In this document: piece by piece, positions 1 through 64,000 of the stretch
Layout: every line of letters starts with the position of its first letter
Numbering within the stretch: the stretch's first letter is position 1
Program-made: the position numbers and the translations under genes
The notes under the pieces: model-generated
Databases searched by the model: none
Seen by the model: only the letters and a program-made list of their open reading frames with translations
Told to the model about the DNA's origin: nothing
Assembly: GCA_037043015.1 (NCBI GenBank)
Contig: CM073321.1
Location: forward strand, 26,549,510 to 26,613,509
DNA: 64,000 bases
Reading direction: 5' to 3'
DNA from: Bryum argenteum
Lineage: Eukaryota > Streptophyta > Bryopsida > Bryales > Bryaceae

Positions 1-59
1 AGACTTGCATATCACCACTCCGTCCAGCACCAGCTCTTCCACTTTGAGGGATTCCTCTT

Positions 60-361
60 CCGCGAATTCTTAATGTTCAGATGGACAATGTAGCAGGTGA
101 CAACAAGAAATGACATGTATTCTGTTTTTGGTCTCTCCTTGTAGCAAAGAAGATCTTCCAGGAGGTATACGTCAATTTCATGTTGGTTGGGCATACCCAT
201 GATGACATCGATGCAATGTTTGGAAGGTGGAGCATGTTGTTGAGGAAAGACAATTTCCCCACTATTCCGTTACTCATGAAATTTTACATGGACGTGGAAT
301 CTATTCCAGCCATCCCCCACCTTGTTGAAGAGGTGCCGGATTTTACAGGATTTATCACAAT
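60..361 (+). pseudogene. DUF7869-type transposon protein, fragment
   Basis: One reading frame runs from about 60 to 361, broken only by a TGA at about 110-112. It reads QMDN...GDNKK, then VGHTHDDIDAMFGRWSM, then LRKDNFPTIPLLMKF and HLVEEVPDF. These are the hallmarks of the DUF7869 domain, an RNase H-like region of transposon-derived proteins common in plants; the acidic residues in QMDN and HTHDDID are typical. The stop lies where relatives usually have an arginine-containing stretch, so a CGA to TGA change is likely (inference). The window edge cuts the 5' side, and the homology stops at 361 in unrelated sequence. No promoter or complete gene is visible. The family call is from recognised motifs. 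Confidence 0.72.
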
Positions 362-1541
362 AATGCTGTTAACAGACGCCAAAGAATCGAAAAGCGGTAG
401 CAGTTTCGCCAACTCCCGGACTGCCACTTCCTTGGCCTCGATGTAGGCATCGAGCATCATCAGGATGCACGAACCTCACACAAAACCCTAATCGCGCCAC
501 TGTCGGTCCCCTGCTGTCCCCGGCGCCTCGCACAATATGTAGTAAACCCTTGCAATTTCACATCCGCCAATGAGGTAGCTAGCGTGAGAAAACCAAAAGT
601 ATATGCAATCAAAGAACAGATTGCACAACTGTGATGCGACCAAAAATGTGATGAGACCATACCTCTAGCGCAAATTGCTATGGCACTTTCTAGCTATCAG
701 AAATTTCATTACGTGGCCCTGAATCTGAGCAACGGAATAGGAGATTGAGCTGGCTTAGTTCTCTCGAGGTCCCATTTTGAGAATGGGCGCCTGGCGCGTC
801 AGGATGAACCGGCAACGCGAATGCCGCAGACAAAATCACCATCAATGAGTTGGGCGCTCGTGGATTGCAAGGCCTTGTTGAGTCGGGCCGCTTCGTCGTA
901 GACCTCCAGGAAATCCTTCGGCTGAAATTTCTGCATCCTTTGATGTCACAAATGCAATATTGTTTTGCATCTCCATCAAAACCTAAAAGCTGCCAATCAA
1001 ACGCTCAACATGTCAAAATCCTATACCCTTAAGTCTGGCAATCAAACGCTCAGCAAACAACAAACGGAAAATGACACATGTGAAACCTGTACACACTTAT
1101 GTACCTGATGTGTTGTTAAACTCACGAGACTGATCCAAATCAGACTCACGAGACTCATCCGGTGTTAGACTCACAAACTGATCACGAGAATGGCTATGGA
1201 ACCTCCGCCCGAGCTTGGTGAGGCATGGCTATGGCAGGGGCAACCTAAAGTGTGACAATGAGGGCGTCTAGCAAGAAACCACGAAAAACACTACAGATAT
1301 GGAGGGATGGATATGGCGGGGGCGGTACGACCACCAGCGTCGGCGTTGGAAACAGACTCAGGGTTGAGAGGGGCCACAAATAGATCGGGACGAGCAGCAG
1401 GGAAAGAGGACGGCGAGGATCAATGAGCAAACGAGGGATGGCTATGGCGCGGGCGGGGAGCGCACGGGAACCGAAACTGTCGGAGCAGGAGAGGAAGACG
1501 AAGGCGAGAAGACGATGGCTGTGGCGGGAGCGGGGAGGATG
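362..1541. other. No gene recognised; repeated GC-rich phrase
   Basis: I see no supported gene here. Short open frames exist on both strands but match nothing I know. Between about 1190 and 1530 a phrase close to ATGGCTATGGCGGGGGCGG recurs four times with changes, which looks like a degenerate minisatellite. Confidence 0.4.
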
Positions 1542-1597
1542 AAACCCTATGCTCGGATGATACCCTATGCTCGGATGAAACCCTATGCTCGGATGAA
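1542..1597. repeat. 18-bp tandem repeat, three units
   Basis: Three consecutive units of aaaccctatgctcggatg, with one base different in the second unit. The repeat is followed by a truncated fourth unit. Confidence 0.9.
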
Positions 1598-1959
1598 ACC
1601 CCGATGGATTGATAATTATAATTTAATCCCTTTGAATGGAATCTCTCATCTAAAAGTACTTATGAAAAGTAAAATGCCTTCCATGGTTCCACTTGGGAAT
1701 CAATAACTGCTTTCTTCATACACCGTCACACTTCACTAAGTTTGATAATCAGCGTTAGATTATTATAAGATTTGAAAATGCTATAAGTTTTTACTTTTGT
1801 TTAGAAAAAATTACCAAGAGCATTGATTTTGATACTATATAAGGACCCCCATCTTGGCCAATATAGTGGGTAAAATTATTTAACACTAGTAAAAACTTAT
1901 AACTTGTTTATGTAAATTAGAGTATCTAGCACTAATTATAAAATCTAGAGTATAGAATG

Positions 1960-2440
1960 TTTGATATTAAATAATTCCAAAAATAGAACATGGAAAGATA
2001 TTAAAACCAAACACACTATAACATGCATATAGATACGTTTTTGGATTGGACGGTCTTAAACACATAGAAGTAACTCTGTTGTATTCCAAAATAAGAAGGA
2101 ATGAAAAGTCAAACCATTAAATGATTGTGCTCTCATGAATAAGACAAATACTTTTAGGTTGTGTCGAGAACCAAATGGAACTCTACTCTAAAAGTATGTT
2201 TAGTAAAATGCCTTTTATAGATGCACCTGAGAAGGAATAAATGCTTCCTTCATATATGGTCACACTATAGAAGGTTTGATATTAAATAATTCCAAAAATA
2301 GAACACGAAAGATATAAAAATCAAACACACTATAATATGCTTATAGATATGTTTTTGGTTTAGACGGTCTTAAACACATAGAAGTAACTCTGATGTATTC
2401 CAAAAATAAAAGGAATGAAAAGTCAAACCATTAAATGATC
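1960..2440. repeat. Direct repeat, two copies 316 bp apart
   Basis: About 165 bp starting at 1962 (gatattaaataattccaaaa) recurs at 2278 with a few substitutions and indels. Both copies include tagacggtcttaaacacata or a close variant and end in gtcaaaccattaaatgat. The spacing suggests a tandem duplication of an AT-rich unit of about 316 bp. No coding potential is seen. Confidence 0.85.
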
Positions 2441-2524
2441 ATTTCCTCTATCAAAATATCTATGTTTTTGAGTTGAAGGGTTATCATCAAAGATATATAT
2501 AAGGACCTTATCCAAAACAATTAC

Positions 2525-2669
2525 GGAATCAAAAGTCAAACTATGCATCGAATGTGCTCTGAATAGCCTTTCTGGAATCAAAAGTCAAACTATGCATTGA
2601 ATGTGCTGTGAAAGCCTTTCCGGAATCAAAAGTCAAACCATGCAGCGAATGTGCTCTGAATAGCCTTTC
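2525..2669. repeat. 48-49 bp tandem repeat, three units
   Basis: Three units begin with ggaatcaaaagtcaaac or a close variant at 2525, 2574 and 2622. Each unit ends in agcctttc. Confidence 0.9.
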
Positions 2670-2700
2670 CCGTTCCCGCTCACTTCACTTTTACGCTATC

Positions 2701-2840
2701 TTCGGTTTCCCGCTCAAATGACATCCCGCTCTCTTTCGTTTCCTGCTCACAGGCCTGCACCTCTGGTTTCTTCGGTTTCCCGCACAAATGACATCCCGCT
2801 CTCTTTCGTTTCCTGCTCACAGCCCTGCACCTCTGGTTGG
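2701..2840. repeat. 70-bp tandem duplication
   Basis: The unit starting ttcggtttcccgctcaaatg at 2701 is repeated at 2771 with very few changes. The downstream stretch 2840-3075 holds no supported gene. Confidence 0.9.
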
Positions 2841-3075
2841 AGCAGTGTATTCGATGCATATCGAATAAAAGAATATCAATCTCAAATACTCAGCGCCAGT
2901 CATGCAAAACTTAATTGATGTGAACCCAATACAAAGTCCACCTGAAATTGAACATTCAAAAGAAAACTTGAATCCTAGGCCTCCACTAAATCCCAAGAAA
3001 AAAGAGCCTTTACAAAAGCAGAAACCATTCATAAGGCTCAAACTGACATCTACACCGACAGTAATCGGTATTCTC

Positions 3076-6000
3076 TCACGAAACTACTAAAAGCTGAGAA
3101 TGAATATGAGCTTCAGCCTCATCGGTGAGTTTGTACACTTGGACACCTCCTCGTCCTCCTTTCTGGCGATGTGTAGCTACTGGGAGGTCGAATTTTGTTG
3201 CCACAACCAAGTGCGAGTATATGAACGCAGTCGATTTGGGTCCTCCACGATGTAAGAGGATCGATCGCTACCCCGTTGCTTGTAGTAAGTCCCAATGACA
3301 ATCTGCTCTCCCGATAAACAGTCGACCCCAAGTGTCTTCCACCACGTCTTCTTGAACACCATGCAAGGGCTCCTGGCATTGAAGTACCCAAAATTCAGGG
3401 AACCCAGAGCCATCATCTGCTAGGACAGCAAAATGATCACCAATCTCCAATGCGGCAGCAAGTGACTCCCGGTCACTCATTCGTGGGTGAACACGAGTTT
3501 GTAGACTCTGATGCCGAGCCCTGTCACGCCGTGTTTGAGTTTGCGGCTCGGATGGCTCCAAACGAATCAACCTGAATGGTGTCACAAAACCAACATGGTC
3601 GCATGGTCCATCGCCACCGTCTAAACAAAACTTGCAGAAGCAAGAGAGACCTCGGACCAGCAGAGAAGTCCCCTCCAAACCAACGCTTCGAACCTGGTGG
3701 AACGATCTCGTTCCTTCAACAGTACGCGCATTCGGTGTGTCGATCAGATTCACTTCATCCTCCTTCACATCGTAGAAGTAACGATGAACAGATTTTCGAG
3801 CACCCTGGTAACCTGCATACTTAATATTCATGGCCTCACGTAGGAAAGAGACAACATCGCAGGAGTCGTGCAAACGCACTCCATTAGGCTTTACTTGTTC
3901 CCTTCATAGAGCCTCCTTCACGTGGGCACCTGCTCCATCCCACTGGCCCTTACCATGGCCCGTGCCAAAATAATTCCATTGCATTACACAACCAAGCGGC
4001 AAATCATCTGATTTTGTGAGCGATGGATACCTCGCCACGAAGTACAATGATTTTGCACACTTGAATTGCACATCCATCTGAAAAGACAATGTGTTCAACT
4101 GGAAAAAGAAAGCCTTGTTCTTCGAGGAAATTTTTGTGAACCCCAAAGCAATATTGGACAAAATTATTGTCATGCGATTTGTCATCACTAATGTAAAAGT
4201 GATACTCTGTCAGTATCTTCCTATCGGGATCCAAGCCGTCCCACTCTGGGTGAACTCGGAAAGTGATGTGAACTAGGATTGTAACCTGGAAACTAAACCA
4301 ATGTTGCGACTGCACCTCATTCTGCCACTTGAAGGCATAATTCTCAGCAAAGTCTATGACAGACACAAGGGCGTCAGGACTCAGGTTTCCCATGCATACC
4401 TTGAATTGTTGGTCCTGCCACTTTGCCTCAAAATTGTGGACCAAGAACTCTGCCAAGTGGGAGCGCAAATCATCAACCATCTGAAGCGGTGGGGTCATCA
4501 TGTGCTCCAAACGAAGTGCATGGCGATCATGACCATCTTCTCCCCTTCCCACAAAAACCATCTCAAACCGCTTCCAAGAAACCAACGCACTTGTGGACAC
4601 AGAGAGTTCGTTGGGACAAAACTCCAACTTCGTAGTCCCACACAACCGACAATCTCCTCGAATGCAGGTTAATGCATGGAACTCTTGCTCTTCCGCCTTT
4701 GAACACAAAGCCAATTCACACAAGGCAGTAACAGACTGCACAGTAGACTCGGATGCCATGCAAGCTCCAGTTCCACCCTCTGGTCGGCAGACATTACACT
4801 GGCAGCTGCAATTCTTGTGAACACTTCCTCGACTCATAGAGTTCAGCGCATCCTTCAATTCCCCTATTTGCACATGGTAGCGGCAGCAACAACTGTTAAA
4901 CTCCTTCATTCGCTTTACAAACCAAGGTTTCAGGAACTCGAAGGAGCGTACACCGATCTCCACCCCAGTATGCTCACCCCTGAATCGGGTGTACAAAGAA
5001 AGCTGAAATACCAACAACCACGAATAAGATAGTAGCAAGGACTAATTTTTTTCCTAATCCCTAACACCAAGCCCATTCAAGCAAATAATGCTTAAAACAA
5101 GCTAAAGTCAAGAGCTTTTACTTAAAAAACATTACGAAAGAAAGTACGGGCCTTCTACACGGCTCTGACACTGATTGATTATCGAAGTAGAAGTCAAAAA
5201 GAGCTAACATCAGGATAGGGATCAAGGAAAAATCAGCAAAAGGAAAACTGCGATGGGAAACAAGCAAAGGACCCATGCTCAAGGAAACGGGAATAAAGAC
5301 CTACGAAAGGAATCAAACCAGAAATACGCAAAAAATAAGGGATCATGTAAAACCAGCAAAGGAATACTTCAAATACGAAAGGAGCAAAGGACAATGGCAA
5401 GGGAAACAAGAAATATGACCTGGGAAATGCATCGAACCATTACTGTGCAAAAAAGGAAGTGATACATTAAACGAGGTACATAATACTTCAAAAGGAAACG
5501 AGGAAAGGACACCAAAACAGAAAAAAAACCTACAAAAGGATTCCAACTAGTACTGTGCACAAAAAGAAGTAATCCAGTAAAACCAGCAAATGAATACTTT
5601 GAAGGGAAACAAGCAATGAACACCTGCACATGCTGAAATAAAGACCATCGAAAACGAACACTCAAAGAGATTTGAGATAAGGAGCTCCAAGGAAAAATAC
5701 ATTGAGAGAAACAGTTTCGTTTTCTACAATCATAGAAAGTAGCTGTACATGAAAAAGATTAATTACAAGCAAACAAATTCAATCCTTCTCAAACCGCACC
5801 CACCTGAGATTCGGTAAGGTGATGCGTGTGATGAGTTATCCACTCCTTCACTCCGATGCGCTTTCGAACCACATCCTTCCTGTTTGGACTAATTCTTGTA
5901 TTAGAAGTCCAAAACTCCTCCACCAACTTCGTAATGTGGGGAGGTAGAGTGTCAATTCGCCTTTGCCTTCCACAAACTGCCCACAAGCTTTTGTCAGACT

Positions 6001-6550
6001 TTGCTTCTAGTGCTAACCTCCTCACCAAACCGGACTGCAGGTTCCGTCTGTGTATTCCAGTCAGGAGGCTAGTCTGTCTAGCACTAAAACCGTTGGAGCT
6101 CAAAAGCATTGGAATGAGGACATTTCTTGAACGTTGTTGGTCTTTCGAGTCACAGCCTTTGATAAACTGCCAACCATGCGAAATATTGGCAAGTGTAGTA
6201 TGCGCTACCTCCATATCAACGTAACTGGGCATGACACTTTGCCAAATGCTGTGTTTCAAAATCTTAGGAATTAAGGCTCTTTGATACTCTAATCGACTTC
6301 CACTCGTTTTCTCAAACCATCTAAGAGCCCAATCTTCCGCAGCTCGAGTACTTGACCTCTGTATATCAATTACAGGTCGATCACTTCGAGCAGCACTACG
6401 ACAAGCAGACAACAATCTAGCATTCTTCCTCTGACGACACAGTTTTTGCCTAGAAGTTGTTTTCTCCCTAATCAGAGCAGCATCTCTTTCAGCTACTAAG
6501 CGGTTACGAGTCCCCTGCCCAACACGACGATCATCCCTACGAGAGGCCAT
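3076..6550 (-). pseudogene. DDE-like (RNase H-type) transposase, two exons
   Basis: Exon 1 runs from 6550 to 5804 and encodes a basic N-terminus and a helix-turn-helix-like part ending FWTSNTRISPNRKDV and HLTESQ. A clean CAG|GTGGGT donor and TTTCAG acceptor bound an 801-bp phase-0 intron (5003-5803). Exon 2 (5002-3076) carries a Cys-rich cluster with CCCRYHVQ and HKNCSCQCNVC, then ISDDKSHDNNFVQ, FSDGCAIQ, GTGHGKGQWDGAG and a C-terminal YSHLVVATKFDLP block ending at TGA 3076-3078. The acidic SDD and SDG motifs suggest an RNase H-like catalytic core. The frame changes near 4073, 3325 and 3225, and a TGA interrupts at 3904-3906, so this copy is dead. The start at 6550 may follow another acceptor (tttttatag), so an upstream exon is possible. 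I recognise the family as a plant dispersed transposase but cannot name the superfamily. Confidence 0.72.
5003..5803 (-). other. Intron of the DDE-like transposase gene
   Basis: The minus-strand donor is CTCAG|GTGGGT at 5804/5803 and the acceptor is TATTTCAG at 5003. Joining the exons keeps the frame (phase 0) and the protein similarity. The intron is purine-rich on the plus strand, with repeated ggaaac and caaaggaa words. Confidence 0.75.
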
Positions 6551-7601
6551 GCCTATAAAAAATGGGATTTATTGATTTCAGAGGTACCAATAACAAATTA
6601 ACTAGTACATACTACTATGAACAAGCAGAATCTGTTCTGCGCTCGGGACGGCCCGAAGCGCTGCACTAGAAAGCTCCGCCTAAAATCCCCGAAGCACTGC
6701 ACTCGGAAGCTCCGCCTAAAACCCTAAACCGCTGGTCCAGCACGTCCTGCATCAAAATCACCACCTACTTATCAGCTTGCAACATCTCTCAATGAATTCT
6801 CCAGTTTCGTCCTTCTACTCAATACGGCGCACTCCGACAATCACAGCTACCTCCACGGGACAGTCCTACCATAGAGATTTCGATCCTGGTTTCAAAGGAA
6901 GGGACAATTCAGCACTTACCGATTCCTACCACAAACACTTTCGCATTTGAGACTCCACCTCTAACTCCAATTCGTATTCAAATCTTGCAAGTTTAAATTC
7001 TGGGGTTTCAGAAACGTGTGTGCATTCAGAGAACGACAAAGTATGAAGGGACATTGGGGATTCTTGCTCATAGCTCAAAACAAATTCGCTCTCGGAAAGG
7101 CTAAGTTCGGAAACAGATTGCGATTGCGAGACTGCTGGAGATTCCGCCTGTTCGTGGTAGAAATCGGTTATCAAGGTCTGATGAAACTCAAATTGACTAG
7201 TACTAGATTCTTCTCCATTGCGAAGTTGGTGAAAGAAATCGGTTATCAACGCCTGAGCACCATCAAGCGAGACAGACCTCCTACAATCCATAGCGATAAT
7301 TGTCAAAAACTAACCGTAAAATTGCGGTGAAGGTGTGTCGATGTAGACGAAGGAGACAATGCAGTTTGCATCGTGAACTTGGAAGAAAAAGAAGCCTGTC
7401 GTGACATGCACGAATGATGCCAATCGGACGATCGCGATTGAAGTTCGGCAGAACGCGTTTACGTCTGGAACTCCCGGTTTTCACGGGAAGGTCTAAAGTT
7501 CCATGGCCGTTATCCACATGAGGACAAGGAGTTGGAATATTTTGCCCATGCAAGCCGTTAGAGGAGAGAGAGCTCTTTTCCTCAAAACAAGCCTCATTCA
7601 A
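6551..7601 (-). other. Possible 5' exons or leader of the transposase
   Basis: Two minus-strand open frames lie here. The one at 7601-7281 encodes a basic stretch (SSRRKRVLPNFNRDRPIG). The one at 7306-6926 encodes an acidic, Glu/Ser-rich stretch. They are in the right orientation to be 5' exons of the gene starting at 6550. I recognise no domain and cannot place splice sites with confidence. Confidence 0.25.
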
Positions 7602-8140
7602 AAAACATACTGGGTTCCTTTCCTAAATTCCAGCGCCCCAAAGGTCCTGGTTCCGGCAACTTCAATAATTTCCCAAAAATAAAAAATTAGCCCCTTACCA
7701 ATTTCAATAGCAAATCTAGATAGTCTAACCACTTACGAACCATTCTAAACAAACTGTCTAAAAAACAAGCACTTAATAATATTCCTAAATAGTTCCTAAA
7801 TGCAGGAGCCCAACCTGTGACAGTCTAAAACACATTTGTGAATTCAACTTTAAGGACTAAAAATCATCACTTAATTCAAATAGTAGATTTGAATATCACA
7901 AAAGCAAGGTATAATGGAATGAATTAGGAAAATTTAACCATAAAAAAAGATTGTAATGAACCCTATTAGGACGTCTAAAAAACTCTTCTTCAGTAAAAAC
8001 TGACAGTGTGACGTTCCTAGCGGACCACCCAAGGATGCTTGCCCCCTTCTATTGGTGCGCTGTGAAGGCAGCACTAGAGGTTCCCATTGAACCATCGAAA
8101 GTTCTTCAGGATGGATTTTCGCCATTATCGAGAACAGGGT
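7602..8140. other. Intergenic, no gene recognised
   Basis: AT-rich sequence with only short open frames. A minus-strand frame at 8155-7934 begins in the dispersed block described next but resembles nothing known to me. Confidence 0.4.
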
Positions 8141-8332
8141 TGTCTTATTAGACACTGTCGGACGTCAGACAGACACGACATGTCAGACAGACATGGAGCC
8201 TCAGAATGTACAATAGAATCTACAGAATCTTTTTTTTACCCTTGATTTACCATGTCCACGTTGCATCCTACGTGGCTGCCAGGTGGTGTGTACAACTCAG
8301 CAATACGGTGCGCGACTGCGCCACGTAGGACT
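8141..8332. repeat. Dispersed block with GTCAGACAGACA words
   Basis: This stretch starts gacactgtcggacgtcagac and contains gacacgacatgtca and acccttgatttacc. It is clearly homologous to 42040-42235. A related but inverted version (cagtgtatctaataagacaa) occurs near 28058. Here it forms the left edge of the duplicated kinase block, next to a GC-rich array. Confidence 0.8.
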
Positions 8333-8580
8333 GGACCGGCGGTCGCCTTGTCTAGACCGGCGGTCGCCTCGGCTGGACCGGCGGTCGCCTGAGCGACCGA
8401 AGATCGCCCATGAACGACCGACGATCGCCCATCAGGGACTGACGATCGCCCATGAGCGACTGACGATCGCCCATGAGCGACCGACGATCGCCCTGGGCGA
8501 CCGGCGGTCTCGCAGGACCGGCGGTCTTGCTTGACCGGCGGTCGCCTATTTTCGCCCCTGGGCCGGTGGTCGCCTAGGGT
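8333..8580. repeat. GACCGGCGGTCGCC array, cluster 1
   Basis: About a dozen half-regular units of gaccggcggtcgcc and gaccgacgatcgccc are separated by short linkers such as catgagc. Unit length is roughly 15-22 bp. It lies downstream of the minus-strand kinase gene and upstream of the minus-strand block at 8141. The frames crossing it are repeat artefacts, not proteins. Confidence 0.9.
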
Positions 8581-9088
8581 CCCTTACATTGGAGGCTTCC
8601 CCCGAGTAGAATAAGTCATTTTGCTATCCAACATTACCCAAAATTCTTCCGTTCACATTATCCAAACGTAGATGAAGCATTAAGAATTTAAGATGAAACA
8701 AATTACAACAATCCACGAACCCTTGAAGAAAAGGCTAACATCAACCATGAGGTTTGAAACGCATGTAACAAAAAATGTGGTGACATACATATGTGACTAG
8801 TATAAAAAGGGAACATAATTATAAGAGTTGCAAAAATCTATTAGAACTGGAACCATATGTCAAAAAGTAGACTGTATATATTGCAAGTATAATTTGTGAA
8901 TTACATGGCTAAATGAGCACTCAATGACGTGAGATGGTCATCCATAGGAGCCTATGAATTGCAAGAAGATATACTGATATTATAAACTAATAACTGTCCT
9001 CTCTAAATACAAGCTCCGGTGGAAGCATATGATATGGTTTCCCCATCAAGCGGTTCACCACCTCCCCACAGGTCATTCTCCTCTCCGA
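8581..9088. other. Intergenic, 3' flank of kinase gene
   Basis: AT-rich sequence with no gene. It is alignable in order with 42375-42815 (for example ttgcaagtataatttgtgaa here and ttgcaagtacaatttgtgaa there), so it is part of the duplicated kinase block. Confidence 0.7.
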
Positions 9089-10536
9089 TTAATACCTGGT
9101 CAGTGATAACACTTTCGATAGGAATGATTCTCGCACCGTCGAATTCGGTAATAATTCTTCGTCGATTTCGTTTTGCACACCAATCAGCTGGATGAGCTTG
9201 CCAACCGCATACAAATCTGATGCTACTGTGGTTGGATGTCGAAGTTCCTGGACATTCAAATTTGTATCAGAACTTTCTGGTCCATAAGTATAGAACATCT
9301 CGGGCGCCACCCACCATCGACGTGCCATATCTTCATCTTTTTTCTTCTCCGTCTGGTATCCGTAACGTGAAGGCAATCGTTCTACTATACGAGATGCCAT
9401 CCCCCAATCACACTCCAATACAAATCTTGTCTTCTGCGACAGTTGGGAAATGCAATAGTATGTTTGAGGGGGATAGGTCGTTGTGAAGTACTCCTGTCTT
9501 ATGCACCAGATTCATAATGTACACTAAACCCCAAGCTAACTTCATCCTATGACGACGGAAAAGGCTAATTTTGAAAGCCTCCTGTGTAGTGAGACTCGGA
9601 ACTTCCTTTACTTTTGACCAGTGAAGATGTTTGACGCCGACCTTCTCATCCAACTTCAGCATTTCGTGTAGTGATCCTCCATTCCACCAATATGAGTAAG
9701 CCTTGAATGTTCTTGTATGCAACGCCCAAAACTTGATAATACCTGGATGATTCAAAGGACATATAAGAGCTTCTGCAGCAGTCTCTATCCTCCTCTTCTG
9801 AATATTCATATTCTTGGAAAGCTTTGCTGCAAACTCGATATTTTCTGGAACGTGGTCTACTCCAAGTATCTCCACCTTCCGCACCAGTCCATGGCCTCCC
9901 TCCATGTCGCGGGCTGATAGAGCTTCTATCGTAGCTTCTTGAGGAATCCACACCACCCCCGACCCTGTGTCTCGTTCAAATGTCGCGCGCAAAGCGGTTT
10001 TTTCCCATGACATCCCTCGGGTTTTATTTTTGCTAAGCTTTTGGACATAGAGTTGCCACCAATCCATCTTGCGTTTAAACAGGTCCTCCTCTTGTGTTAG
10101 ACGCCTCTGTCCAAATCGCTTCTTCCACAACTCCTTTACATTGAAGATGCATTGTTCAATTGTATTTTCCATCCACAACTGGTACTGCGAATGACAATCC
10201 ACATCTTGGAATTCTTCCGATTCCGCCATGGCCTTCAAAATTACAGCCTCCAATTTCTTCTTCAGTCTCGCTTTACCCGTGCTAACATTCTTCAAGTAAT
10301 TGTGCTCTAGGAATTGAGCCTCCATTTCCTCATACCAATCCAAACATGCTTTTTTCCGCAAACCTAGTATAATCTGCTGTTGGGAATCCGGGAGCTACTT
10401 CTTTTGGGTGTCTCCTCTTCCTCCTATGGCCTCCGCTTTTACTAGGTTGTTGCATACCAAGGTTTGGTGCAAATGTTTCGGGGGCATCCAGATCCCATGT
10501 TCGCTGTCCCTCCTGGTGCTTTTTGGATTTACTCAT
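9089..10536 (-). pseudogene. Protein-kinase-like gene, copy 1
   Basis: The gene begins at ATG 10536 (MSKSKKHQEG) with a basic N-terminal region. Next come a conserved CLDWYEE segment and Trp/Lys-rich helices. A kinase domain follows: a FAAK motif for the ATP-binding lysine, an ETAAEA helix, VLHNDLSPSNILL as the catalytic loop (HND in place of HRD), DWG in place of DFG, WWVAPEMFY as the APE motif, and SDLYAVGKL as the conserved SDxxxxG segment. It ends at 9089. Two frameshifts break it. One near 10350 lies in a six-A run; the second copy has three As at the equivalent point and reads through. The other is near 9430, between AEDK and the CDWG segment. Catalytic residues are otherwise present, so homopolymer sequencing error cannot be excluded for the first. 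The substrate is unknown. Confidence 0.7.
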
Positions 10537-10714
10537 CGCTGAACTTCTTGAAAAAACCGGCAAAAAATCTCCCCCCTGCTATCAATGTGCACCAAATCCC
10601 AAAAACTCCTCAGACGACCCGGCAGTGCGCATCATTAAGACGAGCAAGGACACAGGGCGGATGAGAGTTCGGTAGCGGTTTGGGGAAAAGTAATATCAAA
10701 CCCGCGCGTTGGGG

Positions 10715-10725
10715 TTTATATATCC
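10715..10725 (-). promoter_or_regulatory. TATA box of kinase copy 1
   Basis: The minus strand reads ggatatataaa, about 180 bp upstream of the ATG at 10536 and directly next to the GC-rich array. The same arrangement recurs at kinase copy 2 (44774-44783) and in the orphan copy at about 11190-11200. Confidence 0.65.
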
Positions 10726-10730
10726 TTGGA

Positions 10731-11030
10731 GACCGGCGGTCGCCCTACAGTCGCCCACCGGCGGTCGCCCCTGGTCCCGCTGTCGCGACAGCTGCACCGG
10801 CGGTCGCCCTGCCTCCCGCTGTCGCGAACAGCTGCACCGGCGGTCGCCCTACGTCCCGCTATCGCAAACAGCTGCACCGGCGGTCACCCTACCTCCCGCT
10901 GTCGCGAACAGCTGCATCGGCGGTCGCCCTGCCTCGCGCTGTCGCGATTAGCTGCACCGGCGGTCGCCCTACCTCCTGCGTCGCGCCAGCTGTACCTGCG
11001 GTCGTGCCCTCACTGGACCGGCGGTCGCCA
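10731..11030. repeat. GACCGGCGGTCGCC array, cluster 2
   Basis: A regular array with a unit near 42 bp: caccggcggtcgccct, then cccgctgtcgcgaacagctg. About seven units, sharing most bases. It lies immediately upstream of the minus-strand TATA box. Confidence 0.92.
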
Positions 11031-11082
11031 CGCAACGTCATACCCGGTTTTAGGGTTTAGCTAATCTTAGATTAGCTAAACT

Positions 11083-11202
11083 CCTCAGACGACCCGGCAA
11101 TGCGCATTAAGACGAGCAAGGACACAGGGCGAAGGAGAGTTCAGTAGCGGTTTGGTGAAAAGTAATATCAAACCCGCGCGTTGGGGTTTATATATCCCTG
11201 GA
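11083..11202 (-). repeat. Orphan duplicate of the kinase promoter/leader
   Basis: The sequence from gacgacccggcaatgcgcat to the tatatccctggagaccg segment repeats 10612-10735 almost base for base, including the TATA box (minus-strand gatatataaac). No kinase coding sequence follows it. It is therefore a local tandem duplication of about 470 bp covering leader, promoter and array. Confidence 0.85.
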
Positions 11203-11550
11203 GACCGACGGTCGCCCCACAGTCGCCTTTCGCCGGTCGCCCCACGTCCCGCTGTCGCGAAAATTGGACCGGCGGTCGCCCCACCTCCCGCTGTCGCGAA
11301 CAGCTGCACCGGCGGTCGCCCCACCTCCCGCAATCGAACAACTGCACCGGCGGTCGCCCCACCTCCCGCAATCGAACAGCTGCACCGGCGGTCGCCCCAC
11401 CTCCCGCAATTGAACAGCTGCACCGGCGGTCGCCCCACCTCCTGCGTCGCGACAGCTGTACCTGCGGTCGCGCCCTCATTGAACCGCCGGTCGCCACGCA
11501 ACGTCGTACCTCTATCTGGACCGCCGGTCACCTTGAATTTGTGGTCACCC
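11203..11550. repeat. GACCGGCGGTCGCC array, cluster 3
   Basis: About eight units of caccggcggtcgccccac plus cccgcaatcgaacagctg, with a unit near 37-42 bp. It sits between the duplicated kinase promoter (minus) and the TATA box of gene A (plus), so it occupies a divergent promoter position. Confidence 0.92.
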
Positions 11551-11566
11551 CGGCGCGAGGTTGCCC

Positions 11567-11574
11567 TATATATT
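11567..11574 (+). promoter_or_regulatory. TATA box of gene A
   Basis: The sequence ctatatat stands in a GC-rich setting about 130 bp upstream of the ATG at 11700 and just 3' of array cluster 3. Confidence 0.55.
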
Positions 11575-11699
11575 CCCCCATCGTATCTGAACTTCTTATT
11601 TGGGTTTACTGGCCTAGCGCGCTGTCTTACATCCAATAAATTGGCTGCATGCTCGTTCCGGGTAAGTATTTACTATTCGCCATTTTGGCTATTTCATCC

Positions 11700-14061
11700 A
11701 TGGCTACTCTCGGGCAACTTAGGAAGGCAGAGAACGACAAGAAGAGGAAGAAGAGGGGCAACCCACAACGGAAAAGATTACACGTGCTTCAAAATCCGAA
11801 TAAGCTTGCCTTCAGAGGTTGGGAAGATGAACTAGATATGTGGATGATGGCCACTTGCGAATCGTTCATTGAATGGTGTCACATTGACAAGAAATTCCCT
11901 CTGTCACGTCACCAATTTCATCGGCGCACCAACAAGGCAAATCTTAAGTTTTGCGATTGCCCAAACTTCAAACAACGATGCATTGAGGTTTACCAAGTCT
12001 TGTAGGCCTGCCATGTGTGGAGCGCAACGAGGTTCCATTGTTTCTTGCTCGTGGAGTATACGCCGAGGTTGCTCTTGGTAAACGAGTGGATTGGACAACT
12101 GTCAAAGAGGGGAAGCATGTAACACGACCTTCAACGAGTGACATTCCGACAGGCATTCTAAGATTCCCTGACGCTTCTAATGGTGGCATGGGAGTGACGA
12201 GGTCTATTACCAAGGCTATGGAAGAGGCTTCCTATCATAGTGCTACATCAGAAGAGGACGATGACTCGGATGGTTCGCGGCCTCGTAAGGCGGTGCGTCA
12301 AGTACAACAACCTCTTCCTCCCGCCAGCGTTGTGATTGATGCGGATCATCGTCGTAATTTACCTGGCCGCGTTCCTGAAATAGGTGGCTCTCGCCCTGCA
12401 ATAGCAAGTAATTCACTCGTAGTAGAGCCCCATGGTACTAGCATCTTACCATTGGGAGAACTTGACACATCTTCTGATCTCAAATCTCTTCTGAAGAGCA
12501 AAGACGACGTCATAGCAAGATTGCAAGCGGATCTCGAAAAAACACGAGCAATGTATGAGGAGAAGGTGAAAGAAGGGGACCGGCTTTCCGTGGAATATGC
12601 ACGCATGCGCGAGAAGATGCAAGAACTATCTCAGGCACGTAACATTCATGGAGATGTAGAGAAATCAGACATGGCGGATGTTGATAGAGTTGTCTTCAAC
12701 CTTACAGAGGACTTGGCATTTGAGAAATGTCACCGCAACGCCCTACATTGCGCCGTCCTTTGAAAGCTCAGCCATGTGTTGTTAATATGTCGGGCCTCGA
12801 ACGAGAAGAAGATGTACGATGTGATTCTCAAGATTCTTTATCTCTACCGCTGTTCCCCCCTATTCGTAATCCCCCTTTCATGTCGTCTGATGGATACAAC
12901 TCCTTATTAAAGGAAAAGCAACAACTGCAAGCCCGTTTGGAGCAATTGTCTGCCACTTACTACCATTGGAAGGTGGCATGTATACTTTCGGTGGACAGAG
13001 GGAGACAAGTTGCAGCGGAGCTGGAGAAGATCGATAAGAATTTTACTAGTGGAGCTGGTCGGCGAACGTTCGGTATGACCTCGTGGCCGAGTGTGGATAC
13101 ATTGTTTGATAATCTTCCTATGATGGACATCAAGATGCAAGATGACACTTCTACAGAGGTTGTAGATTGGAGCGGCCGGGTGGAATTTCAAACACCACAT
13201 GTCGGCACATGTTGATGTAGCATCCAGGACATTATTGTGGCCCAACCCTCCGCAGTTTGTATTGGATCACTCTACGTGTCCCATATGCCTAAATCCATTT
13301 GGGACGAGGGTGGATGGGCTTTAGGCTCTTGTGTCCATATGTATCATCCGCAGTGTCTTTTAGTTCATTGTTTGACTCAAAGTCGTTGTGCTATATGCAA
13401 AGCGCCTTTTCACGAGCGGTTCTACGAGATGTTCAATCTAAGAACTTATATGCCGCCTTCTTGGGAACACAATGCTGAGACTACTGACGAGGTTCGATTT
13501 TGGGGTAAAGACCTTATTTGGAGTTGGCGTAGAGGTGAACATGATCTCGAGAAGAGTACTCCTAGCTCCCAATTGAATTGGGAGACTGACCCAAACGAGA
13601 TTCTAAGAGTTGCACCAATACTTGCCGGACAAGGTCCACAACATGAGGGTAATCGGATGTTCTTCTTCCAATGCCTTGGACGCTATTTTGATGTGAGCTC
13701 TAATACATTCAAGTGGGGGCCCCACCCGATGGGACATCGATGGAATCAATATGGGAAGAGAGTAACCGACGGTGAAGGTCATGCCTCCATGGAAGATTTG
13801 GAAGAGTGTCAATATGCTGAATCTACTTGGGGGCCACGATACCAGTCTCAAGCTCTAGACTATTTACTGGATGTACATAGTCCCCTCACAAGAAGGACTT
13901 TGCAGGACTTGAAAGACTTTAGAGTCTTAGATCTGATCTTAAATGCAGATGGTCCATTCAATGGAACTCGTGCAAAGCGTAAACTTTTGTTGGAGAATGC
14001 TCCAACCCTCAGTCTAGTGAATGATAATTACGATATTGTGAATCCATACACTCCAGCATAG
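11700..14061 (+). pseudogene. WCHI-family gene A: N-domain, coiled coil, RING
   Basis: The start at 11700 (MATLGQLRK) aligns with the starts of genes B and C. The N-terminal domain has AFRGWEDE, IEWCHIDKKFP, RHQFHRR, ANLKFC, QRCIEV, NEVPLFLARGVYAE and VDW. An acidic linker (SEEDDDSDG) and a coiled coil (about 12480-12640) follow, then a second coil around 12900-13040. A RING finger has STCPICLNPF, then CVHMYHPQC and RCAICKAPF, a CxxC...CxHxxHxxC...CxxC pattern typical of ubiquitin E3 ligases. A C-terminal region of about 200 residues of unknown fold ends at 14061. The frame shifts near 12005, 12725, 13030, 13165 and 13310. The partial copy at 53-55 kb reads correctly through two of these points, so they are lesions and not introns. 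An E3 ligase role for the ancestor is inference. Confidence 0.65.
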
Positions 14062-14452
14062 CGTATGGTTTTAGCTATATAGGACTATATTTCATTATAG
14101 TATTATCGAGTGGTAGCTTTTTGCAACAATGTATCTCATTTCCTATTGTACTACTTTCTGCATCGATTAAATCAATGGTATGTATTTGGTTCGCTCCTTT
14201 GCTTGTGGTCTATCGATTGTACTTTGTCAGCTTTTATTGTATCTTTCATCTTCATAGTCCATATAATCCGCCCAACCCCTTGTACCAATGCACAAACACG
14301 TACTTACGCATGATGAAAGGTAAAAACAAACTTCCATAAAGTGTATGCGAAAAAGTACATAGAAGAAATTACGTACACTTTCCCTACACCTAATTAACGT
14401 AAATCAAATATCGTTTGGTGAATGTTGGGGGTGTAAGTCCATCGTCTCTACG
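14062..14452. other. Convergent intergenic region of genes A and D
   Basis: AT-rich sequence between the 3' ends of gene A (plus) and gene D (minus). I see no further gene or clear signal. Confidence 0.5.
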
Positions 14453-15793
14453 TTAAGAATCTTCAACTTTGTCCTTGCCCTTTGAAAAAAGTGATCGTTG
14501 CGGTTCCAAATCAATGTCGATTGCATTTATGTTGATGTCAACTTTTGCGTTATTTTTACATTGAGCCCACTCTGCCCATGCGTCCTCGAATCGAGCATTC
14601 TCCTCAGCTACACGTAGTTGCTTCGCGAGTTTTACATTCTGGTCTTCACTCCATTTCACCAGCCTCTTTAATTTGTCAACTTCCTCTGGAGTCTTACCAT
14701 ACTTACCCGCAAATGCCAAATCACGAATGCGTAGCATCTCTTTATCTACCTCTAGAGCAATAGATTCTTCAAAATACGTCAACCGATCCCTCTCCTCAGC
14801 TAGGACCCCTACCAGGTAAGTATGTTTCGCTGTCCAGAACTCCACGTAGTCTTCTATGGAAAGGTTGTTTGAATGTTTCTTCTCCAAAAACTTCTCACGA
14901 GCCTCTTTTCGTAGCACAAGTATGGTCTCCATGTGAGCTATGTTGTCTAGAACTTTTTCCAAAGTCTCCCGACAGTCTTCTTGTAAATCGTATGGTTCAG
15001 TGGCAGAAAGGGCTCTTTCTTTGAGGGCTTCCAATTCCTTTCTATGCTGCGTTGCTTCCTCCAATTGCATGCATGTTCCTATACTGAAATTGTACAACAT
15101 GATAAAAGTATCCATGAATTCAGATAATCTTCCACCCACTTTTTGGAGTAGATTTGCCTCATAGGAAATCCCCTCCGTCCAATTTCTTGGAGGACCAGTT
15201 CGTTCACTCAGTTCACTGAGCTCGTACTCCTGTGTGTGTTCATCCTCCGAGGATTCGGAAGAAGACCTTGCTGTGTAAAATTCCACGTTGGCCTTAGAAC
15301 TCATAGGTATAGCTCCAATTCCATCTCCTTCAATAGTCTTTGATGTCTCTCCAACCTCTAATGGTTCGGTCTTCTCTTGTATAGGCAAACGTGGATGCGT
15401 CCACCAGTGCACCTCCTTCCCGAGAATCATTTCCGCATATGCCATTCTTGCCAAAAAGTAGGGAACCTCATATTTAAAAATATGGTTGTTACCTTGTATC
15501 AAATGTTAAGCATATATGCATCTTCCTTTAAATAGGTAATGATGGCACTCTCGGAGGTCTGCTTCATTCTTGTGCCGATGAATATTGTGCTGATGTAGAA
15601 GAAAGAGCTTGTTGATGTGGCACCACTCCACATATTTCTCACATATGGCAAAAGACCACGGCTTCGTCTCTTCCTTCCATCCTCTAAACGCTAATATCTT
15701 CCGGTTGTTCAAGATGTCTATGCGCTTCTTCTCAATCTGACCTCGTTCATGTGGCACCGTGGATGTACCCGCTACAACGGGTAGTGCCTCCAT
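14453..15793 (-). pseudogene. WCHI-family gene D: N-domain plus long coiled coil
   Basis: ATG 15793 (MEALPVVAG) opens a single frame of about 446 codons with one TAA at 15506-15508. The N-terminal domain shows ILAFRGWKEE, YVEWCHINKLFLL, NEADLRECH, GRCI and, after the stop, YEVPYFLARMAYAEMILGKE followed by VHW, matching genes A-C. Residues of roughly 170-430 are rich in Glu, Lys and Leu and form a long predicted coiled coil (for example KEALKE-like heptads and EEVDKLKRLVKWSEDQ). No RING is present. Apart from the single stop it is intact, so it may be a very recent pseudogene or contain a sequence error. The function is unknown. The paralogues suggest a structural or adaptor protein (inference). 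Confidence 0.62.
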
Positions 15794-15901
15794 AAAAAAA
15801 TCCGTAGAAACGCAAAGTCCCTCTACAAGCAAGCAAGCAGCAACACTGAAGTCGATACTAGTCAATGCGCGAAAAGGAGGGACTCGCAAAGTGTGAAAAT
15901 G

Positions 15902-16243
15902 GACTGCCGGTCGCGTTCATAAGCACAGTAATAAGGCGACCGGTGGTCTACAGAATCTGCACCGCCGGTCGCCCGGCAGTCCAGCTAATGTCCTATCTGT
16001 ACCGCCGAATGCCCCGGCGACCGACATTTGCCCATAAGCTATACCGGCGGACGCCCTGTGACCGACGTTCGCTCATCGGCTGGACCGCCGATCGCCCCAG
16101 AGACCGACGTTCGCCCATGAGCGACCGACGTTCGCCCATAAGCTATACCGGCGGTCGCCTTGTGACCGACGTTCGCTCATCGGCTGGACCGCCGATCGCC
16201 CCAGCGACCGACGTTCGCCCATCGGCTGAATCCGGGGTCGCCC
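15902..16243. repeat. GACCGGCGGTCGCC array, cluster 4
   Basis: Alternating units of accgccgatcgccc, gaccgacgttcgcccat and accggcggtcgcc. A longer period of about 120 bp is visible (tgtgaccgacgttcgctcat recurs at about 16060 and 16160). It lies just 5' of gene D on the minus strand. Confidence 0.9.
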
Positions 16244-17569
16244 TATTTGCAATCGGGAATTCACCTCTTTATGTTGAATGCGAGGGCATGAGGTTTCGTA
16301 GGAGCTCCTACGAGGATGAGAATCATGAGATGACAATGAATATTGGATGGGGGAGGGGTAAAAGAGCCCTATAGTTTGTAATGTATTAGTTTAAAAATTA
16401 AGAAGGTACGCATAGGGTAGGAATTTCGGATCGTGGGTCCCATAATTCCCATTTTATGATCATTCAATTCATAAGAAATGGACAAGAGATGTCTAAATGG
16501 ATAATAATGAATGGGAGGAAGGATGGGGTGAGAGTTCCTCGTCCTCTTCGTAGGCATGAATGGTATATATTATTTTTTATGGTGTATATTTTAAGAAGTC
16601 ATATTGTACCTAACCATTCATAATAAGTGATAAAATGTGAATTCATTTATAGAGCATCAGCCTCTTCAATGCATGAATACACTTTAATGCATCTAACGAT
16701 TCAATACCTACAATCTAAGAATGTAATCCAAGGTAGTCAATTTCTAGCATCTAGATAAGATACCATTTTTGCACCAAAACTCCACCTCATATTCTAACAT
16801 CACATTCAAGAACAATTTCTAGTTTCTTTTTATATAAGTGGAGACTTTAATAAATTATAAGATCTCCGTATACAATATCCGACTGATAGATTATCCTTGC
16901 AATGAGTTTATTGGCTCATAACATTATGAAATTGGTTAAATTGAGAGGGGGGAGGATTTTGAAACTTTTGGCAAGTCAAATAATAAGGCCTTGAAATACA
17001 ATTAAGTGAATGGGATTATTGCATATACCCTACTAAGCACTGAGAGAAATAGTTGCTTACCAAATTAAAAGGTGATATATCATGCCATATTATATATTTG
17101 GAAAAAAAATAAGTGACCACCATATGAAGGTAAATATTTGAAGTCAAGAAGACTAATGATTTGCGGACATTCTAATCAACCTATTACTGAGGGTACTTTT
17201 GGAACCAATATTTGATGAGTATTTTATGTTGAGAATTTTGAGAATGTTGAAAATTATAATTTTGTAAATTGTGATTAAACTTGTATCGATCTAAATCCAT
17301 ATTACACCACAAGAGTATCCAATGAGCATAAAATACATTTTTCATGTATCATGGTCACAGCTCTTGGCAAAATGCCCATGACCATGAGAATCATTTTCAA
17401 TTGGGAATGAGATATAGGAAGAACGGAGTGGGAATGAGAGGGAATGAGGGGAGATGAGGGGGGATGAGGGGGATTGAAGGGGGAAATGGGGGAGATGCTT
17501 GAAGCGGTTAATTCAAAATTTGAATATTGCATAAAGAGGATCCAAGAACAAGAGCGGGAGCTCTTGCGA
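16244..17569. other. AT-rich intergenic region
   Basis: No gene is supported. Around 17430-17500 there is a purine run of gggatgaggg words. The rest is AT-rich with short open frames only. Confidence 0.5.
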
Positions 17570-17763
17570 TGTCGCCCCTGCAGAGTGCCGGTCGCCCCAA
17601 AGCGCTCCGCTGAGGCTGGATCGAAACTCTTCTGAAGCTGCACTGCCGGTCGCCCCGGAGGTCTGCTGCAGCTGGACCGGCGGTCGCCTTGGAGCGAGTC
17701 TTGCAAGAAACACTGGACCGGCGGTCGCTCTAATGATGTCGCCGTGACACCGCCGGTCGCCCT
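17570..17763. repeat. GACCGGCGGTCGCC array, cluster 5
   Basis: Five units of the motif (ggtcgccccaaagcg, tgccggtcgccccg, gaccggcggtcgcc, gaccggcggtcgctc, accgccggtcgccc) lie 200-390 bp upstream of gene B. A TATA-like ttaaatac follows at about 17775. Confidence 0.85.
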
Positions 17764-17963
17764 GCTACAGGAGGTTAAATACAATCGTTATTGGCCGTAG
17801 TCGTCACTTTTCAGTCCACGTGCCATGGTGTTGCGCATTGTCTGGTGTCGACTCAAAGTTGCCACTTGCTTGCTCGATTGGTCGGCCAACGTGGACTGCA
17901 CTATTTTTGGTGTTTTGTATCTAACATCACATCATAGCCGCATTTCAGTGATCGGAGGTAACA

Positions 17964-19541
17964 ATGACTACAATTGCGGAACGTAATATAGTACTCGGGG
18001 AGCGACGCAAGAAGAGAGGAAAAACACAGAAGAGGAATCACCGTATTCTCCAAGATGCCACTCAACGCGCTTTTCCGGGGTGGGAGACCGAAGAGGGTGT
18101 GTGGAGTCAGACAACAGTGAAGAATTACATCGCGTGGTGCGACATCAGCAAGTTGTTTCCACACTTTCGACATGAGACGCACTTGAAATCAAATGCTGCA
18201 AATATGCACTATTGTAAGCATGACGAATTTGTACAACGATGTATTGAAGTGTGGAGGTTCCTTTATGAAGGCAAGAATGTCACCAAGAACGAGGTTTCGT
18301 ATCATATTGCTCAAATGGTGTATGCAGAGGTAATATTGGAGAAAGTGGTGGATTGGAGCTCATTGAAAAAATCGCCTCAAATCTTCCTTCCAACCAAGCA
18401 AGACATTCCAGGAGCTCCATTGTCAGAAAACCCACGAGAAGGACTTACGGCTGCAAGGCATTGGAAAGATGGGGATGCCGATGATGTATATGTTTGGGAA
18501 AATCTTAATTCTGATGAAGAAGAGGTTAAGGAGAAGCATCATACTCCTCTTTTAGAAGGTACTATTAGTGGCGTAGAACACTTTCATGTGGGTGAAACAA
18601 GCGTGCGAGATTTGGATGTGATTGATGCACCTGTGAAGCACGTCGAGGACCTATGAACAGAAGGAGAAGCGGATGTCATTGAATACATGGAGGTTGAAGG
18701 AATGTTTGGTGCTTGTACTTCGGGTCCACCCGAAGTTATAGTTGGGCCCACTATGAGCGCCCCTCCTCAAACAAATGTTAGCGTAGAGGATGGGACTCAA
18801 GAATATCCAATGGAAACGACTGATTGGCTAGAAAGAGAAGGAAATGAAGAAGTAGAGCTGGAGAAGGAAGTTCAAGTAGTCTTCAAAGCGAAACGCCCGA
18901 AGGAAGTCAAAGATTCGTGGATGAAGGAGGTGAAGAGGGCTTATGAGGATTATGAATATTTGTTTCATGTTTTGTCATCCGAACGGACAAAGTGTGTTGA
19001 ACTCCAACATGACATTCAGGAAATCAAGGATGCAAAAAATAAGATCCAAGACGTGGCGACGAATGTTTTTCGAGCTCTGGATGCATCGGATCAGGTCATT
19101 TATGAGAAAGAGCTCATAAAGCAGAAAAAACATTTCGAAGATGTGCGAAGGAGATATAATCACGTCGACGAATGGTTTGTGGTCAATGATTGGGGTCGCG
19201 AGAAGGATATTATGGTTGAAGGAGCCAAGGACCAAGGTCATTGTGAAAAGGAGCTAAAGGAATTCATTTCGGCATGCCATGCCTTGAGAGCTGAGATCGA
19301 AAGGGTGAACCTAACATCAAGAAGATTGAAGGAGAACAAGGAAAAGTTAGTACTCAATAGAATAGATGGAACCGTGGATATTGCAGAAGAGGGTCAAAGT
19401 TCACAGCGCAATGAAACAACTGAGGAGTTGGTCAAAAAGCTACTTGTGTCCGTAGAAGAGGAGAGGTTCTTAAAAGCAAGGATCAAAGATCTATGTATTG
19501 CAAATAAGACAAAGGAGAAATGTCGGAGCTGGTACCATTGA
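17964..19541 (+). pseudogene. WCHI-family gene B: N-domain plus coiled coil
   Basis: One frame of 525 codons carries a single TGA at 18654-18656. The start at 17964 (MTTIAERN) matches gene C. The N-terminal domain has AFPGWETEEG, IAWCDISKLFPHFRH, ANMHYCKHDEF, QRCIEVWRFLYEGKNV, KNEVSYHIAQMVYAE and VVDW. An acidic segment (NSDEEEVKEKH) comes next, and then, beyond the stop, a long Glu/Lys-rich coiled-coil region (about residues 300-500). The leader (gcgcattgtctggtgtcgac, 17832-17851) is conserved with that of gene C, so the two promoters are paralogous. The stop is compatible with CGA to TGA, which is unproven. It could be expressed as a 230-residue truncated protein resembling gene C. Confidence 0.62.
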
Positions 19542-20260
19542 TAAAAAATCGAAAGTACAACGGAAGAAGATTAGAGTAAGCGGAATCAAATTTTAGAAAG
19601 ACGTTGGTGTGTTGGTTATATCCATTTACTTTATTTTATTTGTGAACCGAAAGTTGGGAGATATGTGCTAGGCTGGATGTTATACAATGTATCTTTTTGA
19701 GTATATGATATGTTTTTACTAGTAAGATACCCGTTGAACAATGTGATGTTTATTATTTGTATATATGCCCACGGTGTTAGTTTTATCATCTTGTTTATTC
19801 TATTTATTTTTTTATTTTTTATTTTAAATGCATGATTTAGAAATATGTAAAGAAAGGTTCTTAGAATGAAATGTAGGTTGGTAATTATTTAAGTTGGTAG
19901 GTTTGTATGTTGGTAGGTTGGTGGATACTTTGGACGGTGGTATTTTAAAAAAGTATGTCGTCTATACCATTCCATATTTATATATAATGATATTGAATTT
20001 TGGAAAGCTTTGATTAGCATTAATCCACGATTAAGTTATGATAAATAATTTGTAAAAATTTGGAATCGTAAATAAGTTGTTGAAGTTACGTATCAATATA
20101 TGGTGGGATTTAGTTGCAAGTATTTAGAGTCGATGAATATTTTGACAAACCCCCCAAAACATGTAAAGGTATTGATTCAGAATAATCGTACATGATTTCA
20201 AATATGCAGAAAAAGATTTGTAGCGAAAGCGGGGGAAGCAGATATTCGCGCCCATCACGT
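19542..20260. other. AT-rich 3' flank of gene B
   Basis: No gene is supported. A ttggtaggt word recurs around 19890-19925. I see no terminal repeats. Confidence 0.5.
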
Positions 20261-20486
20261 AGACCGCCGGTCGCCCTCTCAGCGTCGTTCGCCCATCCGC
20301 TGTATCGGCGGTCGCCCCATCAGGAGAGGTGCGCGGAGGCTCGCAGACACTTTCTCCTTGGGTCATTGCCCATCACGTAGACCGCCGGTCGCCCTGTCAG
20401 CGTCGTTCGCCCATCGGCTGGATCGGCGGTCGCCCTAGCGACCGACGTTCGCCCATCCGCTGTATGCCTGTATTGGCGGTCGCGCG
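20261..20486. repeat. GACCGGCGGTCGCC array, cluster 6
   Basis: A block of about 60 bp (cccatcacgtagaccgccgg onward, ending with a ggatcggcggtcgccc-like unit) is present twice, about 120 bp apart, with the gttcgcccatccgctg linker type. No gene start can be assigned to this cluster. Confidence 0.85.
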
Positions 20487-20589
20487 ATCTGGAGGTTTTG
20501 AATCAAATTAACACCAAGTATCCTATACCGTGCTGGGTTGAATCAAATTAACACCAAGTATTTCCTTCCATGTAAATCCAAGTTCCCTG

Positions 20590-21890
20590 TGGCTTCTTTC
20601 ATGATTCAATAGATTTAATACGGTTAGAGAAAATAATAAAACCACCTCCTCCCCCCTTTAGTATAACTTCCTCTATTACTCAGCATCCTACAAAGTCAAA
20701 GTAAATCATGACATGTAGATACGTTTCTCTTACAGGAAATTTTATTCTTCCATAATTTTTATAAGGTCTTTTTTAGTCAGCACAAGTTTTAAAATCGTTA
20801 TCCCTTTCCACAAATCTATTTTCCCTATATCATTCAATATTCTACTCATTCAAAAGACTTACAAGTAAATGATGACCTATAGATGAGATATCCCCACAAT
20901 TTTCTAAATAACACCATCATTTCCATAGGGTCATAATTAGCTAGTCTAAGGGTTTAAATTGTCCATTTACCCCCTTTATCTATTTTTTCTTATTTTTTGA
21001 AGTTCTGGTGTTTCTAAGTACTTGCAACCAAAATCCACCCTATAGATCCTTTACTCCAACGATTATTTTTTATAGCTCCATCATGTTCATAAGGTAGTTA
21101 TTAAATATTCCAATTTTTTAAGAATTATTTTTTCTCCCCATTTAACTATTTTTTGTCTATTATTTAAAGCTCTAGTTACTTCGAACATTCTAGATTAATT
21201 TGGGAAAAATAGTACAGGTTGTCCTATAATATTTTTGATGGTTCCATCATTTTTATATGATCCATATTAGCTAGTCCAAATGTTCAAATTACATTCCCCA
21301 CTTTGTTTTCGTATGCATGTGCGCACACCGCCTACTTTCACATGACTATTTAATTTTTAGAAATTTGGGAAAAATACTTCCGTTCCTCCCGTGGCCCTAA
21401 GATTTATACCATATTTTTTACACTATATGAATCACCTAGGAAAGTTATCAACACCCCTTCCACTCCCTTTTTGCTTATATATTTACATATGCCCCCATGC
21501 TTCAAACCCTGCCGATTCAAATATCCCCATATAAATTCAACCACATAGTTCGCATTCTCCTATGGTTTTATGAACACTTCCATTACATTCATAAGGCCCT
21601 TATTACCTAATTCGAGTGTTAGTATCACCTCCTCTACCCTTTTATTCTCTTTTCCCTTATCATTCGAAGTTGTGGCAGGTGCAAATTATGACATACGGAT
21701 GCGATTTCCCTATGGTTTTTTTTATGATTCCATCATTTTCATAGGGTCATTATTAGGAAGTCCAAGTATTAAAATCACATTATTGCCCCATTTATCTATT
21801 TTATCTCTTTTTTTTATTGTTTTGATGGTTCCCAATACTTGCCACCAAAAGCAATTATATAAATTCGTTATTACTTTGATAATTTTGACA
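20590..21890. repeat. Diverged satellite, period about 165 bp
   Basis: A recurring phrase like ttccatcattttcatagggt followed by ttattagctagtcca-like sequence and a pyrimidine-rich cccatttatctatttt tail appears near 20748, 20912, 21077, 21242, 21407, 21578 and 21728. A further weak copy is near 20590. Spacings are 164, 165, 165, 165, about 170 and about 150 bp. Monomers are strongly diverged, so the array is old. No gene is contained. Confidence 0.65.
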
Positions 21891-21925
21891 AATACGCTGG
21901 GAGGAAGGTTAGCCCTTGCCCATGA

Positions 21926-22253
21926 GCTGGACCGCCGGTCGCCCACTGACCTATGTTCGCCCACGAGCTGGATCGGCGGTCGCCCCAGCAACCGACGTTC
22001 GCCCGTCCGCTGCATCGGCGGTCGCGCGATGTAGAGGTCGCGCCCCCAGACATACGTCGCGCCCTCTCATTTGGAGATCGCGCCCTCTGACCGAAGGTCG
22101 CCCACCACGTGGATCGGCGGTCGCCCCAGCGACCGATGTTCGCCCATCGGGTGGATAGGCGGTCGCCCCAGCGACCGACGTTCGCCCATCCGCTGGATTG
22201 GCGGTTGCCCTAGCACCAGGGTTACAAATACGCGCGCGGACACCGGCAGTCGC
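21926..22253. repeat. GACCGGCGGTCGCC array, cluster 7
   Basis: Units of ggatcggcggtcgcccc and gcgaccgacgttcgcccat alternate. Several are variants (ggtcgcgcgatgt, gtcgcgccctc). It lies upstream of gene C, separated from the ATG by about 240 bp of leader. Confidence 0.9.
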
Positions 22254-22494
22254 CATTTTTCACCTCCACGTGTTGGGCCTTGCGCATTGTCTGGTGTCGA
22301 CCTCTAGTTGTCGCCTGCTTGTTCGAGCGCTAGAGCGTGCGGTGATTGGCACACACGTGCCACACGTTTACATTTTACACATACGTGCTGCCCGATTTTC
22401 GAGTTTTTCAATTTCTGTGTTAGTCCACGGAATAGATATAACTTTGTTTTGAGTTATTCTAAAAATTTCTTCATTGGTTAGCATTTGGGTGACG

Positions 22495-23199
22495 ATGACG
22501 CCTAGCCAGGAGCGAAAGATAGCGAGAGACAAGGACCGCAAGAGGAAAGGAAAGAAGCAAAGGAGATTTCACAAGATTCTCATAGATCCCACGCAACATA
22601 CTTTTCCGGGGTGGGCGACAGTAGGGGGACCGTGGACCCTTAAGACTTGCAAGTGGTACATTGCTTGGTGCCACATCGGCCATTTGTTTCCACACTATTG
22701 TCACGAGTTTCATCGCCGCTTGAATTGCGCTAATTTGCACTATTGCAATCACGATGAATTTGTGCAACGATGCATTGAAGTGAAGAAGTTCCTCTACGCC
22801 GGTGTGCATGTTGTGAGCAACGAGGTTTCGTACAACATAGCACAAATGGTGTACGCGGAGATAATTTTGCAGAGGGAGGTGGATTGGAGGACGTTAAAAA
22901 AATCCCCTCAAACAATTAAGCCAACAGAACCCCATATTCCGCGAGCTCCTTATCCAGCGGAGAACCCACGAGAAAGTCTTACAACACCTAGGGGTTACAA
23001 AGGAGGAATCCCTGATGAGGACATAGTTTGGTCAGATTCGGAAGAAGAAAGGACCGAAAGGCGAGAAGTGGATAAAGGGGAGCCGAACCAAACGATGGAG
23101 GAAGATGAAGCACATTTAGATGAAGGGGGGCCAAGCCAAGTTTGTACAGAAGGGGGGCCAAGCCAACTTTACAATGAAGGGGGCCCAAGCGAAGAATGA
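22495..23199 (+). CDS. WCHI-family gene C, intact, 234 residues
   Basis: This is the only family member with an uninterrupted frame. ATG 22495 (MTPSQERKI) is chosen because it aligns with gene B; an upstream TTG offers no support. Residues 1-25 are basic. The shared domain (about 25-145) has HTFPGWATVG, IAWCHIGHLFPHYCHEF, NCANLHYCNHDEF, QRCIEVKKFLYAGVHV, SNEVSYNIAQMVYAE and EVDW. The regularly spaced Cys and His residues (WCHI, HYCHEFH, CANLHYCNH, RC) might bind a metal, which is only inference. The tail is acidic and ends with three EGGPSQ-type repeats. There is no coiled coil, no RING, no signal peptide and no membrane segment. The leader (gcgcattgtctggtgtcgac, 22284-22303) is shared with gene B. 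No known domain is recognised. Confidence 0.7.
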   Translation: MTPSQERKIARDKDRKRKGKKQRRFHKILIDPTQHTFPGWATVGGPWTLKTCKWYIAWCHIGHLFPHYCHEFHRRLNCANLHYCNHDEFVQRCIEVKKFLYAGVHVVSNEVSYNIAQMVYAEIILQREVDWRTLKKSPQTIKPTEPHIPRAPYPAENPRESLTTPRGYKGGIPDEDIVWSDSEEERTERREVDKGEPNQTMEEDEAHLDEGGPSQVCTEGGPSQLYNEGGPSEE

Positions 23200-23755
23200 C
23201 TGGTAGTTAGTTAATCACGTTTTTTTAGCAGTTGTAGAAAAGTAGTGTACTCAATATCAAACACTAAGTGCAATTGCCATTTTGTATGCAAAAACGTTGA
23301 ATGTGAATATGAAGTTTTTGATTTTCTTCAATTTAAATATTCTTGGTGAATGAAATCTCACTACTGCATTTGGTATAAGCATAAGGGAAAAACCTTCAAT
23401 GTCCAAGGTACCTTCATTGATATGGCAATTTTTACCATTCTTAATCATTTAGGGAACGTGGATTGAGCAATATTCATCCCTTTATTTTTTGGATTTGGAG
23501 CAAGAGAAGTTAAAACTCTATTTTCTAATATGAGTCCTTATTGTTCTCTCTCTTGCCTTCCCATGTTTCCTTTATTTGTTATTTTTTTTTTTTTTTTCTA
23601 AAAGAAAAGCATAATTGCCAATCAAACATTTTTGAGCCGCATGGTCTCTGTGATAGTAGTTCATAATAGCTGTACTGCGTCGACCATGGATATTGACCAT
23701 GGCCCCCTACAAATTTGTGGTTGGGGAGTAAAGTGCTCTTCTTCGGAAAAATCTG
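23200..23755. other. Intergenic 3' flank of gene C
   Basis: AT-rich, with a T run at about 23583-23597. No gene or signal is recognised. Confidence 0.5.
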
Positions 23756-23928
23756 TCGCCGCTAGGGCGACTGGCGGTCCAACTGGGTTAGGGCTAGGGC
23801 GACCGGTGGTCCAGCTAGCGTGATGAAGTCAAGGCCAGGGCAACCGGCGGTTCATATGGCGCGACAGCGTTGTTGTTAGGGCGACCGCCGATCTGGCTGT
23901 GGCGACCTAGCCGAATCGCCGGTCGCCT
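23756..23928. repeat. GACCGGCGGTCGCC array, cluster 8
   Basis: Mostly inverted units (gggcgaccggtggtccagct, gggcgaccgccgatctgg) ending in cgccggtcgcc. It stands about 40 bp upstream of a TATA box and 220 bp upstream of the hAT reading frame. Confidence 0.85.
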
Positions 23929-23966
23929 TTTATGCGCCTTTGCCCCGGACTTACAGAAGTATGAAG

Positions 23967-23974
23967 TATATAAG
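23967..23974 (+). promoter_or_regulatory. TATA box upstream of the hAT gene
   Basis: The sequence tatataag follows the array and precedes the first candidate ATG (24145) by about 175 bp. Confidence 0.55.
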
Positions 23975-24144
23975 GAGTCGTTTACGGGCTTGAAGCCACT
24001 TTCCTTTGTGCTTTGCCCGTTGTCTTGGGTCTCCCCATGAGAAGCCCCCTGCTCGGTCTATATGTGCAAAGAGTAACTTGAGCCCTTGTAGTGTGTGTTG
24101 TCGTCGCCAGTTTCATTGCACCGGCGAGGGTGCGATTCCGGAAC

Positions 24145-27100
24145 ATGGAGCATTCTACCCAATCAAACGGGGTAGCAGATAATAGAAGAGACACTCTCAA
24201 ATGGGACGAGTGGCTACAAGTATCTACGGAAAAGCACAGTCTTTGTAAAGCAACGAGCATTTGCTCATTTCGGATATCCTCAGAATTCTCCATTACCTCG
24301 GTGTACGAGGTTACCCCGTGGAGTTCTCGAGCTATTCCGTGACTGTCGAGGGATGGTTCCAAAGAACAACATTCCTTATGCGGATGTTGTTCCTGACTCA
24401 CGAGTGGATGCCGGCATACCTTATGTGGCAAGGGAAACTATAGAGAACATATATTCCCCTCGCATCAAGTCTGTACAAGTGCCATCCCCTAACCTAAGGT
24501 CTAATTAGGTGCCATCCTCTAACAAGGGGAGTCACGGCAGCAATGGACAAAAGATCTCTACACTCTCTAGCGGACGGCGACATGGGCAATGGAGTATGGA
24601 GGATAGTTTTGATCTTGCCATTAGGCAAAATCTGGATGCAAAGTGGGCTTCATTTTCCTATGAGGCAAACATTACATTCAATGTTGTACGACATCCAGCA
24701 TTCATAAGTGCCGTTCAAGAGACAGCAAAGGCCGGTATTGGTGGATATCAACCACCCTTGTATCATGCTATTAGGACTACGATGTGATGAAGGCAGCTGT
24801 GCAAAGGTCGGTAGAGGATCGAACAAAACTTTGTATCGAGAAGTACGGAGGAACAATATGCTCAGATGGGTGGTCCGATGTCACAAGTAGACCACTCATT
24901 ACCATGATGCTTGTTTGCCCAGTGGGAGAGGTGTTTTTGGGATCAGTGGATACTACAGGGAAGAAAAAGGACATTGCTTATGTGGCAAATGAAATGGCGA
25001 AGTACATAGAGGAGGTTGGACCAAAAAACATCATTCAGATATGCACAGACAATGCAAGCTCCATGTTAGGGGCTATCAAGAAGTTGCAGATAGACTATCC
25101 TCACTTATATATACAAGGTTGTGCGGCACATATTTTAGACCTCCTTCTAGAAGATTGGGGGAAAGAGGCATGGGTTAAACATTTGGTGGAGCAAGCCAAG
25201 AGAGTGTGCACATTTATTAAAGGGTCACACGTCCCACTTGCTCTATTCAGGAAGTACTCGCCGACGCTGCAGCTCAAGGTACCACCTCAAACTCGATTTG
25301 CAACAAACTACTTGATGATAGAGCGGTTGTTAAAGCTACAACAACCTCCAAACAACATGGTGATCGATGCGGAGTGGCATGTGTTTGTCCAAACATTGTT
25401 CAACAGGCAAAACAGTCACCAGTTACAGACAAAGGCAAGGAATGTGCGGAATAGCATTAGGAGCGATGAGTTCTAGGAGAATTGTACGAAGTTTGTAAAA
25501 GTAGTTGAACCAGTACTCATAGCTCTTCGGGAGTTCGACAGGGAAGTACCAGCCATGCCTAGGGCATATGTGATCATGTCGGACTTTAAAGAACACGTGT
25601 TCTCTTTGCGTGAACCTCCATTCGAACTATCCCCCGACATTGCTACAAAATACGAGGATGCAATTCAAGAACGATGGGAAATGATGCTCACAGACCTCCA
25701 CTATGCAACAGCTTTGTTGAAACCTTATTTGACAAATATGGGAGCAATTCAAAACAATGGAGAAGCAAAAAGAGCTTTAAACCGGGTCATAAGGAAGCTT
25801 AGCGCCCCAATGGGAGTAGTCTATGAAGAAGTGGTGCGGGAACTCATACAATATGAGGAGAGGACGGGTCCATTTAACACCAATTCAAAGGCCCCAAATC
25901 CGGCTCAGTGTGACCACATCAATGGTGGCATCAAGTCGGGGGGAATGCCTTGCCAAAAATTGCGAAGAGGATTTTGGCATTGACATGTTCAGCTTCATCA
26001 TGTGAGAGGAATTGGAGCATGTACTCTTTCGTGCACAACAAAGTGAGGAATCGGTTGTCAACTTCCAAAGCAGAGGACCTTGTGTACATCTATGCAAACG
26101 CCAAACTCGAGCGCCAGAAACGTACAAAATCGCCGAGAATGTGGTATGAAAATTATTTAGAAGAAGAGGACTCTGACAATGAAGAGTATATCCCGGACAA
26201 TGAATGGGATGATGGTGTATTCATGTATAACCCGGAGGCGGATGATGACAATTATCTCAATGACGGTAGCGAACACGACGACCTAGAGAATTGGAACGAC
26301 AACAAAGGAAACATGACTATTCATGTCAAGGACCCATTTGAGTTTGATGACGACCAAGATGTTCTACAACAGCCTTGCCAGTTTGTGGTATTTGGCAATG
26401 ACACAGAAGGAGGAGAGGCAAATTTACAGCTCGAAGAGAATACCTGCCTAGCGAAACAAGACTTGGTAAACCGGATGGATGAAGAGAACATTGGTCCACT
26501 TAAAGGCAGCCCACACTCTAACAAAGACGATAAACTTGAGAGTGTGAAGTGCACGGTTACCACGGCAGGATTTGAAATGGACCAAATTAAAGTGGAACCT
26601 GACAATGTATCCAACTCAGGTTGCATGGAAGTGGGGTTACCTAGGGTTTCAACCATTTGATCAAGGAACTCAACTCTTAACGGAGATGACTCCAATGTAC
26701 CTCTACAACAGTTGTTCCCAAGGGTTACCCAATCTAAAGGGGCCCATACAACTCGTATGGTATTGCCGAAGACGGAGGTCGAGATAGAACCAACAAGTCC
26801 AACATGCACCTGAGCATTGGCAGTGTCACAAGACGTCGGGCCATCTTCACAACCTCGCAATCGTATTACACGAGGCCTGAAGCGTTTGAGGAAGGCACAC
26901 GACCGACGATGTTGGAAAGGAGCACGCGTACATGAAGAAGTCCATGCGGGGATTGCTTCATCCAATAATCCGAATACACGTACAATGCGCCATCTACCAC
27001 TGAATGCAAACGGGATCACTAATGCTTCACGGCCCTTGAAGCGCCTCGTTACAGTGTACAAGAAAAAAACTACGGACACGGAATTGCGCAATTTGGCGAG

Positions 27101-27242
27101 TGAGGTTGAGTGTGAAGTACGCAATAAGACAGAGGATGAAGACGAGGATGGCGACCAAAGCACTGATGACTCTCTAGGTGATACCGGTCCAAACGCAGAT
27201 GAAGTATCAAGCGACGATACGTATACTTTGAAGGATACCTAA
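24145..27242 (+). pseudogene. hAT-superfamily transposase (DUF659 type)
   Basis: Fragments occur in the order expected of a plant hAT transposase. A possible N-terminus begins at 24145 (KWDEWLQVS). A DUF659 N-side follows (FSYEANITFNVVRHPAF, 24650-24780) in one frame. From 24784 a second frame has YGGTICSDGWSDV, ICTDNASSMLGA and QGCAAHILDLLLEDW, matching the catalytic core. The frame stops at TAG 25474-25476, continues to 25983, and shifts to the dimerisation domain (LTCSASSCERNWSMYSFVH, NKVRNRLS, DLVYIYANAKL, 25980-26120). Acidic and then basic tails extend to 27242 with further frame changes. No BED finger is evident and I could not find terminal repeats with an 8-bp duplication. Transposition function is lost. 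Confidence 0.82.
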
Positions 27243-27575
27243 AGACGGGTTATTAGAAATTTGTTATTTTGGATTGGAAGCACGAAGTTCGTTGTTAGTA
27301 CTCAGTACAATACTACAATGTACTGCAAGTAGGGCAAATATTAGCTTACAATATTTTGGTATCCTAGTATGTTTTGGAGTATAATATATATAGTTCGGTA
27401 TACGTAGTAGTTACATTATATATATGAATACTATGATTATAGACATAGACAGATTTGTACTATGAAATGCACCATTGATCTCGTTTCCGATAAAAAGGTA
27501 TTCATAAACATGCATTGGAGCTCATTTTGTACCAATATGAAATTATCTTGCTTGTTTCGTATTCAACCATGGTGC
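27243..27575. other. AT-rich 3' flank of the hAT gene
   Basis: No gene is recognised between the hAT tail and array cluster 9. Confidence 0.5.
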
Positions 27576-27871
27576 TGGTCGCCACACACGCGGTGGCCCA
27601 AGGCGACCAGCGATCGCCACATGTGCGCTACCCCCAGGGCGACCGCCGATCGCTATAAGCGACAGACGATCACCCTGGGCGATCGTCGGTCGCTCACTAC
27701 TGGACCGGCGGTCGCCTAGTAGCGGTTGCCAGGGCGACCGCCGGTCTCCCTACTGGACCGCCGATCGCCTACGCGCGGCAGCCAAGGCGATCGGCGATCG
27801 CAGCAAGCGACCGACGTTCGCCCCTGTGCTACCGTCGGTCGCCTAGCGAGGTCGCCCACCCGCGGTCGCCC
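27576..27871. repeat. GACCGGCGGTCGCC array, cluster 9
   Basis: Both orientations are present (gggcgaccgccgatcgc, ggaccggcggtcgcctag, gcgaccgacgttcgcccc). It lies about 200 bp upstream of the transposase fragment at 28080. Confidence 0.9.
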
Positions 27872-28004
27872 ACTGTGACGTGTATTTTGATTTTCCAAGT
27901 CATTATTAACCCTAGGCTACGTAAGAAAATAGCTTTTTACCTCAATGTCAATCTCAACAAGTTTTTTACTATGTAATTTTTGGTACGGCTGACATTTTCG
28001 TCGA

Positions 28005-28075
28005 TCGGACGTCTAACAGACATGTACAATACGACAAATCAGACAGACATTCCGAACAGTGTATCTAATAAGACA
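28005..28075. repeat. Second relative of the GTCAGACAGACA block
   Basis: Contains aaatcagacagacattc and cagtgtatctaataagacaa, the latter matching the reverse complement of about 8137-8156. It separates array cluster 9 from the downstream coding fragment. Confidence 0.6.
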
Positions 28076-28079
28076 ACCT

Positions 28080-28576
28080 TGATCGAGAATTGATGCAACT
28101 TTGGAGGACCAATTCGTTGAAGATGGCAAACTTCGTTAGGAGTTTGGAGAAGATGAGGCCTATGTTGGAGAGATCCGAGATCGCCTTTAACCATCTTTTC
28201 GTGTAGCTCGTGATTTTTATGAAGGATACTTTGTTGCTATTCGGCCTGCTCATGGTGACTCGCGACCGGTGTGGATTGTGCGAGCGTTGACAGATCCGAA
28301 TATAAACCCCGAGCAGCCAAATTGCATCCTTATTCAATTCTTTCGGCCTACAACAAGGGATCGAGATGTGCAAGAGACCTACAATGGATGGGATTCGGAC
28401 AAAGGTTTGCGTTGGAAGGTTGACAATACTCAACCTCCTTTGTGGGAGAATACAACTTCATTGATGATAAAATAGAAGTCAAAGGTCAAGAAGGATACAA
28501 CGGAGTGCACTTTAAAAATTCCGGTGGATCAAATTAAAGTCATTCACGATACTATAGTTGAATTTTCAAATGCTTG
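28080..28576 (+). pseudogene. Transposase C-terminal fragment
   Basis: The frame includes FYEGYFVAIRPAHGD, VWIVRALTDPNINPEQPNC, LIQFFRPTTRDRDVQETYN, GWDSDKGLRWKVD and, after a frame change near 28470, KDTTECTLKIPVDQI. This is the conserved C-terminal part of a plant DDE-type transposon protein family, recognised from motif memory. The N-terminal and catalytic parts are missing or unrecognisable upstream. The upstream sequence (LWRTN..., ...MRPMLERSE) contains stops. Confidence 0.55.
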
Positions 28577-28985
28577 AAGGTTTTATATGTATTGAAATCG
28601 TATTTGTGTGTTGTAACAACTACATAGTCACGGCTTTGTCTTACGACTAAGAAATAATAATCTTTTGTTTCAAATTCAAATGATTATAGGCATTTGAAAG
28701 TATAGAAGATATGTAAGACCAAATGATCTACAAGGATGTGTGGTTTGGGATGTTGGTAGTATTGATGGGGTATGGAATATTTTCAAGTTACTTAGCTTGC
28801 TTCGAGCAACACTTTTTCGTGGTACTGGGTTTTATTTGAAATCAAAAGTACATTGTACGCATTTATGAAAATATACTTGTATAATATATTATAGTGTAGA
28901 TTTGTTCTTTCCATTTAATACTTTTGTCGATTGATTTCAGTAATTAAAAATGATAACATGTATTTAATTTGTTATAAAAGGTAAT
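28577..28985. other. AT-rich intergenic region
   Basis: No gene is supported between the transposase fragment and the SINE. Confidence 0.5.
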
Positions 28986-28989
28986 AGTG

Positions 28990-29212
28990 GTTAGCACCAC
29001 TCATGTTTATGTGCATCATACATGTCACAGTTAAAGGTACGTGGCTGGTTGGTAGCACAAATTTTCCTGCCCGCCGAAGCTCACTTAGCAGTACCAAGTC
29101 ATGTGTACATTTGAGCTGCTCAAACAAGTCCGATCGGAATCAAACTCGGACCACCTTCGTTATACAGAGACTCCTTCTCATCCAACCACTGAGCTCATGA
29201 CTTGGTGTCCAT
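28990..29212 (-). mobile_element. tRNA-derived SINE
   Basis: On the minus strand, from 29212, there is a tRNA-like head. It has an A-box-like gagctcagtggttgg (29182-29196) and a B-box-like ggtccgagtttgattcc (29136-29152), about 45 bp apart. This is the arrangement of an RNA polymerase III promoter in a tRNA. A body unrelated to tRNA follows to about 28990. Complementary tgagctgctcaaa and gacttggt words recur within it. I see no clear target duplication or poly-T tail. A degraded tRNA pseudogene is the alternative, but the extended body favours a SINE. Confidence 0.55.
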
Positions 29213-29431
29213 TTTAAAATTACTCCGGCCTTCAAATTAATCAATTGGAATTCCGACTTGGAAAGTTTACGGTGCACAAACTTTCCCCCATATTATATTA
29301 TAAACTGAATGGAAACTTTAAGATTCATAACTTTCTAAGTTATTTGTGTACAACAAAACATCAATCTAAAACCTCTCAATTTCATTTTGAGAGGATTATT
29401 AACTCTCAAGTTAATGAATATTGTGTTCTTA

Positions 29432-29827
29432 GGTGATCAACGTGGTCTTTTATGCGTCCATATACTGTTCCATCGTCCAAGTAAATGCGGAAAACCCTTT
29501 TTTAAGTAAGGACAAAATATTAACTCCATGACTCTCTGAAATGTCATCGTTGCATTTTTGGCTCCGAATGGCATCCTTTTGAATTAATAAGGTCTCCACT
29601 CTGTCCAAAAAGCCGTCTTATTTTTATCTTGTTCAGCCATGGCAACTTGGTAATATCCAGAAAAACAATCCAAAAACGAATACATTTTGTTTCTAGCGAC
29701 CTCATCGATGAATTCCTCCATATGTGGCAATGGGTAGTGATCTTTCCTCGTGGCTGCGTTTAGTGTTTCGGAAGTCTACGCAGATAATAAGGCACCATTC
29801 TTTTTAGGTAGGATAACCATGGGAGAC
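29432..29827 (-). pseudogene. Ty3-type retrotransposon reverse transcriptase, fragment
   Basis: The minus-strand frame reads SPMVILPKKNGALLS, TLNAATRKDHYPLPHMEEFI, MYSFLDCFSGYYQV, TAFWTEWRPY, MPFGAKNATMTFQRVM and, near 29440, FRIYLDDGTVYGRI and HVDHL. These are the reverse transcriptase palm motifs, with YLDD as the catalytic pair. At least two stops and one frame change break it. It begins exactly beside the left end of element E1. No LTR, integrase or RNase H of this element is visible, so only a fragment survives. An old intact Ty3 element interrupted by E1 is possible, but the matching upstream part is not found at the other end of E1. Confidence 0.82.
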
Positions 29828-30061
29828 GAATGTGATTACGGTGTGAGCGGTGAGCCGTAAGTAGTGAGCTGTGAGCAGATTTTCCATGAGCAGTGAGCAG
29901 ATTTCGTAGGAATATTTTGGTCCAAAAGTAAATATTAGTTGATTTTATTCAAACAAATTCTATATTTATCTACCCCTGAAGCCGTTGGAAAGCTGCCGAC
30001 ACATAACAATTAAGACCCTACAACCGTGGTGAATTGGAATTTTCCGTTGTTTGCCTCTTAA

Positions 30062-30574
30062 CCCTTTAGAGCCGAGCCTGCCAAATTTGGTCGATTTGTG
30101 AGGACCTTGGGGAATAAAAAATGAACAAGGGCTCAGCTGATTTTGAGGGCTGATTGAAAGTGGAGGGCACTGAAAGTGCGCAACTAATAAGCCCATGCAC
30201 AGTGGATTTAGAGCCCACTTGACCCCACAATGACAATTGAGCTGAAACAAAGTTCATCTGTGTCGTATGGAGGCCGGTCCCAGCATCATCGTTTCTAAAA
30301 AATCAATCTCGTCGATCAAACCGGCCAAATGTGCCCTCGTAGAACCGTATGTCATGGTACATTCTGTACTTGTGTCAGTCATAGCGTCCTAATAAAGGTT
30401 TTAATATTCTGATCCATGTGACCCACCGTTAGTGAATTCTGTCTATCGAGAGATCAAGCTGTTGGGATTCCATCGATGGGATTCTTGGGGAAGTCATTAA
30501 ATTCTCTATGTCGTAAACCGTGGCTGACTCCAAATACTGCCGGATCTAGGAAGGGCGCCCTCGGCCGTAAAGAG
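30062..30574. mobile_element. PiggyBac-like non-autonomous insertion (TTAA-flanked)
   Basis: This 513-bp segment is bounded by TTAA on both sides (30058-30061 and 30575-30578). Its ends are inverted and similar: ccctttagagccgag on the left, and ctctttacggccgag as the reverse complement of the right end. Element E3 lacks the segment at the corresponding place (gcctcttcaatggtttagct, 55724-55743), which provides an empty site. It contains no supported gene. Confidence 0.72.
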
Positions 30575-31047
30575 TTAAATGGTTTAGCTAATTAGTGGAA
30601 AAAAAAAAATGTTCTCAAATTACTATAAAGAAAAACAAGTTTTCGTAACGGAGAGGGGATGGGCTATGTCGGACTAGATGGGAATGGGTCGTGTCATAAG
30701 GAGTGTCGGAGCGTCAGTGAATACGTCCCATGTAGTTGTGCCATGTCAGTGCTCATTGTGATGTGCTGGTAAAGATGGGAGGTAAGGATGCTCGAGTGAA
30801 TTGGTTTCTCATGAGGATGTAAGAGAAGTGCAGTGTTGGATTCCCTGAGAACTCACGTCGATTGTCATGAGAATGAAAGGGAAGTGCAGTGTTGGTTTCT
30901 AATTTGTTGGAATGTCGGTGCCTTCAAGAGTACAGTGCTGCAAAAGCTGCAGGTGCTGCCGGTGCTGTCGGCGCTGCTGGTCATGGAAAGAGGGGTTGGT
31001 GAGGTTGAATGGAACTCAAAGGTGAGATCCAGGAAATCTGGTGTGCT

Positions 31048-31055
31048 CTCCTTTT
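31048..31055 (+). promoter_or_regulatory. TATA-like box of the E1 ADD gene
   Basis: The sequence ttttatac lies about 100 bp upstream of the ATG at 31152. The same position is occupied by tttttata in E3 (about 56258) and ttttatac in the partial E1 repeat (about 34180). The upstream leader contains a GCTGCCGGT-like microsatellite. Confidence 0.45.
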
Positions 31056-31151
31056 ATACAAGAACGGAGAAGCGGGAAAGCCAGCATCTCAAAGCAATTC
31101 GTTTGCCATCTCTCATTCGAAATTTCTTAATTTTGCACTGTTGTGAGTCAA

Positions 31152-31591
31152 ATGGCAGGGCATTCAGGCGATTTGATCCTTTGTGTTTGTATTCCTGCAC
31201 TGCTTGTGGAGAGAGAAACATCCGTGCTTCTTTGATGGAGCATCCTCGTCTCGGTGTTGGAATTTGCATTTCGTGCAAGCTTGTGTTGGACGACGTTGTA
31301 TTCACAAAGAACGCCCAATACGATGATGAAAAATGCAATTGGTGTGGGCGAGTTGAGTTTGTGATCCCCTGTGATTATTCTAACAAGGTGTAGTGTGCAG
31401 CGTGTATCGCACGGAACAAGGGAGACGACTACCTAAAAGAGATGAGAGGCAAGCATTGGGGGTGCTTCAGCTGCAATACGTATGAAATAATGCCACTACA
31501 GACGATTTGGGAGGATTTTGTAGAATTCACTTCAGGTGAAGCTCGCGATAGCAACAGCAGTAATTCTGAGAGTGATTCCAACCATGACTAG
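31152..31591 (+). pseudogene. ADD-domain zinc-finger protein (E1 copy)
   Basis: ATG 31152 opens one frame of 146 codons. It has CTACGE, then HPRLGVGICISCK (a GATA-like finger), then CNWCG, VIPCDY, CAACIARNKGDDYLKEM and WGCFSCN (a PHD-like finger). The order and spacing match the ADD domain of ATRX and DNMT3, which reads histone H3 tails unmodified at K4. One TAG at 31391-31393 replaces the tryptophan codon (TGG) kept in the E3 copy. One Cys of the CD-C pair is also Ser here (CDYSN against CDYCK in E3), so metal binding would be impaired. A short acidic tail ends at 31591. Position inside E1, upstream of the transposase, suggests an accessory protein of the transposon. Confidence 0.7.
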
Positions 31592-31869
31592 CTGTTTGAT
31601 AGTTATAGTACTTGTATGGCTACGACTCACATTAGAAATGAGAGTTGGCTTTGAATGTGCTGGATTTTCAAAGACAAAATCTTGCTACTTTAGCTTGCAC
31701 CAGGCTACATCATTTGCTCCCTAATGCACATTTGCCAGACGGTCCTCAAGTCTTTGTGATCGCTTGTTTGATCAAGCAATGTGATTACATAAACCTTTGA
31801 CCAGAGTTTCCCAGTTTCAAAGCAACGAATGTCTCAGCTCTCTACATTCTAAATAAGCGAATGAGCACA

Positions 31870-31989
31870 AATCACACTGTGCTCTACTGTAGCTTTCATG
31901 TAACACCACTATAGAAGCAGCCCTAAGAGAGTTGGAAATCACACCTCAGGATTAGCGTTCTATGTGTTTCTACAGGTCGACTCTATGCT
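31870..31989. repeat. About 106-bp repeat, first unit
   Basis: The unit beginning gtgctctactgtagctttca recurs at about 33340-33450 and again at 33450-33525. The three units would form one tandem array if the 1.36-kb stretch between them were removed. Confidence 0.75.
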
Positions 31990-33349
31990 CCACTGTAGCT
32001 ATGAGCAATTCAACCCGTAGGAAGAAAAGCCCTAGAGTTGGGCCGGTTGAGAGTGGAGACACCTACCTAGCTCTTCCAAGCAATGGACTCTAAATCCTAA
32101 CAAGCATTCACAAACACCATGCATCCACCATCACACGATCATCAAGACACGAAATGCAATAAACGTCACAAAAAACACCAATGGGGAAGAAGAAGTACAA
32201 TCAGGGTCCAACCTCAGCTGGACCCTTGGCCACTAAAATGGCCGTATCTCCCTTGTCTTTGCTCCTCTTGAGGCAAGCTAGGAGTCTGCAGAGAGCTAGC
32301 TTGATGATGTACTTGAATCCGGAAGCACGTCTTGTGGTTCTTCCTACAACTTGAGCTATGCAGCCTCAAAGTTAGGCCTTCCATTTGCCCTCCACAGTAG
32401 ACATGCTTTTACTTAATCGATCACCATTCCTCCGTCCATGATCCAAGAAGAGGAAGCCTAGGCTCTTTGAAAAGCTGGCTTCAAGGCGCTCTTCTTTTTC
32501 AAAGGGCTTGCTCAAATTTGTCTGCTTTTGATAGAAATCGTTCTTCAAATCAGCGCCGCCTCTTCTGGCCGTCCGCCGCAAGCCGGTGAAGTCTTCTTGG
32601 GAGATCCGCCACAGCTCCCCCGTTGCTGCTCCTATGACCGCGCGCTTGAGCTTGTTGGAAAGCTGGCTTCAAGACGCTCCTCTCCATTGAAGGGCTTGCT
32701 CAAACTCATCTCCAGCCAAACGCTACACCTTCCCAAAGTTGGCAGATCCAGATCTTGGTCCGGAAATCCATTCTCCTATCTTCTACCCTAACCTACCCAC
32801 ACTCACACCCACATTCCACAACTCCAGACCTCCTACTTGCATGTCTTCTTTTCATATTAGGTCATACATTTCAAATCTCCATAGCTACAACCCTAGAAAC
32901 ATCTCTACTCACACATACACATCCAAAAACAAAAGAGCCAAAAAACTACCAAACCCTAGCAAAAAGAGAGAGACAAGTAAAAAGAAATGAGAAAGAAAGA
33001 AAAGATAAAGGGGAGAGGGGAAGCATGAGGGAGAAATCCTACTCCCTCACCTTCCTTCTTACCTTTCTACTTTCTAAATTACCTATCTACCTCTAACTCT
33101 AATACTACCTCACATCTAATATTCTTCAATTCTAACAATTTAGTTATCCTTCCTAACATACAATCATGTAATTGCTACTAATTTGCCATACTCAATGCTT
33201 TTCACAATCATTCTAATAACTTCCGAGCCTATTTCTAAAAATTCCAATTTAATGCATTTAGCCTATAGGAACCACACAAACTACCATTATCAAATGTATT
33301 TTGTATCTAGATATTCAATAATTAATACGTGAGCCATTTGGATGGCTCA
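31990..33349. mobile_element. Inserted segment inside a tandem repeat
   Basis: This 1.36-kb stretch splits the 106-bp repeat array. The flanks share gtagct on both sides. The ends are weakly inverted: tatgagcaattcaa on the left, and tgtgagccatccaa as the reverse complement of the right end. It contains an internal duplication (a gctggcttcaag phrase at about 32474 and 32660) but no recognised gene. A non-autonomous DNA transposon is the best reading. The short flank repeat leaves the superfamily open. Confidence 0.45.
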
Positions 33350-33525
33350 CAGTAGCTTTCATGTAACACCACTACAGAAGCAACCCTGAGAGAGTTGGAA
33401 ATCACACCTCCGGATTAGCGTTCTATGTGTTTCTAGAGGTCGACATTGTGCTCTACTGTAGCTTTCATGTAACTTCTACAGAAGCAGCCCTGAGAGAGTT
33501 GGAAATCACACCTCAGGATTCACTT
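33350..33525. repeat. About 106-bp repeat, second and third units
   Basis: Two further units of the repeat seen at 31870 (gagagttggaaatcacacct occurs in each), the third shortened. Confidence 0.8.
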
Positions 33526-33831
33526 ACCATCACTCCCTGGGCTATCAGAGAACTCCTGCAATTTGAGAGGAGGTTATGAGTTGTCTTTTGAAATGCAGAA
33601 GGTGCACAAGAATTGGCCCAACAAAAATGGACGTAATCTGAACATACTGAGCAACACCAGAACTGAGTAGCAAAGAACAGACCCCTCCCAAAGTGATTGA
33701 AGAAAATTTCTTAAGGCCACGCATGAGAACTGAACCCGTGACTCTTCCATCCAACGGTGTGATTCTTGCAATACACACTGTCTGCAGAGCCAAAGATATC
33801 AATAACCAAGACGCATACATGGATGCCAATG

Positions 33832-34262
33832 TCGGTGACGTTGATGAAGTTAAGAGCATGGTCTAATAGTAATGCATGTTGGTGCTCATTGTGATGTGCT
33901 GGTAAAGATGGGAGGTAAGGATGCTCGAGTGAATTGGTTTCTCATGAAAATGTAAGAGAAGTGCAGTGTCGGATTCCCTGAGAACTCACGTCGATTGTCA
34001 TGAGAATGAAAGGGAAGTGCAGTGTTGGTTTCTAATTCGTTGGAATGTCGGTGCCTTCAAGAGTACAGTGCTGCAAAAGCTGCCGGTGCTGCCGGTGCTG
34101 TCGGTGCTGCTGGTGATGGAAAGACGGGTTGGTGAGGTTCGATGGGACTCGAAGGTGAAATCAAGGAAATCTGGTGTGCTCTCCTTTTATACAAAAACGG
34201 AGGAGCGAGAAAGCCAGCATCTCAAAGCAATTCGTTGGCCATCTCTCATTCGAAATTTCTTT
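33832..34262 (+). repeat. Second copy of ADD-gene upstream region
   Basis: From gacgttgatgaagttaagag to the end of the leader, this matches E3 55910-56330 and, from 33880, E1 30753-31135. The ADD coding part is missing. The sequence jumps directly to the transposase side (gaatttttgaatacaaatta). It is probably the remnant of a second, nested element. Confidence 0.75.
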
Positions 34263-36244
34263 CTCTTACTAGAATTTTTGAATACAAATTACAGACGCAT
34301 ACATCTTGGGCAATTACATTGTCGGTATTTCATGATCAAATGTGAGTTGGTTGAGTATCATTTTAAAGGTTTCATGGCTGACAGCGCTCAAGCCAACCGG
34401 AACGCTGTTCGAGAGATTTACGGGACGGGAGACAAGACCGAGACACGCTACCTTGCAATTCGGTCGTGGTAGGTGTCAAGTGAAGTTGTTACAGATTCAA
34501 ATCGCAAGCCATGGAGTCGTGGCTGGCGTGGTGGCATTTTTGTTACAGGCAAGGGGGAGGCTTCATGAATCTTGTAAGCGTGCTTGAACTTTTGTTTCTG
34601 TGATATGCTTAAATATTTCTCTCAACGTGCCATCCACCACGGCACTTTCCATTCTTCTTATACCACTACTCTGAAGACATTCCTCCCTTGTGCCGCCACT
34701 CCCATAATTCAATTTCCTACACAATCGACATACTCTTGTACTCGCATTTCTTTAGATTTACGTAATAGTTGGTTTTCCATTTCCAACAGTCCAAATGACC
34801 TAATTTGACTTTGTGCAGGACCTTACTGATGAAAAGAAAGCTGAAATGCCAATGTGCAATTTGGCTGAAACCATCCACGCTGCGTGGTCAAAACAGTCCA
34901 GTAAAGACGTTTAGGATACTTTTGAAGCATTGGTGGACGATTATGTCAGGGCATTCATGCAATGCACACGCTACAACGCTTTTCTACACGGTAACCGCGG
35001 TGGAACTGGACCGGATAAGGACGTGTTGCTCTTCAGGCTCGCACATCGAAGTAGGAATCTGAACACAATGTACAAAGCCATGGAAGCCATCCCCGGTGTC
35101 AAAGACTTCCTGGTTGCGGACCCTAATTATGCTGGCGAGGAAGTTTTTGGATCAAGTAAAAGGCGTTTAGAAACGCAACCTAGTGCTGATGACGATTCCC
35201 ATCGGTTCGACAAGGTTAACTTCTCTAAGCCAAAGCACTCCAAAAGGAGAACACGCTCTCAGGGATCTCCTTCTACTCCTATTCAATTAGATGACGAAGA
35301 CGTGGACGATATTCCAGCGGCTGCGCCAGTTCCAACTGCACCCATTGTGCATGTCACTGAAGTCCAAGAAGATGATTGTGAGAAAGGAAAATTGCATAAC
35401 CGTCGTGTTCCTGCAAATATCAATCCGACTTGTATTGGAAACCGGAGCACATCAAAGCAATGCCAGCAGAAGATCAGTGGGCCAACACGCCCAGCACCTA
35501 CATTCCATGGGACTCGTCACTATCGCTCGAAGAACCACGACGTCAAGCAATTTTTCTACTTCTGCCCAGATGATCTGAACAGATGTGTTAAAGGCACCCG
35601 CAGAAGGTGGATTACGGATCTAATTCTTGATGTCCCAACAGTTTGGCCTGTTTAGAAAGGAACAAATCTAACTATGCGTGAGGTCTTGGCACTTCAACAA
35701 GCGGGATTCCAGCTACAAGAAAAACGACCAATGCCGATGGAGCGTCAATTCGGATATAACGTTGCCATTGCGGATCAAATTGAAAGCATCCCAATCCCAA
35801 TACAACCAGATAAGTACATGACGGTGCGCAACGGCAAATCCTGCAAGCGTTTCATCACTCGAAAGAACTCGGAGAAGCAGCTCGCAAGGTGGAAGTCGGC
35901 AACGCTTCTACACGCAGAGATGGCGCACATCACCCTTATTCCTAACCCAGGTATCGGAGCAGTCATTGATTTGAAATCAACCAGCGGGTCAGAGGCAGCA
36001 GAGTACAAGCTTACGATAGGATCATTCCCTAGCTGCACTTGTATTGATTTCACAGATATGGCATTGCACCACAAAGGGCGTGGAGGATGGTATAACTGCA
36101 AGCACCTATGCTACATTTTCCGCATGGTTTGTGGATTCTGACTCCAAGATGACCACCTCGTCGGTCGTCCCCACCTTAAGCTTCAACGAGATAAAGCGCG
36201 TGCTGCTTGCATGGATTTTGGATAGGATTCCGGTACGAAATTAG
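34263..36244 (+). pseudogene. SWIM-type transposase (E1 copy), truncated
   Basis: The first visible part is FKGFMADSAQANRNAV, carrying an Asp of the RNase H-like core, joined directly to ETRYLAIRSW by an internal deletion. A TAG follows at 34470-34472. An intron from 34574 to 34818 has a GTAAGC donor and TGTGCAG acceptor. The next exon has CNLAETIHAAW, DDYVRAF, KRRTRSQG, a linker, then SCTCIDF and YNCKHLCYIF, a CxC...CxH SWIM zinc finger. The conserved end LSFNEIKRVLL is reached after one frame change near 36139. TAG codons also occur at 34911 and 35653. The N-terminal third seen in E2b is absent. Such proteins catalyse cut-and-paste transposition in the nucleus. This copy cannot. Confidence 0.75.
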
Positions 36245-36424
36245 TAGTTTTTGTTCACGAAGGTCGACGTCACAGCCTTCGGTGTCTAGACTACCAAAGT
36301 GGTTTAACCAACATCCCACTTTTAAAAAAAAATGTTGTGACTTCAGATTTCCTTAATCATGAACATAGCTCACAAACATTTTGGATGCACTACCTTATCT
36401 TGAGTCTCGTTTTGTTGTTCAACT

Positions 36425-36575
36425 TCAACCCTCGCTCACTCTCACTCTGTTCACCCTTGCTCACTCTCACTCTCTCACTCTGTTCACCCTCTCTTACTCT
36501 GGTCACCCTCTCTTACTCTCACTCTGTTCACCCTCGCTCACTCTCACCCTCACTCTGTTCAACTTCTACCCTCGC
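36425..36575. repeat. CTCACTCTGTTCACC minisatellite
   Basis: Irregular tandem units of ctcactctgttcaccct and cactctcactctg lie just inside the right end of E1. They resemble the subterminal gtgag words of the element ends in the opposite strand sense. Confidence 0.8.
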
Positions 36576-36968
36576 TCTAACGACTAACGTCACCGTCAGA
36601 AACATCACCCCGTCACGGATATCTTACCCCTCTCACACCCTCCTTGCATGCCAGGGCGCACCAGGTCTAGCACGGTGGGCGCGCCCTTGTGTGGAACGCG
36701 CCCCCGCCTGCACAGTGCTCTCGCCGCCGCGTGAAGTGAGGACGCGCCATACCATTCTAGCTTATCGACGACCACCTCTACGGCCACAAACAATAACTTT
36801 TTTATACGGTCATGGGTTTATGCAATGAACCCCCGACCCTATGGCCGTCGCCTTCTATATTGATGAGTTTGATGTACTTTGCTTAATTTCCACTGAAAGA
36901 TCTGATCATTGCTCTTGAAAATTTGCCCATTGCTCGTGAAATCCTGCTCACCGCTCACCACTTACTGC

Positions 36969-38509
36969 TCACCGCACACATCGATACCACCTTGCCGGAG
37001 AGTCGGCTAGGACAAGCACTTCTCCTTCCTTCTTGCCTTTGTCCTTTGGGGTGGCCAAATTGGAAGGTCCTGCATTCGTCCTAGGGACGTCAACTAGGGG
37101 AGGACGCTTTACCGGAGTCTGGGTTGGTGTCTGTAGTGGGGCCAGAAGTGATCCGACAACCCTAATCCGGTCACGAATTGACTCGAGCACAGTGATGATA
37201 GTCTTCTTGCTGGTCTTGATCCTGGTAGTGTACGTCATGGTCGCCTTCAGGAATTTCCGAAAGGTCTCCGCTTTGAACACTTCCAACTTCGTAAATTCGG
37301 CCTCGCCCATGAGGATTACCTCCTCTTGGGCAGTCTCCAGAGCTTGCTTCTGCGCAGCCAGTGCGTCGTCTTTGATCTTGACGTGCTCCCTGAGGCAATT
37401 GTTGTCGAAGGCCATCTTTGTTATCTTCTGCTCCAAACCGCGTACTTCTTCTTGAGACGGCCTTGCATCTACCACCGCCTTCACTTGGTTGAGGTTCGCG
37501 CATTCTAACTCCTTCAACATGTCCTTAATGCACATCTTCAGTGCATAGTACCCCATTCGAGCTTCACCGAAGTAGTGTAGTGCGCTCATTATCGGATCCG
37601 TATCCGGAAGGCTGGCTGGTCTAGAAGGCCTGGCAAGGGTTTTGAGGACGGCCGGCTGAGATGCTGCAGCCACTCTTGCTGCATCAACGCCCGAACTCTC
37701 TCCTCGGCTCTGTGGAACTCCTGGCGAGTTCGGATTCGTCTCCTTCTTGTGCGCTTTGGGCGAAGGGGACGGCAAGATGATTACTTCCAGCATCGAATCC
37801 GGCCCCGGTGCCTTGTCCTCAGATTCCTCCCCTTCTTCCTTTGTATCTGAGTACGTACCCTCGCCGGCTTCCTCTTCCTTAAAATCTACATTTCCTTGGA
37901 CTTGCTGCTCCACGGCTAGTTTGTAATCTGCTTCCTCCCGCTCCGTGAGTACTTCCTCCTTCTTGTACAAGTGATACAAAAAGGCGTGAGAGGGCTAGGC
38001 CTCCTTTTACCTATGTTGTTGACGAGCTTCTAGACAAGGTCCCGTACAAGGACGCACCAGTCCACCTAACGTTCTCCTAGGAAGGCTCCCAGGACGGTGT
38101 TGGCAAGCCGGACAATGATCTAAAGCAGCTTCTCCTCATACAAAATCGACGCCAGAAACGCCAGCACCGCGTGCGTTCTAGGGTTGGTGCAATCCGCCAC
38201 TGCTAAGTTGTTGTGCTTGTGCCCATTTTCCTTGAATACGGCCTTCATATACTTGTGTTTTCGGCTGCACAGCCCCTTCCCATTTTCCTCGAAGCCGTAA
38301 ACCTTTTTCCACAAGTCGGCCGTGCACTTATCCGGCCAACCTTGAATTGTGCCTTCAAACTGATTTGGCACTCCCTCTTTTATCTCGCCCACCATCTCCG
38401 CGTCGCGCAAACACCATGACGTGTCCATCATCCCTCCACAACCCATATGGTCAAGATCTTGGGTCATAAACTTCTTCTCCTCTTCATCGGCCGGAATGCT
38501 TGGAATCAC
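36969..38509 (-). pseudogene. Coiled-coil protein of TE type, unrecognised
   Basis: ATG 38509 (MIPSIPADEEEKKF) opens a frame with QGWPDKCTADLWKKVYGFEE and AVLAFLASILYEEKL. It then meets three in-frame TAG codons (38120, 38066, 38030), with similarity-like sequence (IIVRLANTVLGAFLGER, KLVNNIG) between them. After a one-base shift near 37985 a second frame runs from 37979 to 36969. It has an acidic part (KEEEAGEGTYSDTKEEGEES), a Pro/Ser linker and a Gln/Glu/Lys-rich coiled coil, ending in a Pro-rich tail. I recall similar multi-copy proteins in bryophytes but know no function. A gag-like role is conceivable. No protease, RT or zinc knuckle is attached. Confidence 0.5.
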
Positions 38510-39781
38510 TAACTTAATGGAGACCTTTAGCGTCTTTTTGTTCTGAGCTTACGATGCAGTCATTGGAAAAAACCAAAAGGAAGTAACGAGTGGCTAGACT
38601 AAGATCGGCCAGGGAGTTCGGATCAGAAGGCAATAAGCTGGAAGGCAGGAACGCAAGAAAGCCTGAAGGCAGGAATGCGAGAAAGCAGGTGGAAAGAACG
38701 GCGGACAAAATGGATTATTTAGGCGGAGACAGATTCAAATCCAGCCATCATACCTTGGCCGTACTCCATCAGGACCGGCCAGGTGGGGAGCCGTCATTCG
38801 CCAATTCCGTCATTATTCTACTCCGGCCACTCCGTCCTTCTGCCGCCGTACTTAGAACCCTTATTCGGCCTCTGACAATCCTTCCTTCCATTTTAAATGA
38901 GAAGTACGGGTTTCAAAAGTAGTCATTCTTATTCTAAACTACTAGATAATGATTTGGAACATTATCCAAACTTTAATTTGTCTTATAGTATACGGCCTAC
39001 TACAAACTTAGGTCAGATTTTACACACTATACAAACTTCTAGTGCGCATTATAACTTATACTTTTACTGCGCATTATAACTTATACTTTTACTGCGCATT
39101 ATAACTTATACTTTTACTGCGCATTATAACTTATTACTCACACTATGCAATACCCAATCAACAATATAGGTTCCGACAATAAGACCCTTAAAATTTGCAC
39201 TCTTGAAGTATTACAGTTGTAGGACACTCAGAACGATGATACTTTTATCACGCTCTTGTAATATAAACATGTAAAAACTTTACATGCCCATCGGAGGAAC
39301 AATTCTTGCCTGGACTTAGTCGCGTACCATTTGGAGAATGGATCTTTCAGGTGGATGTGACAAACTCCCAGTGTGTTTCTGTAATAAGATGTATTGCAAT
39401 AGAGAAGCAAGAGAGGCTTAGGGAAGATTGTCACTAATAAGTACTCAAACGAGTGAAAAGCGGTCAACTTGAACTGCACAGCCTGTGATAGAGATGTTAG
39501 AATGGATGTTGAGTAAAAAACTTAGAAGAAGAGTCTCTTCAGAGAACGCAACTGAATTCATCTCCATTGAACCTGATCGCCAGCTTCAGTGGAAGGTCGC
39601 TTGCACTCTCCGCTTTGTACTTTCATGATCGAGCAGTCTCGATGAAACAAGACGAAATTCTCTTTGCTGAGCATGATTGCTGTTGCTGTTGGTGAGCTTG
39701 CAAGACGGCTGACGGAGTTCTAGTTTTGAATCGAGAGTGATGAGCTTGCTGATGTAAGACGAGCTGATCGAATTGGGCAAA
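38510..39781. other. Intergenic; short repeats only
   Basis: No gene is supported. A 25-26 bp unit (ggaaggcaggaacgcaagaa) repeats at 38640-38692. The 25-bp repeat at 39044 is listed separately. Confidence 0.45.
39044..39135. repeat. 25-bp tandem repeat, four units
   Basis: Units start with gcgcattataacttatac at 39044, 39069, 39094 and 39119 and are nearly identical, so the expansion is recent. Confidence 0.92.
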
Positions 39782-41819
39782 ATGGAGGGGGTTGATGTAC
39801 AGAGGTTGCGACGGAGGCAGCTTTTGCAGCTTTGCGCTGACAATAATATTTGCACGGCCGGCGTCAGGGTAGAGTGCTACTCGATGATTTGTACTCTCAC
39901 ACTTGTGCTGCTTGATTGGAAGCCGGCGGATATTGCGATCGTGATTGTTTAATTCAAGAGATAAATGTCATCATACGTGAGCTTGGACACATGCCAAAAG
40001 GAAATGGCTGCTCGGAAGGCGATTGTCGCTGGTTTTGCTTCTGTTTCTTGAGAATTGCTCTAGCAAGATAAATCTTTTAGATACTGCAGAAGAGATTACA
40101 CTGTCCAGACAAATCTTGCTTCGAATTGGTGATGAACTGGTCGATCGCCCATTGAATTAGAGGCCGGTGGAGGTATATATTGTCATCAAAATATTCTATC
40201 TAAGTGGACCTTTTGAGCCTCGATTGCTTCCACCATGCCAATCCAATAGGGGATGGCCAGCAAGCTTTGCTAATTTTGTTTCCGTGTGTTGTGACTTGTT
40301 GTAGGAAGTTGACCTTGTCCATTTACTGCAAAAGAAATTGCACAGTCCAGCGATCGATCCATCCAGGTAACTCAGATTGAGAGAGTTCATTGCCAGTGCT
40401 ATCCATCAATCTATTGTTTCAGTCCAGCACACAATGAATACTCTCGAGTAAGCCAATTTTGTGTGGGGTACAGTACAGGGTTACAACAAAGACAAGTAGC
40501 AATCCACCAATCAGCTCGCCACGGGGTAAATAAAAATTTGCAGACAAGACCTCCCCAATACCACGATCCGCCAACCAAAAGCGGAGCCTTCGTTCTCTCG
40601 TCCTTGCAGTAAGATATCTGGCCCTCGCAATAAGATATCTTGTCCTTGCAGTAAGATATCATAGTCCTCACAGTAAGATATCTTGTCGCTCTATTGTTTC
40701 TGTTTCTATTATAAGAAGAACGCAGTCGTAAGGTAGATCGAGAAAGTACGTGATCAATGATGTTTACATAACGTAGATGTGTTAAAGTGGAAGAGCGAGT
40801 AGCTCAAAACCGCCTTCGTTGATTATGTTCTAGTGAATGATTGTAAAAAACGTTCATATAGTGATGCATTTTATTGTTTTGGAGCTCAGGATGACCTGTC
40901 AATGCGAGCTTCACCGGAAGCGAGTCCTAGAAAGAACCAGCAAGTGTCGCCAACTCCAAGCGTCTCGCCTCGCAAAACGGTTGCAACAACGCCAAGGACG
41001 CCGACAGCACAGAGATCAAATCCTTTACACAAGAATGTGACCGCTTTTGCTGCAATCGACAAGCTGCAAGCGCAAGAAAGGGCGCGATTGGGTAAGCAAA
41101 ATGATGGCAGGGGCCGCGGTATCACCACTGCTGCTACTGCTCCTGAAGCCGGCCAGCAAGCACAAGAGAGTGATGCAGTCTTCTTTAGAAGCCGCAATAC
41201 AAGTTCTCCCAAGAAATCTATCCGGAGCACATCAATGGAGCCAGTCAAATGCTCTGATGAACGAGTGGAAAGAAGTGAAGCTTCATGATTAAAAGCTCAG
41301 TCAAACCCGAAGCTCAATGCTGCCTACCTTGAAGCTGCCGCAGAAAGGAGTTCAGCCTGTGCCTCTTCCATAGCTGGTTCTTATTACAGTAGCAAACTCG
41401 GCTGACACGATTACGAAAATGTCTCAGAAATTGCTACTGATGCAGGACTCACGAAGACACAGATGACGCTCGCAGCGTCACTAGCATAGCAAGTGAGCCT
41501 ACTTCAAGATTTGCTCCACAAAATCGCACGAGTGAAGCAAGTAAGCTTGGTCGACTTCTATTGCATGGAGCACACAAAAGAAACTTTTCCAACGATGAAT
41601 TTTGTCCGGCACCAAAAGCAAAACACTCAGACGGAGATAATTTGTTCTCTCAAGAAGACGATGCAGCCTTCAATTTAGTAGGCGACGCGGACGAGCACGA
41701 GATTAATTCCTTCCTAAACACCAACATCGGCCGTCCAGAGGCTTCAGAGCGAGAGATGATTCTCCTGAAACCTCTTGTCATGAGAAGAACATTGTCGTAC
41801 ATGAAGAAAACCGGGTGAG
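39782..41819 (+). pseudogene. SAP-like, Ser/Pro-rich protein gene, fragmentary
   Basis: A short frame at 39782-39952 (MEGVDVQRLRRRQLLQLC) resembles the helix of a SAP/LEM-like DNA-binding motif in which L-R-R-R-x-L precedes a Cys. After a gap with stops, a frame at 40833-41288 encodes a Ser/Pro-rich region with repeated SPRK motifs (EASPRKN, SVSPRKT, SSPKKS), typical of chromatin-associated or CDK-phosphorylated proteins. A third frame (about 41451-41819) encodes NRTSEASKLGRLLLHGAHK and a tail ending at TGA 41819. The pieces are on one strand and in plausible order, so this may be a multi-exon gene. The frame changes favour a decayed gene. The function is not known. Confidence 0.4.
40601..40686. 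repeat. GTAAGATATC minisatellite
   Basis: Four units of about 22 bp (ccttgcagtaagatatct and variants). Confidence 0.85.
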
Positions 41820-42039
41820 GAAGCTTGAGGCAGTAGGTAGCAAACCAAGCATTCAAGTCAGTCGTGAGTCCGAATCTGCGGAATAGCACCAATGTGAGTG
41901 GTGAGCGGTAAGATTTTAAAATTTTGAACCAATTTTTGGAAACGTTAAGGACCCTATTACCGTTAAATGTGTGGTAATGAAAATTTTAATTGGTTATTTT
42001 TAGATAAATAAGTACCCCGTAATTGTGGATCAGGGCTGT

Positions 42040-42240
42040 GTTATGTGACACTGTCCAACGTCAGACAGACACGACATGTCAAACAGTTATTCACCCTCGG
42101 AATGTCCAATGGAATCTATGGAATCTTTTCTTTCAGAAAAATTACCCTTGATTTACCCCGTCCATGTTGCATCCTGCGTGGCTGCCACATGGACTATACA
42201 ACTCAACAATACGATGACTGGATTGGAGCAACTGCGCCGC
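42040..42240. repeat. Dispersed GTCAGACAGACA block, second copy
   Basis: Homologous to 8141-8332 (gacactgtccaacgtcagac, acccttgatttacc, catgttgcatcctgcgtggc). It is the left edge of the second kinase block. Confidence 0.85.
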
Positions 42241-42263
42241 GTAAGATTGGAACTCGTCCCGGA

Positions 42264-42357
42264 CTTGCGGTCGCACCGGACCACCGTGATTGTGGGCGAT
42301 CAACGGTTGCCTGTTGGCGGCCGACTGTTGCCCAGGATCGCCGGTCGCCTAGGGTTG
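42264..42357. repeat. GACCGGCGGTCGCC array, cluster 10, degenerate
   Basis: Only about five recognisable units (gcggtcgcaccgg, gatcgccggtcgcc). It occupies the position of cluster 1 in the other kinase block but is shorter and more diverged. Confidence 0.7.
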
Positions 42358-42828
42358 CCTTAGATTGGAGGCTGCCCCGATTAGAATAAGTCACTTTGTT
42401 GTGCAACATTATCCAAGAATTCTTCCGTTCACGTTACCCAAAGGGAAAAATCAAGCAATAAGATGAACTAAATTACGACAATCCACAAACTCCCTGAAGA
42501 TAAGGGTAACATCAACCATTAGATCCTAAACTCGTGTAGCAAGAAATGTGGTGACATACGTCTGTGAATAGTGTGAAAAACGAACATAATAAAAAGAGAT
42601 GCAAAAAGAGAATTGAAACAATATGTCAAAAAATAGATCGTATGTATTGCAAGTACAATTTGTGAATTACATGGCTAAATGAGCACTCATTGTTGTGAGA
42701 TGTTCATTACCAGTAGCCTATGACTTGCATAAAGAAATATTGATATTGTATACTAATTACGGTCCTGTCTACATACACAATCTGGTGGAAGTATATGATA
42801 TAGTTTTGCCATCAAGCGGTTCACCACC

Positions 42829-43153
42829 AAGGTTGTCATATCGGGCATGTTGAGGTAATCGGGCGGCCAAAACGGGCGTACGAGTTGTCCCGGACGGACG
42901 GGCGTGCCTGCCCACCTTGATTGTAGGGGGTGTGTAATTTTTCGTGGGTAACAAACTTTGCAGTGAAAAGCGTGTTTGGCGTTCCATGCGGCCCGTACAC
43001 GGCGGCCAAGTAGCTAAGTTTTCACCTAAACCCTTGCCACGTCGTTGTTTTTTTACCTAAACTAAAAGTCAACAGCCGTTGGACCCTATCGGGCGAGCCA
43101 CAACTCAATCGGACGGATGGGCGGGCGGTGTGCCCGCCCGGTATGACAACCTT
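42829..43153. mobile_element. 325-bp MITE with 10-bp target duplication
   Basis: The ends are inverted: aaggttgtcatatcgggc on the left, and aaggttgtcataccgggc as the reverse complement of the right, 17 of 18 matching. The insertion is flanked by perfect 10-bp copies of gttcaccacc (42819-42828 and 43154-43163). The homologous site in kinase block 1 (ggttcaccacctccccacag, 9052-9071) is empty. A 9-11 bp duplication points to the Mutator superfamily. It carries no gene. The interior is GC-rich with gggcggg words. Confidence 0.9.
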
Positions 43154-43200
43154 GTTCACCACCTACGCACATGTCATTCTCTTGTCCAGTTCAGCCTTGA

Positions 43201-44606
43201 TTAGCGGAATGATTCCCGTACCGTCAAATTTGGGAATAGCTCTTCGTTGAATTCGTTATGCACATTAATCAGCTTCCCAACGCCATATGAATCTGATGTA
43301 AATGTGGTTGGATGTCCGAGTTCTTGGATGTGCAGATTTGTATCATAATTTTCTGAACCAAAAGTATAGAATATCTTAGGCGCCACCCACCATCGATGTT
43401 TTATCTCCTGTTCCACTTTCTCTTTCGACCGGTATCTATAACGTGAAGGCCGTTGTTCTAGTGTACAAGATGCCATCCCCTAGTCACACACTCCATTACA
43501 AACCTTGTCATTTGGGACCTCTGGGAAAAGCAATAATATGTTTGAGGGGGATAGGTTGTTGTGGAGTACGCTAGCCTTATGCACCAGATTTATGATGTAC
43601 ACTAAACCCCATTCAAGCTTCATTCTATGATGACGGAAAAGGCTAATTCTCACAGCCTCTTCTGCAGGAGACTTGGAACGTCCTTTACTTTTGACCAGTG
43701 AAGATCTTTGTCGCCGACCTTCTCATCTAACTTCAACATTTGGTGCAGTGATCCTCCATTCCACCAATATATGTAAGCCTCAAATGTTGTTGTATGCAAC
43801 GCCCAAAATTAAATAATACCTGGATGATTCAAAGGACAAATAAGAGCTTCTAGTGAAGTCTCTGCCCGTCTCTTGTACATATCCAAATCTTTGGAAACTT
43901 TTGCAGCAAAAGAGATCCAATTTAGAATGTGGTCTACTCCAACAATCCGCACCAGTCTATGGCCTCCTTGCATGTCGCGGGCCAATAGAGGTTCTATCGT
44001 AGCGTCTTGAGGAATCCACACCACTCCTAACTCGGTGTCTCATTCAAATGTAGCCATCAAAGCGTCTTTTTGCCATGCCATCCCTTGGGTTTTACCTTTG
44101 GTAAGCTTTGTGATTGAGCGTTGCCATCAATCCATCTTCTGTCTAAATTGCTCCTCCTCTTCAGTTAGAGGCCTTTGTCTACATTGCCTCTTCCACAACT
44201 CTTTTACATTGAAGCTGCATTGTTGAATTGTATTGGCTAGCCAGGTTGGGTATTCTAAATGATAATCAACATCTTAGAATTCTTCTGATTCTGCCATGGC
44301 CTTCATAATTATTGACTCCAATTTCTCCTTTAGTCTATCTCCACCCGCGCTAACAATCCTCAAGTAGTTGTGCTCCATGAATTGAGCTTTCGTTTCCTCA
44401 TACCAATCCAAACACACTTTCTCTACATATCGGTTATATTCTGATGTAGAGAATCGCAAATCTGCTTCGTTTTTGTTTTTCTTCTTCTTCCTCTTCTGGC
44501 ATGCGCTTCTTGTAGGTTCTTGCATAGAAATGTCTACAGCAAATGATACGGGGGCATCAAAATCCCAGGTTGGCACTCCCTCTTGGTTCTTTTTAGACCT
44601 ACTCAT
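43201..44606 (-). pseudogene. Protein-kinase-like gene, copy 2
   Basis: ATG 44606 (MSRSKKNQEG) begins an N-terminal frame that reads through the point where copy 1 is shifted (YVEKVCLDWYEE). Later parts appear in separate frames: VWIPQDATIEPL to CPLNHPGII (44024-43809), a catalytic loop reading LHNNLSPSN (near 43560) in which the catalytic Asp has become Asn, and WWVAPKIFYTFGS to TVRESF (43476-43201) in which APE has become APK. Several stops and shifts lie between. It is a dead duplicate of the gene at 9-10.5 kb. Confidence 0.72.
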
Positions 44607-44773
44607 CGCTGAAACTTGTCGTGGAAGACGGCAAAAAACTTGGGTGCTGCTATCAATGTGCACCGAACCCCAAAATCCCTCTGAACTGGCCAGTGCACGT
44701 TGCCACGAGCAAAGACCGAGGGCGGAGGAGGGAGCGCTTGGGCAAAAAGTAATTTTCAAATTGCGGGTTAGGG

Positions 44774-44783
44774 ATTATATATC
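44774..44783 (-). promoter_or_regulatory. TATA box of kinase copy 2
   Basis: The minus strand reads gatatataat, about 170 bp upstream of ATG 44606, and adjoins array cluster 11 exactly as in copy 1. Confidence 0.6.
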
Positions 44784-44790
44784 CTTGTGG

Positions 44791-45072
44791 AGCGCCGGTT
44801 GCCCCACCTCCAGTCGCGCACCTGCGGTCGCCCCATATCACACTGTCGCAACAATTGTACCCCCGGTCGCCGCACATTCCACAGTCACGACAGCTGTACC
44901 CACGGTCGCCCCTTCGTGGACCGCCGATCGTCCTTAGACCCCCGGTCGCTTATGGAGGAGGAGTTTGGTCCCGCAGTCGCCCATTTGCCCATGCGACAAC
45001 GTTGTAGAACTAACTAGACCACGGATTGCCTTTTTTGTACCCACGGTCGCCCCAACGCGAGGTTGCCCATCA
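44791..45072. repeat. GACCGGCGGTCGCC array, cluster 11
   Basis: Degenerate units (cacctgcggtcgcccc, gtacccccggtcgcc, gtacccacggtcgcc) lie upstream of the minus-strand TATA box of kinase copy 2. Confidence 0.85.
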
Positions 45073-45542
45073 TTCGTGACCTCATTACTTGAATTACCAG
45101 CTTGGCACGTAGACTTGTATCCATTGGACGTTACTTGGGCGTGAGCGTAGAGCAGAGAGCGTAGAGCAGAGAGCGTAGAGAGGAGAATTTCAGACAAGAG
45201 AGCGGTGGTGAGAACATTTTTTCGGAAAATTTTACTATAAATATAAAAATTCTAAATTTAAACCGAGTATTCTAGAGAATATTCGAATATTACTGACTTA
45301 TTACCGTGGATTTGGAACCCAAACCCGTGGAAATGAGGGAAAAAAATCCAAATTTGGCAAACTTCAACAACATTCAAAAGACATGGAGGCACTTATGGTG
45401 TGACATGATTCAAACAATTTTGAGGTCATAGATACTAATATTTTTTTTAATGTAACATTGCAAAATATTGTCACACAACGTGTTAACTACACGGTCTAGG
45501 GTTTAGGGTGAATAGAGAATTAAGTGTGGAAAACCACGACAT

Positions 45543-48500
45543 CTAAACTGTGGCATGCTCAAGAATGCCTCTCTCCATGATCATCTTCACCTCGTTGAAA
45601 CTTAGGGTAGGCGCATGGATGAAGAGGTCTACATCTGGTTCAAACTTGCACACTAACACAAAGACATAGTATAGGTGCTTGCAAGGTCTATACAGTTCTC
45701 CTCTCCACCCCAGTTTTGCAATCGTGCTTGTAAACACCGGACAAGTGCAATTTGGTAATGCACCTATTGTTAGTTGATAAATTGCTTGCAAATCTGACTC
45801 CATAGAAATAATGCATCCAATTCCTGGCGACGGGACAATAATGACCTTTAGTATCTTCGACGGGACAATAGAGCCCAACAAGACTTGGCTGAGGACTCCT
45901 TCAATCAAGCAATATGCCATAACTTCTCGTTCACTTTTGTCTCTTGTACAGCTGTCACACGATTAATAGAGGCACTAGCGGATGTGGAAGGTGAGACTAG
46001 GCGTTCTTCGTCTTCGTCGTCCTCGTGAATAGTTGTCAGACTCTCACCCCGACCCTGGGTAACCCTTTTGCCGATTCGGAGACGCGAAAAATTAACAGTG
46101 TCAGGCCTATGGGTTTCCTCCTCCGCTCCAATTGGAACATCACGCTTACGTTTCTTCGAACCAAAAATCTCCGCGCCCTCCAAGTGAGCTTCGCAAGTGC
46201 AAAGTATATCAGCCTCCGGGAACTCTATTACTGCCTTATTGAGAGCCGATGGATCGCCGGTTCTATGAGCCTTACGCTGGGCAGTGCGAAGTCGGAGTTC
46301 CTCCCTAGACGGACCATGTCCACTTGCTCCACCTTTGGTGTATTGATAGTAACCCAAAACTTGAAGGAAAGCACGAACGTAATCATCAACAGCTACCATA
46401 TAGAGATCACCACCCCTATTTCCCGATGCCTCCAACCATTTGTTATGAATGGATTCCGCAAGGTTGCATGATGGCATCCCAACTAGTTTTTCTGCAGATA
46501 ATTTTTGTTCCTGCAAGGTACATAAGTATTGATGTCAAGCTCAAGGTGTAAGAAGTAGTTTCGTTGACAAAACTGCCTCCCAGAAATAGATTTAAAAAAA
46601 AAAAAAAAAATCATCAGTGAAAACATATAATTTACTTTCATTCCGAATTAATTGTATAATTAAAGTTACTAGAACTCAAAAATTACCGTAGTAAGCATGT
46701 ACTTACCAGTTCCATGAATCCACCCACTGTCTGTAGCGGTGATGCCAATAGAAAAGCCATAGGCCTAGGTGGTAGAGGCCATTCTCGGAGGTGGCGTTTG
46801 AGGATGACTACCACGTTCTGATTGCCAAATACCGGGTCTCAGCTTCATCGAATGAACGAGCATCCTTGTATTGCTTACAGAGGACCCTATGTTGATCCTG
46901 CAATTCGTAGACAATGTACTTCTTGGTATGAGTCTCTAATGATTGCGTCCAATAAAAGTAACAAGTACGTTCTTGGTCTTCCATGGGAATTAAAGGATCT
47001 CCAGAGCCGTAAACAATGCGCACTGCGTTCTAGTTGGCTTGAGCACTGTCAGCCATAAATCCTTGGAACTTAGGCTTGGGTACTCCGTGCCTAGCCATGG
47101 CGCGGTTGAGATTCCTCCAGAAGACGAGTTGAGCTTCAGTATCTTCAGATTGAAAATCTGAACATGCAATGGTTAGAATGCGCTGGTAATTGGGGTCGTA
47201 CACATGGCACACCATGGTAGTCCATGGCTTGACCCGTTTCACATGGTCAAACATCATCCACGCATTGGAGAGGTCGCCTCCAGGTTGCATCCGACGGACG
47301 AGGTCGACACCACTACCGGGTCCAACTTCTGACATCTTAAAAATGAAGACTTTGTCAGAATCGTCTCCTTGGCTCGGGAACATGTTGCGTTGCACATACG
47401 CCCAATCGTTGAGTCCCCTAAGCTTCGTGATGCCATCAAGGATGCCAAATCTGCGCATGTACTTGAAAAAGTAGATACGATTCCGCAAACTTGGAGAGTT
47501 CAAGAGTTTACATTAATCAAAGACTGGCTCAAGTTCTACAAGAGTGAGGTGGCCGGATTTGGAGTCATTTTCGTCACATAGAAGAATGTTACCTACTACG
47601 TCCTTGCTAGTCTCCAAGGCAATTTTGGAAATTGTTGCTTGAGGGTTGCGGTAAACATGTTGTTCGATTAACTCATCTATCATTTGACGTGCTCATCTAT
47701 AGTCTCCGACTTTGACAGGGTTCTCGTGGGTACCGATATGCACACCAGCACGCTCTTGAATATCATCTCCAAAGACGTAGAAGATTTTGGCAGGACACAA
47801 AGCAACGCAGACTGGAGGTTCTTTGCAAATCTTATAGACCAGGGTGGACGATGAGGGAGGCGGTTCGCTCACTGAGAAAGGTTCTTTGGTGATACCTTCA
47901 AACTCCACCTCATTGACTCCCGTCGCACGATCCGGGCGTTCCAAGAAAAAACACTTGTCATTGTGGCATTGAAGATGACCTACGCAATTTGAATACCGAA
48001 ATGACAAGCTCAGGGTGTTGCTGATTTTAGTTGTCATCGTCCTAGTCCAGACATGTCCGTCATATCGTTTGTCCATCCTTTCCATTGATCTTGCATTCTT
48101 GAGGACAGCGGAAGGAAGTGTCGAGGGGAGGACATATAGGGCATCTCCGTTGAAAGATGGAGGCAGAAAGGATACTGTGTGAGTAGGGATGGAATTGAAG
48201 TCTAGTTTCTTGAGTATATTCTTGCTACCGGACATGCTACTAAGTTTGCGTAGACATGGGAGAATGTTTTTGGGTTTTACTATATGAGAAGATGGTGAGG
48301 GAGAGGCTAAGGAAGAGGGCGTTGATAGAGAAGAGTTCTGAGAATTAGAGAAGATGGAAGGAAGCTTCACAGAAGAACGACGGGGTGGAACGGATGGCTT
48401 TTGTTCATCATTGGATAAATCTGATATATCGATACTGACACGCTTGCCTGGTTCGATCTTGACACGAGCAAAGAGGGGACCAACGTTAGAGATCGTGGAG

Positions 48501-48837
48501 GAGCTACAAGGTGTCAGAAGTTGAGTGGAGGCGTTCATAACTGACTCAGTCAAACCGTATAAGCGATACTTTCCTGACTTCAGCTTCTACATGGTAGCGA
48601 TATTATCTAAGACGACATGTTCGACAACCGTGGAGTACTGGACATGAGAAGTATGTGGATCAAGAACGTCGGTTGCTAACCACAATGTGGAGACATCATA
48701 GCCAAAGCGGATTGCAAGCCAGGAAGAGGTGACTTCAGCCACACCATCAGGGCCAGGAGGAGACAAACAGGGACATCAGAGGCAACTGACTTAATCTCAA
48801 TCAAATCCGGACAAGGTCGCTCAGAGGAGGAAGCCAT
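45543..48837 (-). pseudogene. SWIM-type transposase (E2a copy)
   Basis: ATG 48837 (MASSSERPC) starts a region with DGVAEVTSSWLA and FGYDVSTLW, then VNEVEFEGITKEPFS and a Cys/His cluster (CVGHLQCHNDKCFFL). The core has LDGITKLRGL, FPSQGDDSDKVFI, DFQSEDTEAQLV, FMADSAQAN and GSGDPLIPMEDQERTCYF. An intron (46511-46706, GTAAGT to TTGCAG) leads to CNLAESIHNKW and, after an internal deletion of about 170 codons compared with E2b, to NCTCPVF and PCKHLYYVF (SWIM). Stops include TAG 48587, TAG 47030 and TAG 46808, and frame changes occur near 48770 and 47690. The Asp of ADSAQ is kept. It is a dead copy of a probable Mutator-like transposase. Confidence 0.78.
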
Positions 48838-49352
48838 GATAGAAGCTAGTGCAAGAGAATGGACATACGAGTGGTACGAAAGAGATAATGAGTTCCTGTG
48901 GCGATGTTTATATACTGAAATAATGTACTAATGCAATTAATAAATGTAAAAAAGAGTTGGAAATTTATTTAGTGGAAGATATTGAAACAAGGTGACCGTG
49001 GGGGTAAAACTGGAAGTACAAACTCCTTGATGTATACATATTTAAATCGTATTATGTAACCACATTGTTTGAATATTGAACACATGCATTTAATAAGCAC
49101 AAATGTAAAGATGGGGCAACTAATTAAGGAATTGAGATTTGAATTTGTGACGGCCGCCGTCTCTGTCAGAGAATTCGAGGGCAAGAAAGGCTGCTTGAAA
49201 ATAGATTAGTATATATTGTCAGACACGGATTTACAGTAATAGATTTTGTACTCTATCGGGATGCTAAAGTGGCTATGAGTGTTATTGAGTAGTTAGGGTT
49301 TGAAGAACGTGTTATTGAGTAGTTAGGGTTTAGAAAGAATGTAAAGATGTGA
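48838..49352. promoter_or_regulatory. Divergent promoter region of E2a
   Basis: This lies between the minus transposase and the plus second gene. A minus-strand TATA (tatataaac, about 48906-48914) stands some 70 bp before ATG 48837. The block gacggccgccgtctctgtca (49150-49169) is conserved in E2b (gacggcggtcgtctttgtca, 63488-63507), which suggests a functional element or a shared ancestral sequence. Confidence 0.45.
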
Positions 49353-49933
49353 ATGTTAAACTTGGACGCCATTACTGAGAATACTGGCGGTGAAGACGAA
49401 GGAGAACGAGTTGATGGGAACGAAGGAGGGGAGGAGCTAGAGTCTAGAAAGCAATCGGAGAGCAGAAGTGGATCTCAAGAATTTGAACGTGAGAGCGCGG
49501 ATAAAGAGATCAGAAGAGTAGTAAGTTTAAGTGGGAGTCTAGGTTTCCATTATGTGGTGAACTTGATGTGATATACAGTCTTAAAAGTTTTAATGGATTT
49601 GTTCAGTGGGATGATATGGAGACATTCGTTGATGACATCTTTGGTGTTCATTCTCAGCGATTTGAAGCACAAGCACATGGAGCAACCCAAGATCGTCAAT
49701 TGGAAGAACGGAATGCAATGGATGGCGATCAAGAAAAAGACGAAGTGGAATCAGACCCGAAACGATCACCGGTACAAATCCCAAACTTTGGACAGGTGGT
49801 AGATTCAGGATATCGTCCTCAATTTATGATTTATAAACACCCTAATGGCTTTATTCAATGCTGGTTGATAGATAATAATGAGTTCCCATGGGCTGACAGT
49901 GAGGACGTGAACGAAGCAGATGCTGATAGTTAA
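49353..49933 (+). pseudogene. Second gene of E2a, acidic protein
   Basis: The frame from ATG 49353 (MLNLDAITENTGG) is rich in Glu and Gly to 49571. A second frame continues from 49568 (MIYSLKSFNGFVQWDD) through ETFVDDIFGVHSQRF to PQFMIYKHPNGFIQCWLIDN and ends at 49933. The two may be exons joined across gtaagt (about 49520) and tatacag (about 49578), giving an unusually short intron, or one gene with a frameshift. MLNLDAI aligns with RSINLDTV at the end of the E2b gene in this window. No known domain is recognised. A role as accessory transposon protein is inferred from conserved position only. Confidence 0.45.
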
Positions 49934-51697
49934 CTAACGTGAGTAGACCCATAGAAGCCTTTTTTCTACGTGTATTAAAACGAAAATTTGATATAGTGTT
50001 GGAAATGTCCAAATTTATGTGAGATGGTCGCCAAGAAATATATATCATAGCCAAAAATTTCTTAGGAGATATTGACTAGCATGTCCTTGTGTTCTTGATT
50101 CTAACAGTCAAAAATTTCTTTCTCTCTCAACTTCTCTTATCCTAGAAATTAAGTAATGATTTATAAACATGTTCTTTGGACACACTCTGAAAACCACGCT
50201 TGGCAAGAAACAACGATAATAGAGTTGTCCTTGTAGGTGTCCACCCATACCATTCAGTAGGGAATACTTGTTTTCAGAGGGAAATGAAAGTAATTGAGGT
50301 ATCCGCAAAGTTCATCAGCCATTGAAAGAGAAACCTAGAACTCTCCAAATAGTTAACATGGATTAATGGGCTTGGTCATTTAAGAATTATTATGTGTGCA
50401 AGTGCTTAGTGGTCTTCAAAGTCATAGGAATCGTTTTTAAGTTCATTTTTTGATGCTCAATAAAATTCCACATATCTGGAAGAGCAATATGCTATTGCAC
50501 ACCTCAGAATCGCACGTCTTCGAGCTCCTTCAAACATAATAATTATTTGCAGTAAATAATAAAAATAAAATTGGAGGTATCTTATCTATAATTTAATGGA
50601 CTTTACGGAAAACACTCATGACACATGGGATCCTCATTATCTTAAATTTTACGCTGAATTCTCTAGAGAAAGCAACATCTTCATTGATATGGGGAAGGTA
50701 ATGCTCTGAATGAACAAAAATAATTAGGTGTTCCTTCCCTCTGTGAGGGTTTACTCGGGTGCAAAACTTTTATGATAATCTCATTGAATAATATATACCG
50801 TACTCGATTAGTTTATCCAAAATGCTAACTACTCATTATCATTATATTATTTTTATATCATGCATGATTTTTATTCGTAGATGAAACTGTCATTGCTTGA
50901 GCTCTCATGCATGTTTTTTTTTGTACTGAAATGTATTAATATTTTGTAAAAAGTAGAGGATATAATTTATGTTCATACAAAGCTATTTAGTATCTACTGT
51001 TCGCTGGTGGCTGTTGGCTGATGTGCCGCCCCAGCCAAACTCTCCACCTGGCTGCTGGACTCCATGCATAGCAGCCAAACTCCCCATATGGGTCAGCGCA
51101 CCGAAGCGCACCTTCTGTTACAGAAGCAGGGTGCTCGACGGGCACTCATTTTTTTTGCCCTCTGCTCGCTGATAGTGTCCTCCACATGGGTTGGCGCATC
51201 GAAGCGTGCCTTCTGCCGCGTAAGTAGGGTCATCGGCGACGGGCGCCGGTTAGTTTTGCCGAGTATAGCAAGTGTTTTGCTATGGGGACTGATTCTAGTT
51301 CGGAGCTGGTACGAGGGCAAATTGTCGTTACCGATGACCACCGATGGGCGCTGATTCCTGTTGCAAAGGGGAGCGAGGATTTCAATGTGAGGACGAGATC
51401 TAATTTGGCGCTGTTTGGAGGGCGGATTCTTGTTTCAGGGGGGGGGCGAGGATCTCCCTGTGAGGACAGGCTCCAATTAGGCGCTATTAGGAGGGCGGAT
51501 GTTTGTTAATAGCTCACAGCTACAGTTCCTGCTTGAGAGAATTCTTAGGTCTGATAGGAAGACTCGATCTGATGTCCACGGTTACAAAAATAGGTCTGGC
51601 TATGACGGTTGTTGTGATTAGAGTGGGAGAGGTAGCTTTACAAATTGACAACACTAATAGGAAGAGAGTACTTTGATTTTCGTTTCTTTCAATTGCA
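49934..51697. other. Intergenic; AT-rich, then GC-rich repeats
   Basis: No gene is recognised. The stretch 49940-50960 is AT-rich. Two diverged copies of a unit of about 100 bp (catatgggtcagcgcaccga, then cacatgggttggcgcatcga) lie at 51085-51270, and gcgaggatttcaatgtgagg with gcgaggatctccctgtgagg at 51372 and 51448. Confidence 0.45.
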
Positions 51698-51894
51698 GAG
51701 AGTATCAGATATGGCGAGTCGGGGAGGGGAGGTAACGACACTGCGCGAGTCAAGCGTCGATGTAAGCATTGACTCTACCCCCTCCACCTTCCTGATCTTT
51801 GGGAGGAGAAAGTTGCATTGGAAATCAAAAGGGAAGTTGGAGGTGACCAAGGAGGAGATAAACCCTAGAAATGACTTTTGCATTCCTCAGCAGG
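51698..51894 (+). CDS. Possible internal exon, unknown protein
   Basis: An open segment bounded by ttgcag|aga and cagcag|gtacgt includes MASRGGEVTTLRE, STFLIFGRRKLHWKS and KEEINPRNDFCIPQQ. Splice signals and frame fit an exon of about 65 codons. There is no recognised domain and no neighbouring exon can be named, so this is weakly supported. Confidence 0.25.
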
Positions 51895-51984
51895 TACGTT
51901 TATGTTCTCACAATGTCAGTTAGTCCTCATTTAGATTCGTCGTTCGGAATCCTCATTTGGAATCCTCGCTTTTGAGTATCTCAT

Positions 51985-53095
51985 AATCAACTTTCGTCGA
52001 CGAAACTGTTAGTGCGTGAGGTCTGACATGCACGGTTCCGGTACTTTCTCTAGTAATGCCTTTATATTATCAGTCTGGTTAGAACCTGGAGCAGGCCCTT
52101 GTGCTTCTCAACAACAGTTGGTGCTCCCTTTTTGGATTGTGCTGATGGACGGTCCTCGGTTGGGATCGCCGTTTTTAAGTGTGATCCTACCCAGTGACTC
52201 GGATGAGACGTGAAAAAATTGAGAAAAACCCGTGATTTGGGAGAGAATGCACACACTGCTGCATTTCTGGTCTGTGTCGATGGTCTGTCTGAGTTTGGAA
52301 TCGTCGTTTATGAGTGCTGTTTTTTCTTCTTTCGTCCACAAAACTGTCAATTTCTAAGCACAAAGAGAATGAGATTTCTTTGGCTAGTGCCTTCTGGATT
52401 GTGCTGATGGAGTGTCATCGTTTGGGATCCATTTTTCTGAGTGCAGTCTATGCCACTTTTGTCGACGAAATTGTCAGGTGTGAAGCTCCGACATGCACGA
52501 ATCCGGTACTGTCCCAAGTACTGGCCCTGGTATATTGCTCTGGTTAGGACTTGTAGTAGGCCCTTTGGGTCCTCATCAGCAGTTGCTGCTGCCTCTGTGG
52601 ATTGTGATGATGGACTGTCCCCGTTTTTAATCCTCGTTCGTGCTTGAGAGAATTGTTGGGACGCTCATTTCGTGAGCTCCGAGAATGGCATTTCTTTGGC
52701 TGTTGCCTTTCTAAATTGTGTTGTTGTACCGTTTGCGTTTGGAATCAGCATTTTGAGTGCCGTATATGCTACTCTCGTCGACAAAACTGTCAGGTGTGAA
52801 GCTCCGACATGCACGAATCCGGTAATGTCCCAGGTACCGCCCCTGGTATATCGGTTTGGTTAGGACTTGTAGTGGGCATCAGCCGGTGCTGTGCCTCTCT
52901 GGATTGTGATGATGGACCGACCCCGTTTTCAATCGTCGTTCGTGCTTGAGTGAATTTCTTGGGTCTATCATTTCGTGAGCTCCGAGAATGGCATTTCTTT
53001 GGCTGCTCCCTTTCTAAATTGTGCAGATGGACTGTCTGCGTTTGGAATCCTCATTTATGAGTGCCTTCTTTTCTACTTTCGTCAACGAAACTGTA
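51985..53095. repeat. Tandem repeat of about 310-340 bp, diverged
   Basis: A phrase like ttcgtcgacgaaactgtcag followed by tgaagctccgacatgcacga and ggtactgtcccaggta recurs at about 51992, 52448, 52771 and 53080, with partial units between (ctttggctagtgccttctgg, attgtgctgatgga). Spacings of 308-340 bp indicate a degenerate tandem array. It ends where the truncated copy of gene A begins. Confidence 0.65.
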
Positions 53096-53096
53096 A

Positions 53097-55508
53097 ATGT
53101 CATAGCAAGATTGCAAGCAAATCTCGAAAAAACACGAGCAATGTATGAGGAAAAGTTGGAAGAAAGGGAGCGGCTTTGCATGGAATATGCACGCCTGCGC
53201 GAGAAGATGCAAGAACTATTTCACCTATGTAACACTCCTGGAGAATCAGAGAAATTGGACATGGCGGATGTTGATAGAGTTGTCTTCAACCTTACGGAGA
53301 ACAAGACATTTGGAGAAATGTCACCGCAAGGCCCTCAACTTCGCCGCTTTGTAGAAGCTCAACCATGTCTCGTTGTTAATATGCATGACTTGGAATGGGA
53401 AGAAGATGCACGAAGTGATACCCAAAATTAGTTATCTCCCCCCCCCCCCCCACTTTGTATTTCATTTATGTCCTATGACAGATATAGTTCTTTACTAAAG
53501 CGAGATCAACAACTGCAAGATCGTTTGTCGCAGTTGTTTACCACTTACTATCATTGGAAGGAGGCATGTATACTTTCGGTGGACAAAGGTAGAGAAGTTG
53601 CAGCCGAGCTGGGGAAGATCGATAAGAAATTACTAGTGGAGCTAGTCGACAAATGTCGCGGCCCTAATTACTCCCAACTCTTTTTCTTCAAGTAAGCCTT
53701 ACTTGGTAGCGGAATCACGGCTTACTTTGTTGGTAGCAACCGGCCACAACTTAGCTAACACTGCACATGCCAAGCACACACAATGTTAGCACCATTTCTA
53801 GTCAAGGTGTCCAACCCACCTTGACTCCCCCAACTCATTACCCGGAACCCGTAAACCGGAACTCCCACAAAACACATGGGCATGCCACTTGGTGGCACGG
53901 GGCGGCCTTCCACACATGTCCAAGCTCCCAAGGGTGGCACTACTCACCCCCGGAGCTAACCGCCCTTGCATATTGTCCAACTCCCCACTAGTCCCCTTCC
54001 ATTCATGTCTACACTCTCCATTCGGGACATTACCGGAAACCGGCACTACTTTTCACGGGGACTAGTTTGGAGCGGGACACTTTTCCAACCCAATGTTTCG
54101 GGATGCACACCACAAACATCCCATAGTGCCCAAGGTGCGGGAGTGAGGCTCCATCCCAAGCCTCACCCCTTAGAGCCACCCCGGCTCTCCTCGGCACCAT
54201 GTGGAAGTGAGGAGGGAGACCACCCCTCCTCATAGTACTCTCTGGAGTCTTCGGTAGGCCCCCCCCCTCTTGTGTTGAGGGGCCTTCCGTGACACACTTT
54301 TGTTTTGGAAGACCACCCGTTTTTGCCTTAGCCTCAAAAACGGGCCGTATCTTCTTCTCGGGCTAACTTGAAGCTCAGTTATCCAAATGGGACGTGCGAG
54401 CCCATTTTCGACATCTACTCTTTGAGTAAATGTCGATAGACTCCTCACTTGTCCCAATCGGAGCTTCTATGTGGGAGCTATGTTCCTCTGAACATTCGGG
54501 CGTCCCGGGAGGCAGCAGTCCCGGAGTCCCGAAGTCCCGATGCTTTGGAGAGCCATATCTCCCAAAGCATTGCTTTGCTCCTCACGAGCCTTAGAATTTT
54601 GGAAAGCTCTTGTCCAGAGCTTCCCAAAGACATGCAACATGCCGCCATCCAAGAAGGACGACATTTTGAGTCCCGAAACGTAACACTCCCAAGTCCCAGA
54701 GTGTCCCGGAACGCGCTCCAACTTTGGAGAGCCATATCTCATGACTCACAACTCCAAATCGCGCGTTCTTTGGACCTATGGGTGCGTGCTTGAACAAGGT
54801 TTCCAACCATGTAAAGCACACCACCAAGTTCGTCCCGATCACGACGCCATTGCGTGCTGTTTGCTCGGGACTCCCCTCAGTCACTTCACCTTGTCTCTTG
54901 CCAAGCCCGGGACGTCACTCCCGGGGTCCTCTTGGCTCACCACGGTGTTCGGACATCCTTTTGAAAGGGATGTGACAACAAATGTTCCGTATGACTTTGT
55001 GGTCCGGTGCGGATACATTGTTTAATGATCTTCCTATGATGGACATTAAGATGAAAGATGACACTTCTACGGAGGTTGTAGATTGGAGAAAGGCCGGGTG
55101 GAGTTTCAAACATCACATGTTGGCACATGTTGATGTAGCATCGAGGACATTATTGTAGCCCAACCTCGCGCAGTTTGTACTGGATCACTCTACGTGTCCC
55201 ATATGCCTAAATCCATTTGGACAAGAGGGGGGGTGGGCTTTAGGCTCATGTGTCCATATGTATCATCCGCAATGTTTCTTCGTTCATTGTTTGACTCAAA
55301 GTCGTTGTGCTATATGCAAAGCGCCTTTTCAAGAGCGCTTCTAGGACATGTTCAATCTAAAAATTTGTATGCCGCCTTCTTGAGAGCACAATGCTGAGAC
55401 TACAGATGAGGTTCAATTTTGGAGTAGAGACCTTATTTGGAGTTGGCGTGGAGATGAAGATGATCTCGACAAGAGTATCCCTAGCTTTCAATTGAATTGG
55501 GAAACTCA
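53097..55508 (+). pseudogene. Truncated copy of gene A (coiled coil and RING)
   Basis: The sequence matches gene A from about 12509 to 13590: VIARLQANLEKTRAMYEEK, DMADVDRVVFNLTE, TYYHWKEACILSVDKGRE, then, after the solo LTR, DTLFNDLPMMDIKMKDD and a RING finger reading CPICLNPFGQ, CVHMYHPQC and RCAICKAPFQ in one frame. Here the RING is uninterrupted, whereas gene A has a one-base deletion within it. This copy lacks the N-terminal domain and the end, and it is broken by a stop at TAG just after QERF, by a frame change and by the LTR. It is cut off at 55508 where E3 begins. Confidence 0.78.
53654..54977. mobile_element. Solo LTR, 1,324 bp
   Basis: It starts tgtcgcggccctaattactc and ends gggatgtgaca, the canonical TG...CA of LTRs. 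It is flanked by perfect 5-bp duplications acaaa (53649-53653 and 54978-54982). Removing it restores collinearity with gene A at 13055-13075. No internal domain is present, so it arose by LTR-LTR recombination. The TGTCGCGGCCC start is reminiscent of Ty3-group LTRs, which is inference. Confidence 0.92.
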
Positions 55509-56960
55509 ATGTCATTACGGTGCGAGCAGTGAGTCGTGAGCCGTGAGCAGATTTTCATGAGCAGTGAGCAGATTTCAAGGTAATATTCTGGTCCAATAGT
55601 GAATATTAGTTGATTTTATTCAAACAAATTCAGTATTTGTGTACCCCTAAAGCCGTGAGAAAGCTGCCGATACAAAATAATTTAGATCCTACAACCGTGG
55701 TGAATTGGAATTTTTCGATGTTTGCCTCTTCAATGGTTTAGCTAATTTGTGAAAAAAAAACATGTTATGAAATTACAATAAAGAAGAAAAAGTTTCCGTA
55801 TTAGAGAGGGGATGGGTTGTGTTGGACTCGATGGGAATGGGTTGTGTCATAAGGAGTGTCGGAGAGTCGATGAATACATCCTATGTAAGCTCCGATTGAC
55901 GGTAGCGTGACGTTGATGAAGTAAGCAACATGGTCTAATTCTAATGCATGCCGGTGCTCATTGTGATGTGATAGTAGAGATGGAAGGTAAGGATGCTGGA
56001 GTAATTTGATTTCTCATGAGAATGTAAGAGAAGTGCAGTGTCGGTTTCCTTGAGAACTCACGTCGATTGTCATGAGAATGTAAGGGAAGTGCAGTGTTGA
56101 TTTCTAATACGTTGGAATGTCGGTGCCTTTGAGAGTACAGTGCTGCAAGAGCTGTCGGTGTTGTAGGTGCTGTTGGCACTGCCGGTGATGGGAAGACGGG
56201 TTGGTCAGGTTGGATGGAACTCCACGGTGAAAGCAAGGAAATCCAGTGTGCTCTCTTTTTATAGAAGAACGGAGGAGCAGGAAAGCCAGCATCTCAAAGC
56301 AATTCGTTGGCCATCTCTCATTCGGAATTTGTTACTTTTTCACTGTTAAAGTGGATCAAATGGCGGGGCATTCACGCGATTTTGTTCCTTTGTTTTTGTA
56401 TTCCTGCACTGCTTGTGGAGAGATAAACATCCGTGCCTCTTTGATGGAGGATCCTCGTCTTGGTGTTGGAATTTGGATTTTGTGCAAACTTGTGTTGGAC
56501 GACGCTGTATTCACAAAGAATGCCCAGTACGATGATGAGCAATGCCATTGGTGTGGGCAAGTTGAGTTTGTGATCCCCTGTGATTATTGTAAAAGGTGTG
56601 GTGTGCAGCGTGTATCGCACGGAACAAGGAAGACGACTACCTGAAGGAGATGACGGGCAAGAATTGGGGGTGCTTCGGCTGCAATACGTATGAAATAATG
56701 CCACTACATACGATTTGGGAGGATTTTGTAGAATTCACTTCAGGTGAAGCTCGTGATCGCAAAAGCAGTGATTCTGAGACTGATTCCATCTATGACTAGC
56801 TGTTTGATAGTTATAGTACTTGTATGGCCACCACTCACAGTTGAAATGGGAGTTGGCTTTGAGTGTGATGGAATTTTTGAATACAAATTACTGACGCATA
56901 CATCTTGGGCAATTACATTGTCGGTATTTCATGATCAAATGTGAGTTGGTTGAGTATCAA
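55509..56960 (+). mobile_element. Element E3: E1-related fragment with ADD gene
   Basis: The left end (gtgcgagcagtgagtcgtga, then gagccgtgagcagatttt) and the following 400 bp match E1 from 29831, without the TTAA insertion. It carries the ADD gene and then, from about 56870, the gaatttttgaatacaaatta segment that precedes the transposase in E1. The transposase itself is missing, and I see no right inverted end. It interrupts the truncated gene A copy. Confidence 0.65.
56360..56799 (+). pseudogene. ADD-domain zinc-finger protein (E3 copy)
   Basis: ATG 56360 (MAGHSRDF) leads into CTACGE, DPRLGVGIWILCK, CHWCG and VIPCDYCK. A one-base deletion near 56595 then changes the frame, after which VWCAACIARNKEDDYLKEM and WGCFGCN complete the PHD-like half, followed by a Ser/Asp tail ending at TAG 56797-56799. 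Compared with the E1 copy, the Trp codon (TGG) and the Cys of CDYC are intact here, but IWIL replaces ICIS, losing a GATA-finger Cys. Each copy therefore has different damage. ADD domains bind histone H3 tails in ATRX and DNMT3, and an analogous role here is inference. Confidence 0.7.
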
Positions 56961-57368
56961 TTGAAGGCACAAGCTATTTATCAATCACTGTGGTTGACTT
57001 GGTAGGACTGAAAGTTGACGAGTACTGTGATCTACATGGAAGTATGGATGCTGCATTGATGTGATGAATGTGTTACACTTTTGTCGAATGCAAACTTGTA
57101 ACCAGCAGAAACTTATTTGAAATAGGTGGCTCATATTTACTTGAGAAAGTTGCCATTACAGAACGACATGTATGCCCTTCACATGCATTCCAACCCAGTA
57201 ACCTGCTCACTGTTGGAAACCGATCTACTCGCTAATACTTTGATTTCGAACAAAATACTGTCGTACTGTTCGAAATCAAAACACCTGCAACTAGTTACAA
57301 TTGTCCCTTGTATCAAGAGTGCAATCACGCAAGTCGCCATTTCCGATTGCTACATTCTCGAAGTCTTT

Positions 57369-57776
57369 TTACGCCCTGACTTGTTCTGCAATGTGACCAG
57401 GTTCGTATGTGAAGCACATCCACTCGTCCTCAGTAAGAATGTTCTTGAGGTATACAAGGCCCACATTACAAATGTTACACGTGCGGCAGTATGAGTTAGT
57501 GCATGTGTCACGCAAAACAAGGTAGCCACCGTGTCCGCACCAGTTGCATTGATCGTGTGAGTAGGCTCCTTCGCCGTCATCTGTTACGGTCTGCAAGGAG
57601 AGAAAAGCAGTTGTGTATGGGGAATGCAGAGAATTTGGAACGGAATCGAAACAAAAATACTTGATGGTACATACATATGAGAATGGTGCTGAGTAGAGGT
57701 AGTCCGAACAAGATTTGCACATGGCCACACCAAGCGCTTTGTGGATGCCAATGTCACAGAGTCGTGTTAGATGCAA
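57369..57776 (-). CDS. ADD-domain zinc-finger protein, two exons, partial
   Basis: On the minus strand an exon carrying HKALGVAMCKSCSDYLYS ends at 57675 before a GTATGT donor. The acceptor is CCTTGCAG (57591) and the next exon has DGEGAYSHDQCNWCGHGGYL, VLRDTCTNSYCRTC, NILTEDEW and CF. The 84-bp intron is of normal plant size. The pattern is the second finger of the GATA part plus the PHD part of an ADD domain, closest in style to ATRX (CNWCGHGG). The first Cys pair would lie further upstream and is not recognised, so the 5' end is missing or disrupted by the GC-rich segment at 57783-57960. The final Cys pair is also incomplete (CFTY). Confidence in the family is moderate. Confidence 0.5.
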   Translation of the reverse strand: MHLTRLCDIGIHKALGVAMCKSCSDYLYSAPFSYVCTIKYFCFDSVPNSLHSPYTTAFLSLQTVTDDGEGAYSHDQCNWCGHGGYLVLRDTCTNSYCRTCNICNVGLVYLKNILTEDEWMCFTYEPGHIAEQVRA

Positions 57777-57782
57777 AGGCTG

Positions 57783-57965
57783 TTAGGAGACGACGTGCTG
57801 AGTCACGGCGTGTTGATGCGCCGATTGCTGAAGCGCGGATGCGTGGCGCGTCGCGAGGGCGGGCGGCGCGGCGCGGGATGATGGCGCGGGGTGACGGCGC
57901 AGGAGCATCAAGAAGTACCTTGGCAACTCTCGATTTAGGGCCACGATTGGCACCCTGGCCATGCT
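57783..57965. other. GC-rich segment, no gene
   Basis: A strongly CpG-rich stretch (gcgggcggcgcggcgcggga) stands out from its AT-rich surroundings. Open frames cross it on both strands, which is expected of GC-rich DNA. Its origin is unknown. Confidence 0.4.
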
Positions 57966-58393
57966 GCGCCCCCACTTTATCAAATTATCTACCGTAGCGT
58001 TAATGTATCGATACAACATCTAATCATTGGCCGTGAGGATTGTGTCTCACAGCTAGTTCAGCACGCAAGAGGGCGCCAGGCTTTGGTGCCACAAAGCTTC
58101 AAGTCATGTGCATCCCGTACATGAGTCAGGCCCAGCATGCGGTCAGTCTGGGCATTTGGTCAGCCTTGGCATGTGCTTACCCGGCCAGTCTTAGCAAATG
58201 CCGGACGTACGCTGTGGACCTAGCACACTTAAAAATTGAAGAAATCTTCGTAGGAGATCATGATCTACTTCTGACAAATAGATATTGTCTGACCAAGGAG
58301 TGGTTGAGAGATCATATTACATAAGTATATAGAGTGGCAACGGATTGTTCATTTTTGTATGTCATTGCTGCGAGAACGCTGAGATTCTTAAGT

Positions 58394-58936
58394 ATGGCTA
58401 CGGTCACTCTCAATGGTCCAACCTATGATTGTTTCGTCTGTGGAAATACCAGGTTTCAGATTTCCTTTAAGCAGCACCCGCGTCTCGTTGTTAGTCTATG
58501 TTGTCAATGCGGTCCAGACTATGCAAAGAAGAAGTGGACAAAGGTAGGATTGTTACAGAATGGAATGTGTTGTAGACGTCTTGTTGTCTAATGTTACTGT
58601 TTCCGTTCAAATCAATGAATGCTCACAACTGGTCTAATTCGTGTTCCACTTGTGTTCGGCAGAATGAGGCTCGGAAGGAAGAGTACTGCAGTTGGTGCTT
58701 CGACCATCACTACAATATGATCAGCTGTGCAACGTGCCCAAAGGTGTGGTTTACTAGTTGTGTATCGAACAACAATGGTGACGAGTACATACTAAAGATC
58801 CAACGCTCTGTAGAGATTTGGAAGTGCTTCAATTGTGACAACACCATGTACACCGAATCGACCAAGACATGGAAAGAGTTCCGTGACACAGCAAAGAACT
58901 ACGACCCTCCACTATCACCATCCATTTGGGGACGTA
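58394..58936 (+). CDS. ADD-domain zinc-finger protein, two exons
   Basis: ATG 58394 (MATVTLNGPTYDCFVCGN) begins exon 1, with HPRLVVSLCCQCG as the GATA-like half. The exon ends at 58543 before GTAGGA. The acceptor TTCGGCAG ends at 58662 and exon 2 begins NEARKEEYCSWCFD, then CATCP, SCVSNN and WKCFNCDN as the PHD-like half. The 119-bp intron is phase 0. Cys spacing is complete and there are no stops, so this is the best preserved ADD gene in the window. Its 3' part runs into the left end of E2b near 58938 and continues in frame to 59019, so the original C-terminus was probably lost by that insertion. Confidence 0.62.
58544..58662 (+). other. Intron of ADD gene
   Basis: AAG|GTAGGA donor and TTCGGCAG|AAT acceptor. 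Splicing joins the two zinc-finger halves in frame (phase 0). Confidence 0.65.
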
Positions 58937-59270
58937 GCCGGGGAGTGAGCGTAGAGTGTAGAGCCGTGAGCGGTGAGGGCAAAATTTCTAATTTTAGAGC
59001 GGTGATTTCGTATTTTTAGTAGGAAAATCTAAACATTTTTAGTTTTTTAATTGTTTAAAAGAACATTCCTAATAATATTCGAATATTCTTGACTTATTAC
59101 GGTGGATTTTGGATCCTAAACCTGCGGAATTGGGAGACAAAATTTTACAATTATGCATGCTCGAGATGCACATAGAGACATTCTGGACCTCAAACGATAA
59201 GATTACATGTGCATGATACCTACTTTTAAGCATAAAATTTGTTAAATAGGAACAGAGATTTTAGAACATG

Positions 59271-59272
<2 letters not shown>

Positions 59273-59320
<48 letters not shown>
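59273..59320. repeat. TA dinucleotide microsatellite
   Basis: An almost uninterrupted run of ta of about 46 bp inside E2b, between the element end and the 3' end of the transposase gene. Confidence 0.95.
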
Positions 59321-59322
<2 letters not shown>

Positions 59323-59410
59323 ATTTTCACTAAATTGTGAAATCATAGTACATAAGATAGGAAAGACACAATATTATAGTATAACATATAGAGTGTGTGT
59401 AGTTTGTCCT

Positions 59411-62400
59411 CTAGTCTCTAGCATGGTCTAAGACCCCACACTCTAGAATCCTTTTCACCTCATTGAAACTGAAGGTAGGCGCATGGATAAAAAGATCGCT
59501 ATCAGCATCAAACTTACAAACCCTAACAAAGATATAGTAAAGGTGCTTACAGGGTCTATATGAACATCTTTTCCTACCCAACTTAGCAATTGTGTCCTTC
59601 ATCACTGGGCAAGTGCAATTAGGCAATGCACTTATTGAAACTTGATAAACTGACCCCGAATCCGAGTCCAAGTCGACAATACAACCAAAACTAGGCTGCA
59701 GTATCATGGTCACCTTGAATATGCTGGCTTGCAAAGCCGGAGCCAAATCAACTCCGTTGATCAACTTTGGTGTTGCAGAAGTGACTCGACGAAGGTTCTT
59801 AGATTTTCTTGATTTGGGGAAGACGTTCGTATTGTCCGGCACCGGGATGTGTGACACGTCCCGTGGAGGAACAATGTTATTGAATGTGCGGTTTATGGGA
59901 AGGCAGTTCTTTTGTGGGAGTTGGAATCCTGCATTCTCCAACACCTCGATTTCGCTACGTGTCAGATTTGTCCCTATTTTGACACGCCATACTGAAGAGA
60001 TAGGTGATTGATCTTGGGTCCGAGATAAATGCTCAACCAATCTCCGACGATAACCCTTTAGACACCTCTCAATATCGTCTGCACAGAAAAAGAATTGTTC
60101 TTCAACTTTGCGGTTGCGCTGAGGGGGCTTCCATATTCCAGTGTAAGTTGGAGCCTGGGTAGCCTTCCCGTTCTGAACTATGCGTGATTCACATTTCTTT
60201 GTAGTCACTGCCATATTTGCCCAACAAGCTTTGGAAGATGTCTCCTTTAGTCGAGAAATGTGCCACAACCTCTTCTTCACCTTAGTCTCTTGAACCGCGC
60301 TCACGCGTTGGATAATTGGCCCAGGAGAAGTAGATGGTTCCAAGGGGCATTCTTGAACTTTGTCTTCCTCGTAGATAGTACCCAAACTCATAGCACAAGC
60401 TCGGGTAACCTTTCTCTCGATTTGAGGACGTGAAAAGCTCATGGTGTCGGGACGATGTGTTTCTTCTTCCGCTCCAATTGGAACATTTGCCTTCCGTTTC
60501 TTTGTACCGAAGACCTCAGCTCCTTCCAAGTGGGCGTCACCAGTACAGAAAACTTGAGTTTCAAGAAAATTCAGTACTGCCTTGTTAATATCTAATGGAT
60601 TCCCTGTTCGATGAGCTTTGCGTTGGGCGGCGCAAAGAGCTTTGCGTCGAGCAGCGCAAAGTTGAAGTTCCTCTGTAGATGGGCCACAACCACCTTCACC
60701 ACCTTTGTTAAATTGATGATAAGCCACTACTTGGAGGAATGCGCGAACATAATCGTCAACAACGGCAACGGAAAGGTCCCCTTCCTTATCGCCAGAGGCC
60801 TGTAACCATTTGTTATGTACCGTCTCAGCAAGGTTACAGGACGGCATCTCCGCTAACTCTTCTAGAGAGTATTATTTTTCCTACATTGCATTTCTCATAA
60901 CGGTTTAGTACATGGTTCAACATTTTTGTTTTTCTTGAGTCTATGATCGGTACATGTGCGGCAGTAGAGTTCTAACTTATAAATTGTTTATTTCAAAAAT
61001 GTAATTTTTGAAATCCAAAATAAAGAAATAGAATCATTTAACTATATAATTAAAATAATAAATTACGTAATCATAAATAGGCAATAAAAAATATAGGTTA
61101 CACAACTCACTAATTCCATAAATCCACCCCATTGTCTGTAGCGGAAATGCCAGTAGGCAAGCCAATGGCCTGGGTGTTGGAGCCCACTTTCGGAAGTGGC
61201 ATTTGATGACGACCACCACGCTCTGATGGCCCAGTAGCGAGTCTCAGCCTCTTCTATAGAGCGGGCGTATTTGTATTACTTACAAAGAACCTTGTGTTGA
61301 TCTTGTAGTTCGTGAACGATGTATTGTCTAATGTGTTTCTCAAGGGACTGCGTTCAATGGAAGTAACACGTTCGTTCACGGCCTTCCATTGAGACTGTAG
61401 GGTTCCCCGACCCATAAATGATGCGCACAGCACTCCAATTGGCGTGAGCACTGTTAACCATAAATCCTTGGAACTCTGGCTTTGGTACCCCATACATAGC
61501 CATAACATGGTTTACATTCTTTCAAAATACGAGTTGAGCTTCTCAATCCTCGGACTGGAAATCACAACACGCAATAGTTAGAATGCGTTGGTATTGGAAG
61601 TCGTACACGTGGCACGCCATTGTGGTCAAGTTCTTGACTCGTTTGACGTGGTCAAACATCATCCAAGCGTCGGAGAGGTTGCCGCCAGGTTGCATTCGGC
61701 GGACAAGGTCAACACCGCTAGCAGGGCCGACCTCTGACATCTTGGAAATGAAGACTTCGTTGGAGTCGTCTCCTTGGCTTGGGAACATGTTTCGTTGCAC
61801 GAAGGCCGAGTTGCTAAGGCCCCTGAGTTTGGTGATCCCATCCAGAACTCCATACCTCCGCAGATATCTGAAAGTGTAGACACGGTGCCGTATGGCAGGA
61901 GAGTTCAACTCTCTACATTGTTCGAAAACTGGCTCTAACTCTTGGAGAGAAAGCTGCGAGGTTATAGGATCACCTTCATCACGGAGTAGGATATTTCCTA
62001 ACAGATCTTTGTTAGTTTCCATGACAATTTTGGAAACTGTTGCTTGGGGATTTCGGTCGACATTGTCCTCTAATAACTCATCTATCTTCTTTTTTGTGCA
62101 TCTATACTCTCCGACCTTGACAGGGTGTTCGTGGGTACCGAGATGAATACAAGCATGCTTTTGATCATCATTCCCGGAGATATAGAAGATTCTAGCAGAG
62201 CACTGAGCAACGGAGACTGGAGGTTCTTTGCAAATCTTACAGACAATGGTGGAGGAAGGTGGATGTACTTTGCCAACCGAACATGGATCTTTGGTAATGC
62301 CTTCAAATTCCACCTTGTTTACTCCCGCAGTCCAATCCGGTCGTTCCAAGAAATCGCAATTTTGATTGTGGCACTGCAAATGATCCACACAACTTGAATA

Positions 62401-63216
62401 GCGGAAGGATAAGCCAAGGGTGTTGCTGATGTTTGTGGTCATCGTCCTCGTCCACACATGGCCATCGAAACGCTTGTCCATTTCTTCCATAGACTTGGCA
62501 TTCCTATGAATAGATGAGGGAGTGACGGAAGGTAGGATGTATAGAACATCTCCATTGAAAGACGGAGGAAGTGATGGGGTACAGACGGTACGGATGGTTT
62601 CGAAGTTGATTTTCTTCAAGATAGTTTTGCTATCTGACATGGAACTGAGTTTCAGAAAAGAAGGTAGAATTTTTTTGGGTTTTCTAGCCTGTGACAATGT
62701 AAATGGCGAAGGACTTAAATCTAGAGAGGGGATCGAAACAGAACTCAGTGAAGGGAGCTTGGACGCAGGGCGACGGGTTTGAACCAGAGATTTTTTTTCG
62801 TCACTAGAAGAATCTGACAAATCTATACTAACGCGACGGCCTGGTTCGATTTTGACACAAGCTAGGAGCAGAGCTGCATCTGAGATAGTAGAAGAAATAC
62901 GTGGAGTTAAGAGAACAATACTTGCGTTCATGACGGACTCTATAATACCATAGAGGCGGTATTTGCCTGGTGTAAGCTTCCAAATACTGCTGTTCTTATC
63001 GTGAAGCACAGGTGCTTCCAACTCGGAGTACTAAACAAGAAGAGAAGATGGGTCTAGTACCTCGCGTTCTAACCATAGAAATGACTCATCGTATCCAAAT
63101 TGAAGGGCAAGCCATTGCTGAGTGACAACAGCCACACCATCAGGCCCAGTTGGAATGCGAGTAGGAGCGGACGAAATGCCGGAACTAATCTCTATGACAT
63201 TCAGAATTGAATCCAT
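59411..63216 (-). pseudogene. SWIM-type transposase (E2b copy), near full length
   Basis: This is the most complete copy. ATG 63216 (MDSILNVIEI) is followed by GPDGVAVVTQQWLA, FGYDESFLW, a TAG at 63031-63033, then a frame of 492 codons: Ser/Pro-rich linker, KRFDGHVWTRTMTTNIS, CVDHLQCHNQNCDFL (Cys/His cluster), CKICKEPPVSV, LDGITKLRGLSN, MFPSQGDDSNEVFISK and CCDFQSED. Stops then occur at 61541, 61522, 61354 and 61276. The core motif FMADSAQAN of E2a reads FMVNSAHAN here, so a catalytic Asp has become Asn. An intron (about 60886-61110, GTGAGT donor) leads to CNLAETVHNKW and a 478-codon open C-terminal part ending in NCTCPVM and PCKHLYYIF (SWIM finger) and SFNEVKRILE. Probable Mutator-like transposase, inactive. 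Confidence 0.8.
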
Positions 63217-63758
63217 TGTGCTTGATCGCAAGCGAGAGGAGATGTGTTGTGTGAAGGTGAGAGAAACCTGAACCATATGATTGAAGGTATTTATAATAGA
63301 AAGAAGAGGCTACTACAAGTTCCTATTTGGTAGAATATGACGGTAGCGTTAGTAAGTAATAATTGACTCGTACATGAAGTGTATTAAATTACCTAGTTGG
63401 TTTGTTTCATGAAATTAGATCATGTCAGTGAATGGGCAAGATTAAACAAGATCATTAAATTGTGCAATGTTTAATTTCGGAAAAGTGACGGCGGTCGTCT
63501 TTGTCAGAGTAGTTGGACGTATATTTAAAAATTGGATTAGCATCATTTGTCAGATACTGTCATATATGGCGCTCTGGGAGCCGTCATTGCAGTTGCTATA
63601 ATTAATGATCAAATAAAGATATTAGGCCCTCACATGGTAGTCAAAAGTGTTTAAATAGAGGGTAGACGATATCGACCCTTTCATTGTCTGTTGTGTTTTG
63701 GTGATTCAGGATTTGAGTCCATTCCAGTTGTGTCTGATTCTACAAGGACTAGAGGTTA
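63217..63758. promoter_or_regulatory. Divergent promoter region of E2b
   Basis: A minus-strand TATA (tattataaat, about 63287-63296) stands 75 bp before ATG 63216, and a plus-strand tttaaata (about 63650) stands about 105 bp before ATG 63759. The block gacggcggtcgtctttgtca at 63488 is shared with E2a. Confidence 0.45.
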
Positions 63759-64000
63759 TGGATGCTGTGAGTCACGGATTCGAGAGATCGAATGAGAGTA
63801 TGTCTAAGAGAAAGAAAAGGAGGGGTGGGACAAGGTTTAGTAATACCAAAGCGCTAAAGCGAAGCGCTTTGCGTAAGGGGGGAGTGTCTCGGTCAAGTGA
63901 AGACAAGCGTGGTCTTGCGGATATCGACGGAGACGATGAAGAAGTTGGGCCACAGTTTAGGCGGAGTGTGAAGATGCGGTCTATCAATCTTGACACGGTT
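63759..64000 (+). CDS. Second gene of E2b, 5' part
   Basis: ATG 63759 (MDAVSHGFERSNESM) opens a frame without stops to the window edge (about 80 residues). It has a strongly basic stretch (SKRKKRRGGTRFSNTKALKR), possibly a nuclear localisation or DNA-binding segment, then an acidic DIDGDDEEVG and RSINLDTV, which matches the E2a product. Its repeated presence opposite the transposase suggests an accessory protein. The domain is unknown and the gene is truncated by the window. Confidence 0.5.

Follow-up and report, generated by a model that had tools for sequence, protein, structure and literature searches.

ADD-domain genes associated with a SWIM transposase family in Bryum argenteum

ADD-like genes and elements in the window

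The window, meaning the whole stretch of 64,000 nucleotides of Bryum argenteum DNA that was analysed, had been described in an earlier note as carrying four ADD-like genes, at 31152, 56360, 57369 (minus strand) and 58394. All four were found at these positions and their resemblance to the ADD domain was confirmed by sequence search. They comprise two copies of a gene called here ADD-1 and one each of ADD-2 and ADD-3, Table 1.

Table 1. Positions in the window of the ADD genes, element tips and transposase genes.
Feature	Position	Strand	Remarks
Left tip of a family-A (ADD-carrying) element, AATGTGATTACGGTGTGAGCGGTGAGC...	29829..29884	+	Aligns with the left ends of 6 other copies with differing flanks
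ADD-1 copy in composite element E1	31152..31591	+	Damaged; DNA 92% identical to the 56360 copy
Partial second copy inside E1, ADD-1 upstream region fused to transposase fragment	33941..34472	+	
SWIM transposase C-terminal half, E1	34831..36210	+	Broken by a stop; CxC...CxH kept
E1 right tip, separate tip family, AAGGTGGTGTCGGTGCG...	36967..36993	-	43 sites
Left tip of second family-A element (E3)	55507..55564	+	Shared tip alignment
ADD-1 copy	56360..56799	+	Damaged
ADD-3	57369..57782	-	Two coding pieces, 57782-57675 and 57590-57372
ADD-2 exon 1, GATA-like half	58394..58543	+	
ADD-2 exon 2, PHD-like half	58663..58929	+	3' end truncated
E2b tip, GGACGTAGCCGGGG...	58930..58966	+	Inserted into ADD-2
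E2b SWIM transposase	59411..63030	-	Two pieces, 63030-61543 and 60871-59411

All four window copies are damaged, and copies without stop codons were found elsewhere in the genome. As read from the sequence, ADD-1 at 31152 contains an early frameshift, an in-frame TAG and a Cys-to-Ser change, and ADD-1 at 56360 contains a frameshift near 56600 and has lost one Cys. ADD-2 is open across its two exons but is missing one PHD Cys, and at 58930 the tip of another element, E2b, interrupts it; ADD-2 copies without stops run on with SPSIWEDAVEECSEDNS or similar. The 'CDYC' motif given in the earlier note for the PHD-like half occurs in the 56360 copy and not in the other window copies. ADD-3 is the weakest ADD case (Pfam ADD_ATRX, E 0.012), its first CxxC was not seen in the frame read and further Cys are lost. 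It compares with ADD-1 at about 35-42% over about 52-57 residues, and its nearest relative elsewhere at 54% over 57 residues. Six other element copies gave no ADD-3, and it was rejected as a third gene of the cassette.

Element E1 is a composite, its two tips coming from different tip families. The 43-site family of its right tip was, by eye, unpaired with the ADD tips, and E1 was rejected as a simple element. The C-terminal half of its transposase compares at 33% with that of E2b. The E2b transposase is 43% (N-terminal part) and 35% (C-terminal part) identical to the transposase of the ADD element at locus L070 and belongs to a separate family. Of 39 E2b-type tips genome-wide, which do not include the diverged window tip at 58930, none has an ADD inward within 8 kb among the ADD matches listed. 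Given this and the insertion of E2b into ADD-2, the E2b transposase was rejected as the partner of the window ADD genes, and the window's own evidence is partly misleading. E2b, which landed in ADD-2, is a member of an ADD-free family.

Identity of the ADD domains

Spliced window ADD-2 was compared with solved structures, and ATRX ADD chains were the only ones found below E 0.01, the best at 9.5e-6. The piece 56360-56611 of window ADD-1 matched ATRX at 6.6e-5, and an open copy at L070 matched ATRX at 2.3e-14 (phmmer). The best solved match of a profile made from 29 ADD sequences was again the ATRX ADD (E=4.8e-17), followed by AIRE (2e-5), DNMT3L (7.9e-5) and DNMT3A (3e-3), though this profile also matches a few other PHD or RING-like chains at up to 0.008. 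Matches of the ADD genes to the Pfam ADD models were all under the curated cut-offs, and window ADD-2 and the 56360 piece gave no match to these models.

The ADD domain is described as a C2-C2 GATA-like finger followed by a C4-C4 PHD-like finger (PMC4249797), and this layout is common to the present genes and to ATRX and DNMT3. All 12 presumed zinc-ligand Cys are found in 15 of 17 gap-free ADD-1 copies, the other two (L037 and L074) being without the last one. The linker from Cys 4 to Cys 5 is 19 residues in ATRX, ADD-1 and ADD-2, His-Pro (His189-Pro190 of ATRX) is present in most of the ADD-1 and ADD-2 copies shown, and DEQ ahead of the fifth zinc Cys is retained in ADD-1. The K9me3 pocket of ATRX is described as formed by Tyr203, Ile209 and Ala224 (PMC3799622). 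In an ungapped alignment across the 19-residue linker, numbered from His189-Pro190, the corresponding residues are V, F and G in ADD-1 and D, W and F in ADD-2. Since the pocket residues are changed, reading of H3K9me3 by ADD-1 or ADD-2 is not predicted.

The proteins are short and stand-alone (145 aa for ADD-1, two exons for ADD-2), with little beyond the ADD domain and no effector domain seen. They differ from ATRX and DNMT3 in being transposon-encoded and without helicase or methyltransferase as well as in the pocket. An ADD protein without helicase is described in Drosophila, dAdd1 (PMC4249797). ADD-1 and ADD-2 exon 2 are only about 35% identical to each other. The AlphaFold model of ADD-1 had a pLDDT of 42 and was too poor to use.

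The family-A element and the spread of ADD-1

In clean copies the family-A element, about 10 kb or more in size, has the order sharp left tip, ADD-1, ADD-2 and convergent SWIM transposase. The left tip was found at 75 sites genome-wide and a reversed-pattern control at 0. At six loci with a common left tip and differing flanks, ADD-1, ADD-2 and the transposase are collinear. Compared with L070, five loci lying on different contigs keep the same order from the left tip onwards into the transposase, at about 90% identity in the transposase part and 77-97% in the left part, and no break between ADD-2 and the transposase is common to them.

Genome-wide scoring covered 40 of 575 candidate transposase loci, 40 of 99 candidates from an ADD-1 DNA search and 150 of 243 candidates from an ADD search, the counts from the last being lower bounds among the matches listed. 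Convergent ADD-2 lies within 5 kb at 32 of the 40 scored transposase loci, with a spacing of about 0.14-0.4 kb in 23 of these 32. Among the ADD matches listed, 51/75 left tips have a same-strand ADD inward within 8 kb and 1/75 has any ADD outward; no ADD is in place at 8 of the 40 transposase loci and at 24 of the 75 tips. A same-strand ADD-2 is found 0.5-3.5 kb downstream in 27 of 83 ADD-1 rows, which include at least two duplicates. With the E2-family control at 0/39, the earlier claim of a SWIM transposase family accompanied by ADD genes is borne out, and the association holds in the genome-wide tabulation, proposed with that claim, of ADD genes against SWIM transposases and element ends.

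A right end of family A, a pair of terminal inverted repeats and a target duplication were not found, the extended loci L075 and L076 remaining inside the repeat, and no inward pair formed with an inverted left-tip copy (up to 3 mismatches) was seen by eye among the 75 sites. Further right of the transposase (about 10450 in L070, also in L075) lies a gene, Gene X, with no Pfam match.

The transposase matched no Pfam MULE model at E up to 1, or up to 10, and an NCBIfam search gave nothing useful. The SWIM model PF04434 matched two of the four transposase C-termini scanned with E 0.054 and 0.076, under the cut-off, and the SWIM-type CTC and CKH are invariant across six transposase sequences. By eye, the motifs D...MADSAQAN...NLSE resemble the MULE triad. 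An AlphaFold model of the transposase core had a pLDDT of 40, too poor to use. The transposase dN/dS is 0.11-0.36. On our reading of these sequences, the elements would be large MULE-like plant DNA transposons with a SWIM transposase and two conserved ADD accessory genes.

Both ADD-1 and ADD-2 evolve under constraint. The dN/dS is 0.21 for ADD-1 (21 stop-free of 28 distinct rows), 0.17 for ADD-1 within 7 young family-A copies and 0.28 for ADD-2 exon 2 (27 stop-free of 30). For the values of 0.21 and 0.28, gapped or incompletely covered rows, both window ADD-1 copies among them, had been removed, a filter that biases towards intact copies, and ADD-2 loci were picked by protein similarity, which likewise favours low values.

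ADD-1 occurs in at least three repeat contexts, namely family A, a second SWIM family (B) and a context C (6 loci). It lies beside family-B tips in 14 of the 50 ADD-1 listed on contigs C1-C3, the family-B sites used being the 98 of 299 listed on these contigs, all without mismatch. In a midpoint-rooted tree the ADD-1 genes of B and C are nested in family A, a nesting that depends on that root. A viral source of the ADD genes was rejected, none of 72 pattern matches in viral_contigs being a relative. The variety of contexts, and the right end not found for the large element, would fit ADD genes that form a mobile unit of their own and have repeatedly nested beside SWIM transposons; this is made very improbable by the short spacing of ADD-2 from the transposase in 23 of the 32 linked loci and by the five loci collinear from the tip into the transposase with no shared break after ADD-2.

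The family-B copies look as if an ADD-1 segment had taken the place of part of a transposase gene, and their ADD-1 is under weaker constraint (dN/dS 0.56, 5 copies). MULEs are described as tending to take up host gene fragments (PMC6446971), and together with the several broken ADD copies this would suit a view of the ADD genes as captured host gene fragments, Pack-MULE-like hitchhikers with no function for the element. For family A such capture is already disfavoured, and improbable overall, given that dispersed copies show a dN/dS of 0.17-0.28 and that the two divergent paralogues, about 35% identical, keep one constant order.

The tips of families A, B and E2 have GTGAGC-type repeats in common. 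Having lost histone binding, the ADD could instead serve the transposition complex as a zinc-bound module that binds DNA or protein, acting, for example, on these repeats, as the changed ATRX pocket residues and the presence of ADD-1 in families with related tips would allow. We consider this unlikely as E2 has similar tips and no inward ADD among the matches listed, indicating that ADD is unneeded for recognising such tips, and as the zinc ligands and the ATRX linker length are retained.

Possible roles of the ADD proteins

In animals, ADD domains help place DNA methylation and ATRX on chromatin. ADD-1 and ADD-2 may bind histone H3 tails. They would then act as docking or blocking proteins on the silenced chromatin of the element itself and occupy H3 tails needed by host readers, so that the element genes stay expressible. 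A docking or blocking role is thought the most likely because no effector domain was seen, and we give a probability of roughly 0.45 to family A being a MULE-like family whose ADD-1 and ADD-2 accessory proteins act in this manner. Anti-silencing of this kind would resemble that by VANC in VANDAL elements; a role in tethering the transposase to chromatin comes a close second. A broader proposal, that free-standing ADD readers of H3 tails locally block host silencing at their own copies and form a module passing between transposon families in one genome, is more doubtful.

ADD-1 and ADD-2 might instead bridge the transposase to H3 tails without K4 methylation, steering insertion away from active promoters into safe chromatin. 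The ATRX ADD is described as reading unmethylated K4 with K9me3 (PMC4249797), and ADD-2 and the transposase are convergent neighbours at 32/40 loci, 23 of them within about 0.4 kb. However, the TE-rich contig C1 holds 34/75 family-A tips versus 30/39 tips of the ADD-free E2 family (Fisher p=0.0014), a comparison confounded by age differences. The lower concentration of family A there than of E2 lends no support to ADD-guided targeting, which we consider less likely than docking or blocking.

For docking or blocking there is a precedent in MULE-encoded anti-silencing by VANC, which in the Arabidopsis element VANDAL21/Hiun accompanies the transposase VANA and VANB (PMC5735166, PMC10398659). VANDAL elements, like those described here, are plant transposons with a SWIM-type transposase (PMC6446971) and extra conserved genes beside it, and both have tandem repeats in their non-coding parts. 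VANC, compared here by its description, recognises DNA motifs and causes DNA methylation to be lost, whereas the accessory proteins here are ADD domains. Other MULE-type elements are described as encoding chromatin-type domains, a SET domain in MULE-Phytophthora_1 (14 members) and a PHD finger in Rehavkus, and the MULE domain table of the same source, as available, contains no ADD (PMC6446971). The SET domain is enzymatic, and the PHD of Rehavkus forms part of the transposase itself, whereas the two-part ADD is found in separate genes. Chromodomain-bearing retrotransposons (chromoviruses) also carry a histone-reader domain, but fused to the integrase, while here a DNA transposon encodes the ADD as a free protein. 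A search of literature titles and the beginnings of abstracts, with most subscription papers outside it, gave no DNA transposon with an ADD domain.

Few transposon anti-silencing proteins are known, VANC being one; Spm TnpA and MuDR MURA are also named (PMC10398659). The sequence likeness of the family-A proteins to the histone-reading ADD of ATRX suggests that the element may come with its own means of handling host chromatin. A transposon in which selection maintains two ADD genes would point to histone reading as a further level at which elements arm themselves. It would also supply a naturally minimal ADD protein to study, and it opens a direct test of whether a transposon-borne reader alters the chromatin of its own copies.

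Association of ADD genes with SWIM transposases

The assembly searched comprised 258.8 Mb in 25 contigs. It gave a strong match to the LEAFY SAM domain (PF01698, E 1.1e-28), against none in 14 control genomes; as LEAFY is a gene of streptophytes, a streptophyte plant is the most likely host. All four of the ADD-like genes reported in the window were present, as two copies of ADD-1, one ADD-2 and one ADD-3, and all four were damaged. No ADD-3 was found in the six family-A loci searched for it (L069-L074, the ADD-carrying element family). ADD-like loci closer to ADD-3 than the ADD-1 copies are were observed at C2:11570946, C3:29598734, C4:15880419, C8:3659948 and C11:2075305, and some of these may be host genes. 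Among other features of the window, the DUF659 transposase pieces are hAT-like, and no GTGAGC clusters were found near E2a.

Features of the window and of extracted genome loci
Feature	Position	Strand	Remark
ADD-1	window 31152-31591
ADD-1	window 56360-56799
ADD-2	window 58394-58543 + 58663-58929		GT-AG intron between pieces
ADD-3	window 57782-57372	minus	distinct from ADD-1 and ADD-2
Transposase pieces	window 24775-26660		DUF659, E 1e-34
Open frame, 341 aa	window 36969-37994	minus	overlaps E1 right tip
E2a	window 45543-48637	minus	second E2-type SWIM transposase, degenerate; 65% to E2b, N-terminal part
(AT)n array	window 59274-59324		between E2b tip and E2b transposase gene end
(AT)n arrays	L070:6058-6180; L072:3853-3983		separate ADD-2 from SWIM transposase
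ADD-1, stop-free	L070:3352-3909		outside the window's contig
Gene X	L070:10450-10870 (in L075)	+	right of transposase; basic then acidic protein, possible GC-AG intron
Another SWIM-type transposase	L070:1-1674		280 aa compared with the ADD element's transposase, 53% identity

A DNA search with ADD-1 gave 99 candidate places, and all 40 of those scored matched at 87-100% identity. A protein search with ADD-2 gave at least 154 matches (150 of 243 candidates scored). A same-strand ADD-2 lay 0.5-3.5 kb downstream in 27 of 83 listed ADD-1 rows. The six 10-kb loci L069-L074 shared a sharp left boundary, CAATGTGATTACGGTG[T/C]GAGCGGTGAGC (variant GAGCAGTGAGC in L070) with heptamer repeats, while their flanks differed, and all six were collinear from this boundary through ADD-1 and ADD-2 into an oppositely oriented SWIM transposase. 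The ADD carrier is a mobile element. L069 is a more distant copy (∼79%), and ADD-2 is broken in L069 and L073. The transposase of L070 is a single open frame of 1193 codons ending 0.3 kb from ADD-2; in other copies the reading frame is interrupted close to what is probably an intron. The Gene X region matched other copies and a Pfam search with Gene X gave no match. The L070 copy, on C10, lies beside or inside another SWIM-type transposase.

Counts of association rest on the listed places of ADD-1, ADD-2, tips and transposases. A convergent ADD-2 was found within 5 kb in 32 of 40 scored transposase loci, at ∼0.4 kb or less in 23 of the 32. The family-A left tip occurred at 75 places (reversed-pattern control, 0), with a same-strand listed ADD within 8 kb inward at 51 as against any listed ADD outward at one. 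The claim in the earlier note that ADD genes travel with a SWIM transposase family thus holds genome-wide. The eight transposase loci and 24 tips lacking a listed ADD may reflect real absence or an ADD outside the listed matches. As a specificity control, the E2b-family tip (GGACGTAGCCGGGG...) was found at 39 sites, none with a listed ADD within 8 kb inward (Fisher 5.7e-14 versus family A). Two had an ADD on the outer side, the arrangement also present in the window, where E2b has cut into ADD-2; we read these two as nested or neighbouring insertions.

ADD identity and constraint

Comparison of the spliced window ADD-2 with solved proteins gave only ATRX ADD domains below E 0.01 (best 9.5e-6). 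The stop-free ADD-1 copy matched ATRX at 2.3e-14, with weak matches to DNMT3A (0.09) and DNMT3L (0.27). A profile of 29 sequences gave ATRX 4.8e-17, AIRE 2e-5, DNMT3L 7.9e-5 and DNMT3A 3e-3; matches to Pfam ADD models were under their cut-offs. The full set of 12 presumed ligand cysteines was present in 15 of 17 gap-free ADD-1 copies, and the Cys4-Cys5 linker of 19 residues is common to ATRX, ADD-1 and ADD-2. Judged by sequence, ADD-1 and ADD-2 are ADD domains, as had been proposed. In most of 13 ADD-1 copies inspected, the frame contained a Met (MAGHSADFDPLYLYSCTACGE... or similar) that makes the product 145 aa long, and closed with an acidic Ser/Asp tail; the L070 copy lacks that Met.

ADD-1 and ADD-2 are under constraint. 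With rows chosen by similarity and intactness, which biases values low, dN/dS was 0.21 for ADD-1 (21 stop-free among 28 distinct gap-free rows; 0.23 with stop-bearing rows included), 0.28 for ADD-2 exon 2 (30 rows, 27 without a stop; 0.30 with all rows) and 0.11-0.36 for the transposase. By group, ADD-1 gave 0.17 in young family A (n=7), 0.39 in context C, a third ADD-1 setting (n=5), and 0.56 in family B (n=5, one with a stop). The full-element group is therefore the most constrained, a pattern that a function of ADD-1 in the autonomous element would predict.

Spread of ADD-1 and possible role

ADD-1 is present in several families. Among 50 listed ADD-1 on C1-C3, 20 had a family-A tip upstream, 14 a family-B tip 0.6-1.5 kb downstream, none both and 16 neither. 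The family-B tip (GGACGTTGCTACCGTGTGAGC...) occurred at 299 sites (control, 0) and was on the wrong side or strand at none of the 50. In three of five family-B loci examined (L026, L029, L032) ADD-1 lay between the beginning of an E2-like transposase gene, upstream, and the tip, downstream. A nucleotide tree of 34 ADD-1 copies, rooted at the midpoint, placed the five B copies as a clade (support 0.92) inside family A and six context C copies likewise inside A (node support 0.27). Most simply, ADD-1 would have started as cargo of family A and later have been handed to other families.

ADD-1 and ADD-2 are putative binders of the H3 tail. The ATRX K9me3 pocket is described, in passages of PMC3799622, as Tyr203, Ile209 and Ala224. 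These positions are V, F and G in ADD-1 and D, W and F in ADD-2, so K9me3 reading is not claimed for either. The DEQ preceding Cys5 is kept in ADD-1 and is EEY in ADD-2. Since no effector domain was seen in ADD-1 or ADD-2, docking or blocking is a likelier function for them than enzymatic activity; VANC (PMC5735166) is a precedent for an anti-silencing protein encoded by a transposon. Alternatively, the ADD might guide insertion. The distribution gives no help to such targeting, as 34 of 75 family-A tips lie on C1 (44.1 Mb, 17% of the assembly) against 30 of 39 E2 tips. SWIM elements are concentrated on C1, which might, at a guess, be a sex chromosome or one rich in repeats.

Relation to known transposons

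Six transposase sequences share an invariant CxC...CxH. The family-A transposase matched no MULE model in Pfam and its SWIM match was under the cut-off; given this divergence it is called MULE-like, not MULE. Passages of the MULE catalogue list PHD (Rehavkus) and SET (MULE-Phytophthora_1) and do not list an ADD domain (PMC6446971), and among the titles and abstract openings listed in literature searches there was no ADD-bearing DNA transposon. In our judgement, the family-A element belongs with the transposons that have chromatin-related accessory genes, a kind already known.
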